From NCBI RefSeq assembly GCF_022809715.1, contig NZ_CP094461.1:744001-808000 (forward strand): DNA of 64,000 bases, written 5' to 3'. The position numbers and the translations under genes were made by a program. The notes under the pieces are model-generated. The model made no database searches, was not told where the DNA came from, and saw nothing but the letters and a program-made list of their open reading frames with translations. This document shows, piece after piece, positions 1 to 64,000 of the stretch (positions are counted from its first letter, which is position 1; each line of letters begins with the position of its first letter). This DNA comes from Burkholderia pyrrocinia (lineage in GTDB: Bacteria; Pseudomonadota; Gammaproteobacteria; Burkholderiales; Burkholderiaceae).

Positions 1-275
1 CCGCCGACGCCGTTGATCAGGATGTCGATGCCGCCGAACGTCTGCACCGCACACGCGATCGCCGCGTGCGCGCCTTCGTAGGTTTCGAGATCCGCGACGA
101 ATCCGGCCGTCTCGCCGCCCGTCGCTTCGGCCGCCACCTCGGCGACGAAATCCGCGCGATCGACGAACAGCACCTTGCCGCCTTCGGCCGCCACGCGCAG
201 CGCGACGCCGCGGCCGATGCCCTGCGCCGCGCCGGTAACGACGACGACCTTGCCCGAGAATCGTTGCATGATCAT
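1..275 (-). CDS. benD: BenD, dihydroxycyclohexadiene carboxylate dehydrogenase (partial, N-terminus)
   Basis: Only about 90 N-terminal residues are in the window; the gene continues past the left edge. They show a short-chain dehydrogenase Rossmann start: a VVVVTGAAQGIG glycine motif near residue 10, an acidic residue after the second strand (FVDRAD), and the start of the conserved Asn-rich strand (ILINGVGG). BenD oxidises the cis-diol made from benzoate by BenABC, releasing CO2 and giving catechol, with NAD+ as acceptor. The ATG overlaps the benC stop (ATGA), which indicates translational coupling as last gene of the run. The family call is secure; the specific substrate follows from the operon. 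Confidence 0.88.
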   Translation of the reverse strand, partial: MIMQRFSGKVVVVTGAAQGIGRGVALRVAAEGGKVLFVDRADFVAEVAAEATGGETAGFVADLETYEGAHAAIACAVQTFGGIDILINGVG

Positions 276-1294
276 GCCGCCTTTGCCGTGACGTTGGGGG
301 TGAACTTCTCGTAGTGGAAGCTGTTCGGCTTCACGCCTTCGTCGTCGAAGTACGTGCGCACCGCGTCGACCATCGGCGGCGGCCCGCACAGGTACACGTC
401 GACGTCGCCGTCGTTCAGCGCATCGGCCGGAATGTGCTGCGTGACCCAACCCTTGCGCGGATGGCTCGACCCGGCGTCCGCGACGACGGTCGCAAAGCTG
501 AAGTTCGGCAGTTTCGCCGCATACGCCTCGATCGCGTCGACCAGCACGAGATCGAGATCGCGCGTCACGCCGTAGATCAGGTGCACCTTCTGCTGCGAAC
601 CGGTACGCGCCAGCACCTCGAGCATCGACAGGAACGGCGCGAGGCCCGTGCCGCCCGCGAGGAACAGCAGCGGCCGCTGCACGTCGCGCAGGTAGAAGCT
701 GCCGAGCGGCCCGTGCAGGTCCAGCTTGTCGCCCGGCCGCGCCGATTCGAGCCACGTGCTCATCACGCCGCCGGGAATCTTCTTGATCAGGAAGCTGACC
801 TTCGCGTCGGCCGGCGCCGACGAGAAGGAATACGAACGGTGCTGGCCGCTCGCGGGCACGTCGATGTTCACGTACTGGCCCGGCAGGAACACGGGCGCGG
901 CCGCGCCGACGTCGAGTTCGAGCACGACGGCCGCATCGTTGTGCTGCTCGACCTTGGTCACCGTCGCGGCGAACCCGCTGTGGCCGGTCTTGCATGCGAC
1001 CGACGACGTCGGCACCGCGATCACGCAATCGCCTTGCGGCACCATCTGGCAGGTCAGCACGAGGCCGCTGTCCTTTTCGTCTTCGGTGAGCGCGTCGTCG
1101 ATGTAGTCGTCGCCGAGGTCGTAGCTGCCGCTTTCGGCGCGGCACTTGCAGGTGCCGCACACGCCGTCGGAACAGTCCATCGGCAGGTTGATCTTCGCGC
1201 GGAAGGCCGCGTCGAGGACTTTCTCGCCGGCCTTGCAGTCGATGAAGCGGGTCACCCCGTCCTCGAAATTCAGTGCAATCTTGTAGCTGGACAT
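272..1294 (-). CDS. benC: BenC, benzoate 1,2-dioxygenase reductase component
   Basis: 340-residue electron-transfer subunit passing electrons from NADH through FAD and a [2Fe-2S] cluster to the BenAB oxygenase. The N-terminal plant-type ferredoxin domain shows the cluster cysteines (CSDGVCGTCKC near residue 40, and a later Cys in LTCQM). An FAD-binding domain with the RSYSFSS motif follows, then an NAD-binding domain with GGTGLAPFLSM and a C-terminal CGPPPMVDAV. The start chosen (MSSYKIAL) has a strong GGAGGTGA ribosome site; an in-frame ATG eight codons upstream lacks one. It lies 39 bp after benB and overlaps benD. Confidence 0.95.
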   Translation of the reverse strand: MSSYKIALNFEDGVTRFIDCKAGEKVLDAAFRAKINLPMDCSDGVCGTCKCRAESGSYDLGDDYIDDALTEDEKDSGLVLTCQMVPQGDCVIAVPTSSVACKTGHSGFAATVTKVEQHNDAAVVLELDVGAAAPVFLPGQYVNIDVPASGQHRSYSFSSAPADAKVSFLIKKIPGGVMSTWLESARPGDKLDLHGPLGSFYLRDVQRPLLFLAGGTGLAPFLSMLEVLARTGSQQKVHLIYGVTRDLDLVLVDAIEAYAAKLPNFSFATVVADAGSSHPRKGWVTQHIPADALNDGDVDVYLCGPPPMVDAVRTYFDDEGVKPNSFHYEKFTPNVTAKAA

Positions 1295-1333
1295 GGAATC
1301 ACCTCCACTTCCCTTCATGACAAAACAACGGCG

Positions 1334-1822
1334 TCAGACGTGATAGACGTCGAGCACCTGCCGGATGTAGTCGTTCTTCAGCAAGATCTTCTTGTACGAG
1401 ATCAGCCATGCGTCGCCCGCCTTGCGCAACGTGACGAACATCGTGCCGAAGAAGTGATCGGTCACGCGGTAACGATGGTTCAGCGTGTGAAAGTTGTAGC
1501 GCACGTCCACCTCGTCGCCGCGTTCGGCCAGCACCTCGACGTTCGTCACGTTGTGGCTGGTACGCGGCTCGGGCGTCGATGCGCCGCTGCGCTCGGTCTT
1601 GATCCGAAATACGCGATCCTCGAGGCCGCCGCGATCCGGGTAGTACATCAGCGAGATCTGGCTCTGGTGGTCGTCGGTCGGCCGATCGTCGTCGTCCCAC
1701 GCGGGCATCCAGTACGTGACGTCTTCCGCGTAACAGGTCAGCCACTCGTCCCACTGGCGATCGTCGAGCAGGCGCGCTTCGCGATACAGCGCGGCGCAGA
1801 TGGTTCGGTAATCGAAGTTCAT
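1334..1822 (-). CDS. benB: BenB, benzoate 1,2-dioxygenase small (beta) subunit
   Basis: 162-residue structural beta subunit of the ring-hydroxylating oxygenase, family SnoaL/NTF2-like. It starts MNFDYRTICAALYREARLLD and carries the family pattern WLTCYAEDVTYWMPAW followed by a YYPDRGGLEDRV segment. It supports the catalytic BenA subunit in an alpha3beta3 assembly and holds no metal. The ATG overlaps the benA stop (ATGA), so the two subunits are probably translated in equal amounts. Length and order match benzoate dioxygenase; the adjacent benD argues against an anthranilate dioxygenase, which needs no diol dehydrogenase. Confidence 0.93.
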   Translation of the reverse strand: MNFDYRTICAALYREARLLDDRQWDEWLTCYAEDVTYWMPAWDDDDRPTDDHQSQISLMYYPDRGGLEDRVFRIKTERSGASTPEPRTSHNVTNVEVLAERGDEVDVRYNFHTLNHRYRVTDHFFGTMFVTLRKAGDAWLISYKKILLKNDYIRQVLDVYHV

Positions 1823-3177
1823 GCCGCCACCTCCCCGCGTTCCTTTTTCAGCGCATCGCGCATCACCTGCACCCAGTGTTCGTGCTGGCACACGAACAGC
1901 CCTTCGTCCTCGCTGCGCTCGCCCGAGATGCGCGGGTTCATTCCCATCTTCCTCGCGTTCTCGTCCGGGCCGTCGACCCACAGCGGCGCACCGCGCGACA
2001 GGTCGTTCCACATCGCCGTAATGCCCGCATAGCCGGCCTGGCATGCACGGAACTCCTCGAGATCGTCGGCGGTGCCCATGCCGGTCACGTTGAAGAAATC
2101 CTCGTACTGGCGAATGCGGAGCGTGCGGTCGGCTTCGCTCTCGCCCTTCGGCGCGAAACAGAAGATCGTGACTTCGGTCTTGTCGACGCCGAGCGGCCGC
2201 ACGACGCGGATCTGCGTGCTGAACTGGTCCATCAGGAACACGTTCGGGTACACGCACAGGTTGCGCGTCTGGTTGACGATGAAATCGGCCTGCACGTCGC
2301 CGACGCGCGCCTTGATCTCTTCACGGTGCTGGTACACGGGCCGCACTTCCGGGTTCATCGTTTTCGTCCACAGCAGGATGTGGCCGTTGTCGAAGCCGTA
2401 CACGCCCGCGACCGACTTGCTCCAGCTGTTCGCGTCGACGGCCTTGGTGCCGTCTTCCTTGCGGCGGCCCATCGTCGCCGCGTAGTTCCAGTGCACGGTG
2501 CTGACGTGGTAGCCGTCGCAACCGTTCTCCATCTGCATCTTCCAGTTGCCTTCGTAGATGTAGGACGAGTTGCCGCGCAGCACTTCGAGCCCGTTCGGCG
2601 CCTGGTCGACGATCTGGTCGATGATCACGCGCGTTTCGCCGAGGTAGTCCTCGAGCGGCAGCACGTCGGCGCTGAGGCTGCCGAACAGGAAGCCGCGATA
2701 GTTCGCGAAGCGCGCGACCTTCTTCAGGTCGTGCGACCCGTTCGTGTTGAACTGCACCGGATACTCGGTCGTCTTCTCGTCCTTCACCTTCAGCAGCTTG
2801 CCGGTGTTCGAGAACGTCCAGCCGTGGAACGGGCACGTGAAGCTGCCCTTGTTGCCGTGCTTGCGGCGGCACAGCATCGCGCCCTTGTGGGCGCACGCAT
2901 TGATCACCGCATGCAGCTCGCCGGTCTTGTCGCGCGTGACGACCACCGGCTGGCGGCCGATCCACGTCGTGTAGTAGTCGTTGTTGTCCGGGATCTGGCT
3001 TTCGTGCGCCAGATACACCCAGTTGCTCTCGAAGATGTGCTTCATCTCGAGTTCGTACAGCTCGGCATTGGTGAAGATGTCGCGGCGGCAGCGGAATACG
3101 CCGGCCTCCTTGTCATCCTGCACGGCGGTGGCGAGCAGGTGATCCAGTTCGTTGGCTTGGTCGAGGGTGGCGGACAT
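1819..3177 (-). CDS. benA: BenA, benzoate 1,2-dioxygenase large (alpha) subunit
   Basis: 452-residue catalytic subunit that inserts both atoms of O2 into benzoate, forming the 1,2-cis-diol. The Rieske [2Fe-2S] ligands are visible near residues 95-120 as CAHKG, 15 intervening residues, then CPFHGW. The mononuclear iron region follows with NWKMQMENGCDGYHVSTVHW, which holds the bridging Asp and His ligands. The start (MSATLDQ) was chosen for the GGGAGGAG site just upstream; the open frame extends 31 codons further without a good site. It is third in the operon, 114 bp after catA, and overlaps benB. Confidence 0.95.
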   Translation of the reverse strand: MSATLDQANELDHLLATAVQDDKEAGVFRCRRDIFTNAELYELEMKHIFESNWVYLAHESQIPDNNDYYTTWIGRQPVVVTRDKTGELHAVINACAHKGAMLCRRKHGNKGSFTCPFHGWTFSNTGKLLKVKDEKTTEYPVQFNTNGSHDLKKVARFANYRGFLFGSLSADVLPLEDYLGETRVIIDQIVDQAPNGLEVLRGNSSYIYEGNWKMQMENGCDGYHVSTVHWNYAATMGRRKEDGTKAVDANSWSKSVAGVYGFDNGHILLWTKTMNPEVRPVYQHREEIKARVGDVQADFIVNQTRNLCVYPNVFLMDQFSTQIRVVRPLGVDKTEVTIFCFAPKGESEADRTLRIRQYEDFFNVTGMGTADDLEEFRACQAGYAGITAMWNDLSRGAPLWVDGPDENARKMGMNPRISGERSEDEGLFVCQHEHWVQVMRDALKKERGEVAA

Positions 3178-3291
3178 GTTGGCTCCTCCCATGCGCGTGC
3201 CGCGTCCTGCAACGCACGCTCGCATCGGTATCGGTTGAATCTCGAGGGGACCCGGCCGGCGGCGGCGCATCCGCGCCGCGCCGGCGGGCGG

Positions 3292-4227
3292 TCAGGCCGT
3301 CGCGGCTGCGCGCAGGCGGTGGACGATCTGGTTGTCCTTGCCCTGTACCAGCGGCGTCAGCACGAAGTTGAACTCGATGTCCTGGTACGCATCGGCCTTC
3401 ATGCCGAGCGCCGTGCCGCCGGTCTTGTCGATCACCGGCGGGATCAGTTCCTCGCGCGTCGCGTACGCGAAGTCGTCCCAGATCAGCGGATCGCCGGCGA
3501 TGTTGAACTGCGTCGTCAGCTTGCGGTGGTCGTTGCTGTCGACGAAGAAGTGCACGTGCGCCGGGCGGTTGCCGTGGCGGCCGAGGCCGTTCAGCAGCTG
3601 CTGGGTCGCGCCCTGCGGCGGGCAACCGTAGCCGACCGGCATCAGCGTGCGGAATTCGTACTTGCCGTCGGCGCCCGTCCTCACCGCGCCGCGCAGGTTG
3701 AATTCGGTCTGCGCGCCGGTCGGGTCGAAGTGCGAGTAGAAGCCCTTCGAGTTCGCGTGCCAGCATTCGACCACCGCGCCCGCTACCGGCTTGCCGTCGA
3801 GGCCGGTCACCGTGCCGTGGATCACGAGCGGACCCGCGCCTTCGTCCGCGTCGAGGTCGATCTTCGATACGCCGTCGCGCACCGGCGCGCCCGCCACATA
3901 CAGCGGCCCTTCGATCGTGCGCGGCGTGCCGCCGTCGAGGCCGACCGCCTTGTCCTCGGCGTCCATCCGGATGTCGAGATACTTCTCGAGGCCGAGGCCG
4001 GCCGCGAGCAACGCTGCTTCGCCATCCTGACCAAGCTTGTTCAGGTAGTTGACGCCGGCCCACACTTCGTCGGGCGTGATGTCGAGATCGTCGATCGCCT
4101 TGAACAGGTCGCCGAGCAGGCGCAGCACGATCTGCTGGGTACGCGCGTTGCCGCCGTTGCCGCCGGCGTTCGACGCGGCCTTCAGCAGATCCTGCACTTC
4201 CCGGCTATCGAAAACTTTGACGCTCAT
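3292..4227 (-). CDS. catA: CatA, catechol 1,2-dioxygenase (intradiol)
   Basis: 311-residue non-haem Fe(III) enzyme cleaving catechol to cis,cis-muconate. After an N-terminal helical dimerisation/linker region, the catalytic beta-sandwich shows the expected iron ligands: Tyr in SKGFYSHFDP, Tyr in VGYGCPPQG, and both His in NRPAHVHFFVD. Length is typical for intradiol catechol dioxygenases. The ATG has a GGAGA site eight bases upstream and lies 51 bp after catB. It sits between catB and benA, so one transcript would carry benzoate to catechol and on to muconolactone. Confidence 0.95.
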   Translation of the reverse strand: MSVKVFDSREVQDLLKAASNAGGNGGNARTQQIVLRLLGDLFKAIDDLDITPDEVWAGVNYLNKLGQDGEAALLAAGLGLEKYLDIRMDAEDKAVGLDGGTPRTIEGPLYVAGAPVRDGVSKIDLDADEGAGPLVIHGTVTGLDGKPVAGAVVECWHANSKGFYSHFDPTGAQTEFNLRGAVRTGADGKYEFRTLMPVGYGCPPQGATQQLLNGLGRHGNRPAHVHFFVDSNDHRKLTTQFNIAGDPLIWDDFAYATREELIPPVIDKTGGTALGMKADAYQDIEFNFVLTPLVQGKDNQIVHRLRAAATA

Positions 4228-4278
4228 GATGATGTCTCCATGTGTATTTAGGGGAATGACGGCTTTGCGTGACTCGGG

Positions 4279-5415
4279 TTACCGCGCGACTTTCGTCAGC
4301 CCGTCGCGGGTGAAACGCCTGACCTTGTCCTCGTCGAGTTCGATGCCGAGACCGGGGCCGTCCGGCACGGTCAGTTCGAAATCGCTGTAATCCAGCGGCT
4401 GCGTCAGGATCTCTTCGGTGATCAGCAACGGCCCGAACAGTTCGGTGCCCCACTGCAGGTTCGCGCAACTCGCGAACAGGTGCGCGGAAGCGACCGTGCC
4501 GAACGCGCCTTCGAGCATCGTGCCGCCGTACAGTTCGATGCCGGCCGCGTCCGCGATCGCGGCCACACGTTGTGCTGCGAAGAGCCCGCCGCTCTGCTCG
4601 ATCTTGATCGCGAACACGTCCGCGCCGTGATGCTTCGCGATGTCGAATGCGCTGTCGGGGCCCTGCAGGATTTCATCGGCCATCAGCGCGACCGGGAAGC
4701 GGCGCATCAGGCGCGCGAGCGCCGCGGCCGACGCGACCGGCTGCTCGACCAGCTCGCAGCCGGCATCGGCCAGCGCCGGAATCGCGCGCACGGCCTGCGT
4801 TTCGCTCCAAGCCATGTTCACGTCGACGCGCACCGACGCGCGATCGCCGACGGCCTTCTTGATCTCGGCCACGTGCCGGATATCCGCGTCCGGCGACTTC
4901 GCGCCGATCTTCAGCTTGAACACGTTGTGGCGGCGCAGGTCGAGCATGCGTTCGGCTTCGGCGATGTCGGTGGCCGTGTCGCCGGAAGCGAGCGTCCATG
5001 CGACCGGCAGGCGGTCGCGCCGGCGCCCGCCGAGCAGCTCGCCGACCGACACGCCGAGCCGCTTGCCGTGCGCGTCGAGCAGCGCGGTCTCGAGCGCGCT
5101 CTTCGCGAAGTGGTTGACCTTCGCGAGCTTGCCGACGAATGCCATCAGCGTCTGGATGCGGGTCGCGTCCTTGCCGACGATCGCCGGTGCAAGGTACGTG
5201 TCGATCGCGAGCTTCATCGCCTCGGGGCTTTCCGGGCCGTAGGCCATCCCGGCGATCGTCGTGCCTTCGCCGATGCCCGTCGCGCCGTCGCTGCAGAACA
5301 CCTTCACGAGCATCAGCGTCTGGCCGTGCATCGTCGCGACCGACAGCTTGTGCGGGCGGATCGTCGGCAGGTCGACGAGACGGGTTTCGATGCGTTCGAT
5401 GGTGACGGTGGACAT
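4279..5415 (-). CDS. catB: CatB, muconate cycloisomerase
   Basis: 378-residue enolase-superfamily enzyme lactonising cis,cis-muconate to muconolactone. The N-terminal cap carries the conserved DLPTIRPHKLSV stretch. In the barrel are the KLKIG lysine motif, then the metal ligands in RVDVNMAW (Asp), LVEQPV (Glu) and MADEIL (Asp). The start MSTVTIERI aligns with known CatB N-termini. An alternative ATG at 5442 in the same frame adds nine residues; a TATAAA lies just upstream of it and neither start has a clear ribosome site. No catC (muconolactone isomerase) is adjacent. Confidence 0.93.
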   Translation of the reverse strand: MSTVTIERIETRLVDLPTIRPHKLSVATMHGQTLMLVKVFCSDGATGIGEGTTIAGMAYGPESPEAMKLAIDTYLAPAIVGKDATRIQTLMAFVGKLAKVNHFAKSALETALLDAHGKRLGVSVGELLGGRRRDRLPVAWTLASGDTATDIAEAERMLDLRRHNVFKLKIGAKSPDADIRHVAEIKKAVGDRASVRVDVNMAWSETQAVRAIPALADAGCELVEQPVASAAALARLMRRFPVALMADEILQGPDSAFDIAKHHGADVFAIKIEQSGGLFAAQRVAAIADAAGIELYGGTMLEGAFGTVASAHLFASCANLQWGTELFGPLLITEEILTQPLDYSDFELTVPDGPGLGIELDEDKVRRFTRDGLTKVAR

Positions 5416-5442
5416 GGGGCGCGCTGCGTGTGGGGAGTTCAT

Positions 5443-6076
5443 GGAACGGATTTATACGCGCCGGGCAAATTCACCGTCCAATACTTTTAGGCGTGTTTTT
5501 CGATACCTTACAGGTATTGAAATAGGACTGGATACGCGAAATATTGCGATGCGCCATACCTTGTGTGGATAGGTATATGGGCCGGAAGGCTTGATGGCGC
5601 GGGTTGCGCGCGCTCGAGCCACTGCTTGCGCGAGGGCGTGACGCGGCGGCGCTCCGAGCCGGGGAATCCGGCCGAAATCCGTGTCCCACCGGGACGGGAT
5701 CAGGGTTTTCCTGATGGAACAACGGCGTGGTTGGCCTTCCGGATTGCGACTTCGACTTCGGTGAACGCGATCGGCAGGAAATCGGTACGCGGATACCGAC
5801 GTGCTCGCCGATTCGTGCGGCGACACCCGCTGTTTCGCTCGACGGCGCGCGTCCCTGCCGCCGTGACGGCGGAAACGACACGCCGTTCGCACGGCGGTAT
5901 CGGAGTGTTCAGTTTCCGCACACGTCGACGCGTGCCCCCACCGGCCGGCGCGGGCACGGCGGGTGGGAACAAACCCGGATGGCTCCGCTTCCTCTCGGCC
6001 GCCTACCCTCGCGCGCATGCCGGTCGGCGCAATGCAAGGCCCGATCCGGCGGGTCGGAATTTCCTCAGGAGCGTAC
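5443..6076. other. Intergenic control region between catB and the benzaldehyde dehydrogenase
   Basis: This 634-bp stretch between divergent genes holds no convincing gene. The catB-proximal third is A+T-richer and contains the ATAC/GTAT palindromes and a possible minus-strand promoter (TTGGAC near 5481-5476, TATAAA near 5455-5450, spacing 19, rather long). The rest is G+C-rich, and I see no clear promoter for the rightward gene. The open frames here lack ribosome sites or family motifs. Confidence 0.6.
5503..5517. promoter_or_regulatory. BenM/CatM-type LysR operator, ATAC-N7-GTAT
   Basis: The sequence ATACCTTACAGGTAT is an exact ATAC-N7-GTAT palindrome, the recognition pattern described for the muconate-responsive LysR regulators BenM and CatM of Acinetobacter. 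It lies 61 bp upstream of the upper catB start. A second, wider pair (ATAC at 5556-5559, GTAT at 5573-5576) lies 39 bp further out. The match is seen directly; the regulator that binds it is not encoded next to it. Confidence 0.72.
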
Positions 6077-7549
6077 ATGGATAGCAGCAGCAACACGGCA
6101 CTGTTCGACGCCGGCGTCTGGCACGGCAAGACTTTCAACGGGCGCTGGCACGCCAGCCCGCACGCGGTCGACGTAATCGAACCCGCGACCGGCAACACGC
6201 TCGGCCGCGTCGGCCTCGCGGACGGCGCGGCGGTGGCCGATGCGGCAGCCGCCGCGCATCGCGCGCAGCCCGCGTGGTTCGGCCTGCCGTACGACGAACG
6301 CGCGGCCGTCCTGCGCCGCGCGGCGGCCGTCGCGGAAACGCACTTCGATTCGATCGTCGACTGGCTCGTGCGCGAAAGCGGATCGACGCGCGCGAAGGCG
6401 TCGTTCGAAACGTCCGTCACGATCAAGGCGCTGCACGAGGCGGCGGGGTTGCCGTCGCGCGCGGCCGGCGAAGTCCTGCCGTCGGCGGCCGGCCGGCTGT
6501 CGCTCGCGCGGCGCCGCCCGCGCGGCGTCGTCGGCGTGATCTCGCCGTTCAATTTCCCGCTGTACCTGGCGATACGCGCGGTCGCGCCGGCGCTTGCGCT
6601 GGGCAACGCGGTCGTGCTGAAGCCCGATCCGCGTACCGCCGTGTGCGGCGGCGTCGCGATTGCCCGCGTGTTCGAGCTCGCCGGCCTGCCGGAAGGCATA
6701 CTGCACGTCCTGCCCGGCGACGGCGCGGCCGGCGCCGCGCTGGTCGCCGATCCGAACATCGCGATGATCCAGTTCACCGGCTCCACCGCGGCGGGGCGCA
6801 AGGTCGGCGAGGCGGCCGGCCGCCACCTGAAGAAGGTCTCGCTCGAGCTCGGCGGCAAGAACTCGCTGATCGTGCTCGACGACGCCGACCTCGACCGCGC
6901 CGTCGCCAATACCGCATGGGGCGCGTATCTGCATCAAGGCCAGATCTGCATGGCGACCGGCCGCGTGCTCGTGCAGCGCGGCATTCACGACCGCTTCGTC
7001 GCGAAGCTCGTCGAGAAGGCCCGAAGCCTGCGCGTCGGCGATCCCGCGACCGCGGACGTCGGCCTCGGGCCGCTGATCAATGCCGCGCAGCTCGATCATG
7101 CGGCGAGCCTGGTGGACGCAGCCCGTCGCGCGGGCGCGCATGTCGAGACGGGTGGCGGCCATCGCGACCTGTTCTTCGAGCCGACCGTGCTGAGCGGCGT
7201 CGCGCCGGGCAACCCGGCGTTCGACGAGGAGATTTTCGGGCCGGTCGCGGTCGTCGTGCCGTTCGATACGGACGAGGACGCCATCGCGCTCGCGAACCGC
7301 AGCGAATACGGGCTGTCGATGGCGATCCTGTCCGCCGACGTGGGCCGGGCGCTGAGGATCGGCGAGCGCCTGAACACCGGGCTGCTGCACATCAACGACC
7401 AGACGGTCAATGACGAAGTGATCAACCCGTTCGGCGGCGTCGGCGCATCGGGCAACGGCTCGAGCATCGGCGGTGCCGCGAACTGGGAGGAGTTCACGCA
7501 GTGGCAGTGGCTGACGATCAAGGGTGAAGCGCCGCCGTATCCGATTTGA
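6077..7549 (+). CDS. Benzaldehyde dehydrogenase, XylC type
   Basis: 490-residue NAD-dependent aldehyde dehydrogenase oxidising an aromatic aldehyde, most likely benzaldehyde, to the acid. Motifs: FNFPLYLAIRAVAPALALGNAVVLKPD for cofactor binding, FTGSTAAGRKVGE, the general-base Glu in SLELGGKN, and the nucleophile Cys in HQGQICMATGR. Over its full length, including the C-terminal EEFTQWQW, it resembles XylC rather than general ALDHs. The start MDSSSN has AGGAG six bases upstream; the open frame extends further without support. With the following alcohol dehydrogenase it would supply benzoate to the divergent ben operon. Confidence 0.85.
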   Translation: MDSSSNTALFDAGVWHGKTFNGRWHASPHAVDVIEPATGNTLGRVGLADGAAVADAAAAAHRAQPAWFGLPYDERAAVLRRAAAVAETHFDSIVDWLVRESGSTRAKASFETSVTIKALHEAAGLPSRAAGEVLPSAAGRLSLARRRPRGVVGVISPFNFPLYLAIRAVAPALALGNAVVLKPDPRTAVCGGVAIARVFELAGLPEGILHVLPGDGAAGAALVADPNIAMIQFTGSTAAGRKVGEAAGRHLKKVSLELGGKNSLIVLDDADLDRAVANTAWGAYLHQGQICMATGRVLVQRGIHDRFVAKLVEKARSLRVGDPATADVGLGPLINAAQLDHAASLVDAARRAGAHVETGGGHRDLFFEPTVLSGVAPGNPAFDEEIFGPVAVVVPFDTDEDAIALANRSEYGLSMAILSADVGRALRIGERLNTGLLHINDQTVNDEVINPFGGVGASGNGSSIGGAANWEEFTQWQWLTIKGEAPPYPI

Positions 7550-7563
7550 CAAGGAGACCGAAC

Positions 7564-8691
7564 ATGTACACGGAAAACGATTCACGCGTCGTCACCGCAG
7601 CCGTCGCGCGCGCGGCCGGCGCGCCCTTCTCGATCGAAACCGCCCGCCTGCGCGCGCCGCGCGACGACGAGGTGCGGGTGCGCGTCGTCGCGACGGGCCT
7701 GTGCCACACCGACCTGATCGTGCGCGACCAGTACTACCCGGTGCCGCTGCCGGCCGTGCTCGGTCACGAGGGCGCCGGCGTGGTCGAAGCGGTCGGCCCG
7801 AACGTGACGACGCTCGCCGCGGGCGATCACGTCGTGCTCACCTACGGCGCGTGCGGTCACTGCCCGTCCTGTGTCGGCGGTCACGGCGCGTACTGCCGGC
7901 ACTTCTTCGGGCTGAATTTCGGCGGCGCCGACGCCGACGGGCAGACCGCGATCCGCGACGAACACGGGCAGCCGCTGCACGATCATTTCTTCGCGCAGTC
8001 GTCGTTCGCCAGCTACGCGCTCGCGCGCGAGAACAACGCGATCAAGGTGCCGCCGGAAGCGCCGCTCGAACTGCTCGGGCCGCTCGGCTGCGGGATCCAG
8101 ACCGGCGCCGGCGCGGTGATCCACTCGCTCGCGGTGCGCCCGGGCAGCAGCTTCGCGAGTTTCGGCGCGGGTGCGGTCGGCATGAGCGCCGTGATGGCCG
8201 CACGCGTCGCCGGCGCAACCACCATCATCGCCGTCGACATCGTGCCGTCGCGGCTCGCGCTGGCGCTGGAGCTCGGCGCGACGCACACGATCAACAGCAA
8301 GGAAGTCGACGTCGTCGACGCGATCCGCACGATCACCGGCGGCGGCGTCGACTTCGCGCTCGAATCGACCGGGCTGCCCGCCGTGCTGTCGCAAGGGATC
8401 GAAGCGCTCGGCTCGCGCGGCACGATGGGCGTGGTCGGCGCGCCGAAGCTCGGCACGAAGGCGGAATTCGACGTCAACAACCTGCTGCTCGGCGGCCGCT
8501 CGATCCGCGGCATCGTCGAAGGTGACGGCGTGCCGCAGACGTTCATCCCGCAGCTCGTCCAGCTCCATCTGCAAGGGCGGTTTCCGTTCGACCGGCTGGT
8601 GAAGTTCTATCCGCTCGACCAGATCAACCAGGCCGCGGAGGACAGCAGCAACGGCATCACGCTCAAGCCGATCCTCCGTTTGCCGCATTGA
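7564..8691 (+). CDS. Aryl-alcohol dehydrogenase, XylB type
   Basis: 375-residue zinc-dependent medium-chain dehydrogenase converting benzyl alcohol to benzaldehyde with NAD+. Catalytic zinc ligands are visible in GLCHTD (Cys) and GHEGAG (His-Glu). The structural zinc lobe is the four-Cys CGHCPSCVGGHGAYC. The coenzyme fold shows FGAGAVGMSAVMAA and an acidic residue (AVDIVP) for NAD preference. It begins 14 bp after the aldehyde dehydrogenase with an AAGGAGA site, so the two are cotranscribed. Exact substrate is inferred from similarity and context. Confidence 0.86.
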   Translation: MYTENDSRVVTAAVARAAGAPFSIETARLRAPRDDEVRVRVVATGLCHTDLIVRDQYYPVPLPAVLGHEGAGVVEAVGPNVTTLAAGDHVVLTYGACGHCPSCVGGHGAYCRHFFGLNFGGADADGQTAIRDEHGQPLHDHFFAQSSFASYALARENNAIKVPPEAPLELLGPLGCGIQTGAGAVIHSLAVRPGSSFASFGAGAVGMSAVMAARVAGATTIIAVDIVPSRLALALELGATHTINSKEVDVVDAIRTITGGGVDFALESTGLPAVLSQGIEALGSRGTMGVVGAPKLGTKAEFDVNNLLLGGRSIRGIVEGDGVPQTFIPQLVQLHLQGRFPFDRLVKFYPLDQINQAAEDSSNGITLKPILRLPH

Positions 8692-8839
8692 GCGCGGGGG
8701 CGCCGCCCGCTGCCGGGGCCACTCGGCGGCACGCGGCGGCGGCCCCTTTCGTGAAAATACGCCGCTTCGGGCGCCGGGCTATATTACGCATTCGCGCGAC
8801 ACGCCGCGCCGGCACGCCCGGCCCGGACCTTCGACCCTC

Positions 8840-10021
8840 ATGGAGCGCAGCGTGAAGACGGCACCCGAATCCCCCTCGCGGCCGGTCGACCTCGACCGGC
8901 TCCGCGCCCGCTTCGCGGCGGGCGAACCGCTGCCGGAAACGGCGTTGCCGGCCAGCGTCGCGCGCTCGTGGCTGCGCTCGCGCGACGCCGGGCTCCGGCC
9001 GTGGCAAACCGCCCGCTATGAAATGCAGCGCGAGCTCGACGAATCGCGCGCGGACCGGCGGCTGTACCGCTGCGTCGCGCAGGAAATCGAGCCGCTGTGG
9101 GCCGCGTTCGGCGGCAGCGACTGGACGATCTTCTGCGTCAATCCGCGCGGCACGATCATCCATGCGCGGCGCAGCCCGCATTGCGACGACGCGCTGCTCA
9201 CGCCGATCATCGCCGGACGCCGGATCGTCGAGCCGAACATCGGCACGACCGCGCCGAGCTGTGTGATTCACGACGGCACCGAGGCGGTCGTCGCGGGCGC
9301 CCAGCACTATCTCGACGAATTGTCGCGCGTGTTCTGTCTCGCGGTGCCGCTGGTCGGTTTCGACGGGGAAGTGATCGGCGCGCTGGACATCACCGGCGTC
9401 GGCCGGCGCAATGTCGTGCAGTTGCGCGAGCAGTTCCGGCATGCGGCGCTGTCCGCCGAGCAGCGGCTGTATGCGATGCTGCGCGACTGCCATCTGCTGC
9501 AGGTACAGCACGATCCGCGCTGGCTCGGCACACCGCTCGCGGGCGTCGTCGCACTCGACGAGGCGGGCCGCGTGCGCGCGGCGAGCCGGCTCGCTCGGCA
9601 GATGCTCGACCTCGCGCCTGCCGGGCCGATCGAACCGCGCGATCTCCGGCAACTCTTCCCCGGCGCGACGCCCGCGCAGCAGCGTCGTTTGCTGACACCC
9701 GCGCGTACGCCGCAGCGAATCGCGCGCGACGACGGCAGTCACGTCTGGGTTCGGGCCGTGCGCGCGCCGCTCGATCGTGCGACGATGCGGCGTCAATCCG
9801 ATGCGCTCGAAGACGCCGCCGACGTGTGCGGCACCGCGCCGGCCGCCAGCCCGCAGGCAAGCCTGCACGAGCAGTCGCTCGACGCGATCCGCCGTGCGCT
9901 CGACGAGCACGACGGCAATGTGTCGGCCGCTGCGCGACAACTCGGCATCTCGCGCACCACGCTGTACGCGAAGCTCAGGCAGCTCGATGCAACGGGAATC
10001 ACGAACGACGGGCCGCATTGA
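8840..10021 (+). CDS. AcoR-like GAF/Fis transcriptional regulator lacking the AAA+ domain
   Basis: 393 residues. The N-terminal part (ASVARSWLRSRDAGLRP) is the start typical of AcoR-type activators. A GAF-like sensor follows (NIGTTAPSCVIHDGTEAVVAGAQHY, then AVPLVGFDGEVIGALDITG). The C-terminus is a Fis-type helix-turn-helix (NVSAAARQLGISRTTLYAKL). No Walker A, GAFTGA or other sigma-54 AAA+ motifs are present in the middle, so it should act on the main RNA polymerase. Its position 148 bp after the alcohol dehydrogenase suggests control of the aryl-alcohol genes. Confidence 0.75.
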   Translation: MERSVKTAPESPSRPVDLDRLRARFAAGEPLPETALPASVARSWLRSRDAGLRPWQTARYEMQRELDESRADRRLYRCVAQEIEPLWAAFGGSDWTIFCVNPRGTIIHARRSPHCDDALLTPIIAGRRIVEPNIGTTAPSCVIHDGTEAVVAGAQHYLDELSRVFCLAVPLVGFDGEVIGALDITGVGRRNVVQLREQFRHAALSAEQRLYAMLRDCHLLQVQHDPRWLGTPLAGVVALDEAGRVRAASRLARQMLDLAPAGPIEPRDLRQLFPGATPAQQRRLLTPARTPQRIARDDGSHVWVRAVRAPLDRATMRRQSDALEDAADVCGTAPAASPQASLHEQSLDAIRRALDEHDGNVSAAARQLGISRTTLYAKLRQLDATGITNDGPH

Positions 10022-10126
10022 CACTGCGTGCGGCGATGGTGCCTACGCCGCGGCCCGCCTCTCATGCGGCCGCCACGCGAACCAGGCGATCTCGACCACG
10101 AACGCGCAGACCACGCCACCGAAGGG

Positions 10127-10564
10127 TCAGCGGCCAGCCGCTGCGACCGACGCCTGCCATTGCGCGGCCACGCCGGCGTAATCCCTGATCTTGAAAGCCG
10201 AGCCGTCCTGGACATGGACCCAGCCCAGCGTCCGGTCTGCCAGCGGCTTGTCGTGCTCGTCCGTCGCGATCTTGACGATCGCATGCGCGCGGATATGCAC
10301 GAGACCGTCCGGATAGTCTGACGACGGGTTCGCCAGCGTCACCGTCACGAACGGGCCGAGGTCCTGCAGAAGTCGAGCGGCCGGCGGATGGTCGGCCATC
10401 AGCAAACTGCCGCCCTTGACGCGATCGTCCACGCGGATGGCCATGCTGTCCGGCCGCCGGTGCGCGGCAGTCGGCAGCGACATCCAGAGCACGTGATCCG
10501 GGTTCACATGGACGACATCGGGATCGCCCATGGCGTCGCGCGTTTCAATCCGGGGTATCGGCAT
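10127..10564 (-). CDS. Hypothetical protein, 145 aa
   Basis: I do not recognise this family. It is a soluble, mixed alpha/beta-looking protein starting MPIPRIETRDAMGDPD, with no signal peptide or membrane segment. A GGAG site sits just upstream of the chosen ATG; the frame continues 27 codons further upstream without a site. Composition is balanced with conserved-looking blocks (VNPDHVLWMSLP, GPFVTVTLANPSSD), which supports real coding. It stands alone between two regulators. Confidence 0.65.
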   Translation of the reverse strand: MPIPRIETRDAMGDPDVVHVNPDHVLWMSLPTAAHRRPDSMAIRVDDRVKGGSLLMADHPPAARLLQDLGPFVTVTLANPSSDYPDGLVHIRAHAIVKIATDEHDKPLADRTLGWVHVQDGSAFKIRDYAGVAAQWQASVAAAGR

Positions 10565-10752
10565 GCAGGTCTCCAGTCGATCGTTGGGCACCCGGGCGCG
10601 GGTGCGTCGGCCCCATGATGATGCCGCAATATGTCGGCTTTCCACGTGCCCTCCGACGCGGGGCGGCGAACCTCGTCAGGTCCCCATCCGGAGCATGGCG
10701 CGGCAACCTTTACCGGCCGGTCGGTGGCGCCGACTCAACCCGGCGCCACCGA

Positions 10753-11655
10753 CTACCCTCGCCACGTTGCCTGCGCCAGCTTCGCCACCAGTTCGTCGTA
10801 CACCACCCGGATACGACGGGGTATCGGGCCGCGCCGCGGCCGATAGACGTGCAACTTCCACGGTTCGGGTTCGAGGCTGGACAGCAACCGCACCAGGCGC
10901 CCCTTCTTGATGTACGGCCGGACGAGATATTCCGAGCACTGGCCGAATCCCAGCCCTGCGCACACGGCGTCGATCTCAGCCTCGGCGTCGTCCGTCAGAT
11001 AGGCCGGCGACGCGGGCTTGAATTGCTGCTCCGCGCGAAAAATCCACGGCCACGCCCGACCGCTCGCGCGGTCGATCAGGCACGTCACCGGCATCGATTC
11101 CAGTGCCTTGAGGTTTTTCGGCTCGCCCAGCCGTTTGATCAACGACGGAGCGCCAACGACCCACATCGGCAACGGCCCGACCATTCGCGCGACGAAGCGG
11201 TTGTCTCCGATCGCCCCGACCCGCACGCCGATGTCGATCTGTTCGTCGACCACCGGCGAGGGCACATCCGACAGCCGCAGGTCGGGCACGAGACCCGGAT
11301 ACCGCTGCATGAGATCGGTCAGGACCGGCTGGACATAATGACGCCCCATGCCTGACGGGGCCGTGATCCTGACGACGCCGACCGGCTCGTCGACCTGACC
11401 GTTCGCGGCGCCGAACAGCCCGTCGACGGCTGAAAGCGCCGCCTGCGCTTCAAGCGCAAACGACTGCCCGAAGGCGGTGATCCGGATACTGCGGGTCGTC
11501 CGGTGGAACAGGGTTTCGCCCAGCATCTCTTCCAGTTCGCGCACCGCGCGCGTCACGACCTGCGGCGACACACCGAGCCGCGCGGCCGCCTCGCGGAACG
11601 TGGGCGCCGTGGCCGCCGCGGAAAAGATCTTCAGGATGTCGAGCCGGTTGAGCAT
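10753..11655 (-). CDS. LysR-family transcriptional regulator
   Basis: 300 residues with an N-terminal winged helix (FREAAARLGVSPQVVTRAVRELEEMLGETLFHRTTRSIRIT) and a periplasmic-binding-like effector domain. It is divergent from the short-chain dehydrogenase at 11814, with a perfect palindrome between them, so it probably controls that gene and itself. The start MLNRLDILKIF aligns with LysR N-termini; the frame runs 46 codons further into the intergenic region and is not favoured. The effector cannot be told from sequence. Confidence 0.9.
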   Translation of the reverse strand: MLNRLDILKIFSAAATAPTFREAAARLGVSPQVVTRAVRELEEMLGETLFHRTTRSIRITAFGQSFALEAQAALSAVDGLFGAANGQVDEPVGVVRITAPSGMGRHYVQPVLTDLMQRYPGLVPDLRLSDVPSPVVDEQIDIGVRVGAIGDNRFVARMVGPLPMWVVGAPSLIKRLGEPKNLKALESMPVTCLIDRASGRAWPWIFRAEQQFKPASPAYLTDDAEAEIDAVCAGLGFGQCSEYLVRPYIKKGRLVRLLSSLEPEPWKLHVYRPRRGPIPRRIRVVYDELVAKLAQATWRG

Positions 11656-11691
11656 GAGGAACCCTTTTGACGCTCGCGAAGAAGCGGTTTC

Positions 11692-11710
11692 AATTCCCGA
11701 AACGGGAATT
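11692..11710. promoter_or_regulatory. Perfect 19-bp palindrome, candidate LysR operator
   Basis: AATTCCCG-AAA-CGGGAATT is an exact inverted repeat (8-bp arms, 3-bp spacer), 37 bp upstream of the LysR start and 104 bp upstream of the dehydrogenase start. It fits the TTC-N9-GAA form of LysR boxes. It is the only strong symmetry in the 158-bp intergenic region. Confidence 0.7.
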
Positions 11711-11813
11711 CTGAATGCGCCATTGTTCCATTTTTTTGCGACCGACGAACGACCACAATGAGCATCAGACGTCGCTTCGACGTGAATGGTCAACCACTTT
11801 GGGGAATCTCATC

Positions 11814-12590
11814 ATGAACGCAAGCACACATCCGGCTCAACTCGCGGGCCGCATCGCACTGGTGACGGGTGCCAGTTCCGGCATTGGCCGCGCATCCGCG
11901 ATCGAACTCGCGCGGCGCGGCGCGAAGGTCGTCGTTTCCGCACGGCGCAAGACCGAACTGGATCGACTGGTCGACGAAATCACGGCCGCCGGCGGCGAAG
12001 CGAAGGCCTTCGCCGCGGACGTCGCGAACGAAGACGAGCTCCGCAAGCTGTTCGATTTCACGGTTTCGACCTATGGACGCCTCGACATCGCATTCAATAA
12101 TGCCGGCACGGAAGGCGTGTTCGCGCCGCTGCTCGAGCAGGATGCCGAACGATTCGACATGGTGTTCGAACCGAACGTGCGCGGCGTGTTCAATTCGATG
12201 AAGTACGCGGCCGAAATCATGCTGCGTCAGGGCTCGGGCAGCATCATCAACAACGCGTCGATGGGCGGGCTCATCGGCTTCGAGAATGCGTCGGTCTATA
12301 TCGCGAGCAAGCACGCGGTGATCGGGATGACGAAGACGGCTTCGATCGAGTGGTTCAAGCGCGGCGTCCGCGTCAACGCACTGTGCCCCGGACTGATCGA
12401 AACGCCGTTCCATCATCGCGGCATCTGGCCGTCGGACGATGCGCGGGAGGGCTTTGCCGCAGCGACACCGGCAGGACGGTGGGGGTCCGCCGAGGAGATG
12501 GCGACGATCGTCGCGTTCCTCGCATCGGACGATTCCAGCTATGTGTCCGGGCATGCGCTCGTGGCCGACGGCGGCTATTCGATTGCATGA
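11814..12590 (+). CDS. Short-chain dehydrogenase/reductase (SDR)
   Basis: 258-residue classical SDR. Motifs: cofactor glycine motif TGASSGIG near residue 17, NNAG, catalytic Ser in INNASMGG and the YIASK Tyr/Lys pair. The basic residues after the second strand (SARRKTE) favour NADP(H). Substrate unknown. The start MNASTHPAQ is chosen because homology begins there; its ribosome site (GGGGAA) is moderate. It is a single-gene unit opposite its likely LysR regulator. Confidence 0.9.
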   Translation: MNASTHPAQLAGRIALVTGASSGIGRASAIELARRGAKVVVSARRKTELDRLVDEITAAGGEAKAFAADVANEDELRKLFDFTVSTYGRLDIAFNNAGTEGVFAPLLEQDAERFDMVFEPNVRGVFNSMKYAAEIMLRQGSGSIINNASMGGLIGFENASVYIASKHAVIGMTKTASIEWFKRGVRVNALCPGLIETPFHHRGIWPSDDAREGFAAATPAGRWGSAEEMATIVAFLASDDSSYVSGHALVADGGYSIA

Positions 12591-12730
12591 CGCCTGAAGC
12601 GCGAACCTAGATGCCGTGGCGGCTCATCGTCGCGTAACCGGACCGACAGCGCGAAATGGCAGCGCGCGGTCGGTTCGCGCATCCCGGTTCGCACGGGAAG
12701 CGAATGCATCGGGCCGCTGCCGCCTTCACT

Positions 12731-13942
12731 TCACTGCACGCCGGAGGCCGGTGTCGGCTCCGCCACCGCCCGTTTCGCGTGAAGGCGCAACGCGAGCCAC
12801 GCGATCCCGACCGCGAACGCGCCGACCACGCCGCCGAAGGTGCCGACCCACGGCAGCCCGAAGTCGCCCGCGATATGGTTGCCGAGCAGCGCACCGGCGC
12901 CGATGCCGACGTTGTACAGGCCCGAGAAGATCGACACGGCCAGGTCGGTCCCCTCCGGCGCCAGCTTCAGCACCCACGCCTGCATCGCGAGGCCGAAACA
13001 GACGATCGCCCCGCCCCAGACCAGCGTATGCACGGACAGCGTGACGATGTTCAGCGCGCACGGGAACAGGATCAACAGGCAGCCCGACAACGCGACGATC
13101 GACGCCAGCAGGAACTTGTCCGGCTGGTGCGGATAGACGCGGTTGAAGCAGACCGCGGCCGGCATGCCGGCGATGCCGAACAGGATCAGCACATACGTGA
13201 TCCGGCTGTTGCTCGCGTGGTTGACGCTCTGGACGAAGGGCTCGATGTACGTGTACGACGTGAAATGCGCGGACACGACGAGCACGGTGATCGCGTACAG
13301 CGCCACCAGCGCCGGCTTGCGCAGAAATACGCCGATGCTGCCGACTGATCCGGCGCCCTGGCTCGGGAGTTCCGGCAGCGTCGCGCGCAGCAGCAGCAAC
13401 GCGATGCCCGCCGCGCCCGCGATGATCAGGAACGTGACGCGCCAGCCGAACGCCTCGCCGATCACGCGCCCGAGCGGAATGCCGGCGACCATCGCGATCG
13501 ACGTGCCCATCGCCAGCATGCTGAGCGCACGGCTTTTCCGGTCGCTCGGCGCGAGCCGCACGGCCAGCGGGACGGAAATCGACCAGAACACCGCATGCGC
13601 GCACGCGATGCCCAGCCGGCCGACCATCAGCACCGCGAAATTCCACGCGATACCGGTGACGATATGGCTGACGATGAACGCCACCAGCGCCCAGACCAGC
13701 AGCCTGCGGCGCTCGACATGACGCGTGACCAGCGTCAGCGGCAGCGACACGACGGCGACGGCCCACGCATAGATCGTCAGCATCAGGCCGACGTCGGTCG
13801 GCTGCATGTGCAGGCTGTCGCCGATCGCGCTGAGCAGCGCGACGGGGACGAACTCGGTGGTATTGAAGATGAAGGCGGTGAGTGCCAGGGCCCATACGCC
13901 CCACCACGATTGACTGGAACTGACGGCGTCCGGTGTTGCCAT
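12731..13942 (-). CDS. SotB-like MFS sugar/drug efflux transporter
   Basis: 403-residue twelve-helix major facilitator. The N-terminus (AFIFNTTEFVPVALLSAIGDSLHMQPTDVGLMLTIYAW) closely follows E. coli SotB, and the VERRRLL loop and AHAVFWSISVPLAVRLAP segment match the same family. SotB exports arabinose and IPTG-like sugars; here the substrate is open. The open frame extends 48 codons upstream with no membrane character, so MATPDAV is taken as start. It is convergent with the SDR gene across a 140-bp gap. Confidence 0.82.
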   Translation of the reverse strand: MATPDAVSSSQSWWGVWALALTAFIFNTTEFVPVALLSAIGDSLHMQPTDVGLMLTIYAWAVAVVSLPLTLVTRHVERRRLLVWALVAFIVSHIVTGIAWNFAVLMVGRLGIACAHAVFWSISVPLAVRLAPSDRKSRALSMLAMGTSIAMVAGIPLGRVIGEAFGWRVTFLIIAGAAGIALLLLRATLPELPSQGAGSVGSIGVFLRKPALVALYAITVLVVSAHFTSYTYIEPFVQSVNHASNSRITYVLILFGIAGMPAAVCFNRVYPHQPDKFLLASIVALSGCLLILFPCALNIVTLSVHTLVWGGAIVCFGLAMQAWVLKLAPEGTDLAVSIFSGLYNVGIGAGALLGNHIAGDFGLPWVGTFGGVVGAFAVGIAWLALRLHAKRAVAEPTPASGVQ

Positions 13943-14166
13943 ACCTGGGATCGACGAGGGTTGGGGGCGCGTACGGCGCGGAAAAGTCCGGCCCGGGCCC
14001 GGCCCGGCGCATCGCCGCGATTGTACCAGCGGTGCCTGACTCGTCGCAGCACGGCGCGGCACGTTGGGGCCACGGGACATCGCCATGACATGGCCGCGCG
14101 CCGATAATGTGTCGGCAGGATTTTCATCGACGATTCGCTCGAACCCTATCGAGCCAGGAGATTCAC

Positions 14167-14841
14167 ATGCGTATTGAAACGTCTTTTCTGTTCGATCTCG
14201 ACGGCACGCTCGTCGACAGCGTCTATCAGCACGTGCTCGCGTGGAAGGAAGCGCTCGATGCCGAGGACATCGAACTGTCGGTGTGGCGCATCCACCGCAA
14301 GATCGGGATGAGCGGCGGGCTGTTCCTGAACCAGCTGCTGCGCGAGACGGCGGGCGACATCGACGCCGAGCGCGTCGAACGGCTCGCCCGGCTGCATGCG
14401 GCCGCGTACCAGCGGCTGCGCGCGCAGGTTCGGCCGCTGCCGGGCGCGCGCGAGCTGCTTGCCGCGCTGTCGGGCGCGGGCATCCGCTGGGCGATCGCCA
14501 CCAGCGGGCGGATGGAAACGGCCGCCATCAATCTCGAGGCGCTCGGCGTCGATCCGGCAAAGAACGTCGTCGTCACGCGCGACCAGGTGAAATATGCGAA
14601 ACCGGACCCCGACCTGTTCCTGACCGCGGCCGCGCAACTGAACGTGCCGATCGAACACACGGTGGTCGTCGGCGACAGCATCTGGGACATGCTCGCCGCC
14701 AGCCGCTGCCGCGCGCTCGGCGTCGGGCTGCTGTCGGGCGGCTACGGCAGCGACGAACTGGAACGTGCGGGCGCGCTGCGCGTGTACGACGATCCGGCGG
14801 ATCTGCTGTGGCATCTGGATGAAATCGCCGCGCGGCCGTAG
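14167..14841 (+). CDS. HAD-family phosphatase (phosphoglycolate phosphatase/beta-PGM-like)
   Basis: 224-residue haloacid-dehalogenase hydrolase. Motif I is FDLDGTLVDS near residue 10, motif II the Ser in AIATSGR, motif III the Lys in YAKPDPD, and motif IV VVGDSIWDM. A helical cap between motifs I and II places it in subclass IA. Such enzymes dephosphorylate small metabolites; the substrate is not predictable. AGGAG precedes the ATG. It lies alone, divergent from the SotB-like gene over a 224-bp gap in which I see nothing else. Confidence 0.85.
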   Translation: MRIETSFLFDLDGTLVDSVYQHVLAWKEALDAEDIELSVWRIHRKIGMSGGLFLNQLLRETAGDIDAERVERLARLHAAAYQRLRAQVRPLPGARELLAALSGAGIRWAIATSGRMETAAINLEALGVDPAKNVVVTRDQVKYAKPDPDLFLTAAAQLNVPIEHTVVVGDSIWDMLAASRCRALGVGLLSGGYGSDELERAGALRVYDDPADLLWHLDEIAARP

Positions 14842-15037
14842 ACCATCCGCCGCACCGGGGTCGCCTGCGCCGGATTGAGCCCCCCGCGCGCACTTCACGC
14901 GGCCGGCACGGCGAACAGCACGCGGCCGGCCGGGTTCACGTCGATTTCGTAGCGGCTGCGGGCAAGGCCGCGCATCGCGGCCGGGGTCGTACCGGCAGAC
15001 CGCGCGGGTGCGCGGATCGTACGTCGATGCGTCCCGG

Positions 15038-15280
15038 TCAATCGTCGTCGACGCGCTTGTCGATCAGGTAGCGACCGCGCTCGACACCCGCGCGCAATGC
15101 TTCGTTCTCGGTCAGCCATTCGGGGCCGGCGGCCGCCGGCTCGACCAGCTCGATGCGCTCGCCGCCGACATACACCTGCACCTCGTCGCGCCATGCGCCG
15201 CTATCGTTGCGCCGCGCCCATACGAGGATCTCGTGGCCGCGATACGGGTCTCGAACCTGTGCATCCTGTTGATGTTGCAC
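15038..15280 (-). CDS. Small hypothetical protein, 80 aa (GTG start)
   Basis: An 80-residue soluble protein with a Tyr/Trp-rich centre (YRGHEILVWARRNDSGAWRD) and an acidic tail. The GTG has a perfect AGGAGG site five bases upstream. A near-consensus sigma-54 core sits 82 bp upstream on the same strand. I recall no function for it. The coding call rests on the ribosome site, the composition and the promoter. Confidence 0.62.
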   Translation of the reverse strand: MQHQQDAQVRDPYRGHEILVWARRNDSGAWRDEVQVYVGGERIELVEPAAAGPEWLTENEALRAGVERGRYLIDKRVDDD

Positions 15281-15361
15281 GATGGCCTCCTGTGCTTATC
15301 TGCGATGACGATGCAAAAAATGCGCGCCGCCCGAGCGCCGCGCGCGCCGGCCGCCCTGCTC

Positions 15362-15375
15362 GCACGCAGCGTGCC
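15362..15375 (-). promoter_or_regulatory. Near-match sigma-54 core (GGCACGCTGCGTGC)
   Basis: GG-N10-GC spacing with a perfect GGCACG -24 element and GTGC instead of TTGC at -12. It would drive the 80-aa gene starting at 15280 and is back to back with the stronger plus-strand core at 15381. Confidence 0.45.
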
Positions 15376-15380
15376 CGGCC

Positions 15381-15394
15381 GGCACGCGCCTTGC
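15381..15394 (+). promoter_or_regulatory. Sigma-54 promoter core (GGCACGCGCCTTGC)
   Basis: Exact GGCAC-N5-TTGC with GG-N10-GC spacing, identical over 14 bases to the core in front of the BON operon at 61104. It points to the small ORFs beginning at 15478 (84 bp). Confidence 0.7.
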
Positions 15395-15477
15395 GCCCCC
15401 TTGCGTCCCCTTACAGCCCCATTGCGCGTCGAACCGCTACCGGTAAGCGTTTGGGCGAAACGGAAGGAATGCACATC

Positions 15478-15609
15478 ATGATCGGGCACCTCGAACGCGT
15501 CGGCCCCCTGCTGCCGGCCGCGCTGCCCGGCACTCGTGATGCTCGCGGCTCGAATGCCGCGTCATCGCGCAGCGTCAACCGCGCACGCTGCGCTCGTCGT
15601 CGAGCGTAG
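15478..15609 (+). CDS. Possible small ORF, 43 aa
   Basis: A short frame (MIGHLERVGPLLPAAL...) with an AAGGA site nine bases upstream, lying behind the sigma-54 core at 15381. No family is recognised and the C-terminal half is Arg/Ser-rich. It could instead be the first part of a gene disrupted by a frameshift into the ORF at 15536. Confidence 0.3.
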   Translation: MIGHLERVGPLLPAALPGTRDARGSNAASSRSVNRARCARRRA

Positions 15610-15832
15610 CGATCTCACGCTCGGCACGCTGCACGATACACCCGGCGCGCGACGCGTGCGCGTGAAGCGGTTCATCGTCAGGCAGTCGGACGACGATCCG
15701 GACACCGACGACATCCCGGCCCCGTTCTCGCGCACGAGCGGACCGGAATTTGCAACGCTCGGCAAGACGCTGCAAAACATCGCCGGCGTGCGGACCTGCC
15801 GCCCCGACACTTCGTCAAGGAGCTTCGTGTGA
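15536..15832 (+). CDS. Possible ORF, 98 aa (GTG start)
   Basis: Its second half has coding-like composition (VKRFIVRQSDDDPDTDDIPAPFSRTSG) and its stop overlaps the GTG of the next gene (GTGTGA), as in coupled genes. The start is weak and no homologue comes to mind. It may be a real small protein or a decayed gene. Confidence 0.3.
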   Translation: MMLAARMPRHRAASTAHAALVVERSDLTLGTLHDTPGARRVRVKRFIVRQSDDDPDTDDIPAPFSRTSGPEFATLGKTLQNIAGVRTCRPDTSSRSFV

Positions 15833-16164
15833 CCCAGACCGACCTGCTCTCCTATCTCGTGACGAGCGAACTGGCCGCCCGCATGCGGTTCGGCGGATGG
15901 CTCACCATCAGCCAGCGCGTCGGTGCGCTGCGCGCGTGGCTCGCGTGCCATCACGCCGAATGCAGCTGGCTCGACCGGATCAGGATCGCGAGCGCAGCCG
16001 CGACGATCGCGCAGGAGATCTACGAGATCGCGGTCACGCACGGCCTCGAAAACGGCGAACGCGTACGGCTCGACGCCCGTTCGCCGGAGCTGCAGGCGCT
16101 GCGCGCCCGCTGCGACGTGCTGCTGCAGCGCATCGACGGCGACCGGGACGTCGACGCACGATGA
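15829..16164 (+). CDS. Hypothetical protein, 111 aa (GTG start)
   Basis: Soluble, mostly helical protein (TQTDLLSYLVTSELAARMRF... ending in DVDAR). The GTG has AAGGAG at good spacing and its stop overlaps the next ATG. No known domain is recognised. It is probably carried on the transcript from the sigma-54 core at 15381, just before the glycogen/trehalose operon. Confidence 0.6.
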   Translation: MTQTDLLSYLVTSELAARMRFGGWLTISQRVGALRAWLACHHAECSWLDRIRIASAAATIAQEIYEIAVTHGLENGERVRLDARSPELQALRARCDVLLQRIDGDRDVDAR

Positions 16165-16304
16165 TCGCGCCGGACCGCAGGAGCGTGCGGCTCGCCGCCA
16201 TCGCAACGGCAGGCCCGGACGATGCCGCGGCCGCCGCGCTGCCGCCGGACGACGATCGCGCCGCGGGCGACAGCACGGACATCCGCTCCATCCCGCGCAT
16301 GTAA
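16161..16304 (+). CDS. Possible small ORF, 47 aa
   Basis: Begins by an ATGA overlap with the 111-aa gene and reads MIAPDRRSVRLAAIATAG, followed by an Ala/Asp-rich stretch. The coupling is the only support; composition is low in complexity and no family is known. Confidence 0.3.
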   Translation: MIAPDRRSVRLAAIATAGPDDAAAAALPPDDDRAAGDSTDIRSIPRM

Positions 16305-16396
16305 GTGCAAGCGGCAGTACAGCGGTCATGTAAAAACGACAGCCCGCCGGCGCCGGCATCCCGCCTGACCATTGCCGCACCGGACTCCACGCGGCA

Positions 16397-16410
16397 GGCA
16401 CACGCGTTGC
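16397..16410 (+). promoter_or_regulatory. Sigma-54 promoter core of the glycogen/trehalose operon (GGCACACGCGTTGC)
   Basis: Exact GGCAC-N5-TTGC core with GG-N10-GC spacing, 46 bp from the glgE ATG. All seven downstream genes are on the same strand with overlaps or short gaps, so this single promoter could drive an 18-kb transcript. A TACA...TGTA symmetry about 80 bp upstream (16314-16326) is a weak activator-site candidate. Confidence 0.75.
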
Positions 16411-16455
16411 GGCAACCCGGCGTTATCGACCGCCGCCGCCCGCACGCCCCGCGCC

Positions 16456-19400
16456 ATGGACTCCACGCCGACCTTCGCTCCGCATATCTATTTCTGCGAC
16501 GCTCGCCTCGTCGGGCCGCTCGACGCGTGGGGGCAGACCTGCGCGCATATCGCCGGAATGGGTTTCGATCACGTGCTGGTCGGGTCGTTCTGGGCCGCGA
16601 GCGTCGCCGGCTTCCCGCGCCACGTGGCCGATTTCCATCGCCCGGCCCACACGTTCGCGACGCGCGCGAGCGCGCTCGAAACGTTCTCGCGGCTCGCGCA
16701 GCTCGCGCACGGCCACGGGCTGCGCGTGCTGCTCGAAGTCGTGCCGGACCGCATCGCGCGCGAGAACCCGCTGCGCGCCGCGCATCCGGGCTGGTACGTC
16801 GAACGCACGCACGACGATGCGCTGATCGACCCGCGCGGTACCGCGCACGCGCTGGATGTCGTGCACGCGAACCTCGGCGACGACGCGGCACGCGACGCGC
16901 TGTCGGCGTGGTGGTGCGCGCATCTGGCCGCCTTTGCGGACGCGGGCGCGGCCGGCTTCCTGGTCGACGCGCCGCATCATCTGCCGGCCGACTGGTGGCC
17001 CGGCTGGCGCGCGGCGCTGCGCCGCGCGCGCCCGGACGCAGCGGTGCTCGCCGGCTTGCCCGGCCATGCGCGCGACGCGCTCGCGCAGCTCGAATCGGCC
17101 GGGTTCGATGCGGTGTTCTCGTCGGTGCGCTGGTGGGATCTGCACGCACCGTGGTTCGCCGACGAACACCGGCTGCTGCGGCGCATCGGCTCGCCGATCG
17201 CGTTTCCCGATGCGTTCGACGGCCCGCGCCTCGCCGACGACTGGCCCGACGCACCGGACGACACCGTCGCACGCGCATATCGCCGTGCACTGTGGACGGC
17301 CGCGGCCGTCGGCACCGGCTGGCTCGCGCCGATGGGCTTCGAGCGCGGCGTCACGCTGCCGCTGATGTCGCGCGACGCGGATGCCGATCGCTACCGCGCC
17401 GCGTTCGAGCATGCGCGCTTCGACCTGTCGGGTGCGATCGCCGAAGCGAACGCGTGGCGTCGCGCGACGCCCGTGGCGGCCGCGCGCGGCGAGATCGCGC
17501 AGCTGAGCGCGCCCGGTGCAACCGCGACGGTGCTGCTGCGCGGCACGGGGCCGTCGCTCGAACACGACGAAGCGGCACTGCTGATCGCGTTGAATCCCGA
17601 TCTCAACGCGTCGGTAACGGTCGAACCCGCAACGATCCTGCCCGGCGTGCCGGGCGGCTTCACGCGCATCGTGACGCAGGACGGCACGCAAACACAGCCG
17701 CCCACCGCGCTCGACGCCTTCACGCTCGGCCCCGGCGCGCATGCACTGCTGCATGCACGGCGCGCGCCGCCCGTCACGACGCGCGCCGACGCCGCGCGCG
17801 AACGCACGGTGCTGTCGGCCGCGCTCGCGGCCGACCGGATCGCGATCGAGCGCGTCGAGCCGTCGGTCGACGGCGGCCGCTTCGCGGTCAAGCGCGTGAT
17901 CGGCGAACCGCTCGTCGTGCATGCATCGATCTTCTCCGACGGGCACGCGCATCTCGCGGCCGCGCTCCAGTGGCGCGCGGAAGGCGACGACGACTGGCGC
18001 GAAGTGCCGTTCGAAGCCGAGCCGAACGACCGCTGGCACGCACGCATCATGCTCGACCGGGTCGGCCGCCACGCATTTCGCGTGATCGCGTGGCGCGACG
18101 ACTGGGCGTCGCTCGCCGACGACGTCGCGAAGAAACACGCGGCCGGCCAGGACGTGACGCTCGAACTGCGCGAAGCCCAGCTGCTGCTCGCGACCGCGCT
18201 CAAGCTCGCCGATCCGGCCGATGCGCGCGCGGTCCCGCACATGGAGCGCCTCGTCGCCGAGTTCAGGGACGCGCCGCCCGCCGAACGGCTCGCGCTGCTC
18301 GGCGCGCCGCCGCTGGCCGACGCGTTCGCCGCGCTGCGCTACCGGCCGTTCGTCACGCACGACGAAACCACCTATCGGGTCGACGTCGAGCGCCGCGCGG
18401 CGCGCTTCTCGAGCTGGTACGAGATGTTCCCGCGCTCGGCGAGCGACGATCCGCATCGGCACGGCACATTCGACGACGTGATCGCGCACCTGCCGCGCAT
18501 TCGCGACCTGGGTTTCGACGTGCTGTATTTCCCGCCGATCCACCCGATCGGCACCACCGCGCGCAAGGGCCGCAACAACAGCCTGAAAGCCGGCCCCGAC
18601 GACGTCGGCAGCCCGTATGCGATCGGCTCGCCCGACGGCGGCCACACGGCCGTGCACCCGCAGCTCGGCACGCTCGAATCGTTCCGCGCGCTGGTCGAGG
18701 CCGCGCGCGTTCACGGGCTCGAGATCGCGCTGGATTTCGCGATCCAGTGCTCGCCCGACCATCCGTGGCTCGCCGCGCATCCGGGCTGGTTCGCGTGGCG
18801 GCCCGACGGCTCGCTGCGCTTCGCGGAAAACCCGCCGAAGCGCTACCAGGACATCGTGAACCCCGATTTCTACGCGCCGGACGCGCTGCCCGGCCTGTGG
18901 CTCGCGCTGCGCGACGCGGTGCTGTTCTGGGTCGACGCGGGCGTGCGGATCTTCCGCGTCGACAATCCGCACACGAAGCCGCTGCCGTTCTGGGCGTGGA
19001 TGATCGACGACGTGCGCGGCCGCCATCCGGACGTCGTGTTCCTGTCCGAGGCGTTCACGCGGCCGGCGATGATGTACCGGCTCGCGAAGGTCGGCTTCTC
19101 GCAGTCGTACACGTACTTCACCTGGCGCGAGACGAAGCGCGAGTTCATCGACTACCTGACCGAGCTGACGGCCGGACCCGCACGCGACTTCTTCCGGCCG
19201 AACTTCTTCGTCAACACGCCCGACATCAACCCGCGCCACCTGCAGAACGCGCCGCGCACGCAGTTCGTGATCCGCGCGGCGCTCGCGGCGACGCTGGCCG
19301 GTTCATGGGGCATGTACTCGGGTTTCGAGCTCGGCGAATCGGCGCCGCTGCCGGACAGCGAGGAATACGCGAACGCGGAGAAGTACGAGCTGCGCGCGCG

Positions 19401-19844
19401 CGACTGGAGCCGCGCCGCGCACATCGGTGCCGAAGTCGCGCGGCTGAACCGCGCACGGCGCGATCACCCGGCGCTGCAGACGCATCTCGGCCTGACGTTC
19501 GCCGACGCGGACAACGACGCCGTGCTCGTGTTCGTCAAGGCGACGCCGGCGTTCGACAGCGTCGTCGTGGTCGCGATCAGCCTCGACCCGTGGCATCCGC
19601 AGGCCGCGAACTTCACGCTCGACGCCGCGCTGTGGCGCGGCTTCGGGCTCGCCGACGGCGAACCGCTCGACGCGCTCGAACTGGATGCCGCGCACGCGCA
19701 GACGTGGCGCGGCCATCGCCAGTACGTGTCGCTCGATCCGCACGTGCGGCCGTATGCGATCTGGCGGCTCGCGCCGTCTCCGGGCGCCGCGCGGGCGGCC
19801 GCGCCCGGACCGGACGACGCCCGACGACCTTCGGGAGCTCACGG

Positions 19845-19848
<4 letters not shown>
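16456..19848 (+). CDS. glgE: GlgE, alpha-1,4-glucan:maltose-1-phosphate maltosyltransferase with N-terminal amylase-like extension
   Basis: 1130 residues. The C-terminal two thirds are a complete GH13_3 Glg[35 protein letters not shown], nucleophile Asp in [11 protein letters not shown] (about residue 836) and acid/base Glu in LSEAFTRP (about 865). It transfers maltosyl units from maltose 1-phosphate to growing alpha-glucan. Classic GlgEs have about 650-700 residues; here some 430 extra N-terminal residues ([20 protein letters not shown]...) resemble another amylase-type barrel without an obvious catalytic set. No clear ribosome site supports the ATG chosen. It overlaps the next gene by ATGA. 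Confidence 0.9.
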
Positions 19849-23263
<3,415 letters not shown>

Positions 23264-23267
<4 letters not shown>

Positions 23268-25471
23268 CCGACACGCTGTTCGAACAGGCCGACATCGATG
23301 CGCTGCTCGCCGGCCGCCATCCCGATCCGTTCGCGTGTCTCGGCCCGCACGGGCAGGCCGACCGGATCGTCGTGCGCGCACTCTTGCCCGGCGCCGAACG
23401 CGTGCGCGCGCTGTCGCCGGACGGCGACGAACTCGGCGCGCTCGCGTGCGTCGACCGCGCCGGCTGCTTCGCCGGCACGATCGCGCACGACGGCGGAATT
23501 CCCCATTACCTGCTCGCGATCGACTGGCCTGACGCGCGGCAGGTGACCGACGACGCGTATGCGTTCGGCACGCTGCTCGACGACGCCGCGCTCGCGCGCT
23601 TCTCGTCCGGCGATCCGGCCGCCGTGCTCGACTGCCTGGGCGCGACGCCCGTGCGCATCGACGACACCGACGGCGTGCGCTTTGCGGTATGGGCGCCGAA
23701 CGCGCAGCGCGTGTCGGTGGTCGGCGATTTCAACGGATGGGACGGCCGCCGCCATCCGATGCGGCTGCGGCGGCCGTCGGGGGTATGGGAGCTGTTCGTG
23801 CCGGGCATCGGCGCGGGCGAACGCTACAAGTACGAGCTGCGCGCGGCCGACGGGCGCGTACTGCCGCACAAGGCCGATCCGTGCGCGCGCGCGACGGAAG
23901 CACCGCCGCGCACGGCGTCCGTCGTCGCCGACGTCGCGGCGCTCGACGCGTTCGCGTGGCACGACGACGGCTGGATGCATGCGCGGCCGCACGCCGACCG
24001 CTACCGCGTGCCGTGGTCGATCTACGAGGTGCATGCGGAATCGTGGTTGCGCGTGCCCGAGGAGATGGACCGCAGCGCGACGTGGGACGAGCTGGCGGAG
24101 CGGCTGATTCCGTACGTGCACGGGATGGGCTTCACGCACGTCGAGTTCATGCCGATCGCCGAATACCCGTTCGGCGGCTCGTGGGGCTACCAGCCGCTCG
24201 CGCAGTTCGCGCCGTCCGCGCGCTTCGGGCCGGTCGACGGCTTCGCGCGGTTCGTCGACCGCGCGCATGCGGCCGGCATCGGCGTGATCGTCGACTGGGT
24301 GCCCGCGCATTTCCCCGACGATCCGCACGGCCTCGCGCAGTTCGACGGCACCGCGCTGTACGAGCATGCCGACCCGCGCGAGGGGCTGCATCCCGACTGG
24401 CACACGTGCGTGTTCAACGTCGGGCGCACCGAGGTCGGCGCGTTCCTCGTCGCATCGGCGCTCGCGTGGGCGCGCCGCTATCACGTCGACGGCATTCGCG
24501 TCGACGCGGTCGCGTCGATGCTGTACCGCGACTATTCGCGCAACGAAGGCGAATGGGTGCCGAACGTGTACGGCGGGCGCGAGAACCTCGAATCGGTCGC
24601 ATTCCTGCGCATGCTGAACGACACGCTGCACGGTGCGGCCGCGCCGCCCGGCGTCGTCACCGTCGCGGAGGAATCGACCGCGTGGCCCGGCGTCACCGCG
24701 CCGACCGGCGACGGCGGGCTCGGCTTCGACTTCAAGTGGAACATGGGGTGGATGCACGACACGCTCGCGTATCTGCGCGAGGACCCGATCCACCGCCGCT
24801 ATCACCACGACCGGATGACGTTCGGGCTCATCTACGCGTTCTCCGAGCGCTTCGTGCTGCCGCTGTCGCACGACGAGGTCGTGCACGGCAAGGGCTCGCT
24901 CGTCGCGAAGATGCCGGGCGACGCGTGGCAGCGGCTCGCGACGCTGCGCGCGTACTTCGGCTTCATGTGGGCGCACCCCGGCAAGAAGCTGCTGTTCATG
25001 GGCAGCGAGTTCGCGCAATGGGCCGAGTTCGCGCACGACTCGACGCCGCACTGGGACCTGCTCGACGCGCCCGCGCATCGCGGCGTGCAGCGGCTCGTGC
25101 GCGACCTGAACCGCGCGTATGCGGCCGAACCCGCGCTGCATGCGCTCGACTGCCACGCGGCCGGCTTCGCCTGGCTGATCGGCGACGACCGCGACAACAG
25201 CGTGTTCGCGTTCGCGCGCCGCGACGATGCGGGGCACCTGGTGGTCGCGGTCTGCAACTTCACGCCGGTGCCGCGCACCGGCTACCGCGTCGGGCTGCCG
25301 GCGCCCGGCCAATGGCGCGAACGGATGAACACCGACGCCGCGTCGTACGGCGGCACCAATGCCGGCAACGACGGTGCCGTGTGGGCCGAGGCCGTGCCCG
25401 CGCACGGCGAGGCGTGGTCGGCAGCGCTGCGCCTGCCGCCGCTCGCGACGCTGTGGCTGAGCCCCGCCTGA
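23264..25471 (+). CDS. glgB: GlgB, 1,4-alpha-glucan branching enzyme
   Basis: 735-residue GH13 branching enzyme that cuts alpha-1,4 chains and rejoins them as alpha-1,6 branches. An N-terminal module and CBM48 domain ([23 protein letters not shown]) precede the barrel. Motifs: ETHAESWLR-like [20 protein letters not shown], nucleophile Asp in [16 protein letters not shown] (about 414), Glu in [10 protein letters not shown] (about 469) and [13 protein letters not shown]. The ATG overlaps the treS stop and has a strong GGAGG site. In this operon it branches the GlgE product. Confidence 0.96.
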
Positions 25472-25505
25472 TTCCCCGCCCCTTCGACACGGAGATATCC
25501 GCCCC

Positions 25506-27620
25506 ATGCCGAGTGCCCTGCCCGCTCGCCTCGAATCCGGCCGCCGCTATCCGCTCGGCGCGACCTGGGACGGCCTCGGGACCAACTTCGCGGTGTTTTC
25601 CGCGCACGCGCAGCGCATCCAGCTGTGCGTGTTCGATCCGACCGGCCGCAGGGAACTCGCGCGCCTCGATCTGCCCGAATGCACCGACGAGGTGTGGCAC
25701 GGCTACCTGCCCAACGCGCATCCGGGCACCGTGTACGGGTTTCGCGCGGACGGCCCGTACCAGCCGCAGCACGGCCATCGCTTCAATCCGACCAAGCTGC
25801 TGCTCGACCCATACGCGCGCAAGCTGGTCGGCCATTTCCGCTGGTCGGACGCGCTGTTCGGCTATCGCGTGCATTCGAACCGCGCGGACCTGTCGATGGA
25901 CCGGCGCGACTCGGCGCCCGCGATGCCGAAATGCGTGGTGGTCGACGAGGCGTTCGACTGGAGCACCGACCGGCGCCCGCGCGTGCCGTGGCGCAGCACG
26001 GTGATCTACGAGGCGCACGTGCGCGGCGTGTCGATGCGCCGCGCCGGGCTGCGCGCGCCCGAACGCGGCACGTTCTCGGCGTTGGCGCATCCGGCTTTCA
26101 TCGATCATCTGCTGTCGATCGGCGTGACGACGGTCGAGCTGCTGCCCGTCCACGCGTTCCTGCAGCAGCGCGAACTCGTGAAACGCGGGCTGCGCAACTA
26201 CTGGGGCTATGACACGGCCGCGTTCTTCGCGCCGGAACCCGCGTATCTCGCGACGCGGCGGCTCGACGAGATGCGCATCGCGATCCGCCAGCTGCATGCG
26301 GCCGGCATCGAGGTCGTGCTCGACGTCGTCTACAACCATACTTGCGAAGGCAACGAGCTCGGCCCGACGCTGTCGTGGCGCGGCCTCGACAACGCGAGCT
26401 ACTACCGGCTCCTGCCGGGCGACCATCGTTTCCACGTCGACGAGACGGGCTGCGGCAACACGCTGAACCTGTCGCACCCGCGCGTCGTGCAGATGGTGAT
26501 GGATTCGCTGCGCTACTGGGCCACCGCGTTCAACGTCGACGGCTTCCGCTTCGATCTCGGCGTGACGCTCGGCCGCGAGGATCACGGCTTCGATCCCGGC
26601 GCGGGATTTTTCGATGCGCTGCGGCAGGACCCGGTGCTCGCGCAGCGCAAGCTGATCACCGAGCCGTGGGATCTCGGCCCCGGCGGCTACCAGCTCGGCC
26701 GCCACCCGCCGGGCTTCGCCGAATGGAACGACCGCTTTCGCGACACCGTGCGGCGCTTCTGGCGCGGCGACGCGGGCCAGCGGCCGGAACTCGCCGCGCG
26801 GCTCGCGGGGTCGGCCGACCTGTTCAACCACCAGCGGCGCCATACGTGGGCGTCGGTCAATTTCGTCACCGCGCACGACGGTTTCACGCTCGCCGATCTC
26901 GTGTCGTATGCGGACAAGCACAACGACGCGAACGGCGAGGACAACCGCGACGGCCGCGACGACAACTGCAGCGCGAACTGGGGCGTCGAAGGGCCGAGCG
27001 CCGACGCGGCGATCCGCGACGTGCGCGCGCGCGTCGCGCGCTCGATGCTCGCGACGCTGTTCACCGCGCTCGGCACGCCGATGCTCGTCGCCGGCGACGA
27101 GTTCGGCCGCACCCAGCACGGCAACAACAACGCGTACTGCCAGGACAACGAGCTGTCCTGGCTCGACTGGGACCTGGCACGCAGCGACGAAGCCGTGAAG
27201 CTGATGCGCTTCGTATCGCGGCTCGCCGCGCTGCGGCGCATGTACCCGCTGATGTCGGCGCCGCGCTATCCGTCGGGCGATCACGACGGCGCGCCCGGCA
27301 TGGCCGAGATCGACTGGTTCGACGAACGCGGCGACGCGCTGACCGTGCCCGCGTGGCACGACCGCGAACGCCGCGCGCTGACGATGCGGCGCGTCGGCGC
27401 GGGCCGCACCGGGCGCACCGAATCGCTGCTCGTGATGCTGAACGCGTCGTCCGAGACGATCACGTTCGCGCCGCCCGCGCCCGTGCTCAACTATCGCGTG
27501 CTGGTCGACACCGCCGCGCCGGACGCCGGCCCGCGCGCATGGCCGGCCGACGGCCTCGACGTCGCCGCGCATGCGGCCGCGGTCGCCGTCGCGGCCGTGC
27601 CGCCCGACCCGCCTTCGTGA
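25506..27620 (+). CDS. glgX: GlgX, glycogen debranching enzyme
   Basis: 704-residue isoamylase-type GH13_11 enzyme. CBM48 at the N-terminus (YPLGATWDGLGTNFAVFSAHA), then RNYWGYD, VYNHTCEGNE, nucleophile Asp in DGFRFDLGVTLGRE, acid Glu in LITEPWDLGPGGYQ and VNFVTAHDGFTLADLVSY, all family hallmarks. It releases linear maltooligosaccharides from branched glucan, providing TreY substrate. It starts 34 bp after glgB with GGAGA upstream. The C-terminus is short and Ala/Pro-rich. Confidence 0.96.
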   Translation: MPSALPARLESGRRYPLGATWDGLGTNFAVFSAHAQRIQLCVFDPTGRRELARLDLPECTDEVWHGYLPNAHPGTVYGFRADGPYQPQHGHRFNPTKLLLDPYARKLVGHFRWSDALFGYRVHSNRADLSMDRRDSAPAMPKCVVVDEAFDWSTDRRPRVPWRSTVIYEAHVRGVSMRRAGLRAPERGTFSALAHPAFIDHLLSIGVTTVELLPVHAFLQQRELVKRGLRNYWGYDTAAFFAPEPAYLATRRLDEMRIAIRQLHAAGIEVVLDVVYNHTCEGNELGPTLSWRGLDNASYYRLLPGDHRFHVDETGCGNTLNLSHPRVVQMVMDSLRYWATAFNVDGFRFDLGVTLGREDHGFDPGAGFFDALRQDPVLAQRKLITEPWDLGPGGYQLGRHPPGFAEWNDRFRDTVRRFWRGDAGQRPELAARLAGSADLFNHQRRHTWASVNFVTAHDGFTLADLVSYADKHNDANGEDNRDGRDDNCSANWGVEGPSADAAIRDVRARVARSMLATLFTALGTPMLVAGDEFGRTQHGNNNAYCQDNELSWLDWDLARSDEAVKLMRFVSRLAALRRMYPLMSAPRYPSGDHDGAPGMAEIDWFDERGDALTVPAWHDRERRALTMRRVGAGRTGRTESLLVMLNASSETITFAPPAPVLNYRVLVDTAAPDAGPRAWPADGLDVAAHAAAVAVAAVPPDPPS

Positions 27621-27628
27621 GGACCGCC

Positions 27629-29500
27629 ATGACGTCACGTTCCGCTCATCCGCCCGGCACGCATGCGTTCGCGTCGTCGTTCGGCGCGACCTGCATCGAT
27701 GCGGGCCATACGCGCTTCCGGCTGTGGGCGCCCGCGAGCCGCACCGCGGCCGTCGAGCTGCACGACCCGAGCGACCGCACGATCGCAATGACGCCGGCCG
27801 GCGACGGCTGGTTCGAAGCGCTCGCGCCGTGCGGGTCCGGCACGCTGTATCGCTACCGGCTCGACGGCGCACTCACGGTGCCCGATCCCGCGTCGCGCTT
27901 CCAGCCGTACGACGTACACGGCCCGAGCCAGGTCGTCGATCCGGCCGCGTATCGCTGGCGTCACGACGCATGGCGCGGCCGCCCGTGGCACGAGACGGTG
28001 CTGTACGAACTGCACGTCGGCGCATGCGGCGGCTACGCGAGCGTCGAGCGGCGCCTGCCGGCCATCGCCGCGCTCGGCGTGACGGCGATCGAGCTGATGC
28101 CCGTCAATGCGTTCCCCGGCACGCGCAACTGGGGTTACGACGGCGTGCTGCCGTTCGCGCCCGATGCATCGTACGGGCGGCCCGACGAGTTGAAGGCGCT
28201 CATCGACGCCGCGCACGGGCTCGGGCTGCAGATGTTCCTGGACGTCGTCTACAACCACTTCGGCCCCGACGGCAACCTGCTGCCGCGCTACGCGCCCGCG
28301 TTCTTCCGCGCGGACCGGCAAACGGCGTGGGGCCCCGCGATCGACTTCGCGCGTGCGCAGACGAGCGCGTTCTTCATCGACAACGCGCTCTACTGGCTCG
28401 ACGAATACCGCTTCGACGGGCTGCGCATCGACGCCGCGCATGCGATCGACGACGATGCGTGGCTGCGCGAGCTCGCGCGCCGCGTGCGCGCGCATGCGGG
28501 CGACGCACGCCACGTGCATCTCGTGCTCGAGAACGAACGCAATGCGGCGAGCCTGCTCGGGCCCGGCCGTTTCGATGCGCAATGGAACGACGATTTCCAC
28601 AACAGCGCGCACGTGCTGCTGACCGGCGAGCGCGACGGCTATTACCGCGCGTACGCCGACGCGCCGCTGCGCCATTTCGCGCGCACGCTCGGCGAAGGCT
28701 TCGCGTACCAGGGCGAGCCGTCGCCGCTGCATGACGGCGCCGCGCGCGGCGAGCCGAGCGCGCACCTGCCGCCGACCGCGTTCGTCGCGTTCCTGCAGAA
28801 CCACGACCAGATCGGCAACCGCGCGTTCGGCGAACGGCTGCGCACGCTCGCGAACGACGATGCGCTCCGCGCGGCCACCGCGCTGATGCTGCTCGCGCCG
28901 CAGATTCCGCTGCTGTTCATGGGCGAGGAGGAAGGCAGCACGCAGCCGTTCCAGTTCTTCACCGACTATCGCGGCGCGCTCGCCGACGCCGTGCGCGAAG
29001 GCCGGCGCCGCGAATTCGCGGCGTTTCCCGCGTTCGCCGATCCCGCGCATCGCGACGCGATTCCCGATCCGAACGACATCGCGACGTTCGTGCGCTCGTT
29101 GTCGAAACACCCGGCCGACGAAGCATGGCCCGACGCCGACGCATGGCGGCGCTTCTACCGCAGCGCGCTGGCCGTGCGCGCGGCGCTCGTGACGCCGCAC
29201 CTGACGGGCGCGCGCGCGCTCGGCGTCGACCTGCTCGCGGGCGACGGCGAACCGCAGGCGCTCGCCGCACGCTGGCGGCTCGGCAACGGCAGCACGCTGA
29301 CGATCGCGCTGAACCTCGGCTCGCACGACGCGGTGCTGCCCGCGCTGCCGGTCGGCAAGATCGTGTTCGAGACGCCGCCGCGCGCGCGCGACCGGCTGCG
29401 CGACCTGCGCCTGCCGCCACGTGCGTGCATCGCGTGGCGCGACGGCGCGGTCAACGACGATGCGCTGAGTCACCGCCCGAACGGGCGAGGCCCATCATGA
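27629..29500 (+). CDS. treZ: TreZ, malto-oligosyltrehalose trehalohydrolase
   Basis: 623-residue GH13_10 enzyme that cuts trehalose from the end of maltooligosyltrehalose. CBM48-like N-terminus (RFRLWAPASRTAAVELHD), then RNWGYDGVLPFAPDASYG, FLDVVYNHFGPDGNLLPRYA, nucleophile Asp in GLRIDAAHAI, Glu in LVLENERNAASLL and FLQNHDQIGNRAFGERL. It lies eight bp after glgX with a GAGGA site and overlaps malQ by ATGA. It works with TreY at the far end of the operon. Confidence 0.95.
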   Translation: MTSRSAHPPGTHAFASSFGATCIDAGHTRFRLWAPASRTAAVELHDPSDRTIAMTPAGDGWFEALAPCGSGTLYRYRLDGALTVPDPASRFQPYDVHGPSQVVDPAAYRWRHDAWRGRPWHETVLYELHVGACGGYASVERRLPAIAALGVTAIELMPVNAFPGTRNWGYDGVLPFAPDASYGRPDELKALIDAAHGLGLQMFLDVVYNHFGPDGNLLPRYAPAFFRADRQTAWGPAIDFARAQTSAFFIDNALYWLDEYRFDGLRIDAAHAIDDDAWLRELARRVRAHAGDARHVHLVLENERNAASLLGPGRFDAQWNDDFHNSAHVLLTGERDGYYRAYADAPLRHFARTLGEGFAYQGEPSPLHDGAARGEPSAHLPPTAFVAFLQNHDQIGNRAFGERLRTLANDDALRAATALMLLAPQIPLLFMGEEEGSTQPFQFFTDYRGALADAVREGRRREFAAFPAFADPAHRDAIPDPNDIATFVRSLSKHPADEAWPDADAWRRFYRSALAVRAALVTPHLTGARALGVDLLAGDGEPQALAARWRLGNGSTLTIALNLGSHDAVLPALPVGKIVFETPPRARDRLRDLRLPPRACIAWRDGAVNDDALSHRPNGRGPS

Positions 29501-31703
29501 CGACCGACGTATCGATCGCGGCACTCGCCCGTTCGGCCGGACTGGAAACCGACTGGACCGACGCGGGCGGCGTCGCGCGGCGGGTGGGCGACGATGCGCT
29601 CGCCGCGCTCGTCGACGCGCTCGGCTGGCCGTGCGGCACCGCGCTCCAGCGCGTCGACAGCGCGGCGGCGCTCGCCGATGAGAACGCGGCGCCGCCGCGC
29701 ATCGTCACCGGCGATGCCGGCCTGCCGCTGACGCTGCCGCATACGATCGCACTGCCGGGCGCACACTTCCGAATCGCGCTCGAAACCGGCGGCTACGTCG
29801 ACGGGCGCGTGGCCGGTGCGGGCGGGCACGGCACGCTGCCGCCGCTCGCGATGCCCGGTTATCACGCGCTAGACATCGGCGAGCAGCGCATCGGGCTCGC
29901 GATCGCGCCGCTGCGCGCGCGCCCGTTCGACGCGTTCGCGCGCGCGCCCGACGCAGGCCGCCGCTGGGGGGTCGCGGCCCAGCTGTACAGCCTGCGCCGT
30001 ATCGGCGACGAAGGCGCGGGCGACTACACCGCGCTCGCGCGGCTCGCCGCGCACGCGGCGCGGCACAGCGCGCAGGCGGTGGCGATCAGCCCGACGCACG
30101 CCGGTTATCCCGCGCTGCCCGCGCACGACAGCCCGTATTCGCCGTCGTCGCGGCGCTGGCACAACGTCGCGTATCTCGACTGCGACGCGGTGCCGGGCGC
30201 CGAGGCTGCGCTTCACACGCGCGACGATGCAGTCGATGCGCCGCTGATCGACTGGCCGCGCGTGCTGCCGCAGAAGCTGCGCCGCCTGCGCGCATGCTTC
30301 GATGCATGGCGTGCCAACGGCACGCCGTCGCGCGACGCGTACCAGCGCTTTCGCGCGGCCGGCGGCGCGGCGCTCGACGCGCATGCGCGCTTCGACGCGC
30401 TGCAGGCGTTCTGCATCGAACACGGGATCGGCGCGGACTGGCGGCAATGGCCGGCGCCGTGGCGCATGCCGTCATCGGCGGAAGTCGATGCGTTCGCGCA
30501 CGCGCATGCCGACACGATCGCATTCCACACGTTCCTGCAATGGTGCGCATCGCGCGCGCTCGGCGACGCGCAGCATGTGGCGCGCCGCGCAGGCATGGCG
30601 ACCGGGCTGATCGCCGATCTCGCGGTCGGCTCCGATCGCGCGGGCAGCGACGCATGGGCGCACGGCACGACGCTGCTGCGCGGCGTGTCGCTCGGCGCGC
30701 CGCCCGACCTGTTCAATGCGGCCGGCCAGGCGTGGGGCGTGACGACGTGGACGCCCGCCGCGCTGCGCGCCGACCGTTTCGTCCCGTTCATCGAATTGTT
30801 GCGCGCGGCGTTCGCGCATGCGGGCGGCATCCGCATCGACCACGTGCTCGGCTTCGCGCGGATGTGGATCGTGCCGGACGGCGGCACGCCGCGCGACGGC
30901 GCCTACCTGCGCTATCCGGTCGACGATCTCGTGCGGCTCGTCGCGCTCGAGGCGGCACGCCATCGCGCGATCGCGATCGGCGAGGATCTCGGCACGGTGC
31001 CGGGCGGTTTGCGCGAGCGGCTCGGCGCACAGGGAATCGCGGGGATGCGCGTGCTGTGGTTCGAGCGCGATGCGACCGGCGCGTTCCGGCCGCCGTCCGC
31101 GTGGGATCGCGATGCGATCGCGATGACGTCGACGCACGACTTGCCGACCGTGGCCGGCTGGTGGCGCGGGGTCGATCTGGGGTGGCGGCGGGTGGCGGCC
31201 GACAGCGGAAGCCGCAAAACGGCGCGGCCGACAGCACGCCGGGCGATGCGAGTGCGCAAGACCCGAACGAAATCGTGCAATGCGCCGACGTCGGGCATGA
31301 CACCGTGCCCCGCCCCGAAGCAGGCCGCGCCACGCCTCCGCCTGCGTCCGATCCCGACCTGATCGCCGCCCAGGCGGAACGCGCAACCGAACGCGCGGCG
31401 CTGTGGCACGCGCTGCAGCAAGCAGGTTGCGCGCCCGCCAACAGCGCCGTCCCGCCGGCCGGCGCGCCGCCCGTGAGCGCGATACTCGCGTACGTCGCGC
31501 TCAGCCCGTCGCCGCTCGCGATCCTGCCGCTCGAGGATCTGCTCGGGCTGGATGAGCAGCCGAACCTGCCGGGGCCGCCATGCGGCCATCCGAACTGGCT
31601 GCGGCGCCTGCCGCGCGCCGTCGATATGCTGTTCGACGCCGACGCGCGCAAGCGCATCGCGGCCGTCGAGCACGCGCGCCGCTCGCGGGAGCGCGACCCA
31701 TGA
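29497..31703 (+). pseudogene. malQ: MalQ, 4-alpha-glucanotransferase, broken by a frameshift
   Basis: A GH77 amylomaltase in two frames. The first frame carries almost all catalytic features: SPYSPSSRRWHNVAYLD, nucleophile Asp in GIRIDHVLGFARMW, Glu in AIGEDLGTVPGG and STHDLPTVAGWWRG. It then runs into junk and stops at 31362. The true C-terminus (LIAAQAERATERAALWHAL ... ILPLEDLLGLDEQPNLPGP ... DMLFDADARKRI) continues in another frame to 31703, whose stop overlaps the treY ATG. One missing base, for example in the AAAA run at 31216-31219, would restore one frame. The linker there is also unusually long. It could be a sequencing error, true decay or phase variation. Confidence 0.75.
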
Positions 31704-34480
31704 CGCCGCGCGCGACGCTGCGGCTGCAGCTGCATGCGGGTTTCACGTTCGACGATGCGGCCACGCATGCCGACTACTTCGCGCGCGTCGGCGTGAGCCA
31801 TCTGTACCTGTCGCCGGTCACGACGGCCGAGCCCGGTTCGCTGCATGGCTACGACACCGTCGACTACGGCTCGGTCAGCGCCGAACTCGGCGGCGAAGCC
31901 GGCCTGGTCCGGCTCGTCGGCGCGCTGCGCGCACGCGGCATCGGCGTGATCGTCGACATCGTGCCGAACCACATGGGCGTCGGCGGCGCGTCGAACGGCT
32001 GGTGGAACGACGTGCTCGAATGGGGGCCGGCGAGCCCGTACGCACACTGCTTCGACATCGACTGGCATCCGCCCGACGCGGCACTCGACGGCAAGGTGCT
32101 GCTGCCCTGCCTCGGCACGCCGTACGGCGACGCGCTCGCGGCCGGCGACATCGCGCTCGGCGCCGATCCGTCGACCGGCCGCTTCTTCGTTGCGTGCCCG
32201 GGGCGACAGCTGCCCGTGTCCGCCGCCACCTATGCGGACATCCTGCGCATCGCGAACCGCTCGGACCTGAACACGCTCGCCGAACGCTTCGGTGCCGTGC
32301 CGGCGCGCGACAGCGCCCGGCTGGCCGCCGCGCATGAGGCGTTGCGCGATTACGCGGCCGCGCACGGCCCGCATGCGTTCGACGCCGTGCTGCGCGGCGC
32401 CGATCCGCGCAACGCACGCTCGCGCGCGTGGCTGCACCGGCTGCTCGAACGCCAGCACTACCGGCTCGCGTGGTGGCGCACGGCCTCGGACGAACTGAAC
32501 TGGCGGCGCTTCTTCGACATCGCGACGCTCGCGGGCATCCGCAGCAACGACGATGCGGTGTTCGACGCCGTCCATGCGCTGCCGTTGCGCCTCTACGCAG
32601 CCGGATATATCGACGGGGTGCGCGTCGATCACGTCGACGGGCTCGCCGATCCGCGCGCGTACTGCCGGCGGCTGCATGCGCAACTCGCGGCGCTGCGCGA
32701 CCAGCCGCCGTACGTCGTCGTCGAAAAAATCCTGGCGCCCGGCGAAGCGCTGCGCGATGACTGGGGTGTCAACGGCACGACCGGCTACGACTTCATGAAC
32801 GACGTCGGCGCGCTGCTGCACGACCCGGCCGGCGCCGCGCCGCTGGCCGCCCACTGGGCGGCGGTGTCCGGTTCGTCGCGCACGTTCGCGCAGGAGGCGC
32901 TCGACGGCAAGCGGCGCGTGCTGATGCGCCAGCTCGCCGCCGAGCATGCGCGCGTCGCGCGGCTGCTGCACGGCATTGCGCGCGCGTCGCCCGCGACGCG
33001 CGACGTCAGTCTGGTCGCGATCCAGCGCGTGCTGGGCGAACTCGCGGTGCGGCTGCCGGTGTACCGGATGTATCCGGCGCAGGAAGACCCGCCGGCCGAC
33101 ACCGACCGCCGGGTGCTCGCGAAAGCGTACGAAGGGGCATGCGCGGCCGTCGATCCGGCCGACCGCTACGCGCTCGACCGCGTCGCCGCGTGGCTCGGGT
33201 TGCCGGTCGTGCGCGTGCCGCGCGCGGGCGCCGCCGCGCTGCACGCGGCCCGCGTCGCGTTCGCGCAGCTCACCGCGCCTCTCGCCGCGAAGGGGGTCGA
33301 GGATACGGCCTGCTATCGCTACGGCCGGCTGCTGTCGCGCAACGAGGTCGGCGCCGACGCGAGCGACTTCAGCCTGTCGCGCGGCGCATTCCATGCGCGC
33401 AACCGGCGCCGCGCCCGAATCGTGCCGCATACGCTCGTCGCGACGGCCACGCACGACCACAAGCGCGGCGAGGACGCGCGCGCGCGGCTCGCGGTGCTCA
33501 GCGAGATGCCCGACGCCTGGCGCGCGGTATCGCTCGACTGGTCCGCGCTCAACCTGCCCCGGCGCGGCGGCGCGCATCGCGACCTGGCGTGGGCGCCGGG
33601 GCCGGCCGCCGAGGCGATGCTGTACCAGACGCTGGTCGGCTGCTGGCCGCCGTCGCTGATGCCCGACGACGACGCGGGGCTCGCGGCGCTCGCCGAACGC
33701 GTGGTGCGCTGGCAGACGAAGGCGCTGCGCGAAGCGAAGCGGCATACGGACTGGCTCGCGCCGGAGACGGACTACGAGCGCGCTTGCGAAGCGTTCGTCC
33801 GCGCGATCCTGACGCCGCGCGGCGCAGGCGATTTCGCGCACCGGCTGCATGCGTTCGTGGCGCGGATCGCGCCGGCCGGCATCGTCAACAGCCTGACGCA
33901 GACGGCCCTGCGGATCGCGTCCCCCGGCGTGCCCGATCTGTATCAAGGTACCGAGCGATGGGATCACTCGCTCGTCGATCCGGACAACCGGCGCGACGTG
34001 CCGTTCGCGGCGCTGGCGGCCGAGCGCGTCGACGCGCCGGTCGAATCGTACCTGCCGACCTGGCCGGATGCGCGCGTGAAACGGGCGCTGGTCGAACGGA
34101 TGCTCGCGCTGCGCGCGCGGTGGCCGGCGACGTTCGCCGACGGTGCGTATGTGCCGCTGCGCGTGCGCGGCACGCTCGGGCGTCACGCGGTTGCGTTCGC
34201 GCGGTGCGGCGATGCGGCGACCGTGGTGGTCGTAGCAACGCGGCTTGCGTGCCGGCTGTTCGGCGACAGGCCCGGCTTGCCGCGCGTGGAGCCCGCGTTA
34301 TGGGGCGATACGGCGGTCGTGTTGCCGCGTGGTGCCAAAGGGCCCTGGACGGACTGGCTGAATGCGCGGGACGGAATCGACGCGCCGGATGGCTTGATCA
34401 GGCTCGATCGCTGTCTGGCTGCGCTGCCTGTCGCCGTGCTCGTCGCGGCTCACCCAACCCCAACGGATCGGAATCCCTGA
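31700..34480 (+). CDS. treY: TreY, maltooligosyl trehalose synthase
   Basis: 926-residue GH13_26 enzyme that turns the reducing-end alpha-1,4 bond of maltooligosaccharides into an alpha,alpha-1,1 bond, creating the TreZ substrate. Motifs: TLRLQLHAGFTFDDA start, VSHLYLSPVTTAEPGSLHGYD, VDIVPNHMGV, nucleophile Asp in GVRVDHVDGLADP, Glu in VVVEKILAPGE and ATATHDHKRGED. The ATG overlaps the restored malQ stop, but in the frame as sequenced malQ ends 338 bp earlier, which would weaken coupling. Last gene of the operon. Confidence 0.95.
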   Translation: MTPRATLRLQLHAGFTFDDAATHADYFARVGVSHLYLSPVTTAEPGSLHGYDTVDYGSVSAELGGEAGLVRLVGALRARGIGVIVDIVPNHMGVGGASNGWWNDVLEWGPASPYAHCFDIDWHPPDAALDGKVLLPCLGTPYGDALAAGDIALGADPSTGRFFVACPGRQLPVSAATYADILRIANRSDLNTLAERFGAVPARDSARLAAAHEALRDYAAAHGPHAFDAVLRGADPRNARSRAWLHRLLERQHYRLAWWRTASDELNWRRFFDIATLAGIRSNDDAVFDAVHALPLRLYAAGYIDGVRVDHVDGLADPRAYCRRLHAQLAALRDQPPYVVVEKILAPGEALRDDWGVNGTTGYDFMNDVGALLHDPAGAAPLAAHWAAVSGSSRTFAQEALDGKRRVLMRQLAAEHARVARLLHGIARASPATRDVSLVAIQRVLGELAVRLPVYRMYPAQEDPPADTDRRVLAKAYEGACAAVDPADRYALDRVAAWLGLPVVRVPRAGAAALHAARVAFAQLTAPLAAKGVEDTACYRYGRLLSRNEVGADASDFSLSRGAFHARNRRRARIVPHTLVATATHDHKRGEDARARLAVLSEMPDAWRAVSLDWSALNLPRRGGAHRDLAWAPGPAAEAMLYQTLVGCWPPSLMPDDDAGLAALAERVVRWQTKALREAKRHTDWLAPETDYERACEAFVRAILTPRGAGDFAHRLHAFVARIAPAGIVNSLTQTALRIASPGVPDLYQGTERWDHSLVDPDNRRDVPFAALAAERVDAPVESYLPTWPDARVKRALVERMLALRARWPATFADGAYVPLRVRGTLGRHAVAFARCGDAATVVVVATRLACRLFGDRPGLPRVEPALWGDTAVVLPRGAKGPWTDWLNARDGIDAPDGLIRLDRCLAALPVAVLVAAHPTPTDRNP

Positions 34481-34723
34481 ATCGCCCGGTCGTAATCGAA
34501 TTTATGCAAAACGGTCCGCGTGTAATCGTTTTTGTACGCCCAAAATCGATTTCTGCCCGGAACGGGCGTTCATAGTCGATTTTGCGCAGCGACGGTACCG
34601 CATGGCTTATCGCGAACCGTGATGTCACCGTATCCCTGGCCTTTCGCGACGGGGAATCGAGCGATCGCGCGAGAGTCGGTCGTTACCGGCCAGAACGACC
34701 GGCGGGACAGTAAGCGCCCGACA
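34481..34723. other. Short A+T-richer gap after treY
   Basis: About 240 bp without a gene, where the treY operon meets a gene on the opposite strand. Between 34487 and 34590 it is A+T-richer than its surroundings and repeats the pattern TAATCG-N2-TTT twice (34494, 34520). No hairpin with a T-run was found, so the terminator of the long operon is not visible here. Confidence 0.4.
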
Positions 34724-34966
34724 TCACGACCACTCGTCCGGCGGCATCGTCCCGCCGTCGTCCTCCCACAGCGGCGCGCCCGCGTTGTCGCCATGGCCAG
34801 CGGTCACGGTCCCTTTCGCATCGCGGTCCTTCGACCGTCGCGTCTCGCCGCGCTTCGCCGCACGAACCCGCGTGCGCGTCGGCGTCACGGTGCGCTGCCC
34901 GCCGCCCCGGCGCTCGTCGGCCGATGCCGTGCCTTTTGTCTGCCGCACATTCGAACCCGCATTCAT
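34724..34966 (-). CDS. Small basic hypothetical protein, 80 aa
   Basis: A short hydrophilic Arg/Lys/Gly-rich protein starting MNAGSNVRQTKGTASADERR, with an acidic tail (WEDDGGTMPPDEWS). No domain is recognised and it looks unstructured. The ribosome site AGGAGAG is strong, and an exact sigma-54 core lies 49 bp upstream of the ATG. It is divergent from the PsiD-like gene. Confidence 0.65.
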   Translation of the reverse strand: MNAGSNVRQTKGTASADERRGGGQRTVTPTRTRVRAAKRGETRRSKDRDAKGTVTAGHGDNAGAPLWEDDGGTMPPDEWS

Positions 34967-35014
34967 CGTTTCTCTCCTGCGTCACTGAAAAACCGAAAAA
35001 CCGGTGAAAACGCC

Positions 35015-35028
35015 GCAATTTCGATGCC
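35015..35028 (-). promoter_or_regulatory. Sigma-54 promoter core (GGCATCGAAATTGC)
   Basis: Exact GGCAT-N5-TTGC core, 49 bp from the 34966 start. The divergent core at 35036 begins seven bases away, so two sigma-54 holoenzymes could hardly bind at once. Confidence 0.68.
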
Positions 35029-35035
35029 GCCCCCG

Positions 35036-35049
35036 GGCAAGCGTCTTGC
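35036..35049 (+). promoter_or_regulatory. Sigma-54 promoter core (GGCAAGCGTCTTGC)
   Basis: GG-N10-GC spacing with one change in the -24 box (GGCAA for GGCAC), followed by T after TTGC as in the consensus. It is 37 bp from the ATG of the PsiD-like gene. Confidence 0.62.
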
Positions 35050-35085
35050 TACGTGTTCGTACCGAATCAGCCGCAGGAGCCGACG

Positions 35086-36336
35086 ATGCCGACCGAACCC
35101 CACACGCCGCCTGCCACGCGCCGCCGGCTCGGCGAATGGCTGACCCACGAGGAAGCGCACATGGCCGCGTTCCGCGAAAAGATCGCGGCCGACGCGCGCG
35201 CGCATGCCGGCGAACGACTGCGCACGCCGGCCGTGCAGGCACTCGCGCGGCTGTTCGACGACTGCCCCGTGCTGCGCATGGGCCTCGTCCGCGCGATCGA
35301 CGAGGCGGTCGAATCCGGCCGCCGGCTCGGCTACACGTCGATCGGCGAACTGATGACCGTGATCGACCACCTGATGACCTACACGCCGCCGTTCAGCGAA
35401 TCGAGCCTGATCGTGTGCCCGCTGAACGCGTTCCTCGACTGGCCGATGTGCATGCCGTCGGGCCACGCGGTGTTTCGGGACGCAACCGTGAACGCGTACC
35501 TGAAACGGGTGCTGAACGTATGGTGCGACTTCCTCGGCGGCCCGCATTCATGCGAGCATCTCGACGCGTCGGCGCCCGACGGCTGGTTCTGCGACGAAGC
35601 GAGCAAGCGCATCGGGCTGTCGCAATTCCGCTATCGCGACGATCAACCGCACCTCGGCTTCGATTCGTGGAACGACTTCTTCACGCGACGCTTTCGGGAA
35701 GGCGCGCGGCCCGTCGACGCGCCGGACGATCCGCACGTGATCGTCAGCGCGTGCGAGGCCGCGCCGTACCACACCGAAACGAACGTGAAGCTGCGCGACA
35801 CGTTCTGGATCAAGGCGCAGCCGTATTCGCTGCACGACATCTTCACGCGCGCGGGGCGACCGCTCGCCGAGCGCTTCGTCGGCGGCGATCTCTACCAGGC
35901 CTATCTCAGCGCGTACAACTACCATCGCTGGCATGCGCCGGTGCGCGGCACCGTCACGCATGCGTACCGGATCGACGGCACCTACTACTCGGTCGCCGAA
36001 GCCGAAGGCCCGGACCCGGCCGGGCTCAACGACTCGCAGGGCTACATGACGGCGGTCGCCGCGCGCGCGATCGTCGCGATCGAGAGCGACGACCCGGGTA
36101 TCGGCACCGTGGCCGCGGTATTCGTCGGGATGGGCGACGTGTCGTCGTGCGTGATCGAGGTCTTGCCGGGCCAGCGCGTCGACAAGGGCGACGAGATCGG
36201 CCGCTTCCAGTTCGGCGGCTCGACGTACTGCCTGCTGTTCGAGGCCGGCGTGATCGAGCGCTTCCTGTACGCGCCGCCGTTCGACGGCGACACGCCCGTC
36301 GCGCAGGTGAACGCGTCCGTCGCGATCGCGCGGTGA
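35086..36336 (+). CDS. PsiD-like / phosphatidylserine decarboxylase-family protein
   Basis: 416 residues. The C-terminal half is a pyruvoyl-dependent decarboxylase: SWNDFFTRRFREGARPV, YNYHRWHAPVRGTV, and the self-cleavage motif GGST in FQFGGSTYCLLFEAG, where Ser would become the pyruvoyl group. The N-terminal half (LGEWLTHEEAHMAAF ... FNAFLDWPMCMPSGHAVF-like region) resembles the extra domain of fungal L-tryptophan decarboxylase PsiD and its relatives. There is no membrane segment, unlike housekeeping Psd. Substrate could be phosphatidylserine or an aromatic amino acid. CAGGAG precedes the ATG; a sigma-54 core lies 37 bp upstream. Confidence 0.8.
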   Translation: MPTEPHTPPATRRRLGEWLTHEEAHMAAFREKIAADARAHAGERLRTPAVQALARLFDDCPVLRMGLVRAIDEAVESGRRLGYTSIGELMTVIDHLMTYTPPFSESSLIVCPLNAFLDWPMCMPSGHAVFRDATVNAYLKRVLNVWCDFLGGPHSCEHLDASAPDGWFCDEASKRIGLSQFRYRDDQPHLGFDSWNDFFTRRFREGARPVDAPDDPHVIVSACEAAPYHTETNVKLRDTFWIKAQPYSLHDIFTRAGRPLAERFVGGDLYQAYLSAYNYHRWHAPVRGTVTHAYRIDGTYYSVAEAEGPDPAGLNDSQGYMTAVAARAIVAIESDDPGIGTVAAVFVGMGDVSSCVIEVLPGQRVDKGDEIGRFQFGGSTYCLLFEAGVIERFLYAPPFDGDTPVAQVNASVAIAR

Positions 36337-36365
36337 GCAGCGCGCCCGCGCGTCATCGTCACGCG

Positions 36366-36593
36366 TCACGCATCGGTGCCGTCCGGTTCGTACCCGTCGT
36401 GCCGCTGCACGCACCGCAGCACCGACAGGCCGTCGGCCGTCAACGCGGGCCGGCGCTCGCCCGCCGCGCCGTCGCCCTGCATCACGATCAGGTTCCGTTC
36501 GACCAGCGCGGCGACGTCCTCGCGATCGATCTGGATCTGTTCCGGTGCGCGATACACCAGGAACAACGCGGCAAATTCATGGGCGGTCAGCAT
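36366..36593 (-). CDS. Small hypothetical protein, 75 aa
   Basis: MLTAHEFAALFLVYRAPEQIQIDREDVAALVERNLI... reads like a small helix-rich winged-helix-type fold, but no named family is recognised. A GGGGAA ribosome site is suitably placed. It is convergent with the PsiD-like gene and has a candidate sigma-54 core 91 bp upstream. Confidence 0.65.
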   Translation of the reverse strand: MLTAHEFAALFLVYRAPEQIQIDREDVAALVERNLIVMQGDGAAGERRPALTADGLSVLRCVQRHDGYEPDGTDA

Positions 36594-36683
36594 GCTCGTT
36601 CCCCGTTGACGGCTTCACGCGATGCGACGACGGCGTCGCATCGGCATGCGGCGCGACACGCGCACCGGCGATCGTCGATGCGT

Positions 36684-36697
36684 GCACGGACCATGCC
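36684..36697 (-). promoter_or_regulatory. Near-match sigma-54 core (GGCATGGTCCGTGC)
   Basis: T precedes a perfect GGCAT -24 box; -12 is GTGC rather than TTGC. A copy of the conserved TACACG-type element lies 94 bp further upstream, as at the pfpI promoter, which raises its credibility. Confidence 0.5.
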
Positions 36698-36772
36698 AAT
36701 CCGCGCGAAGCGGCGCTCGTCCGAGCCGTGGGCGCGCGGCCCGATATGGCACCGCGCGGCGTCCGGCCGCCC

Positions 36773-36800
36773 GTGCAAAGTTTTCAACGACGTGTAATGC
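36773..36800 (-). promoter_or_regulatory. Conserved upstream element, copy 1 (TACACGTCGTTGAAA)
   Basis: Read on the minus strand this region is nearly identical over 28 bases to 37888-37915. Both lie about 90-95 bp upstream of a sigma-54-type core, where activators of the NtrC class bind. The core shows imperfect dyad symmetry (TTnCA-N6-TGnAA). Confidence 0.55.
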
Positions 36801-36858
36801 CGGACGCGAGCGGGCCGAACGCGAACGCGGGTCAAACGCGTCGGCCGCGGCGCCTCGA

Positions 36859-37200
36859 TCAGGAGCGCCGCGAACGGGACATGCCGGCCTTCACGCTGCC
36901 TGCCGCCGCACGGCCGTGCGCGCGGAAATAGCCGCTGTGCAGTACCACGCCGCCCTTGCCGTCCGCCAGCACCTCCGCGCACGCAGCCTCGATACGCGCG
37001 CGGCCGCGCTCGAACGCGTCGCGCAGGTCGGCTTCCAGTGCCGACGGCGCGCCGAAATGATCCTCGAGCGCCTCGACCGTGATCGCGCAGTGCTCCGGCT
37101 GGCCGTCGACGTCGACGGTGAAGCACAGTTGCAGCGCCGCGCCGTCGAACTCGGGCGGCGCATCGGCCAGTGTCACGCGGCGGGGGGAATCGGCCGGCAT
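36859..37200 (-). CDS. DUF1488 family protein
   Basis: 113 residues. The pattern EFDGAALQLCFTVDVDGQPEHCAITVEALEDHFGAPSA is the DUF1488 signature; function unknown. It starts four bp after the pfpI stop, so it is the second gene of a two-gene operon behind the sigma-54 core at 37804. The C-terminal Arg/Ser tail is low in complexity. Confidence 0.85.
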   Translation of the reverse strand: MPADSPRRVTLADAPPEFDGAALQLCFTVDVDGQPEHCAITVEALEDHFGAPSALEADLRDAFERGRARIEAACAEVLADGKGGVVLHSGYFRAHGRAAAGSVKAGMSRSRRS

Positions 37201-37204
37201 CGGA

Positions 37205-37753
37205 TCACGCGCTCCGCGACGCGAGGCTTTCGACCAGCGCGCCGCTGAATGCCGGCAGGTCGGCGGGCTTGCGGCTCGTGATCAGGTTGCCGTCGCGCAC
37301 GACTTCCTCGTCGACCCACTTGCCGCCCGCATGGCGGATGTCGTCCTGCAGGCTCGGCCAGCTCGTCATCGTGCGCCCTTCCACGAGCCCGGACGACACG
37401 AGCAGCCAGCCGCCGTGGCAGATCGCGGCGATCGGCTTGCCGGCGCCGACGGCCGCCGTCACGAACTCGCGCGCGGCCGGGATCATCCGGATCGCGTCGC
37501 CGTTGACGACGCCGCCGGGCAGCACGACCGCGTCGTAGTCGCCCTCGCGCGCGTCGTCGAACGTGCGGTCGACCTTCACGCGCGCGCCCTTGTCGACGTG
37601 CCTGAACCCCTGGATTTCGCCGCGTTTCTGCGAAATCACGTCGACCTGCGCGCCTTCGGCCGCCAGCGCGCGTTGCGGTTCGACAAGCTCGGCCTCCTCG
37701 AAGCCGTCGACCGCGAGGATCGCTACCTTGCAATGGTCCAGTCTGCCGCTCAT
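37205..37753 (-). CDS. PfpI/YhbO-like DJ-1 superfamily protein
   Basis: 182-residue type-1 glutamine-amidotransferase-like protein. It shows VAILAVDGFEEAELVEPQRAL, the VLPGG loop and the nucleophile elbow AICHGGW with the reactive Cys. Relatives are stress-induced proteases, chaperones or glyoxal/protein deglycases. GGAGG precedes the ATG (MSGRLDH); upstream in-frame ATGs are poorer. It heads an operon with DUF1488 and has an exact sigma-54 core 51 bp upstream, fitting a stress role. Confidence 0.9.
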   Translation of the reverse strand: MSGRLDHCKVAILAVDGFEEAELVEPQRALAAEGAQVDVISQKRGEIQGFRHVDKGARVKVDRTFDDAREGDYDAVVLPGGVVNGDAIRMIPAAREFVTAAVGAGKPIAAICHGGWLLVSSGLVEGRTMTSWPSLQDDIRHAGGKWVDEEVVRDGNLITSRKPADLPAFSGALVESLASRSA

Positions 37754-37803
37754 GGAAACCTCCGTGGATGCCGCGGCACCCTTTATGCCGTCCCGGTCAC
37801 GGA

Positions 37804-37817
37804 GCAATCGCCGTGCC
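37804..37817 (-). promoter_or_regulatory. Sigma-54 promoter core (GGCACGGCGATTGC)
   Basis: Matches GGCACG-N4-TTGC exactly and is followed by T, 51 bp from the pfpI ATG. The conserved element copy 2 lies about 90 bp upstream. Confidence 0.78.
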
Positions 37818-37887
37818 GCGTGCGACCGACCGGACGACGGCGACAAGAGACCGGCCGAAACCGGCCCATGCCGCGCCGCCGCGCACG

Positions 37888-37915
37888 GGCTGAAAAGATT
37901 TCAACGGCGTGTAAC
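37888..37915 (-). promoter_or_regulatory. Conserved upstream element, copy 2 (TACACGCCGTTGAAA)
   Basis: Second copy of the element at 36773-36800, differing at about four of 28 positions, about 90 bp upstream of the pfpI sigma-54 core and in the same orientation. The gap around it (37754-37929) holds no gene. Confidence 0.58.
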
Positions 37916-37929
37916 CCGACCCGGCACGA

Positions 37930-38298
37930 TTACTGCAGGCGGGTTGCCGCATCGAGCATCGCGTCGGTCAGTTCGACCGTCAGCGTCAGATCGTCGTCGT
38001 CGTTGTCGGGGAGCCGGTCGAGCATGTCCCGCACGGCCTCGTGCAGCATCGTGTGCACGCGCATCCGGGCGCCGTCGTCGAGGCCCGCGTAGCGTTCCAT
38101 CGTGTCGCAGTCGAGCACCAGCACGACCGAATGCCGCCCCGTATCGGGTGGCGCATCGGCCTCCATCGACCACGCCGCATGAAACGTGACCGTGCCTGTC
38201 TCGACGTCGAGACGGACCGTCGTATCGAGATCGCCGGCGTCGGCCGTGTCGGCGTCCGTTGCATCGTCTTCCAGACTGATCCGGGAGTTCGATCGCAT
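37930..38298 (-). CDS. DUF3022-like protein, copy A
   Basis: 122 residues with acidic ends (SLEDDATDADTADAGD; DNDDDDLTLTVELTD). The centre (DCDTMERYAGLDDGARMRVHTMLHEAVRDML) is clearly related to the protein at 44026-44412, and both resemble the DUF3022 family found mainly in Burkholderia. Function unknown; no membrane segment. AGGAGG precedes the ATG, and a candidate sigma-54 core lies 142 bp upstream. Confidence 0.75.
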   Translation of the reverse strand: MRSNSRISLEDDATDADTADAGDLDTTVRLDVETGTVTFHAAWSMEADAPPDTGRHSVVLVLDCDTMERYAGLDDGARMRVHTMLHEAVRDMLDRLPDNDDDDLTLTVELTDAMLDAATRLQ

Positions 38299-38439
38299 GG
38301 TGTCCTCCTGCGTGGCGGCCGCGCGCGCTCGCTTCAAACGGCGCCGGCCATTCGGTTCGTATGCGGATGTAATGCGGATGTCACGAGGTTTTCGTGCTGA
38401 ACGAAGAGCGCGGAATGGCACGCCTGCGCGGACTTTGCA

Positions 38440-38453
38440 GCAAGGGCCATACC
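38440..38453 (-). promoter_or_regulatory. Near-match sigma-54 core (GGTATGGCCCTTGC)
   Basis: GG-N10-GC spacing, -12 TTGC followed by T; the -24 box is GGTAT. Its distance to the DUF3022 start (142 bp) is the longest of the set. It is divergent from the strong core at 38475. Confidence 0.45.
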
Positions 38454-38474
38454 TCCGGCGGCAGGGCGCCGCGC

Positions 38475-38488
38475 GGCACGCGAATTGC
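38475..38488 (+). promoter_or_regulatory. Sigma-54 promoter core (GGCACGCGAATTGC)
   Basis: Exact GGCACG-N4-TTGC, 47 bp from the DUF3175 ATG. A 5-bp hairpin (CACGA-N5-TCGTG, 38382-38396) lies about 80 bp upstream. Confidence 0.78.
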
Positions 38489-38534
38489 GGCGCCGTTGCC
38501 CGTACGTCCCTGCGACGCCATCCGGAGCCCTGCA

Positions 38535-38891
38535 ATGCCTTCCGCTTCCGCTTCCCGCGCGCACGGCAAACGCCCGACGCGCCGCCCCGGCCGGGCCCGC
38601 AGCGCCGATCCGCAACATCGCAAGCGCTGGTCCGCCGAAGTCACGCAAAAAAGCGACGTGCTCGACATCGAGCCCGACATCTTCAAGTCCGACGATCCGG
38701 GCGCTATCGCCGCTTCGCTGAAGCGCTCGGCCGAACGGAGCCGCCGCCGCAAGTCTTCGCCGTTCCAGTCGGCGATGTCGATGCTGAACTTCTATGTGAA
38801 CCGCGCGGGCCGCAACCTGCCGAAAACGCGCCGCGCGACGCTCGAACGCGCGAAGCGGAAACTGCGCGAAGCCTTCGGCCGCAAGCCGTGA
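38535..38891 (+). CDS. DUF3175 family protein
   Basis: 118 residues. The basic N-terminus is followed by the DUF3175 signature: KRWSAEVTQKSDVLDIEPDIFKSDDPGAIAASLKRSAE, then FQSAMSMLNFYVNRAGRNLP and ERAKRKLREAFG. The family is small, basic and of unknown function, often found near stress and DNA-repair genes. GGAG sits upstream of the chosen ATG; the frame continues 47 codons further without support. A sigma-54 core is 47 bp upstream. Confidence 0.88.
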   Translation: MPSASASRAHGKRPTRRPGRARSADPQHRKRWSAEVTQKSDVLDIEPDIFKSDDPGAIAASLKRSAERSRRRKSSPFQSAMSMLNFYVNRAGRNLPKTRRATLERAKRKLREAFGRKP

Positions 38892-38934
38892 CGGCGGCCG
38901 GCCACCGCCGCATCGCCCCGCCCGAATCGCGCGC

Positions 38935-39300
38935 ATGCACGAAACGCCGTGGTACCTGATCGTCGGCGCGGTGCTGATGGGCATAGGCATCGCGACATCC
39001 GCGCTGCGCCACCTGCCGTGCAGCACCGCGATGATCTATCTCGTGCTCGGCATCGCGCTCGGCCCGGCCGGCACCGGGTTGCTGCGTCTCGACCTCGAAC
39101 GGGACGCGCCGCTGCTGCGCTCGATCGTCGAGGTTGCGCTGCTCGTGTCGCTGTTCGCGATCGGGCTGCGGCTGCGCGTGCCGCCGTCCGACCGGCTGTG
39201 GCGCGTCCCGTGCCGCGTCGGCCTGCTCGCGATGAGCGTCACCGTGCCGCTGCTCGCGATGCTCACGATGCGCCGAGCCGTGCGCGCATCTTCGCGGTGA
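38935..39300 (+). pseudogene. Truncated cation:proton antiporter (N-terminal fragment)
   Basis: About 105 residues (MHETPWYLIVGAVLMGIGIATSALRHLPCSTAMIYLVLGIALGPAGTGLLRLD ... LLVSLFAIGLRLRVP) match the first three helices of a CPA1-type Na+/H+ antiporter, normally over 400 residues. After about 39255 the similarity stops and the frame runs antisense into the 3' end of ligD, ending at 39300. No further antiporter sequence follows. The fragment looks like a deletion remnant that ended at the ligD stop. Confidence 0.78.
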
Positions 39301-42103
39301 TCCGCTGGCGCGCCTCCGCATAACCTTCCCACGGATCGCGCTTCAGCCCGTCGAGACGCGCGTGCAGCGTGTCGATCGTCCACTGCGCGCCGCCCGTCGT
39401 ATCGGGCACCTCGTCCCAGCCGAGCGGCACCGACACGCCCATGCCCGGCCGCGCGCGCGCCGAATACGCGGCGATCGTGCTCGCGCCGCGGCCGTTGCGC
39501 AGATAGTCGACGAAAATCTTGCCGCGCCGGTGGCGCGGCCCCATCGTCGCGGTGAAGCGCTCGGGCAGCGCGCCCGCCACGTGCTGCGCGACCGCGCGCG
39601 CGAAGTCTTTCACGTCGTCCCATCCCGCGTGCCGCGCGATCGGCACGACGACATGCAGCCCCTTGCCGCCGCTCGTCTTGCAGAACGACGCGAGCCCCAG
39701 CTCGTCGAGCAGCCCGCGCACGAGTTGCGCGGCGTCGATCATCGCGCGCCACGGCAGCGCCGGATCGGGATCGAGGTCGAACACGATGCGGTCCGGCCGC
39801 TCGATACTGGATGCGTGCGCATTCCACGTATGCAGCTCGATCGTGCCCATCTGCGCGGCGCCGAGCAGCGCGTCGACGCTGTCGATCGACAGCAGCGGCC
39901 CGTGGCCGGGATCCAGCCCTTCGTGCTGCGTGACGAACGGAATCTCGAGGCGCTCCGCATGTTTCTGGAAGAACAGCTCGCCCGTGATGTCGCCCGGCGC
40001 GCGCACGAGCGACACGGGCCGGCCCTTCAGGTCGGGCAGCAGCCACGGCGCGACCCATTGCCAGTAATGCGCGAGGTCGATCTTGCGCGTGCCGTGCTGC
40101 GGATCGAGCACGCGATCGGGATGCGTGATGCGCACGCGGCCGACGTGGTCGGCGCCGGATTCGCCGCGCGCGTCGCCGGACGATGCGTGCGATGTCGCGC
40201 GACGCTGGCGGCCGCTCCCGGCATCCGTGTGCCGTGCGCGTTCGTGCTTGTCGTGCTTGTCATGTTTGTCGTGCGCTGCATCGCGTTCGTCCATCGTCGT
40301 CTCCGTTTCGGTGTGGCGCGGCATCTCGCGGACGATCTGCGCCGCCGGCTTGTCTTCCCGCAGCGCGACGAACGCCGCCTGCCGCACGATGCCGTCGCCC
40401 GTCCATTCCGCGAATTCGCATTCGGCAACGAGCGTCGGATCGATCCAGTGCACGCGCGTGCGCGACCGTTCGCGCGGCGGCGGGTCGAACGGCGTCGTAT
40501 CGCGTTCGTGCCTGCGCAGCATCGCGGCGAGCCGGTCGAGCATGCGCGCATCGAACCCGGTGCCGACCCGGCCGACATAGCGCAACGGCGGCGTGCCGCG
40601 CCGCCGCTTGCCGCCCGATTCAGGCTCGTACACACCGAGCAGCAGCGCGCCGAAGCCGTGCCGGCTGCCCGACGGCTCCGTGTAGCCGCCGATCACGAAC
40701 TCCTGCCGCCGCCGGCATTTGAGCTTGATCCACGCGGCCGAGCGGCCGGCGCGATAGCGTGAATCCGCGCGCTTGCCGATCAAGCCTTCGAGGCCGGTGT
40801 CGCACGCGCTCGCGATCAGCGACGCGACGTCGCCGCCGAGATCCGGCGAATAGCGCAGCCGCGCGGCGTCGCTGCCCGCCAGCAGCGGTTCGAGCAACGC
40901 GCGGCGCGCGGCGAGCGGCACCTCGCGCAGATCCCGGCCATTCAGATAGGGCAGATCGAACACGAACAGCGTGATCGCGTCGGAACGGCCCGCGCCGAGC
41001 GCGTTCTGCAGCGCCTGGAAGTCGGGCAGGCCGCTGTCGCCGAGCACGACGGCCTCGCCGTCGAACCACGCGTTTTCGATCTCGAGCGCCGCGAGCGCAT
41101 CGCGCTGCGCACGCAGCTTCGCGGTCCAGTCGCGGCCCTCGCGCGTCATCAGCGCGACGTGCCGCCGCGCACCGCGGCCCGACACGCGCGCGAGAATCCG
41201 GTAGCCGTCGAACTTCACTTCGTAGCGCCAGTCGCCTTGCGCGGGCGGAGCATCGACCAGCGTCGCGAGCTGCGGCGCGACGCGCTCGGGCAGCGGTGTG
41301 CGGACAGCGCCTTCGACGTGCGACAGGTCGGCGTCGACGTCGGCTGGCGGATTGCGATCCTTGCGGTCGCGCGGCGTGCCGCGTGTACGGGGCGCATCGT
41401 CGCGGCTGCGTCGTGACGAGCGTGCGGACGTGCGTGCGGACGGTGATGCATCGGCGGGCGCCGCGCGCGCGGCCCGCGCACTGCGGTCATGCACGCTGCC
41501 CGGCTGCTGCGCGACGACATCGAATTCGTCCGCATCGCGTGCGTCGTCGTCGCGCTCCTTGATCAGCAGCCATTGCGGCTGGCGGCCCTGCTGCCGCCCG
41601 CTGCGCACGAGCGCCCAGCCGCCGTGCAGCTTTTCGCCATCGAGCCGGAACGTCAGCTTGCCCGCGCGATAGCCGTCGCGCGCCTGCGCGACGCCGCCGT
41701 CGGGCGTCCACGTCCCTTCGTCCCATACGACGACCGTGCCCGCGCCGTAATGTCCGGGCGGAATCTCGCCTTCGAACGATGCATATTCGAGCGGATGGTC
41801 CTCGACCTGCACGGCCAGACGCTTCACCGACGGATCGACGCTCGGCCCCTTCGGCACGGCCCACGATTTGAGCGTGCCGTCGAGTTCGAGACGGAAGTCG
41901 TAATGGAGCCGCGTTGCGTGATGTTCCTGGATCACGAAACGCAACGGATGGCGCGCCCGGGCAGCCGTGCGCGCCGGCTTCGTCTGCTTGGTCTGCTTCG
42001 ACTCGGCGCCCGGCTTTGCGCGACGCTTCCCGTGAGCGCCTTCCGGCTCCGGCGTCGCGTCGAAGCGGCGTTTTCGACGATAGGGATCGAGCTTGCCTGC
42101 CAT
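39263..42103 (-). CDS. ligD: LigD, ATP-dependent DNA ligase D (NHEJ)
   Basis: 946 residues holding all three NHEJ activities. First comes the 3'-phosphoesterase domain (FVIQEHHATRLHYDFRLELDG, SWAVPKGPS, HPLEYASFEGEIPPGHYG). The ligase domain follows with catalytic Lys in VKFDGYRI, FDGEAVVL, EGLIGKR and WIKLKC. Last is the polymerase/primase domain (IVFDLDPDP, CKTSGGKGLHVVVPI, FVDYLRNGRGAST). Linkers are low in complexity, including three HDK repeats. It fills, extends and seals double-strand ends held by Ku. AGGAGGTGA precedes the ATG, 24 bp after ku. Confidence 0.96.
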   Translation of the reverse strand: MAGKLDPYRRKRRFDATPEPEGAHGKRRAKPGAESKQTKQTKPARTAARARHPLRFVIQEHHATRLHYDFRLELDGTLKSWAVPKGPSVDPSVKRLAVQVEDHPLEYASFEGEIPPGHYGAGTVVVWDEGTWTPDGGVAQARDGYRAGKLTFRLDGEKLHGGWALVRSGRQQGRQPQWLLIKERDDDARDADEFDVVAQQPGSVHDRSARAARAAPADASPSARTSARSSRRSRDDAPRTRGTPRDRKDRNPPADVDADLSHVEGAVRTPLPERVAPQLATLVDAPPAQGDWRYEVKFDGYRILARVSGRGARRHVALMTREGRDWTAKLRAQRDALAALEIENAWFDGEAVVLGDSGLPDFQALQNALGAGRSDAITLFVFDLPYLNGRDLREVPLAARRALLEPLLAGSDAARLRYSPDLGGDVASLIASACDTGLEGLIGKRADSRYRAGRSAAWIKLKCRRRQEFVIGGYTEPSGSRHGFGALLLGVYEPESGGKRRRGTPPLRYVGRVGTGFDARMLDRLAAMLRRHERDTTPFDPPPRERSRTRVHWIDPTLVAECEFAEWTGDGIVRQAAFVALREDKPAAQIVREMPRHTETETTMDERDAAHDKHDKHDKHERARHTDAGSGRQRRATSHASSGDARGESGADHVGRVRITHPDRVLDPQHGTRKIDLAHYWQWVAPWLLPDLKGRPVSLVRAPGDITGELFFQKHAERLEIPFVTQHEGLDPGHGPLLSIDSVDALLGAAQMGTIELHTWNAHASSIERPDRIVFDLDPDPALPWRAMIDAAQLVRGLLDELGLASFCKTSGGKGLHVVVPIARHAGWDDVKDFARAVAQHVAGALPERFTATMGPRHRRGKIFVDYLRNGRGASTIAAYSARARPGMGVSVPLGWDEVPDTTGGAQWTIDTLHARLDGLKRDPWEGYAEARQRITAKMRARLGAS

Positions 42104-42127
42104 CGCGTCACCTCCTGTCGCGCGGTG

Positions 42128-43120
42128 TCATGCGGCGTGCTTCCGGCGCGCGGCGGTCTTCTTCGCAGCATGCGCGCCCGTCGCGCCCTGCTTCGCGGCC
42201 GGCCGTTTCGCGGTTGCTTTCGCGGCGCCCCGGGCGGAAGCCTTCGCGGCCGGCTTGCGTCGCCCGCTCGCGGTGCGCGGCGCGGACGCGCCGGTGTCGT
42301 CGTCCTCGCGCGCGGCACGCGCGCCGCCGCCGCCCTTCAGGCTGCGCTTCAACAGCTCGGTCAGGTCGACGACGTTGGTCGCCGTGCGCGCCGTTTGCGC
42401 CGGCCGATCCTCGATCTCCTCGACGCTGCCCGCGCGCACCTTGCGCTCGACCAGTTCGAGGATGTCGTCGCGGAACGTGTCGCGATACTCGTCGGGCGTC
42501 CACGTGCCCGACATGTCGTCGATCAGCTTCTTCGCCATCGCGAGCTCGCGCGCGCTGACGCCCGCGCGCTTCGCGTCGCCGGCCGGCACCGGCAGCTCGT
42601 CGAGCGGGCGCAGTTCCTCCTGCCAGCGCAGCGTATCGAGCGCGAGCAGCGGCCCGACCGGGATCAGCGCGCCGAGATGCTGGCGATCGTGCATCACGAC
42701 GTGCGCGATGCCGATCTTGCCGCTGTCCTGCAGCGCGTCGCGCAGCAGCGCATAGACCTTCTCGCCCTTGCGGTCCGGCACCAGGTAGTACGGTGTGTCG
42801 AGATACAGGAACGACACGGCGTCCGCGTCGACGAACGTGACGATATCGACGGTCTGCGTCGATTCGGGGTTCGCCGCGCGAATCTCGTCGTCGGTCAGCA
42901 CGACATAACGCTCCTTCTCGTACTCGTAGCCGCGCACGATGTCCTCGCGTGCGACCTCCTTGCCGGTGCGCTTGTTGATCTGCCGATAGCCGACCGGGTC
43001 CATCGAACGCTTGTCGAGCAGCCTGAACGACGGCTTCACGGTGCGCGTCGCCGGGAACAGCTGCACGGGCACGTGAACGAGCCCGAAGCTGATCGCGCCT
43101 TTCCAGATCATCCGTGCCAT
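42128..43120 (-). CDS. ku: Ku, DNA double-strand end-binding protein (NHEJ)
   Basis: 330-residue bacterial Ku homodimer subunit: MARMIWKGAISFGLVHVPVQLFPA at the start, VGYRQINKRTGKEV, TPYYLVPDRKGEKVYALL and LIDDMSGTWTPDEYRDTF in the core. The C-terminus is a long Lys/Ala tail (KPAAKASARGAAKATAKR) that binds DNA in related proteins. It recruits LigD to broken ends. AAGGAGG precedes the ATG. It follows the DUF421 gene by 53 bp, so it probably ends a longer transcript with ligD. Confidence 0.96.
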   Translation of the reverse strand: MARMIWKGAISFGLVHVPVQLFPATRTVKPSFRLLDKRSMDPVGYRQINKRTGKEVAREDIVRGYEYEKERYVVLTDDEIRAANPESTQTVDIVTFVDADAVSFLYLDTPYYLVPDRKGEKVYALLRDALQDSGKIGIAHVVMHDRQHLGALIPVGPLLALDTLRWQEELRPLDELPVPAGDAKRAGVSARELAMAKKLIDDMSGTWTPDEYRDTFRDDILELVERKVRAGSVEEIEDRPAQTARTATNVVDLTELLKRSLKGGGGARAAREDDDTGASAPRTASGRRKPAAKASARGAAKATAKRPAAKQGATGAHAAKKTAARRKHAA

Positions 43121-43173
43121 GGGTGTCCTCCTTGCGGCATCGTTGCGCCGGACGCCGTCGTCCTCGGCCGATG

Positions 43174-43677
43174 CTACGGCCGGCGGCCGCGGCTGCGCCG
43201 CACGATGCTCACGTGTCCGTTGCGCTCCAGGATCGCCGCGTCGACGTCGGACAGGTCGGTCGCGCCGGTCGCCTGCCGCACGCTTTCGCGCACGTCGGTC
43301 GGCGTAAGCAGCGCGGCGCGCATCTGTGCGTCGTCGAAGCGGCCGTTGCGATATACCTCGCGCTCGGCGCCTACCAGCATCCGCTCGAGCCGGCGCGAGC
43401 GCACGCATGCCCAGCCGATCGCACGATGCAGCAGCACGATCGCGAGCGACGCCGCGACGGTCGCGACGAACGGAGACGCGCCGACCACCGCGCGGCTCAG
43501 GATCGCGCCGAGCAGAATGCCGACCACGTAGTCGAACGGCGAACGCTGCCCGAACGCGCGCCGCCCGGCGATGCGAATCAGCACCAGCGCGATCACGAAC
43601 ACGACGATCGCACGCAACGCCATCTGGCCGGGGCCGAGCATCCGGCCCTGCCCGAACAGCGCGACGACGACGTCCAT
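43174..43677 (-). CDS. DUF421/YetF-like membrane protein
   Basis: 167 residues: three N-terminal membrane helices (MALRAIVVFVIALVLIRIAGRRAFG, FDYVVGILLGAILSRAVVG, VATVAASLAIVLLHRAIGWA), then a cytoplasmic domain beginning EREVYRNGRFDDAQMRAA. This is the DUF421 arrangement; relatives are tied to spore and stress physiology without known activity. The ribosome site is weak, suggesting coupling to the gene 13 bp upstream. Second-last gene before ku-ligD. Confidence 0.87.
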   Translation of the reverse strand: MDVVVALFGQGRMLGPGQMALRAIVVFVIALVLIRIAGRRAFGQRSPFDYVVGILLGAILSRAVVGASPFVATVAASLAIVLLHRAIGWACVRSRRLERMLVGAEREVYRNGRFDDAQMRAALLTPTDVRESVRQATGATDLSDVDAAILERNGHVSIVRRSRGRRP

Positions 43678-43690
43678 GATCGCGGCGCTG

Positions 43691-43939
43691 CTACGCGGGC
43701 AGGTCGACCGCCTGCTGCTTGCGCGCCCGGATCCGGTGGCGGCCGAGGTCGTCCGGGAACGTGTGCGTTACCGCGTCGGGATCGACCGCCACGCGTTGTG
43801 CCGAGTCCGGCGGATACGCGGCGATCGTCAATAGCCGTCCTCCACCGACGGCCGCGACCGGCTTCAGGTGCCTGAACGCCTCGCGCACGTCTCGCTGCGC
43901 GGACGGCGGCGTCTTGCCGGCTGGTGGGGGATTCGTCAT
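43691..43939 (-). CDS. Small hypothetical protein, 82 aa
   Basis: MTNPPPAGKTPPSAQRDVREAFRHLKPVAAVGGGRLLTIAAYPPDSAQR...: Pro-rich N-terminus, soluble, ending in a basic tail. No family is recognised. A GAGGA ribosome site and its place inside the DUF1328-to-ligD run support it. Confidence 0.6.
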   Translation of the reverse strand: MTNPPPAGKTPPSAQRDVREAFRHLKPVAAVGGGRLLTIAAYPPDSAQRVAVDPDAVTHTFPDDLGRHRIRARKQQAVDLPA

Positions 43940-44025
43940 CGAGGTGTCCTCGTGGAATTCGATGGCCGTCCGCCGCGCTCGCGGCCGCGCGGCCGCGCGG
44001 GCGGCGGTCGGCGTCGGCCTCGGCG

Positions 44026-44412
44026 TCAGGGCGCGCGCAACGCCGCGTCGAGTTCGGCATCCGTAATATCGAGCGCCACGTTGCATTCGATCGCGTCGTC
44101 CTCGACGCGCGGCTTGCGTTCGTCCACCGCGCGTCGCGCGCCATCGCACAGATACGTGCGCACGCGCAGCCGGTCGTCCTCGCCGAGCCACGCATAACGC
44201 TCGACCACGTGCGGATCGAACCGCAGGTCGACCGTGCAACGCCATTCGCGCGCACTTTCGTCGACCGGCACGCGCACCCACGACACCTGGATCGTCAACC
44301 GCCCGGATGCGTCGTCCGCATGCACGACGACGGTCGACTCCGACGGGAAGCCGTTCGCGAGCGCGTGCTCGAGTTCCGCGACGCGCTGCGAGCGGTCGGG
44401 CGCGCCGGTCAT
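44026..44412 (-). CDS. DUF3022-like protein, copy B
   Basis: 128 residues, paralogous to the 37930-38298 protein in its centre ([32 protein letters not shown]) and in the acidic C-terminal beta part ([18 protein letters not shown]). Function unknown. Its ATG overlaps the DUF1328 stop (ATGA). Two copies in one stress island suggest a shared but divergent role. Confidence 0.75.
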
Positions 44413-44570
44413 CGTCGCACGACGCCCAGCAGCAGCGTGACCAGGAAGATCACGACGAAGATGTAGAACAGGATCTTCGCGATCTCGGCCGCGCCGGCCG
44501 CGATGCCGCCGAAGCCGAGCACGGCCGCGACGAGCGCGATGATGAAGAAAATGATGGCGTATCGAAGCAT
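44409..44570 (-). CDS. DUF1328 family small membrane protein (YtjA-like)
   Basis: 53 residues almost entirely membrane-embedded: [48 protein letters not shown], the complete DUF1328 pattern of two helices around a Gly/Ala-rich turn. Relatives are stress-induced inner-membrane proteins of unknown function. AGGAGG precedes the ATG. It begins the run leading to ku and ligD, 46 bp after the DUF3008 gene. Confidence 0.9.
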
Positions 44571-44616
44571 GGAGCCCTCCTGAATGACAGCGGTCGCGAA
44601 CACACGTCGTCGTCGA

Positions 44617-44805
44617 TCACGCATCGTGCTTGTGCCTGGGTTTGCCGCGGACCGGCGTGGAAGCCATTTTCTCGAGTTCCTTCTCGCTCATCGACCTGGC
44701 CATCGACTTCGCCGGCGGCTTGAGGTCCTTCATCTTCGTGTCGCCGCGCTTGGCCGACAGCGCGGCCCCGGCAGCACGCTGCTGGGCCTGGGATTTTGCT
44801 GGCAT
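44617..44805 (-). CDS. DUF3008 family small protein
   Basis: 62 residues, highly charged: [43 protein letters not shown] and a basic tail, a full match to the DUF3008 pattern. Function unknown; likely unstructured and nucleic-acid or stress associated. AGGAG precedes the ATG. It may head the transcript reaching ligD. A sigma-54-like core 36 bp upstream has TG in place of the invariant GG, so its promoter is uncertain. Confidence 0.85.
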
Positions 44806-44890
44806 GGTTGCGCTCCTCTCGTTGGCGCGCGCGCTACGACGCAATGTCGGTGCAACAGGCCGCACGCGCGCGGTTCGGTCGCCCGGGTCG

Positions 44891-46330
44891 TCATGCGGCG
44901 TCACGGCGCCGCAGGTCGGCCGGCGGGATCTTCATCGCCTGGCGATACTTCGTCACCGTGCGACGCGCAAGAAGAATGCCGCGCCCCGCGAGGTTCTGCG
45001 CGAGCGTGACGTCGGACAGCGGATCGGTTTGACGCTCGGCCGCGATCATGTCGCGGATCAGCACCTTGGCGGCCGCTGCCGAGCACACGCCCTTGCCCGC
45101 CGCCTCGAGCTTGCGCGGGAAGAAGTGCTTGAATTCGAACGTACCGTGCGGCGTGGCCATGTACTTGTTGCCCGTCGCGCGCGACACGGTCGATTCGTGC
45201 AGCTCGAGCTCATCCGCGATGTCGCGCAGCACGAGCGGCTTCATCGCGATCTCGCCGTAGCGGAAGAAATCGCGCTGCCGCGCGACGATGCATTCGCCGA
45301 CGCGCTGGATCGTCTCGAAGCGCTTCTGCACGTTGCGGATCAGCCAGCGCGCTTCCTGCAACTGCTGGCCGAGCGGCGAATCGCGCTCGCCGCTCGACTG
45401 CGCGAACAGCGTCGCATAGCGCTCGTGCAGGCGCGCGCGCGGCAGCACGGCCGGGTTGATCGTCACGATCCACTCGTCGCGCACCTGGCGCACGATCACG
45501 TCGGGCACCACGTAGTCGCCGCGCGTGCTGCCGTAGTGATTGCCGGGGCGCGGATCGAGCCCGCGCACGAGCGCGCATGCGGCGTGCAGCGTCTGCGGGT
45601 TGCAGCCGATGCGCCGCTGGATCTCGGCCGTCTCGCGGCGCGCGAGCCGTTCGAGATGCTCGCGCGCGATCGCCTTCGCTTCCGCGAGCGCCGGCGTGCC
45701 CGCCGGGATCGCGTCGAGCTGCAGTACCAGGCATTCGGACAGCGAGCGCGCGGCGATGCCCGGGCGGTCGAGCATCTGCACGAGCCGCAGCGCGACCGCG
45801 AGATCCTGTTGCGACAGCAGCAGCGCCGGATCGGCCGCGACCAGCAGGTCGGGCAGCTCCTGGCGCAGGTAGCCGTCGTCGTCGAGCGCATCGATCACGA
45901 TGCGTGCGGCTTCGCGGTCGCGTTTGTTCAGCGGGTAGAGCCGCAGCATATCGTGCAGCTGCTGATGCAGCGACGGCTCGGCGGCCATCCATTCGCCGGG
46001 CGACAGGCCGTCGGCGTCGTCGCCCTGGCGGCCCGTACCGCGCGGCGCGGGCGCGGCCGTATACGACACCTCGCCGCCCGGCGGACGCACGTCGTCGGGT
46101 TCGGGCGACGCTTCGGGCGCGGCGGCTTCGGCCGCCTGCTCGGGCGTTCCGGCGGCGGCTTCCTCTTCGCCGTCGCCCTGGCCGTCTTCGAGAAACGGGT
46201 TCATGTCGAGCGCCTGCCGCAATTCCTGTTGAAACTCGAGCGAGGACAACTGCAGCAGCCGCAGCGACTGCTGAAGCCTCGGCGTAAGTGCGAGATGCTG
46301 TCGCATCTGCAGCGCAAGCGAGACGGACAT
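44891..46330 (-). CDS. rpoN: RpoN paralogue, RNA polymerase sigma-54 factor (rpoN2)
   Basis: 479 residues with complete sigma-54 organisation. Region I is the Gln/Leu-rich LALQMRQHLALTPRLQQSLRLLQLSSLEFQQELRQAL. Region II is acidic (GDGEEEAAAGTPEQAAEAAAPEASPEPDD). The core-binding region follows, then the helix-turn-helix (VLRDIADELELHESTVSRATGNKYM). The RpoN box is ARRTVTKYRQ, against the usual ARRTVAKYRE, so it recognises the -24 GG. AGGAGG precedes the ATG. No ptsN, hpf or lptB, the usual rpoN neighbours, is present, so this is a second copy. A near-perfect sigma-54 core lies 51 bp upstream. Confidence 0.93.
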   Translation of the reverse strand: MSVSLALQMRQHLALTPRLQQSLRLLQLSSLEFQQELRQALDMNPFLEDGQGDGEEEAAAGTPEQAAEAAAPEASPEPDDVRPPGGEVSYTAAPAPRGTGRQGDDADGLSPGEWMAAEPSLHQQLHDMLRLYPLNKRDREAARIVIDALDDDGYLRQELPDLLVAADPALLLSQQDLAVALRLVQMLDRPGIAARSLSECLVLQLDAIPAGTPALAEAKAIAREHLERLARRETAEIQRRIGCNPQTLHAACALVRGLDPRPGNHYGSTRGDYVVPDVIVRQVRDEWIVTINPAVLPRARLHERYATLFAQSSGERDSPLGQQLQEARWLIRNVQKRFETIQRVGECIVARQRDFFRYGEIAMKPLVLRDIADELELHESTVSRATGNKYMATPHGTFEFKHFFPRKLEAAGKGVCSAAAAKVLIRDMIAAERQTDPLSDVTLAQNLAGRGILLARRTVTKYRQAMKIPPADLRRRDAA

Positions 46331-46380
46331 CGAAAGCCTCCTGACGGTTCGGTTCGCGGTATTTCGTCGACAGGGTTTAC

Positions 46381-46394
46381 GCAGCTTTCGTGCC
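46381..46394 (-). promoter_or_regulatory. Sigma-54-type core upstream of rpoN2 (GGCACGAAAGCTGC)
   Basis: TGGCACG is perfect at -24 and spacing is GG-N10-GC; -12 is CTGC rather than TTGC. It lies 51 bp from the rpoN2 ATG, suggesting autoregulation. A partial match to the conserved element (TTACAAGCCGG, 46469-46479, opposite orientation) lies about 80 bp upstream. Confidence 0.6.
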
Positions 46395-46468
46395 AATCCG
46401 TCCACGCGCGCCGTGCCGGGGTTTTCGCGGGTTCATGCCCCATCACGCAACCTGACGGGGCCGCTTTT

Positions 46469-46696
46469 TTACAAGCCGGCGGCAAGTTTGGGGCACGCAT
46501 TTCGCGCGGCAAGAAGTGCGCCCGGTCGCCCGCGTCGTTGTCGCTTCGCCGTGCCTCGCATCGATGCGATCGACGGCCGAGCGATCGGGAAAAATGCCGT
46601 CGTCAGCTCCGGCAGGTGACGCAGCAGCCACGCGGCCATGTCGCGCTCCTGCTGCACGATCCACTCGCGGCACGCCGCGGGTTTCATCTTCGCCAT
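46469..46696 (-). CDS. Small hypothetical protein, 75 aa
   Basis: The N-terminal half (MAKMKPAACREWIVQQERDMAAWLLRHLPEL) looks like a genuine amphipathic helical protein; the C-terminus is Arg/Ala-rich. AAGGAA precedes the ATG, and an exact sigma-54 core lies 68 bp upstream, which strengthens an otherwise weak call. No family recognised. Confidence 0.52.
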   Translation of the reverse strand: MAKMKPAACREWIVQQERDMAAWLLRHLPELTTAFFPIARPSIASMRGTAKRQRRGRPGALLAARNACPKLAAGL

Positions 46697-46763
46697 CACG
46701 TTCCTTCACCGCATCACGAATGCGGCATGCCGCGCGGCGCGATGCGCGGCGCGCATGCCGTTC

Positions 46764-46777
46764 CGCAACGCGCATGC
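46764..46777 (-). promoter_or_regulatory. Sigma-54 promoter core (GGCATGCGCGTTGC)
   Basis: Exact GGCAT-N5-TTGC with GG-N10-GC spacing, 68 bp from the 46696 start. Confidence 0.68.
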
Positions 46778-46797
46778 CGTGCGACACACGCAATGCG

Positions 46798-47106
46798 TCA
46801 GTACTGCATCGGCGGCGGCGTGCCCGGCAGCGTCTGGCCGCCCTGCACGCCGTTCGGGCCCGGCGGCGGGACGTCGGCCGGATCGCCGCCGGTCGCGCCC
46901 TGCGGCATCGTGTTGCCCGGCGACGGACGCGTCTCGTAACGCGTATTGGCATCAGGCATCGTCGCGCTCGGCGGCGTCGCATGGCCGTCGGGCGGTGCGG
47001 GCGGCGCCGCGCGCGTGCCGTAGGTGGTGCCCTGCGTGCATGCGCCCAGCGCGCACGCGGCGGCGAACGCGCATGCACCCGCGCGTATCGTCTGGATCGT
47101 GTTCAT
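46798..47106 (-). CDS. Small Pro-rich lipoprotein, 102 aa
   Basis: A lipoprotein signal sequence (MNTIQTIRAGACAFAAACALGAC) ends in a lipobox L-G-A-C near residue 24. The mature part is Pro/Gly/Thr-rich and probably disordered (APPAPPDGHATPPSATMPD). It is therefore an envelope protein of unknown role. GGAGG precedes the ATG. Third gene of a unit starting at 47682, 25 bp after the 103-aa gene. Confidence 0.75.
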   Translation of the reverse strand: MNTIQTIRAGACAFAAACALGACTQGTTYGTRAAPPAPPDGHATPPSATMPDANTRYETRPSPGNTMPQGATGGDPADVPPPGPNGVQGGQTLPGTPPPMQY

Positions 47107-47131
47107 CGAAATCCTCCGTCGGATCGACGGC

Positions 47132-47443
47132 TCAGAGCCGGTTGAAACGAAAATCCCCCGCATACGCGGTGGGTGCGCGGCGCGCCATCATCACGTCGAA
47201 TTCGGCCGCGACGCGCGTGAGCGTGCCGCGTTGCCGCGCGATATCCGCCTGTTCGAGCGCGGCGAACGCGTCGGCATCGAAGGTCACGGTCAGCGACGCC
47301 GGATGGCCGTCGACGCGAAAACCGATATGCAATGCGCCGGCCGGCTGCTCCTCGACATGGAACGGCATCGCGCGCGCCTCGAAATGGCGGCCGAGCGTCT
47401 CGGCGATGTCGCGCAGCATGCCGGGTTTGATACGGATGCTCAT
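47132..47443 (-). CDS. Hypothetical protein, 103 aa
   Basis: Soluble alpha/beta-looking protein: MSIRIKPGMLRDIAETLGRHFEARAMPFHVEEQPAGALHIGFRVDGHPASLTVTFDADAF... It has no domain I can name. Its ATG overlaps the stop of the preceding Pro-rich gene (ATGA), so it is the middle gene of a three-gene operon behind the sigma-54 core at 47736. Confidence 0.7.
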   Translation of the reverse strand: MSIRIKPGMLRDIAETLGRHFEARAMPFHVEEQPAGALHIGFRVDGHPASLTVTFDADAFAALEQADIARQRGTLTRVAAEFDVMMARRAPTAYAGDFRFNRL

Positions 47444-47682
47444 TGCATGCCCTCCATTCGCGTTCGCGGCAGCGCGCCCGCCGGCGATGCGCGCACGGGC
47501 GGATCGCGCAAAGGCGGTTCGCGTTCCGGCGGCGCATGCCCGGGCGGGTCGCCTTCGGGATGGCGGTACGGTTCCGGCATGTCGGGCGGCACGTCGTCGG
47601 GATCGGGCGGCTCGGGGTCCGGCTCCACGTCGGGCATCGGCGGGTCAGGCCGGTCCAGCCGCTGATCGCGGTCGTGATTCAT
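47440..47682 (-). CDS. Proline-rich hypothetical protein, 80 aa
   Basis: Highly acidic and proline-rich (PDPPMPDVEPDPEPPDPDDVPPDMPEPYRHPEGDPP), so likely disordered. GGAG precedes the ATG. It is first in the three-gene operon, with an exact sigma-54 core 54 bp upstream. The coding call rests on the ribosome site, coupling and promoter. Confidence 0.62.
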   Translation of the reverse strand: MNHDRDQRLDRPDPPMPDVEPDPEPPDPDDVPPDMPEPYRHPEGDPPGHAPPEREPPLRDPPVRASPAGALPRTRMEGMQ

Positions 47683-47735
47683 CGGCACTCCATAGCGCGC
47701 ATCGTTGCGTGGTCTGACGGATGTGGCCAGGGTCC

Positions 47736-47749
47736 GCAATCCGCGTGCC
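47736..47749 (-). promoter_or_regulatory. Sigma-54 promoter core (GGCACGCGGATTGC)
   Basis: Exact GGCACG-N4-TTGC, 54 bp from the 47682 start. About 80 bp upstream (47819-47847) lie TACA and repeated TTGCAA half-sites. Confidence 0.75.
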
Positions 47750-47852
47750 GTCCGTTCGCGACGCCCGCACGCCGGCGCTGCCGCGCATACGCGCGCGCGG
47801 CGCGCGCCGTGCATTCGCTACACCGTTCGCTGCAATTCTTGCAAGCGCGCCG

Positions 47853-48155
47853 CTACGCGTCGTACGCAGCCATCACGAGCCACAGCTCGCGGCCGTCGTC
47901 CCGCACCCGCGCCGCCAGCGCATACGGATCGGCCGGCTCGCATGCGCGCTGCAGCGCGAAGCGCGCCGGCTCGGTCGAGCCGAACGTCTCGTCGCCGAGC
48001 GGCCGCACGTCGGCCTTGCCCTCGAACATCCGGCGCTCGGGCCGGTAGATCAGCGGTTCGTGTTTCCACGTATCGAAATGGCTCTTCACCGAATCGAATC
48101 CGCCGCCGCATACGTTGATCTCGTAGCGTACGCCTGGTCGTCGTTTCGGAATCAT
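47853..48155 (-). CDS. Hypothetical protein, 100 aa
   Basis: MIPKRRPGVRYEINVCGGGFDSVKSHFDTWKHEPLIYRPERRMF... ends in RELWLVMAAYDA. Beta-rich and soluble, with no family recognised. GGAGA precedes the ATG, and an exact sigma-54 core lies 104 bp upstream. Confidence 0.68.
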   Translation of the reverse strand: MIPKRRPGVRYEINVCGGGFDSVKSHFDTWKHEPLIYRPERRMFEGKADVRPLGDETFGSTEPARFALQRACEPADPYALAARVRDDGRELWLVMAAYDA

Positions 48156-48258
48156 CGTCGTGTCTCCGCTTGATGCGCGCACCGCAGGCACCGGGTGCGC
48201 GCGCGTTGCTGCAATGGACGTATTCATCGTCGTCGTCTTCGTCTTCGCCGCCGACGTG

Positions 48259-48272
48259 GCAAATCGCGTGCC
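48259..48272 (-). promoter_or_regulatory. Sigma-54 promoter core (GGCACGCGATTTGC)
   Basis: Exact GGCACG-N4-TTGC, 104 bp from the 48155 start, and divergent from the plus-strand core at 48285, which begins 12 bases away. Confidence 0.7.
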
Positions 48273-48284
48273 GCGTGCGATCCG

Positions 48285-48298
48285 GGAACGGCCGTTGC
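48285..48298 (+). promoter_or_regulatory. Near-match sigma-54 core (GGAACGGCCGTTGC)
   Basis: GG-N10-GC with perfect TTGC and one change at -24 (GGAAC), 40 bp from the 48338 start. Confidence 0.55.
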
Positions 48299-48337
48299 GG
48301 GAAATCCGCGTCATCGTTACCGATACGGAGCTTCGCC

Positions 48338-48589
48338 ATGAAGGATTCGACCCGGTCCGGCCACGCGCCGGAGCGCAAGCAGCGACCCTCCCCATCGCAG
48401 CCGCTGAAGCCTGAGGACCGCACGCACACGCGCCATTCGGAACGCCATATCGACAAGCAGCTCGAGGACACGTTCCCGGCCAGCGACCCGCCCGCGACCG
48501 GCGGCATCACGCGCATCGAGCCCGACACGCCGCCCGGCACGCACGACGACGGGCCGTGGCAGGACAAGCGCGAACGCCGCGACAAATGA
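48338..48589 (+). CDS. Small hydrophilic hypothetical protein, 83 aa
   Basis: MKDSTRSGHAPERKQRPSPS..., then RHIDKQLEDTFPASDPPATGG and a charged tail. The LEDTFPASDPP block recurs in short stress-associated proteins of Burkholderia as far as I recall, without known function. GGAG precedes the ATG. It is likely disordered and soluble. Confidence 0.68.
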   Translation: MKDSTRSGHAPERKQRPSPSQPLKPEDRTHTRHSERHIDKQLEDTFPASDPPATGGITRIEPDTPPGTHDDGPWQDKRERRDK

Positions 48590-48621
48590 CGGCGACGAAC
48601 GACAGGCCGCGCGCGCCGCAC

Positions 48622-48635
48622 GGCATGCGGTTTGC
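48622..48635 (+). promoter_or_regulatory. Sigma-54 promoter core (GGCATGCGGTTTGC)
   Basis: Exact GGCAT-N5-TTGC followed by T, 51 bp from the ATG of the CBS-domain gene. Confidence 0.75.
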
Positions 48636-48685
48636 TGAATGGAATGTGCTGGAACATCGCCCCCCAACCTGCAAGGAGGACTTTC

Positions 48686-49117
48686 ATGCATCGCGTCAAC
48701 GAAATCATGTCGCAGGACGTCGTGTGCATCGCGCCGACCGACTCGATCCGCCATGCCGCGCAACTGATGGAGCGCTACGACATCGGCGCGCTGCCCGTGT
48801 GCGACAACAACCGGCTGATCGGGATGGTGACGGACCGCGATCTCGCGGTGCGCGCGATCTCGGCCGGCAAGCCGCCGGAGACGCGGATTCACGAAGTCGC
48901 GTCGGGCCCGATCGAATGGTGCTTCGACGACGATTCGCTGGAAGAGATCCAGCACTACATGGCAGACGCACAGTTGCGCCGCCTGCCCGTCGTCGATCAC
49001 GACAAGCGGCTGGTCGGCATGCTGTCGCTCGCGGACATCGCGACGCGCTCGGCCGGCCCGACGCACGACGACGTCGCGAACACGCTCGAAGGCGTGTCGC
49101 AGCCGAGGCAGACGTGA
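48686..49117 (+). CDS. CBS-domain pair protein
   Basis: 143 residues made of two CBS domains: VNEIMSQDVVCIAPTDSIRHAAQLMERYDIGALPV with DNNRLIGMVTDRDLAVRAI, then DDSLEEIQHYMADAQLRRLPVVDHDKRLVGMLSLADIA. Such stand-alone pairs bind adenosine nucleotides and act as energy or stress sensors. AAGGAGG precedes the ATG. The PRC-barrel gene follows after 95 bp, probably on the same transcript from the core at 48622. Confidence 0.92.
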   Translation: MHRVNEIMSQDVVCIAPTDSIRHAAQLMERYDIGALPVCDNNRLIGMVTDRDLAVRAISAGKPPETRIHEVASGPIEWCFDDDSLEEIQHYMADAQLRRLPVVDHDKRLVGMLSLADIATRSAGPTHDDVANTLEGVSQPRQT

Positions 49118-49212
49118 CGGGTCGAGCCTGCGCTTCGCCCCGTCCCGACCACCCGCGCGACCCGCGGCCCGCCCGGGCACGATCGCGCACCACGCAGCCT
49201 GGAGGAAACACC

Positions 49213-49695
49213 ATGCAGACTTCCAATCAAGGTCAGACCCGCATCATCGGCAAGGGCGCCGCAACGGCGGCCGGCCCCGGCCCCGACGTCATGGCGGCCA
49301 ATACGCTGGAAGGCGACAAGGTCTACACGACCGACGGCGACGACGTCGGCAAGATCAAGGACATCATGCTCGACGTGCGTTCGGGCCGCATCGCGTACGC
49401 GGTGCTGTCGAGCGGCGGCCTGCTCGGCATCGGCGACAAGCTGCTCGCGATCCCGTGGAGCGCGCTGACGCTCGACACCGAGCGCAAGTGCTTCCTGCTG
49501 TCGGTGTCGTCGGAGCGGATCAAGAACGCCCCCGGCTTCGACAAGGACCACTGGCCGGCGATGGCCGATCCGCAATGGGCCGAGCCGCTGCACGAGTACT
49601 ACGGCAGTGCGCCGTACTGGAGCCCCGGCGACGAGCTCGGGCTGACCGATCCGACCGAGGAACTGAACAATCCGCGCACCCGCGACCCTCATTGA
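49213..49695 (+). CDS. PRC-barrel domain protein
   Basis: 160 residues. The PRC-barrel (NTLEGDKVYTTDGDDVGKIKDIMLDVRSGRIAYAVLSSGGLLGIGDKLLAIPWSAL) is followed by a tail typical of stress-related soluble members. Function unknown; the fold binds partner proteins in RimM and photosynthetic reaction centres. GGAGG precedes the ATG. A strong terminator follows 21 bp after the stop, ending the island. Confidence 0.9.
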   Translation: MQTSNQGQTRIIGKGAATAAGPGPDVMAANTLEGDKVYTTDGDDVGKIKDIMLDVRSGRIAYAVLSSGGLLGIGDKLLAIPWSALTLDTERKCFLLSVSSERIKNAPGFDKDHWPAMADPQWAEPLHEYYGSAPYWSPGDELGLTDPTEELNNPRTRDPH

Positions 49696-49716
49696 TCGTT
49701 CGCGACCGGCCGACAC

Positions 49717-49741
49717 GCCCCGCTCATGCGGGGCTTTTTTT
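49717..49741 (+). terminator. Rho-independent terminator
   Basis: GCCCCG-N6-CGGGGC stem followed by seven T, just after the PRC-barrel gene. It is the clearest intrinsic terminator in the window. Confidence 0.92.
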
Positions 49742-49889
49742 CGTCTGCCGGCCGACCCTATTGATAACCATACGACATCAATCCATCCAAAAATCGCACT
49801 TATCGTTTCTCCGTCTCCGGGCGAACATTGCCAAAACGACAATCGATCGCCTTCCGCGCGTTGCCTGAATTTTTCTGGAGACACCCCCG

Positions 49890-51185
49890 ATGCACCCCTC
49901 GCCCAGCCTTCCGACCGGACGTTCGAAGGCCGCCGCGGTATTCCGCGTCACGGCCGGCAACTTCCTCGAGCAGTTCGACTTCTTCCTGTTCGGCTTCTAT
50001 GCGACGCAGATCGCCGCCGTGTTCTTTCCCGCCGCGAGCGAGTTCGCTTCGCTGATGATGACGTTCGCCGTGTTCGGCGCCGGCTTCCTGATGCGGCCGC
50101 TGGGCGCGATCGTGCTGGGCGCGTACATCGACGACGTCGGCCGCCGCAAGGGCCTCATCGTCACGCTGGCCATCATGGCAAGCGGCACCATCCTGATCGC
50201 GTTCGTACCGGGCTACGCGACGATCGGCCTGCTCGCACCCGCGCTCGTGCTGATCGGGCGACTGCTGCAGGGCTTTTCGGCAGGTGCCGAGCTGGGCGGC
50301 GTGTCGGTCTATCTTGCCGAGATGGCCACGCCCGGCCGCAAGGGCTTCTACACGAGCTGGCAGTCGGCCAGCCAGCAGGTCGCGATCGTCGTCGCGGCGG
50401 GCCTCGGCTTCGCGCTCAATCAATGGCTCAGCGCATCGGCCATCGCCGCATGGGGATGGCGCGTGCCGTTCTTCGTCGGCTGCACGATCGTGCCGTTCAT
50501 TTTCATGCTGCGTCGCAACCTGGAGGAAACGCAGGAATTCAAGGCGCGCCGGCATCGTCCCGGCATGAAGGAAGTGTTCGGTACGCTGGTCCAGAACTGG
50601 GGCGTGGTTCTCGCAGGCATGATGCTGGTCGCGATGACGACCACGAGCTTCTACCTGATCACGGTCTACGCGCCGACCTTCGGCAAGACGGTTCTGCACC
50701 TGAGCACCGCGGACAGCCTGCTCGTGACGCTGTGCGTCGGCGTGTCGAACTTCGTGTGGCTTCCGATCGGCGGTGCGCTGTCGGACAGGATCGGCCGCCG
50801 GCCGCTGCTCGTCGGCATGACGGTGCTCGCGATCGCGACCGCCTATCCTGCACTGTCGCTGCTCGCTCATGCGCCGTCGTTCGTCAACATGCTGCTCGTC
50901 CTTCTGTGGCTGTCGTTCATGTACGGGATCTATAACGGCGCGATGATCGTCGCGCTGACGGAAGTGATGCCGGTGGAGGTGCGCGTGGCAGGCTTCTCGC
51001 TCGCCTACAGCCTCGCGACGGCCGTATTCGGCGGCTTCACGCCCGCCATCTCGACGGCGCTGATTCACATGACCGGCGACAAGGCTGCACCGGGCTACTG
51101 GATGAGCCTCGCCGCGGTGTGCGCGCTGCTGGCGACGTTCGCCCTCTATCGCCGCCGGACGCCGACGCTGACGCCCGCGCACTGA
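49890..51185 (+). CDS. MHS-family citrate/tricarballylate-type proton symporter
   Basis: 431 residues, twelve-helix major facilitator of the metabolite:H+ symporter family. It resembles CitH/TcuC throughout: [61 protein letters not shown] and [12 protein letters not shown]. It should import a tricarboxylate such as citrate or tricarballylate. TGGAG precedes the ATG. The upstream 148 bp after the terminator is A+T-richer and probably holds the promoter. It is cotranscribed with the ModA-like gene 45 bp on. Confidence 0.86.
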
Positions 51186-51230
51186 AGCCCCAAACCGAGC
51201 AACCTGCCCCGACTCCGCACGACGACAACC

Positions 51231-52013
51231 ATGAAAAACCCGCTCCTGAAACTGTGCGCGACCGCGCTCGTCGCCACCGCCGCAGTCACCGCGAATGTAC
51301 AGGCCGCCGAGCTGCACGTAATGAGCTCGGGCGGCTTCACCGCGGCCTACAAGCTCCTTGGCCCGCAGTTCGCGTCCCGCACGGGCAACACGCTCGACAC
51401 CGCGCTCGGCCCGTCGATGGGCAAGGCGCCCGAAGCGATTCCGAACCGGCTCGCGCGCGGTGAGCCTGCCGACGCGGTGATCATGGTCGGCTACGCGCTC
51501 GACGACCTGATCAAGCAAGGCAAGGTAATCCCCGGATCGCGCGTCGAGCTGGCCGATTCCCGCATCGGCATGGTCGTGCGCGACGGCGCGGCGAAACCCG
51601 ACATCAGCTCGGCCGAAGGCCTGAAGCAAGCGCTGCTGCATGCAAAGTCGGTCGCCTACTCGGATAGCGCGAGCGGCGTCTACATCGAGCGGGAGTTGTT
51701 CAGGAAGCTCGGCATCGACGACCAGATGAAATCGAAGGCGAAGATGATCCCGCGGATTCCGGTCGCGTCCGTGGTCGCGAACGGCGACTACGAAATCGGC
51801 TTCCAGCAGGTGAGCGAACTGCTGCCCGTCCAGGGCGCGACCTTCGTCGGCAAGATTCCCGAATCGCTGCAATCCGTCACGCGCTTCGCTGCCGGCATCC
51901 CCGTCGGCGCGCAACATCCAAAGGAAGCGAAGGCACTCCTCGACTATCTCGCATCGCCCGACGTGCAGGCGCAAGTAAAGTCGACCGGACTGGATTCCGT
52001 CTCCGCCCCTTGA
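51231..52013 (+). CDS. ModA-like periplasmic substrate-binding protein
   Basis: 260 residues with a signal peptide (MKNPLLKLCATALVATAAVTANVQAAE) and a two-lobe binding domain of the molybdate-type family (LHVMSSGGFTAAYKLLGPQFASRTGN; AKSVAYSDSASGVYIERELFRKLGI). No permease or ATPase follows, so it is not a normal ABC partner. Such orphan proteins next to MHS carriers may bind a carboxylate ligand or serve sensing. No strong ribosome site is visible. Confidence 0.8.
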   Translation: MKNPLLKLCATALVATAAVTANVQAAELHVMSSGGFTAAYKLLGPQFASRTGNTLDTALGPSMGKAPEAIPNRLARGEPADAVIMVGYALDDLIKQGKVIPGSRVELADSRIGMVVRDGAAKPDISSAEGLKQALLHAKSVAYSDSASGVYIERELFRKLGIDDQMKSKAKMIPRIPVASVVANGDYEIGFQQVSELLPVQGATFVGKIPESLQSVTRFAAGIPVGAQHPKEAKALLDYLASPDVQAQVKSTGLDSVSAP

Positions 52014-52023
52014 GCACGAGCCA

Positions 52024-52053
52024 CGGGAAGGCGTGCGTCAGACAGCCTTCCCG
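52024..52053. terminator. Convergent hairpin between the ModA-like gene and dctA-like gene
   Basis: A perfect 9-bp stem (CGGGAAGGC ... GCCTTCCCG) with a 12-base loop that contains the stop of the dctA-like gene. There is no T-run on either side, so it may be a weak bidirectional terminator or an RNA 3' stabiliser. Confidence 0.5.
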
Positions 52054-53360
52054 TCGCGCCCGGCGTTGTCCGCGGCATCATCGGCGCAGTCGAGGTTCGC
52101 CGGCTCGGCCGCGCTCAGTACCCGCGCGAGCCGCGCACGATCGCACTCCCCTTCCCACGACGAAACGAAGATCACCGCGCACGCATTGCTGATCACGCTC
52201 GTCAGCGCGCGCGCCTCGGACATGAAGCGATCGATGCCGACCAGCAGCGCGACCCCGGCAACCGGCAGGTCGGGCATCACGGCGAGCGTCGCGACGAGCG
52301 CGACGAGCCCGCTGCCGGACACGCCGGCCGCCCCCTTCGACGTGAGCAGCATGACGGCGAGCATCGCCGCGATTTGCGGCGCGGAAAGCGGCACGTCGCA
52401 CGCCTGCGCGATGAACAACGCCGCGAGCGTCAGGTAGATCGCGGTGCCGTCCAGGTTGAACGAGTAGCCGGCCGGCAGCACGAGCCCCACGACGCCCTTG
52501 TCGCACCCCAGCGACTCCAGCTTGACGATCAGCCGCGGCAACACCGGCTCAGTGGACGAGGTCGCGAGGACGATGAGCAATTCCTCGCGCAGGTAGCGCA
52601 ACAGCCGCCACAACGCGAAACCGTGCAGTCGTGCGAGCGGCGCAAGCACCAGCGCAACGAACAGCACGCAGGCAACGTAGAACGACGCCATCAGCCTCGC
52701 GAGCGAGCCGACCGAGCCGATGCCGAAGCGGCCCACCGTGAACGCCATCGCGCCGAATGCGCCGAGCGGAGCGAGCCGCATGATCATCGCGAGCACGCGA
52801 AAGACGATCTGCGCGACGCCGTCGATCAGCGCCAGCACGGGCCGACCGGCCTGCGGATACGCGTTCAGCGAAAAACCGAACAGCAGCGACAGCAGCAGCA
52901 CCGGCAGCACCTCGCCCGTGCGGAACGCGCCGAGCATCGTGTCCGGGATCACGCTCAGCGCGAACTCGACGAGCCCGTGCGGTTGCGCATGCCGTACATA
53001 TTGCGCGAGGATGCTCGAATCGAGATGGTGCACGTCGACGTGCATGCCGGCGCCGGGCCGCAGCACGAACGCGGTGACGAGCCCGAATGCGAGTGCGGCG
53101 GCGGTCAGCAGATAGAACAGCACCAGCGCGCGCACGATCGTGCGCCCGATGGCCTTGCCGTTCGCCAGCGACGTGATGCCGGAGACGATCGTGCAAAACA
53201 CGATCGGCGCGATCATCATCCGCACGAGGCCGACGAATGCATCGCTGAGCGGCTTGAGCAGCGCGCCCGCCGACGGCCAGAAGTGGCCGACGCTCACGCC
53301 GAGCACCATCGCCAGCAGAACCTGCACATAGAGCGAACGAAGCGGTCTTGCCAGCCTCAC
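52038..53360 (-). CDS. DctA-like dicarboxylate:cation symporter (GTG start)
   Basis: 440 residues, SDF family: LYVQVLLAMVLGVSVGHFWP, MMIAPIVFCTIVSGI, GAGMHVDVHHLD, LIVLATSSTEPVLPRL (the serine-rich re-entrant loop), GYSFNLDGTAIYLTLAALFIAQA and SKGAAGVSGSGLVALVATL, all close to E. coli DctA. It imports C4-dicarboxylates. GTG at 53360 is chosen because it matches the DctA N-terminus and has GGGGAG upstream; a longer GTG frame from 53432 would overlap the LysR gene. It lies 43 bp after that gene on the same strand. Confidence 0.88.
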   Translation of the reverse strand: MRLARPLRSLYVQVLLAMVLGVSVGHFWPSAGALLKPLSDAFVGLVRMMIAPIVFCTIVSGITSLANGKAIGRTIVRALVLFYLLTAAALAFGLVTAFVLRPGAGMHVDVHHLDSSILAQYVRHAQPHGLVEFALSVIPDTMLGAFRTGEVLPVLLLSLLFGFSLNAYPQAGRPVLALIDGVAQIVFRVLAMIMRLAPLGAFGAMAFTVGRFGIGSVGSLARLMASFYVACVLFVALVLAPLARLHGFALWRLLRYLREELLIVLATSSTEPVLPRLIVKLESLGCDKGVVGLVLPAGYSFNLDGTAIYLTLAALFIAQACDVPLSAPQIAAMLAVMLLTSKGAAGVSGSGLVALVATLAVMPDLPVAGVALLVGIDRFMSEARALTSVISNACAVIFVSSWEGECDRARLARVLSAAEPANLDCADDAADNAGRDGKAV

Positions 53361-53403
53361 GATGCGGTGCTCCCCGATGTTCCGGCCGTAGGCCCGATCG
53401 TCG

Positions 53404-54327
53404 TCATCGGGATGCGTCGCCGCTTGCCGCACCGGCGCGTTTCGCGTCGACGATCGCCCGGTGAAACTCCTCCGCGGCCGGCGTCAGCGCGCGGCCGCGC
53501 CGTTTCACGATGCCCACCCGGCGCTTGACCACCGGTTCGACCAGGGGCACGCTCGTGAGCACGGGATGGTCGTGTCCGGGCATCGCCATCGACGGTACCG
53601 CGGCGACGCCGAGCCCCGCTTCGATCAACCCGAGCAGGGTCGTCACGTGGCGCGTCTCGCACACGCTCGGCGCCCGCGGCGCGACGGTCGTCAATGCCTG
53701 GTCGAGCAGCAGGCGGTTGCCGGAAGTCTTGTCCACCGACACATACTCGTACTCGTAAAGCTCGTTCCAGGTCACGCGCTTCTTGCGCGCGAGCGGATGA
53801 TCGCGCCGGCACGCGGCAACAAACCGTTCCTGCAGCAGCAGTTTGAACTCGATCTCCGGCTCCTGGCTGCCCATGAAACTCACGCCGAAATCGGCCTCGC
53901 CGCTGATGACCGCGCCCAGCACGTCGTTCGCGCTCGCATCCAGCAGCTTGACCCTGATGCGCGGAAAGCGGCGATGATAGCTCGCGATCACGTTCGGCAG
54001 GAAGTAGTAGGCCACCGACGGCACGCATGCGATCGTCACATGACCGAGGCGGCTCGACGAAACGTCGCGGATGCCGAGCAGCGCGACGTCGAGATCGTCC
54101 AGCAGTTGCTCGGCGCTCGGCGCGAACACGCGCCCGACGGTGGTCAGCGTGACGCTGCGGGTGGTGCGCTCGAACAACCGCACGCCGAGCGCTTCCTCGA
54201 GTTTGTCGATCCGGCGACTCAGCGCGGGCTGCGAAATGCTGATCGCGTCGGCGGCCTTTCGGAAGCTTCCCAGCTCCACCACCGCGCGAAACGCCTGCAA
54301 ATCGGTCAAATCGAAGTTGATTCCCAC
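53404..54327 (-). CDS. LysR-family transcriptional regulator (GTG start)
   Basis: 307 residues: winged helix FRKAADAISISQPALSRRIDKLEEALGVRLFERTTRSVTLT and an effector domain with the CbbR/CysB-like layout. It is cotranscribed ahead of the dctA-like gene, so it likely controls carboxylate uptake, perhaps also the facing citrate-type operon. GTG at 54327 has GGAG nine bases upstream; another GTG five codons earlier is possible. Ligand unknown. Confidence 0.88.
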   Translation of the reverse strand: MGINFDLTDLQAFRAVVELGSFRKAADAISISQPALSRRIDKLEEALGVRLFERTTRSVTLTTVGRVFAPSAEQLLDDLDVALLGIRDVSSSRLGHVTIACVPSVAYYFLPNVIASYHRRFPRIRVKLLDASANDVLGAVISGEADFGVSFMGSQEPEIEFKLLLQERFVAACRRDHPLARKKRVTWNELYEYEYVSVDKTSGNRLLLDQALTTVAPRAPSVCETRHVTTLLGLIEAGLGVAAVPSMAMPGHDHPVLTSVPLVEPVVKRRVGIVKRRGRALTPAAEEFHRAIVDAKRAGAASGDASR

Positions 54328-54415
54328 GGACCACGTCTCCACATTTCAGATGCCGGGTATTTTGCATGATTCGGGCAAGCTCACCCAGCCGGGAGATGCC
54401 CGGCTCCGACGCCTG

Positions 54416-55309
54416 CTACGCGCGGTGCCGCAGCGCATCGATCACGACGGAGAACGCGCGCGATGCCTGGCGGCGGCTCGGATAATACGCGTGATAGCCG
54501 GGAAAGACCGGGCACCAGTCCGGCATCACGATGCGCAGCGTGCCGCTGCGCACGTGTTCGAGCACGATGTCTTCGGTGACGAACGCGATCCCGAACCCGT
54601 CGAGCGCGGCCTGCACCATGTGCGGCTGCGTATTGCAGGTGATCCGTCCGTTCACGCGCGCCTGGATCTCGTTCCTGCCCTTCTTCAGCTCCCACGCATA
54701 GATGCCCTTCGCGGTCGCGAGCCGCAGCGTCACGCAGTCGTGGTCGAGCAGGTCCTGCGGCGTTTTCGGCGGCTTGCGACCGTCGAGATAGGCGGGCGAC
54801 GCGACCATCGCCATCCGGATGTCCGGGCTGATGCGCACCGCGATCATGTCCTTCGCGACCTGGTCGCCGTAACGCACGCCGATGTCGTAGCGTTCCTCGA
54901 CGATGTTCGACAGCCCGTAGTCGACCGACAGCTCGACGCGGATGTCCGGGTAATCGGGCAGCACTTTCCTGAGCTTCGGCCACACGATCGTGTCGATCGG
55001 ATGCTCGGTGGCAGTGATGCGCACGACACCGGCCGGCTTGTCGCGGAAATCGGACACGGCGGCGAGCTTCATTTCGATTTCGTCGATGCGCGGCGCGACG
55101 GCCTGAAACAGTTCTTCCCCTGCTTCGGTCGTCGACACGCTGCGTGTCGTGCGCGTCAGCAGCCGCACGCCGAGCCGCGTTTCGAGATCGCGCACCGTCT
55201 GGCTCAGCGCCGATTGCGACACGCCGAGCCGGGCCGCCGCGCGCGTGAAGCTCCGGTCGCGCGCCACCGCGAGAAACACGAGCAGATCGTTGAGGTTTTC
55301 GCGCGGCAT
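54416..55309 (-). CDS. LysR-family transcriptional regulator
   Basis: 297 residues: NLNDLLVFLAVARDRSFTRAAARLGVSQSALSQTVRDLETRLGVRLLTRTTRSVSTTEAG, then an effector domain (GVVRITATEHPIDTIVWPKL ...) typical of regulators beside exporters and dehydrogenases. It is divergent from the DUF4148/MFS pair and probably controls it. AGGAG precedes the ATG. Confidence 0.92.
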   Translation of the reverse strand: MPRENLNDLLVFLAVARDRSFTRAAARLGVSQSALSQTVRDLETRLGVRLLTRTTRSVSTTEAGEELFQAVAPRIDEIEMKLAAVSDFRDKPAGVVRITATEHPIDTIVWPKLRKVLPDYPDIRVELSVDYGLSNIVEERYDIGVRYGDQVAKDMIAVRISPDIRMAMVASPAYLDGRKPPKTPQDLLDHDCVTLRLATAKGIYAWELKKGRNEIQARVNGRITCNTQPHMVQAALDGFGIAFVTEDIVLEHVRSGTLRIVMPDWCPVFPGYHAYYPSRRQASRAFSVVIDALRHRA

Positions 55310-55530
55310 GTCGGGCGGCTCCTGTCGAAACGGACGCCCATCCTAGCACCGACACCGCCCGGGACCGCCCGGCGCGACTTCCGCCGATTCATCGGCGCAG
55401 CTTATAAGTCCAAGCGCGCCGTGCTACTTAATCGATCGGATTCGAGCCGATAGACTGCGAAGCCTTCCGGTTCCCGCATGGCCACCGCACGCGTCGGGAC
55501 CGTCCACGCATTCCTTCCCGGAGCCCGCTC
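55310..55530. promoter_or_regulatory. LysR/DUF4148 divergent intergenic region
   Basis: It contains a 6-bp hairpin (CGCCGA-TTCA-TCGGCG, 55382-55397) and, next to it, the A+T palindrome CTTATAAG (55401-55408) with TACTTAAT further right. These are the only candidate operator features between the divergent genes. Confidence 0.4.
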
Positions 55531-55791
55531 GTGAAACCTCTTCTTCGCTTTTTCGCAGTCGCGCTTGCCGCCTCCAGCCCGTTGCTCGCTCATGCGCTGG
55601 GGCTGACGCGCGAGCAGGTGCGCGAGGACATGATTCGCTACGAAGCCGCCGGTTTCAATCCGGCGCGCGCCAATCCGCGCACGTGGGTCGACGACGCACA
55701 GGCCGCGGCTGCAAGCGTAGCCGGCGCGCGCGATGCCGGCGGCCGCACCCGCGTGGCCGATCGCAGCACGGCTGGCGCCCGCTGCGACTGA
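55531..55791 (+). CDS. DUF4148 family exported protein (GTG start)
   Basis: 86 residues with a signal peptide (VKPLLRFFAVALAASSPLLAHALG) and the DUF4148 core LTREQVREDMIRYEAAGFNPARANPRTWVDDAQAA. These small periplasmic proteins are abundant in Burkholderia and of unknown function. GGAG precedes the GTG. The MFS gene follows after 37 bp. Confidence 0.82.
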   Translation: MKPLLRFFAVALAASSPLLAHALGLTREQVREDMIRYEAAGFNPARANPRTWVDDAQAAAASVAGARDAGGRTRVADRSTAGARCD

Positions 55792-55828
55792 TGCGCGTTT
55801 GCGCCGCGATTCCACCCGACCCGAGCCG

Positions 55829-57046
55829 ATGTCGACGATGCAAGCCGCTTCCACCTCCGATCGCGACGACGCGACCGTTCGCCCCGCCGCATGGGGCGCC
55901 GTCCTCGCGATGGCGCTTGGCGCGTTCGTGCTCGTCGCGTCCGAATTCATGCCGGTCAGCCTGCTGACGCCGATCGCGAGCGACCTGCATATCAGCGAAG
56001 GCCTGGCGGGCCAGGCGATTTCCGTGTCCGGCGCATTCGCGCTCGCGACGAGCCTGTTGATCGCGTCGCTGGCCGGAAGGCGCGACCGCAAGCGGCTGCT
56101 GCTCGTGCTGACGCTGCTGACGATCGTGTCCGGCACGGTCGTCGCACTCGCGCCGAACTACCCCGCCTTCATCGCGGGGCGCGCGCTGATCGGCATCGCG
56201 ATCGGCGGCTTCTGGTCGATGTCGGCCGCGACCGCGATGCGCCTGGTGCCCGATGCGCAGGTGTCGCGCGCGCTCGCGATCGTCAACGGCGGCAATGCGC
56301 TCGCGACCGTCGTCGCCGCGCCGCTCGGCAGCTTTCTCGGCGGCATCGTCGGCTGGCGCTGGGCGTTCTTCTGCGTCGTGCCGATCGCGGCGATCGCGTT
56401 CGGCTGGAAGCTCGTCAGCCTGCCGCCGATGAAAACCGCGTCACGCGCGGCGCCGGCCAATGCGCTGACGCTGCTCGCCCGTCGGCCGGTCGCGCTCGGC
56501 ATGGCGGCCGTCAACCTGCTGTTCATGGGGCAGTTTGCGCTGTTCACGTACCTGCGCCCCTTCCTCGAAACGGTGACGCACGTCGGCCATACCGCGCTGT
56601 CGCTGATGCTCCTCGTCATCGGCGTGGCCGGTGTCGCGGGGACGATCCTGATCGGTGCGTTCCTGAAGAACGCGCTCTACCGGACGCTCGTCGTCACCCC
56701 GCTGCTGATGGCGGCGATCGCCGTCGCGCTCGCATGGTGCGGCGCGTCGACGGCGGCCACCGCGGGCCTGCTTGCCTTGTGGGGGCTGACCGGAACGGCC
56801 GCGCCCGTCGGCTGGTGGACGTGGCTCGCGCGCACGCTGCCGCACGATGCCGAAGCCGGCGGCGGGCTGATGGTCGCGGTCGTGCAGCTCGCGATCGCGC
56901 TCGGCGCAACGACGGGCGGCCTGCTGTACGACGCGCACGGCTATCGCGCGACGTTCGCGACGAGCGCGGCGCTGCTCGTCTTCGCCGGCGTGCTGGCGTG
57001 CGCCGCCGGACGCGCCGCCGTGCCGCACGCCGCCGCGAAGCCGTGA
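55829..57046 (+). CDS. MFS exporter (AraJ/NepI-like)
   Basis: 405-residue twelve-helix transporter of the drug:H+ antiporter-1 type: VLVASEFMPVSLLTPIASDLHISEGLAGQAISVSGAFA, ASLAGRRDRKRLLL, GRALIGIAIGGFWSMSAATAMRLVP. Relatives export sugars or purine nucleosides. Start MSTMQ is favoured by family length; an ATG three codons on is possible and no strong ribosome site is seen. It follows the DUF4148 gene under the divergent LysR regulator. Confidence 0.85.
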   Translation: MSTMQAASTSDRDDATVRPAAWGAVLAMALGAFVLVASEFMPVSLLTPIASDLHISEGLAGQAISVSGAFALATSLLIASLAGRRDRKRLLLVLTLLTIVSGTVVALAPNYPAFIAGRALIGIAIGGFWSMSAATAMRLVPDAQVSRALAIVNGGNALATVVAAPLGSFLGGIVGWRWAFFCVVPIAAIAFGWKLVSLPPMKTASRAAPANALTLLARRPVALGMAAVNLLFMGQFALFTYLRPFLETVTHVGHTALSLMLLVIGVAGVAGTILIGAFLKNALYRTLVVTPLLMAAIAVALAWCGASTAATAGLLALWGLTGTAAPVGWWTWLARTLPHDAEAGGGLMVAVVQLAIALGATTGGLLYDAHGYRATFATSAALLVFAGVLACAAGRAAVPHAAAKP

Positions 57047-57049
57047 TAC

Positions 57050-57170
57050 CGGCGGCTCGGCCCGGGCCTGCTCGCGGGCGCATCCGGCGCCGACCCGAGC
57101 AACGTCGCCGTCTACGCGCAGGCGGGCAGCCAGTTCGGCTTCAACACGCTGTGGATGGTCGTCGACATGC
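57050..57170 (+). pseudogene. Nramp (MntH-type) metal transporter remnant
   Basis: Directly after the MFS stop an open stretch reads RRLGPGLLAGASGADPSNVAVYAQAGSQFGFNTLWMVV, which matches the first helix of Nramp divalent-metal transporters (LGPG-L-GA-DPS...Y-QAG--FG). It has no start codon or ribosome site and breaks off after about 40 residues. The rest of the gene is absent, so it is a decayed fragment. Confidence 0.72.
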
Positions 57171-57284
57171 TGACGCGATCCGGCTCGGTCGGATCGTTGC
57201 GCCCACAACGTGATGGCACGTGATGGCAGCCGGGCCGCCGGCAATCCGCCGCTGCCCGGCTGGCGCGCCCGTCACATCAGCCCG

Positions 57285-57893
57285 TCACATCATCTTGCCG
57301 CGCGAACGTTCGGCGCGTGCCGCATCGGCCGCCGACTCGACCTTCTTCACTTCCTCCGGCGGCGGCAGCACGGCCTTGAAGCCCATCGACTCGATCCACA
57401 TCTCGCGTGCCCAGCCGCGCGTGTGGTACAGGTGGTGATCCTCGTCTGCCTCGACCTCGTCGTGCGCGCCCTTCAGCACCTTCGCGGCATCGCCCGACAA
57501 CTGGTCGGCCGCATAGCCGATCAGTTCCCAGTTCAGGTGGTCCTTGGTCTCGGCGAGCACCACGCATTCGGCCGCGACGACCTGCGCGACGGCCGGATCG
57601 GCCTGCTTGCGCGCCTGCTCGATCACGTGGACGAGCGACTTCCCGGTGGCCGCCACCGCGCTGCGTCCGGGCGACTGCGCGTCGGGGTCCATGCCGAGCG
57701 CGTCGAACACCTTGCGCAGCACCTCCTGATGATGGAGCGTCTCGCGATGGTACTTCTCCCATTCCTTGTGCAAATCCTCGTCGGTCGCGCACTGCAGCGC
57801 AGCCTCGTAGATCTTCGCGCCGCCAAGCTCGGTTTCATACGCCTGACAAAGCAGTTCGCGGATGCCTTCGTGCTTCTGTTGCCGGTGTGCCAT
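57285..57893 (-). CDS. Ferritin-like domain protein
   Basis: 202 residues, almost all helical. It carries the paired Glu/His pattern of ferritin-like di-iron bundles: RELLCQAYETELGGAKIYEAAL, WEKYHRETLHHQEVL, VVAAECVVLAETKDHLNWELIG and DEVEADEDHHLYHTRGWAREMW. It may detoxify peroxide or hold metal under stress. It begins 53 bp after the DUF4142 gene and is last in the run from the BON gene. Confidence 0.82.
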   Translation of the reverse strand: MAHRQQKHEGIRELLCQAYETELGGAKIYEAALQCATDEDLHKEWEKYHRETLHHQEVLRKVFDALGMDPDAQSPGRSAVAATGKSLVHVIEQARKQADPAVAQVVAAECVVLAETKDHLNWELIGYAADQLSGDAAKVLKGAHDEVEADEDHHLYHTRGWAREMWIESMGFKAVLPPPEEVKKVESAADAARAERSRGKMM

Positions 57894-57946
57894 GAATGTC
57901 TCCAGGATACGGCCGCGCATGCGGCCCGGGGTTGAACGGGCACGCG

Positions 57947-58519
57947 TTATTGCGTACCCACCTTGCGTTCGAGCGCCTGTGCCATGCTCAGGTGATGCCT
58001 GAGCGTCGGCAGCGCGGCGCTCGCGAACGCGCGCAGTTCGGCGTCCCTGCCGTCGCGCGCCTCGCCTTCGAACAGCGCGACGGCCTTGCGGTGCGCATCG
58101 GGGCCGGCCGCCGCGACGTATGCGACATCGAAATCGCGGCCGCGCTTGCCGCGCAGCGCCTCGACGTCCGGGTCCGCGATCTGATCGGCCTGCGGCTTCA
58201 TGCCCTTGCGCGCGGCAATCTCGTTCAGCCGCGCGTTCGCCTTGCCGTGATCGGCCACCATGCGCTGCGCGAACGCGCGCACGTCCGGCGACTGCGCCTG
58301 CTTCAGCGCAAGCTGGCTCGCCTGCACCTCGGCCTTGCCGGCGATCGCGGCCTTGTCGATGAATTCCGCGTCGCCGCCTTGCGGCGCCTTCACGATGCGC
58401 GCGTCGCCAGCGCCCGACGACGGGTCGATCACGCCGCCCGGCATCTGCGCATGCGCGAGGCCCGGGACAGCGAGCGCGAGCGCGGCGAGTGCCGCGATCG
58501 TCCAGTTGAACTGCTTCAT
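57947..58519 (-). CDS. DUF4142 exported protein
   Basis: 190 residues: signal peptide (MKQFNWTIAALAALALAVPGLAHAQ), then the DUF4142 four-helix domain (FIDKAAIAGKAEVQASQLALKQAQSPDVRAFAQRMVADHGKANARL ... ALPTLRHHLSMAQAL), a ferritin-like fold without obvious metal ligands, located in the periplasm. AAGGAGA precedes the ATG. It pairs naturally with the next ferritin-like gene. Confidence 0.9.
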   Translation of the reverse strand: MKQFNWTIAALAALALAVPGLAHAQMPGGVIDPSSGAGDARIVKAPQGGDAEFIDKAAIAGKAEVQASQLALKQAQSPDVRAFAQRMVADHGKANARLNEIAARKGMKPQADQIADPDVEALRGKRGRDFDVAYVAAAGPDAHRKAVALFEGEARDGRDAELRAFASAALPTLRHHLSMAQALERKVGTQ

Positions 58520-58651
58520 CCGTCTTCTCCTTGCTTGGGGGCGGCCGGGACGGACAACCGCCCGCCGCTGCCGATCGAACCGCCGTTCGGGCGCGATGTC
58601 CGGCCCGCCCGCCGCTCGCGAAATCGGACACGAGCGGCACGTTGCAGCCGA

Positions 58652-59221
58652 TCAGTTCGTCCTGCTCCCCGACGCGGCGTCGTCCGGCCGGCGCACCGGA
58701 TCGAAGTCGCGCCATTCGCCGTCCTGCCAGTCGCCTTCGACGCGCTCGATCGACATCGCGCCGCTCGCGCGCAGCACGCCCTCCGCCGTGTTCGCGGTAT
58801 CGGACGTCACGCGCGCGGCCAGGATCACGCCGGTGTCGCTGTGCGCGAGCGTGCCCTTGCCTTCGGCGCGCTCGCCGCGCATCCGGCCGAGCGCGCCGCC
58901 GAACGCGCCGAGATACGCGCCGGCCAGCGCGCCGGCGGCCGGTACGAACCACTCGCGCTCGCCGAGTGCGTAAACGGCCAGCCCCGCGACGGCGCCGATC
59001 AGCAACCCGCGCATCGCGCCGATCATCGCGCCGCGGCCGCCCGGCTTAGCCGCCGAGTCGGCATATACGTCGCCGCCGATCGGAAAGCGCGCATGCTGGC
59101 CGCCCGGGTTCAGGAAGAAGATCGACACGTCGTCCGGGCCGAACGCGCGTTCGTACAGATAGCGCGCCCCGCCTTCCGCTTCATCGAACGTCGTGAAGCG
59201 GCCTGCGACGATCATCGCCAT
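58652..59221 (-). CDS. Glycine-zipper membrane protein, unknown function
   Basis: 189 residues. The N-terminal domain (AGRFTTFDEAEGGARYLYERAFGPDDVSIFFLNPGGQH) is followed by two Gly/Ala-rich membrane segments (GAMIGAMRGLLIGAVAGLAVYAL; AAGALAGAYLGAFGGALG) and a C-terminal domain resembling heat-induced YflT-type proteins. It is probably an inner-membrane stress protein. GAGGAGA precedes the ATG; DUF2795 lies 51 bp upstream. Confidence 0.72.
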   Translation of the reverse strand: MAMIVAGRFTTFDEAEGGARYLYERAFGPDDVSIFFLNPGGQHARFPIGGDVYADSAAKPGGRGAMIGAMRGLLIGAVAGLAVYALGEREWFVPAAGALAGAYLGAFGGALGRMRGERAEGKGTLAHSDTGVILAARVTSDTANTAEGVLRASGAMSIERVEGDWQDGEWRDFDPVRRPDDAASGSRTN

Positions 59222-59272
59222 GTTCGTCTCCTCGTAACGGTGCGCCGGGCGTACGGCGCGGCACGGCGGCGC

Positions 59273-59572
59273 TCACATCAGCCGCCCGAGTTCCTTCGAC
59301 ACGGACGCCGGCGTGCCGTATTCGCGATCGGGAATGCGCGTGAGCAGGTCGATCACGCCGCGGTCCGCATGCGCGCGCTCCGCGCACTGGACGACGTCCG
59401 CCTTGCTCGCCGGATAGTCGAGCCCCTTCAGCGTCTTCCGGATGTCGACCGGGCCCGGCGCCTTGCCGTGCCCTGCCTGGTGGCCGCCCTTGTCGCGGTC
59501 CTGCACCGCGCGCTCGCCTTCGTGCGAACGCGAGCGACTGAGTTCGTGGCCCGTATGCAATCGGGATGTCAT
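59273..59572 (-). CDS. DUF2795 domain protein
   Basis: 99 residues. The hydrophilic N-terminus (SRSRSHEGERAVQDRDKGGHQAG) precedes the DUF2795 fold (DIRKTLKGLDYPASKADVVQCAERAHADRGVIDLLTRIPDREYGTPASV), a small helical domain thought to be nucleic-acid or protein binding. AAGGAGG precedes the ATG. It follows the SDR by 34 bp. Confidence 0.86.
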   Translation of the reverse strand: MTSRLHTGHELSRSRSHEGERAVQDRDKGGHQAGHGKAPGPVDIRKTLKGLDYPASKADVVQCAERAHADRGVIDLLTRIPDREYGTPASVSKELGRLM

Positions 59573-59606
59573 CGAAGCCTCCTTCGGAAAAAATGCCGGG
59601 CTCGGC

Positions 59607-60632
59607 TCACGTGGAAGCGCGTCGCGAACGCGCGAGCGCGGCGACCACGAGCGCCGCGCCCAGCGCGACCGCACCCGCGACCTTCGGCCGCTGCACCACC
59701 GTGTTGTACGCGCAACCGCGCAGCACCGGCCCGTCCATGCCTTCGCGCTCGTGCAGCGCGTGGCGCGACTCGTACAGCGCGTTGTCGTCGCGCGGCCGCG
59801 CGGGCCGCACCGTGCGCTGGCCGCGCGAGAACAGCGTGGCCGCGACGCGATCGAACAGGTGCGGCGCGTGGTACGCGCTCGCCGACGCGAATTTCGCGGC
59901 GCCGCCGACGAACAGCGTGCGGCGCGCGTGCGCGGCCGCGAACAGGATCGCGTCGGCGACGAGGGTGGGGTCGTAGATCGGCGGCGGCAGCTTCGCCTCG
60001 ACGTTCATGTAGTTCTTCGCGTGCATCACGAACATCGTGTCGATCGCTGCCGGCTTGATCAGCGTGACGGATACGGGCAGGTGGTCCGCTTCCATTTCGA
60101 GCCGCAGCGAATCGGTGAAGCCCTTCACCGCATGTTTCGACGCGACGTAGGCGCTTTGCAGCGGCACCGGCGCGTCGGACGCCTCGCTGCCCATGTTGAT
60201 GATCGCGCCGCCGTGGAAATCGCTCTTGCGCCGGAAATGGTCGGACGCGACGAGCGACCCATGCACGACGCCCCAGTAGTTGGTATCGAACAGCCGCCGC
60301 TGATCCTCGAGCGGCACGGCAGCCGCCGTGCCGAAGATCGACACGCCCGCGTTGTTGATCCACGTGTCGAAACCACCATATGTATCGACCGCGGTCGCGG
60401 CCGCGCGCTGCAGATCCTCGATGTTGCCGACGTCGCCGGCGACCGGCACCGCGAGACCGCCGTGCTGGCGGATTTCGTCGCACAGCGTGTTCAGCGCCTC
60501 CTGGTTGCGTGCGAACAGCACGAGCTTCGCGCCGCGCCGTGCCGCCTTGCGCGCGGTGACGAGGCCGATGCCGCTGGTCGCGCCGGTAATCACGATCGTC
60601 TGCTCGCCGACCGGTTTGAGCATGCAGTTCAT
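59607..60632 (-). CDS. Short-chain dehydrogenase with C-terminal membrane anchor
   Basis: 341 residues. SDR motifs: IVITGATSGIG, NNAG, Ser in INMGSEAS and YVASK. The C-terminal 90 residues are an extension ending in a hydrophobic segment (VAGAVALGAALVVAALARS), likely an inner-membrane anchor. Similar longer SDRs sit in Burkholderia stress clusters; substrate unknown. AGGAG precedes the ATG, 27 bp after the BON gene. Confidence 0.88.
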   Translation of the reverse strand: MNCMLKPVGEQTIVITGATSGIGLVTARKAARRGAKLVLFARNQEALNTLCDEIRQHGGLAVPVAGDVGNIEDLQRAAATAVDTYGGFDTWINNAGVSIFGTAAAVPLEDQRRLFDTNYWGVVHGSLVASDHFRRKSDFHGGAIINMGSEASDAPVPLQSAYVASKHAVKGFTDSLRLEMEADHLPVSVTLIKPAAIDTMFVMHAKNYMNVEAKLPPPIYDPTLVADAILFAAAHARRTLFVGGAAKFASASAYHAPHLFDRVAATLFSRGQRTVRPARPRDDNALYESRHALHEREGMDGPVLRGCAYNTVVQRPKVAGAVALGAALVVAALARSRRAST

Positions 60633-60659
60633 GACTGGACTCCTGTTACGGCGCCGACG

Positions 60660-61052
60660 TCACTTGGGCCGGATTGTCAGCTGATCGCGCACGCTCCGTA
60701 CGCCGTCGAGCTGCTTCACGACGCCGACGGCCTGCGTACGCTGCTGCTCGTCGGGCACGCTGCCGGTGAGCGTCACGATGCCGCGCCGCGTCTTCACATG
60801 GATGTCGCCGGCCGTCAGGCCGCTCGTGCCGATGAGTTCGGCCTTCGCCTTGGTCGTGATCGTCGCGTCGCGGATCTTCGTGCCGGTCGTCGAATGCGAC
60901 GACGACGCGGCGCTGTCGTCGCCGGCGGCGAGTACGTTCGGCGCGACCATTGCGCAGGCCGTGGCCGCGGCAATCGCGACGGCCATGCCGATGCGCTTCG
61001 CGGGGTGACTGCCCGATCGCGCGGAACGGGCTTGCAGCGGGAATATCCTCAT
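60660..61052 (-). CDS. BON-domain exported protein
   Basis: 130 residues. A signal peptide (RIGMAVAIAAATACAMVAPNVLAAG) precedes one BON domain (DATITTKAKAELIGTSGLTAGDIHVKTRRGIVTLTGSVPDEQQRTQAVGVVKQLDGVRSVRDQL). OsmY-type BON proteins protect the periplasm in osmotic stress. AAGGAGGT precedes the ATG. It heads a six-gene run reaching the ferritin-like gene, with an exact sigma-54 core 52 bp upstream. Confidence 0.9.
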   Translation of the reverse strand: MRIFPLQARSARSGSHPAKRIGMAVAIAAATACAMVAPNVLAAGDDSAASSSHSTTGTKIRDATITTKAKAELIGTSGLTAGDIHVKTRRGIVTLTGSVPDEQQRTQAVGVVKQLDGVRSVRDQLTIRPK

Positions 61053-61103
61053 CGTGACCTCCTTTCGTCGGGCCGGCATGGCCGGCGGGCACGTGTCACC
61101 CGC

Positions 61104-61117
61104 GCAAGGCGCGTGCC
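61104..61117 (-). promoter_or_regulatory. Sigma-54 promoter core of the BON operon (GGCACGCGCCTTGC)
   Basis: Exact GGCACG-N4-TTGC, 52 bp from the ATG and identical over 14 bases to the core at 15381 some 46 kb away. Element copy 3 lies about 77 bp upstream. Confidence 0.78.
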
Positions 61118-61172
61118 GCGGCGCCGGCGCCGCATGCACGCGCGTGGCGCCTTGTGGAGGTGCTTTCATCCA

Positions 61173-61200
61173 ATGCGTTGTAATTTTTTCGGCGTGTATC
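61173..61200 (-). promoter_or_regulatory. Conserved upstream element, copy 3 (TACACGCCGAAAAAA)
   Basis: On the minus strand it shares TACACGCCG-N3-AAAT with copy 2, then diverges. It lies about 77 bp upstream of the BON-operon sigma-54 core, in the same orientation as at pfpI. The surrounding gap to 61405 holds no convincing gene. Confidence 0.48.
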
Positions 61201-61405
61201 TGCCGGGCATGACGATTGCCCGGCGATGGGTAACGGGCGGGTAACAGGCGTGTATTGGGTGGGCAACGGGCGCGCGTCGACGCGCCCACCTGCATCGGCG
61301 GCGACATCATGCAGGGAATCGCATCGATCGGCGAACCCGCGCCGGCGCGGGAAAGATATGCCTGTGGAATCCTCGGCGCGACGGCGCGCTACCGCATGCG
61401 CGGCG

Positions 61406-63712
61406 TCAACCGTTGCGCTTCGTTATCTGCGCAATCTTGCGTGCCAGTTCGCGCACGTCGACGGGCTTGCACAGATAACCTTCGAACCCGGCTTCGAGCG
61501 CGCGGCGTTCGTCGGCGAGGCCCGCGTGCGCGGTCACGGCCAGCACGCGCAGGTCGGTCAGCGCACCGTCGCCGTTCATCGCGCTGCGCCGCAGCGCGTC
61601 GAGCAGCCAGAAGCCGTCGCCGTCCGGCATCGCGAGATCGGACAGCACGACGGTCGGCCGCATGTCGGCGGCCACCGCGAGCGCTTCCCGGCCCGACGAC
61701 GCGATCGCGACGGTCGCGCCGAACGTGGTCAGCGCGGCGGTCAGGCTTGCGCGCGTCGTTGCATCGTCGTCGACGATCAGGATGCGCTGCGTATCCAGCA
61801 CGAGCGGCTCGTGACGGCCATCCGCCTGCGCGATCCCCCAGGCCATCGCGCCCATCGGCTGCCAGCCGGCCGGCAGCGTCACCGTAAACGTCGCGCCGCG
61901 ATTGCGGCCCGCGCTCTGGACGGCCACGCTGCCGCCGTGCAGTTCGGCGATATGCCGCACGATCGACAGGCCGAGCCCGAGGCCGCGCCGCGACGACGCG
62001 GGCGAATCGTCCGCACGGCGGAACATGTCGAACACGAACGGCGCGAACTCCGCCGCGATACCCTGCCCCGTGTCGGACACGGTCAGCACCACGCGCGTAT
62101 CGACACGCGCCAGCGCGACCGTCACGGCGCCGCCGCTCGGCGTGAACTTGAGCGCGTTCGACACGAGATTCGACAGCATCTGCCGCAGCCGCTCGGCATC
62201 GCCCGACACGATGCAGGTGGCCGCCGTGCATTCGAACTCGAGCACGATACCGGCCGACGACGCGGCCGTCTGGAACGCGCCGACCGAGTCGGAGAACAGC
62301 CGCACGACATCCACCGGCATCGCGTCGAGCTGCAGCTTGCCGGTCGCGAGCGACGATGCGTCGAGGATGTCGCCGACCATCCGCGTGAGCGAACGCGCGC
62401 TGCGGTCGATCGCGTCGATCGCCTGCTGCTGCAGCGCGTCGTCGCCCGAGTTGCGCAGCACCTCGACCCAGCCATAGATCACGTTCAGCGGCGTGCGCAA
62501 TTCGTGCGACACCGTCGCAAGCAATTCGTCCTTCAGACGGTTCGACGTATCGGCCTGGTCTCGTGCATGGCGCGCGCGCTGCAGCGAGCGCAGCGTGCGC
62601 AGGTCGCGCAGGCGCTGCGCGCCGGTTTCGCGCAATGTCAGCGACAGCGCGACGCACGCACGCGCGTCGCCGCTCACCGGGCCCGCCGCCGCCGTCGCAC
62701 GAAAGCGCCGGCCATCGCGTCGCACGCACAGCAGGTCGATCGGCCCGACCGGTTCGCGCATATCGTCGAACAATTCGGCGAACGGCCTGCGTTTCAGCCA
62801 GCGCATCGCGACCAGCGATTCGAACGCGCGACCGAGCGCATCGCCTTCGTCATAGCCGAACAGGCGCTGCGCGGCCGGGTTCCAGCTGACGATGCGGCCG
62901 TCGGCATCGACGCCGACGATCGCGTCCGGCGATGCGTCGACCACCGCGCGCTGCAGCCGCGACGCGTCGACGCGCGAACGATCCGCGCCGGCATCGCGCA
63001 ACAGCAGCACCGCGCCGTCGATGTTGCCGTCGGTATCGGCGATCGGCGACGCGACCTCGACGATCGGCACCGGCTCGCGGCCGTCCGCATGCAGCCAGTG
63101 CTGGTCGGACACGACGCCCGCGCCGCCGAGCGCGCGATCGAGCGGCGTCGCCGGCACGCGGCGGCCGGTGCGATCGAACACCCGCAGCACGTCGCGCGCG
63201 GCGCGGCCCGTCGCATCGCCCGGCGCGCAGCCGACGAGTGCGGCCGCGGCCGCGTTCATGTAGGTGAGCCGTCCGTTCGTATCGGTTGCGATCACACCAT
63301 GCGGCAGCGCCTGCAACATGGCTGCGAGCCGCCGATGCGCGGCCGCTTCGCGCCGGCGCGCGTGTTCGTTCGTGAGTCGCGCGTGCCGCAGCATCGACGC
63401 AATCGCGCAGACGAGCGCGCCGACCAGCACGAGCATCCCGAGCCGGACGAGCCGCTCGGGCAGCGGCTCCGTATAGGCAGCCGGATCGGACAGGAACAGC
63501 GTCCACACGAGCATGCCGCTGATCACGGTCGCCACCATCCCGAACAGGAACGAAGTGGCCCACGCGGCGCCCGCGAGCAGCGGGTAGTAGAGGACGAACG
63601 GCAGGTTCACGCCGCCGAAGCGGATCGCGAGCGCCTGCAGCACGGTCGCGATCGCGACCAGCATCACGGCCGTTGCGTAATTCCCGGCGCGCATTCGCGA
63701 GAAGTCGATCAT
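61406..63712 (-). CDS. Hybrid sensor histidine kinase with PAS domains and receiver
   Basis: 768 residues. Four N-terminal membrane helices (ATAVMLVAIATVLQALAIRFG ... LVLVGALVCAIASML) resemble the DUF4118 sensor of KdpD. Two PAS domains follow (MLQALPHGVIATDTNGRLTYMN; VDASPDAIVGVDADGRIVSWN). Then come the HisKA motif TVSHELRTPLN, the ATPase boxes (LSNLVSNALKF, DTGQGI, GLGLGLSIV) and a C-terminal receiver (LIVDDDATTR, Asp in VLSDLAMPDGDG, Lys in LCKPVD). AGGAG precedes the ATG. It is 76 bp after the response-regulator gene, its probable partner. Confidence 0.92.
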   Translation of the reverse strand: MIDFSRMRAGNYATAVMLVAIATVLQALAIRFGGVNLPFVLYYPLLAGAAWATSFLFGMVATVISGMLVWTLFLSDPAAYTEPLPERLVRLGMLVLVGALVCAIASMLRHARLTNEHARRREAAAHRRLAAMLQALPHGVIATDTNGRLTYMNAAAAALVGCAPGDATGRAARDVLRVFDRTGRRVPATPLDRALGGAGVVSDQHWLHADGREPVPIVEVASPIADTDGNIDGAVLLLRDAGADRSRVDASRLQRAVVDASPDAIVGVDADGRIVSWNPAAQRLFGYDEGDALGRAFESLVAMRWLKRRPFAELFDDMREPVGPIDLLCVRRDGRRFRATAAAGPVSGDARACVALSLTLRETGAQRLRDLRTLRSLQRARHARDQADTSNRLKDELLATVSHELRTPLNVIYGWVEVLRNSGDDALQQQAIDAIDRSARSLTRMVGDILDASSLATGKLQLDAMPVDVVRLFSDSVGAFQTAASSAGIVLEFECTAATCIVSGDAERLRQMLSNLVSNALKFTPSGGAVTVALARVDTRVVLTVSDTGQGIAAEFAPFVFDMFRRADDSPASSRRGLGLGLSIVRHIAELHGGSVAVQSAGRNRGATFTVTLPAGWQPMGAMAWGIAQADGRHEPLVLDTQRILIVDDDATTRASLTAALTTFGATVAIASSGREALAVAADMRPTVVLSDLAMPDGDGFWLLDALRRSAMNGDGALTDLRVLAVTAHAGLADERRALEAGFEGYLCKPVDVRELARKIAQITKRNG

Positions 63713-63788
63713 CGGATACGCTCCTGCCGCGCGACGACGATGCGCGACGCCACGCGGGAACGGGTGCACGGGCGCGGGCGCGGCGGCA

Positions 63789-64000
63789 TCAGGAATCCGG
63801 CTTGTCCGCTTCGTCTTCCAGTTGCGCGAGCCGGTTGTAGATCGTCTTCAGGCTGACGTCGAGCACTTCGGCTGCCTGCGCCTTCACGCCGCCGCATTGC
63901 GCGATCGTGCCGAGGATCAGCCGCCGGTCGACTTCCTCGAGCGGCGTGCCGAACGGCACCGTCACGCGATCCTCGTGCGAATCGACCATGTTCGACAGCT
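63789..64000 (-). CDS. Fis-type response regulator, probably NtrC family (partial, C-terminus)
   Basis: Only about 70 C-terminal residues are in the window; the gene starts beyond the right edge. They hold PLEEVDRRLILGTIAQCGGVKAQAAEVLDVSLKTIYNRLAQL, the Fis-type helix-turn-helix that ends sigma-54 activators. The VDRRLILGT...LDVSLKTIYNRL form is typical of NtrC-like response regulators. Next to a hybrid kinase, it is the best candidate activator for the sigma-54 promoters in this window, but its AAA+ domain is out of sight. Confidence 0.75.
   Translation of the reverse strand, partial: LSNMVDSHEDRVTVPFGTPLEEVDRRLILGTIAQCGGVKAQAAEVLDVSLKTIYNRLAQLEDEADKPDS

Follow-up and report, generated by a model that had tools for sequence, protein, structure and literature searches.

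Why should one stretch of the third chromosome (C3) of a Burkholderia carry about a dozen conserved sigma-54-type promoters next to a second sigma-54 gene and probable switch proteins, and which polymerase and activator read those promoters? The DNA analysed here, hereafter the window, is 64 kb long, and an earlier note had proposed that it holds a sigma-54 regulon spanning storage carbohydrate, stress and repair genes. We find that clustered sigma-54-type promoters, conserved in front of orthologous genes, do precede the glgE operon and the small stress genes. The repair genes have no site of their own (cores upstream of LigD in 0/6 and 0/13 regions, of Ku in 1/6 and 0/13) and could be reached by read-through only. 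From the conservation of sites and of gene linkage, and from co-occurrence, we consider it probable that a kinase and an NtrC-type regulator switch on RpoN2-dependent storage-sugar and stress operons, which would form a largely self-contained regulon of about 55 kb.

Density of sigma-54-type cores

On its two strands the window holds 13 exact matches to GGCAY-N5-TTGC. Ten had been listed before and are located as described, save that one begins at 46765 and not 46764; the six near matches listed with them are present too, each with one mismatch. These 10 exact and 6 near sites follow the sigma-54 promoter consensus, with GG and GC ten bases apart, and positions 1-15380 contain no exact core. 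Across the whole genome (7.69 Mb, both strands) there are 197 exact cores against 96 for the backward pattern; at the rate of the remaining genome the window would have 1.54 (Poisson P of at least 13 exact cores, 1e-8, a post hoc value for a window chosen for its cores). When only exact, intergenic cores at most 200 bp from a predicted start on the same strand are counted, the 55-kb island has 9 and the other 998 kb of C3 have 5, compared with 1 and 1 for the backward pattern.

It could be argued that such clustering arises by chance or from the composition of GC-rich intergenic DNA, given that cores with one mismatch are frequent (the rest of C3 has 447) and that reversed controls are high at the phosphatidylserine decarboxylase gene (3/6 in set A) and at ORF 48338 (4/10 in set A, 12/16 in set B). 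Of random 180-bp one-strand C3 stretches, 4.2% hold a core with at most one mismatch. Against this stand the C3 comparison and the conservation of cores despite a varying spacer. The dense clustering is not chance; as an account of the island, that explanation is extremely improbable, and it is refuted for the main sites. It does fit the cores at 25365 and 44967, which lie inside genes, and it may account for those at 15381, 38440, 46765 and 61206. Because of its reversed control, the element at 48285 is weaker than it appears.

With the initial gene calls, the distance to a start is 37-54 bp at 8 of the 16 sites. After three starts were shifted upstream (61052 and 38535 to conserved start regions, 48227 by eye from the sequence), 11 of 16 lie at 32-54 bp; the sites at 15362, 15381, 36684, 38440 and 46765 fall outside.

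Conserved promoters of storage-sugar and stress genes

We scored conservation in orthologue upstream regions from up to 13 genomes, counting cores with at most one mismatch (set A), and in 33 named loci whose genomes are partly shared with set A (set B). Most sites are conserved on the right strand upstream of orthologues, and cores are kept between genomes while spacers vary (Table 1).

Table 1. Promoter elements, candidate activator sites and genes in and beside the window
Feature	Position	Strand	Set A	Set B	Remarks
Weak site, near match	15362				conserved 3/5
Weak site, exact core	15381				conserved 2/5
Element, glgE operon	16397..16410	+	4/4		exact core
glgE-treS/maltokinase-glgB-glgX-treZ-malQ-(76-aa ORF)-treY	16456..34480	+			likely operon; ORFs, Pfam
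Exact core not cited before	25365	-			inside glgB
Element, ORF 34724-34966	35015..35028	-	6/6 exact	2/2, 1 exact
Near element (GGCAA), phosphatidylserine decarboxylase gene	35036..35049	+	6/6, one mismatch	1/3
Phosphatidylserine decarboxylase-like gene	35086..36336	+			PF02666, PF12588
Near element, ORF 36366-36593	36684..36697	-	8/9, 1 exact	10/11, 0 exact	place and letters vary by species
Inverted repeat, candidate activator site	36774..36786				76 bp upstream of -24 (ORF 36366); 16/20 orthologous upstream regions
DJ-1/PfpI gene, then DUF1488 gene (36859-37200)	37205..37753	-			Pfam
Element, DJ-1/PfpI gene	37804..37817	-	6/6, 4 exact	7/7 exact
Inverted repeat, candidate activator site	37891..37903				73 bp upstream (DJ-1/PfpI); 11/13 orthologous upstream regions
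Weak near site	38440		3/8	5/16
Element, DUF3175 gene	38475..38488	+	7/8 exact	16/16 exact
DUF3175 gene	38535..38891	+			PF11373; start at conserved ATG region
DUF3008, DUF1328, DUF3022 genes	44617, 44409, 44026				after rpoN2
rpoN2, second sigma-54 gene	44891..46330	-			PF00309, PF04963, PF04552
Exact core not cited before	44967	-			inside rpoN2
Near element, rpoN2	46381..46394	-	13/13, 1 exact	33/33, 5 exact	mostly one mismatch
Exact core, target uncertain	46765..46778	-			candidates: 84-aa ORF 46443-46697, or rpoN2 435 bp away
Element, ORFs 47440-47682, 47132-47443, 46798-47106	47736..47749	-	5/5 exact	8/8, 7 exact
Inverted repeat, candidate activator site	47831..47843				81 bp upstream (ORF 47440); 13/13 orthologous upstream regions
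Element, ORF 47853-48227	48259..48272	-	7/8 exact	15/15 exact	start by eye
Near element, ORF 48338-48589	48285..48298	+	10/10, 3 exact	16/16, 10 exact
Element, CBS gene	48622..48635	+	8/8 exact	14/16 exact
CBS-domain and PRC-barrel genes	48686..49695	+			Pfam
BON, SDR, DUF2795, ORF 58652, DUF4142, DUF892-like genes	57285..61052	-			Pfam
Element, BON gene and possible operon	61104..61117	-	9/9, 8 exact
Looser inverted repeat, candidate activator site	61179..61191				61 bp upstream (BON); 8/14 orthologous upstream regions
Exact core not cited before	61206	+			no same-strand gene near downstream
Hybrid histidine kinase (DUF4118, PAS, HisKA, HATPase, receiver)	61406..63712	-			Pfam
NtrC-type response regulator	63789-65156 (in window 63789..64000)	-			PF00072, PF00158, PF02954
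Second activator, without receiver	65507-66553				beyond window edge

In the glgE operon the names treZ and treY were assigned from domains and gene order. The core of its element is found in 29 of 29 testable genomes (our own included), 27 times exactly, and lies 41-50 bp before the glgE start. This count leaves aside one row whose match begins at residue 451 (L270), and 5 of the 35 GlgE genomes gave no locus. The genes between 57285 and 61052 possibly form one operon from the BON promoter, as their spacing suggests, and by its gene content the island looks like a set of general stress functions. A Pfam search with the 84-aa ORF that is one candidate target of the core at 46765 gave no match.

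The neighbouring genes serve as controls. That no site precedes the LysR and transporter genes, as had been claimed, is true of exact cores; one-mismatch cores do occur upstream of the MFS gene at 12731 (2/4 in set A) and of the LysR gene at 53404 (2/4 named loci, just 13 bp from the start). In set A, allowing one mismatch, a core was found in 0/3 or 0/4 regions for each of six transporter and LysR genes at 49890-57046 and in 0/12 for the second activator gene, and the kinase and regulator genes each lack a site in 11/12; some non-targets do have one (PRC 2/10, DUF4142 2/7). An apparent site upstream of the DUF3008 gene (9/9 in set A, 19/21 in set B) was set aside, as its position, 44967, falls within the coding part of rpoN2.

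A second sigma-54 factor and its probable switch

The sigma-54 gene reported in the window is indeed there: rpoN2, the second of two in the genome, encodes activator-interacting, core-binding and DNA-binding domains, all three above the Pfam cut-off. In a tree of 24 rows RpoN2 groups with sequences from Burkholderia, Paraburkholderia, Nevskia and one Comamonadaceae row (support 100/98), and the genome's own RpoN1 falls outside this clade. The placement of the Comamonadaceae row, a long branch, is unsure. The element upstream of rpoN2 is present in all 16 loci of a series that includes Paraburkholderia and Nevskia and overlaps set B (L164-L179); the Comamonadaceae rpoN2 locus (L215) has no core before rpoN2 or its other genes.

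Sigma-54 requires an ATP-driven activator, which makes it a tight on/off switch, and the NtrC-type regulator at 63789-65156 is the protein that matters most for the mechanism. What had been described as a Fis-type response regulator is encoded here, though no more than its C-terminus falls in the window: the whole protein is a full NtrC-type activator with receiver, sigma-54 AAA+ and Fis HTH domains. Its loop reads GSFTGA, a variant of the GAFTGA loop of NtrC-family activators.

RpoN2 and the regulator occur in the identical 54 of 65 genus genomes, at most 40 kb apart in 46 of those 54, and for 11 of the 12 relatives a kinase relative was found in the 60-kb region of rpoN2. GlgE is present in 35 of the 54 genus genomes with RpoN2 and in 0 of the 11 without; the presence of both follows phylogeny, so these co-occurrence tests are not independent. 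Outside the genus, 98 genomes have an RpoN2-like match; in 63 of them a regulator of the subfamily lies at most 12 kb away, and in 34 it is far off or on another contig, with the caveat that drafts can hide linkage. Among 249 family genomes the regulator subfamily occurs in 162 and RpoN2 in 125; in 37 genomes the regulator occurs while RpoN2 is absent, in some of them at 70% identity. At all three Nevskia loci RpoN2, kinase, regulator and a second activator-like gene lie within about 12 kb, with the sugar genes 1.9-4.3 kb from rpoN2, not adjoining it.

These data bear on whether the promoters, though true sigma-54 promoters, are driven by RpoN1 with another activator, RpoN2 being a passenger or minor partner. 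The cores match the classical consensus, the genome as a whole encodes 22 strong activator domains, and no phenotype was seen for rpoN2 mutants of R. solanacearum under the conditions used (PMC4371752, PMC4676750). The spacer form GGCAYGCGNNTTGC is concentrated in the island (8 of 23 genome occurrences), and we rejected it as a mark of RpoN2 promoters because it also precedes genes reading as glnK and ureA, which are classical sigma-54 targets (of 14 such cores on C1 and C2, 6 are in genes and 8 intergenic, the glnK-like and ureA-like ones included). Yet in Nevskia, as in 11 of 12 regions from Burkholderia, RpoN2, kinase and regulator stay close together, and within the genus GlgE occurs only in RpoN2-bearing genomes. 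We therefore regard an RpoN1-driven island as unlikely and infer that RpoN2 reads its sites.

An initial dyad count in the genome's own upstream regions gave nothing useful; an unsupervised motif search returned the near-palindrome TGMAA-N3-TTKCA. Its strict form occurs at 24 places genome-wide, 3 of them in the island, at distances of 73-81 bp upstream from their cores, and the regulator at 63789-65156 would be the candidate protein to bind it. Judged by orthologous upstream regions, no more than 4 or 5 of about 13 promoters have the repeat, with 0/4 upstream of glgE, 0/24 of CBS, 1/46 of rpoN2 and 3/26 of ORF 48338. This patchiness, along with the gene content around rpoN2, which differs between species, would suit several unrelated activators and sigma-54-dependent operons merely gathered on the third replicon. 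We find such an arrangement quite improbable, as linkage with one regulator is kept and as a conserved block 55 bp upstream of the glgE -24, TGTAAAAACGACA, may be a degenerate form of the repeat.

In the RpoN2 regulon that we favour, the hybrid kinase would sense stress and phosphorylate the adjoining NtrC-type regulator, which, perhaps with the short second activator, would bind TGMAA-N3-TTKCA-like repeats 55-81 bp upstream of the -24 and activate sigma-54 polymerase. We infer the stimulus, the phosphorylation, the binding and read-through along the operons. The activated operons would yield glycogen and trehalose (glgE to treY), small envelope and general stress proteins (BON, CBS, PRC, DJ-1, DUF3175 and others) and RpoN2 itself; RpoN2 would serve the island, its own sigma-54 promoter possibly being driven by RpoN1. 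It is tempting to go further and view RpoN2, hybrid kinase, NtrC-type regulator and short activator as a portable sigma-54 general stress response of beta- and gammaproteobacteria, accompanied by storage-sugar genes and filling the role that RpoS has at the same glgE/treS operons in Pseudomonas, a proposal we make tentatively and at somewhat less than even odds. The 37 regulator-only genomes, the coreless Comamonadaceae locus and the distance of the Nevskia sugar genes slightly lower our confidence in both readings.

Relation to known sigma-54 and stress systems

The sigma-54 response of B. cenocepacia H111 is said to have been the subject of a 2015 AEM paper. Among the matches listed in the open-access literature, no title or abstract describes sigma-54 control of a GlgE operon. 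A second sigma-54 gene is present in many multi-replicon Burkholderiales, and its role has been termed enigmatic (PMC4371752). Compared by description, the closest parallel is R. solanacearum RpoN2 (RSp1671), likewise a second sigma-54 on a second replicon and not interchangeable with RpoN1 (PMC4371752, PMC4676750); its expression needs rpoN1, and the authors found no role for it and describe it as enigmatic (PMC4371752). What the island offers for RpoN2 is a concrete set of candidate targets, together with a likely activator and a candidate site on the DNA. The RpoN2 of Rhodobacter sphaeroides is also a second sigma-54 with its own targets, but these are described as flagellar genes and not stress or storage genes (PMC12316311, PMC3162934).

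The low-oxygen-activated (lxa) locus of B. cenocepacia similarly clusters stress genes on a secondary replicon in the same genus, but it spans BCAM0275-BCAM0323 with universal stress proteins, alpha-crystallin and phosphofructokinase, and the main text of that paper does not contain 'rpoN' (PMC6127331). None of these lxa-type Pfam families was found among the window proteins scanned, which comprised those from 12731 onwards except short ORFs 16161, 31473, 34724, 36366, 43691 and 47440, and we rejected identity with lxa on gene content. The same enzymes as in the island are encoded by the glgE/treS/treYZ operons of Pseudomonas fluorescens, but there the sigma factor is RpoS: an rpoS mutant shows lower expression of these operons and of other stress genes (PMC6372562). 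If our reading is true, storage-sugar and general stress genes that depend on RpoS in Pseudomonas fluorescens can also sit under sigma-54.

Clustering and conservation of sigma-54-type cores

All ten exact and six near sigma-54-type -24/-12 cores (GGCA(C/T)-N5-TTGC; near, one mismatch) listed in the earlier note were found in the window, which belongs to C3, a replicon of 1.05 Mb in a three-contig genome of 7.69 Mb. Genome-wide there are 197 exact cores and 96 matches to the pattern read backwards, which means that chance may account for roughly half of the total. The window holds 13 exact cores against 1.54 expected, and a scan of the whole of C3 placed 14 of its 41 in C3:744001-830000. When only exact intergenic cores within 200 bp of a same-strand predicted start are counted, the 55-kb island in which cores cluster has nine and the remaining 998 kb five. 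Because the window was picked for its sites, P values for this enrichment are post hoc.

We examined conservation in 60-kb rpoN2-centred regions from 12 of the 53 other rpoN2-bearing genomes of the genus (Table). Among random one-strand 180-bp stretches of C3, 4.2% contain a core with one mismatch or none. Reversed controls mostly gave 0 or 1, with PSD, ORF 36366 and ORF 48338 as exceptions. A second set, made up of 33 named loci from genomes partly overlapping the first, agrees: the core precedes rpoN2 in 33/33 (5 exact), DUF3175 in 16/16, ORF 47853 in 15/15 and CBS in 14/16. PSD has it in only 1/3, and ORF 48338 in 16/16, yet with a reversed control of 12/16. The alignments show conserved -24 and -12 elements and a drifting spacer.

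Table. Orthologues in the 60-kb regions (own genome included) whose 220 bp of upstream sequence include a core with no more than one mismatch
Gene	Window coordinates	Core upstream	Reversed control
rpoN2	44891-46330	13/13 (1 exact)	
glgE		4/4	
ORF 34724		6/6	
PSD		6/6	3/6
ORF 36366		8/9	2/9
DJ-1		6/6	
DUF3175		7/8	
ORF 47440		5/5	
ORF 47853		7/8	
ORF 48338		10/10	4/10
CBS		8/8	
BON		9/9	
Rieske/FAD gene 67378	beyond window	5/5	
DUF6566 (weak)		3/5	
ORF 37930 (weak)		3/8	
ORF 15829 (weak)		2/5	
Hybrid kinase (non-target)	61406-63712	1/12	
Response regulator (non-target)	63789-65156	1/12	
Second activator, receiver-less (non-target)	65507-66553	0/12	
PRC (non-target)		2/10	
DUF4142 (non-target)		2/7	
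MFS 12731 (non-target)		2/4	
Six transporter/LysR genes, each (non-target)	49890 to 57046	0/3 or 0/4	

The inclusion of repair genes in the regulon, also claimed earlier, was not borne out: a core precedes LigD in 0/6 and Ku in 1/6 of the 60-kb regions, and both in 0/13 of the second set. LigD and Ku are without a sigma-54 site of their own.

Three divergent back-to-back -24/-12 pairs (35015-35049, 48259-48298 and 15362-15394) have gaps of 5-12 bp between elements; the first two are conserved on both sides in the 60-kb regions. Two polymerases could hardly occupy one such pair at once. Separately, a short ORF at L011:2960-3088 (window coordinate 66960-67088), which by eye resembles the start of an alcohol dehydrogenase, has a near core 56 bp upstream and is possibly a remnant.

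Co-occurrence of RpoN2 and its neighbouring regulator

Besides rpoN2, the genome carries one further sigma-54 gene, on C1, and 22 strong activator domains for sigma-54 were counted genome-wide. Two of these 22, in the complete response regulator and the receiver-less activator, lie directly right of the window, beside the hybrid kinase. RpoN2 (at least 64% identity) and the regulator (at least 81%) share one distribution in the genus: both are present in an identical set of 54 of the 65 genomes, and both are absent from the other 11. In one of these 11 (G021) we found rpoN2 fragments at C2:2607150-2607529 and neither regulator nor GlgE, as if the system had decayed in that genome. Second response-regulator copies (61-75% identity) occur in G014, G015, G028, G038, G042 and G050.

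Of 249 family genomes surveyed, 125 have an RpoN2-like match (E <= 1e-112) and 162 have the regulator (E <= 1e-150); the regulator subfamily thus reaches more widely than RpoN2. Among 98 RpoN2 genomes of other genera, in which some assignments (51-53% identity) rest on score only, the regulator lies within 12 kb in 63 and farther away or on another contig in 34; in the remaining one (G080) it is present, its position not being among the matches listed.

Within about 12 kb, three Nevskia assemblies encode RpoN2 together with a hybrid kinase, the regulator and a second activator-like gene, the last called by tblastn and cut off in L179. GlgX-TreZ-TreY lies upstream of rpoN2 on the same strand, with other genes between, at 4.3 kb (L176) and 1.9 kb (L179); L178 ends before this side, and the Pfam scan covers L176 alone. 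A core stands 38-58 bp before rpoN2 in 16/16 loci (L164-L179) and in 1/42 others (L192, 42 bp). In a 24-protein tree, these RpoN2 proteins and one from Comamonadaceae form one clade, beside a betaproteobacterial RpoN1 pair. The Comamonadaceae locus (L215) encodes RpoN2, an activator and Ku; near its genes we found no core and one reversed-control match instead.

Candidate activator sites and sigma factor choice

An expectation-maximisation motif search of 61 upstream sequences, run from 140 starts, gave as its best result a near-palindrome, hand-simplified to TGMAA-N3-TTKCA, with 24 genome positions against 3 for its backward control. All three island copies stand 73-81 bp upstream of a core; among the 21 elsewhere, a core lies within 180 bp of three. 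A slightly looser repeat is conserved upstream of ORF 47440 (13/13), ORF 36366 (16/20), DJ-1 (11/13) and BON (8/14), is rare before ORF 48338 (3/26), and is not conserved upstream of glgE (0/4), CBS (0/24) or rpoN2 (1/46). Four control repeats gave 0 in every upstream set.

One 13-base repeat, TGAAAATGTTTCA, occurs at C3:1052958 and C1:1082545 (L224:1501), both 68 bp from a core that is exact on C3 and has one mismatch on C1, where another activator gene is near. It is perhaps the site of a different activator.

The spacer form found among the island cores also occurs before genes reading as glnK and ureA, so the spacer gives no sign of which sigma factor reads them. Intergenic GGCAYGCGNNTTGC cores on C1 and C2 (near position 2001 of L130, L135, L136, L140 and L141) are followed by genes that by eye look like those for urease gamma, GlnK, a PhnB-like protein, a chloride channel and a PQQ dehydrogenase. 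A survey that mapped transcription starts in B. cenocepacia J2315 reported no sigma-specific motifs (PMC4603805).

The predicted glgE promoter

GlgE was found in 35 of 65 genus genomes, namely in 35/54 with RpoN2 and the regulator and 0/11 without. Loci were obtained for 30 of the 35, with the start visible in 29, own genome included; all 29 have a core 41-50 bp upstream (27 exact), against 3/30 each for the reversed pattern and the opposite strand. A conserved block, TGTAAAAACGACA, lies 55 bp (by hand count) upstream of the glgE -24 element and may be a degenerate copy of the TGMAA-N3-TTKCA repeat. The N-terminal ~460 residues of GlgE (16456-17835) have no Pfam match; the alignment of relatives covers this stretch in 28. 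In P. fluorescens, the same glg/tre genes as those of the island are RpoS-dependent (PMC6372562).
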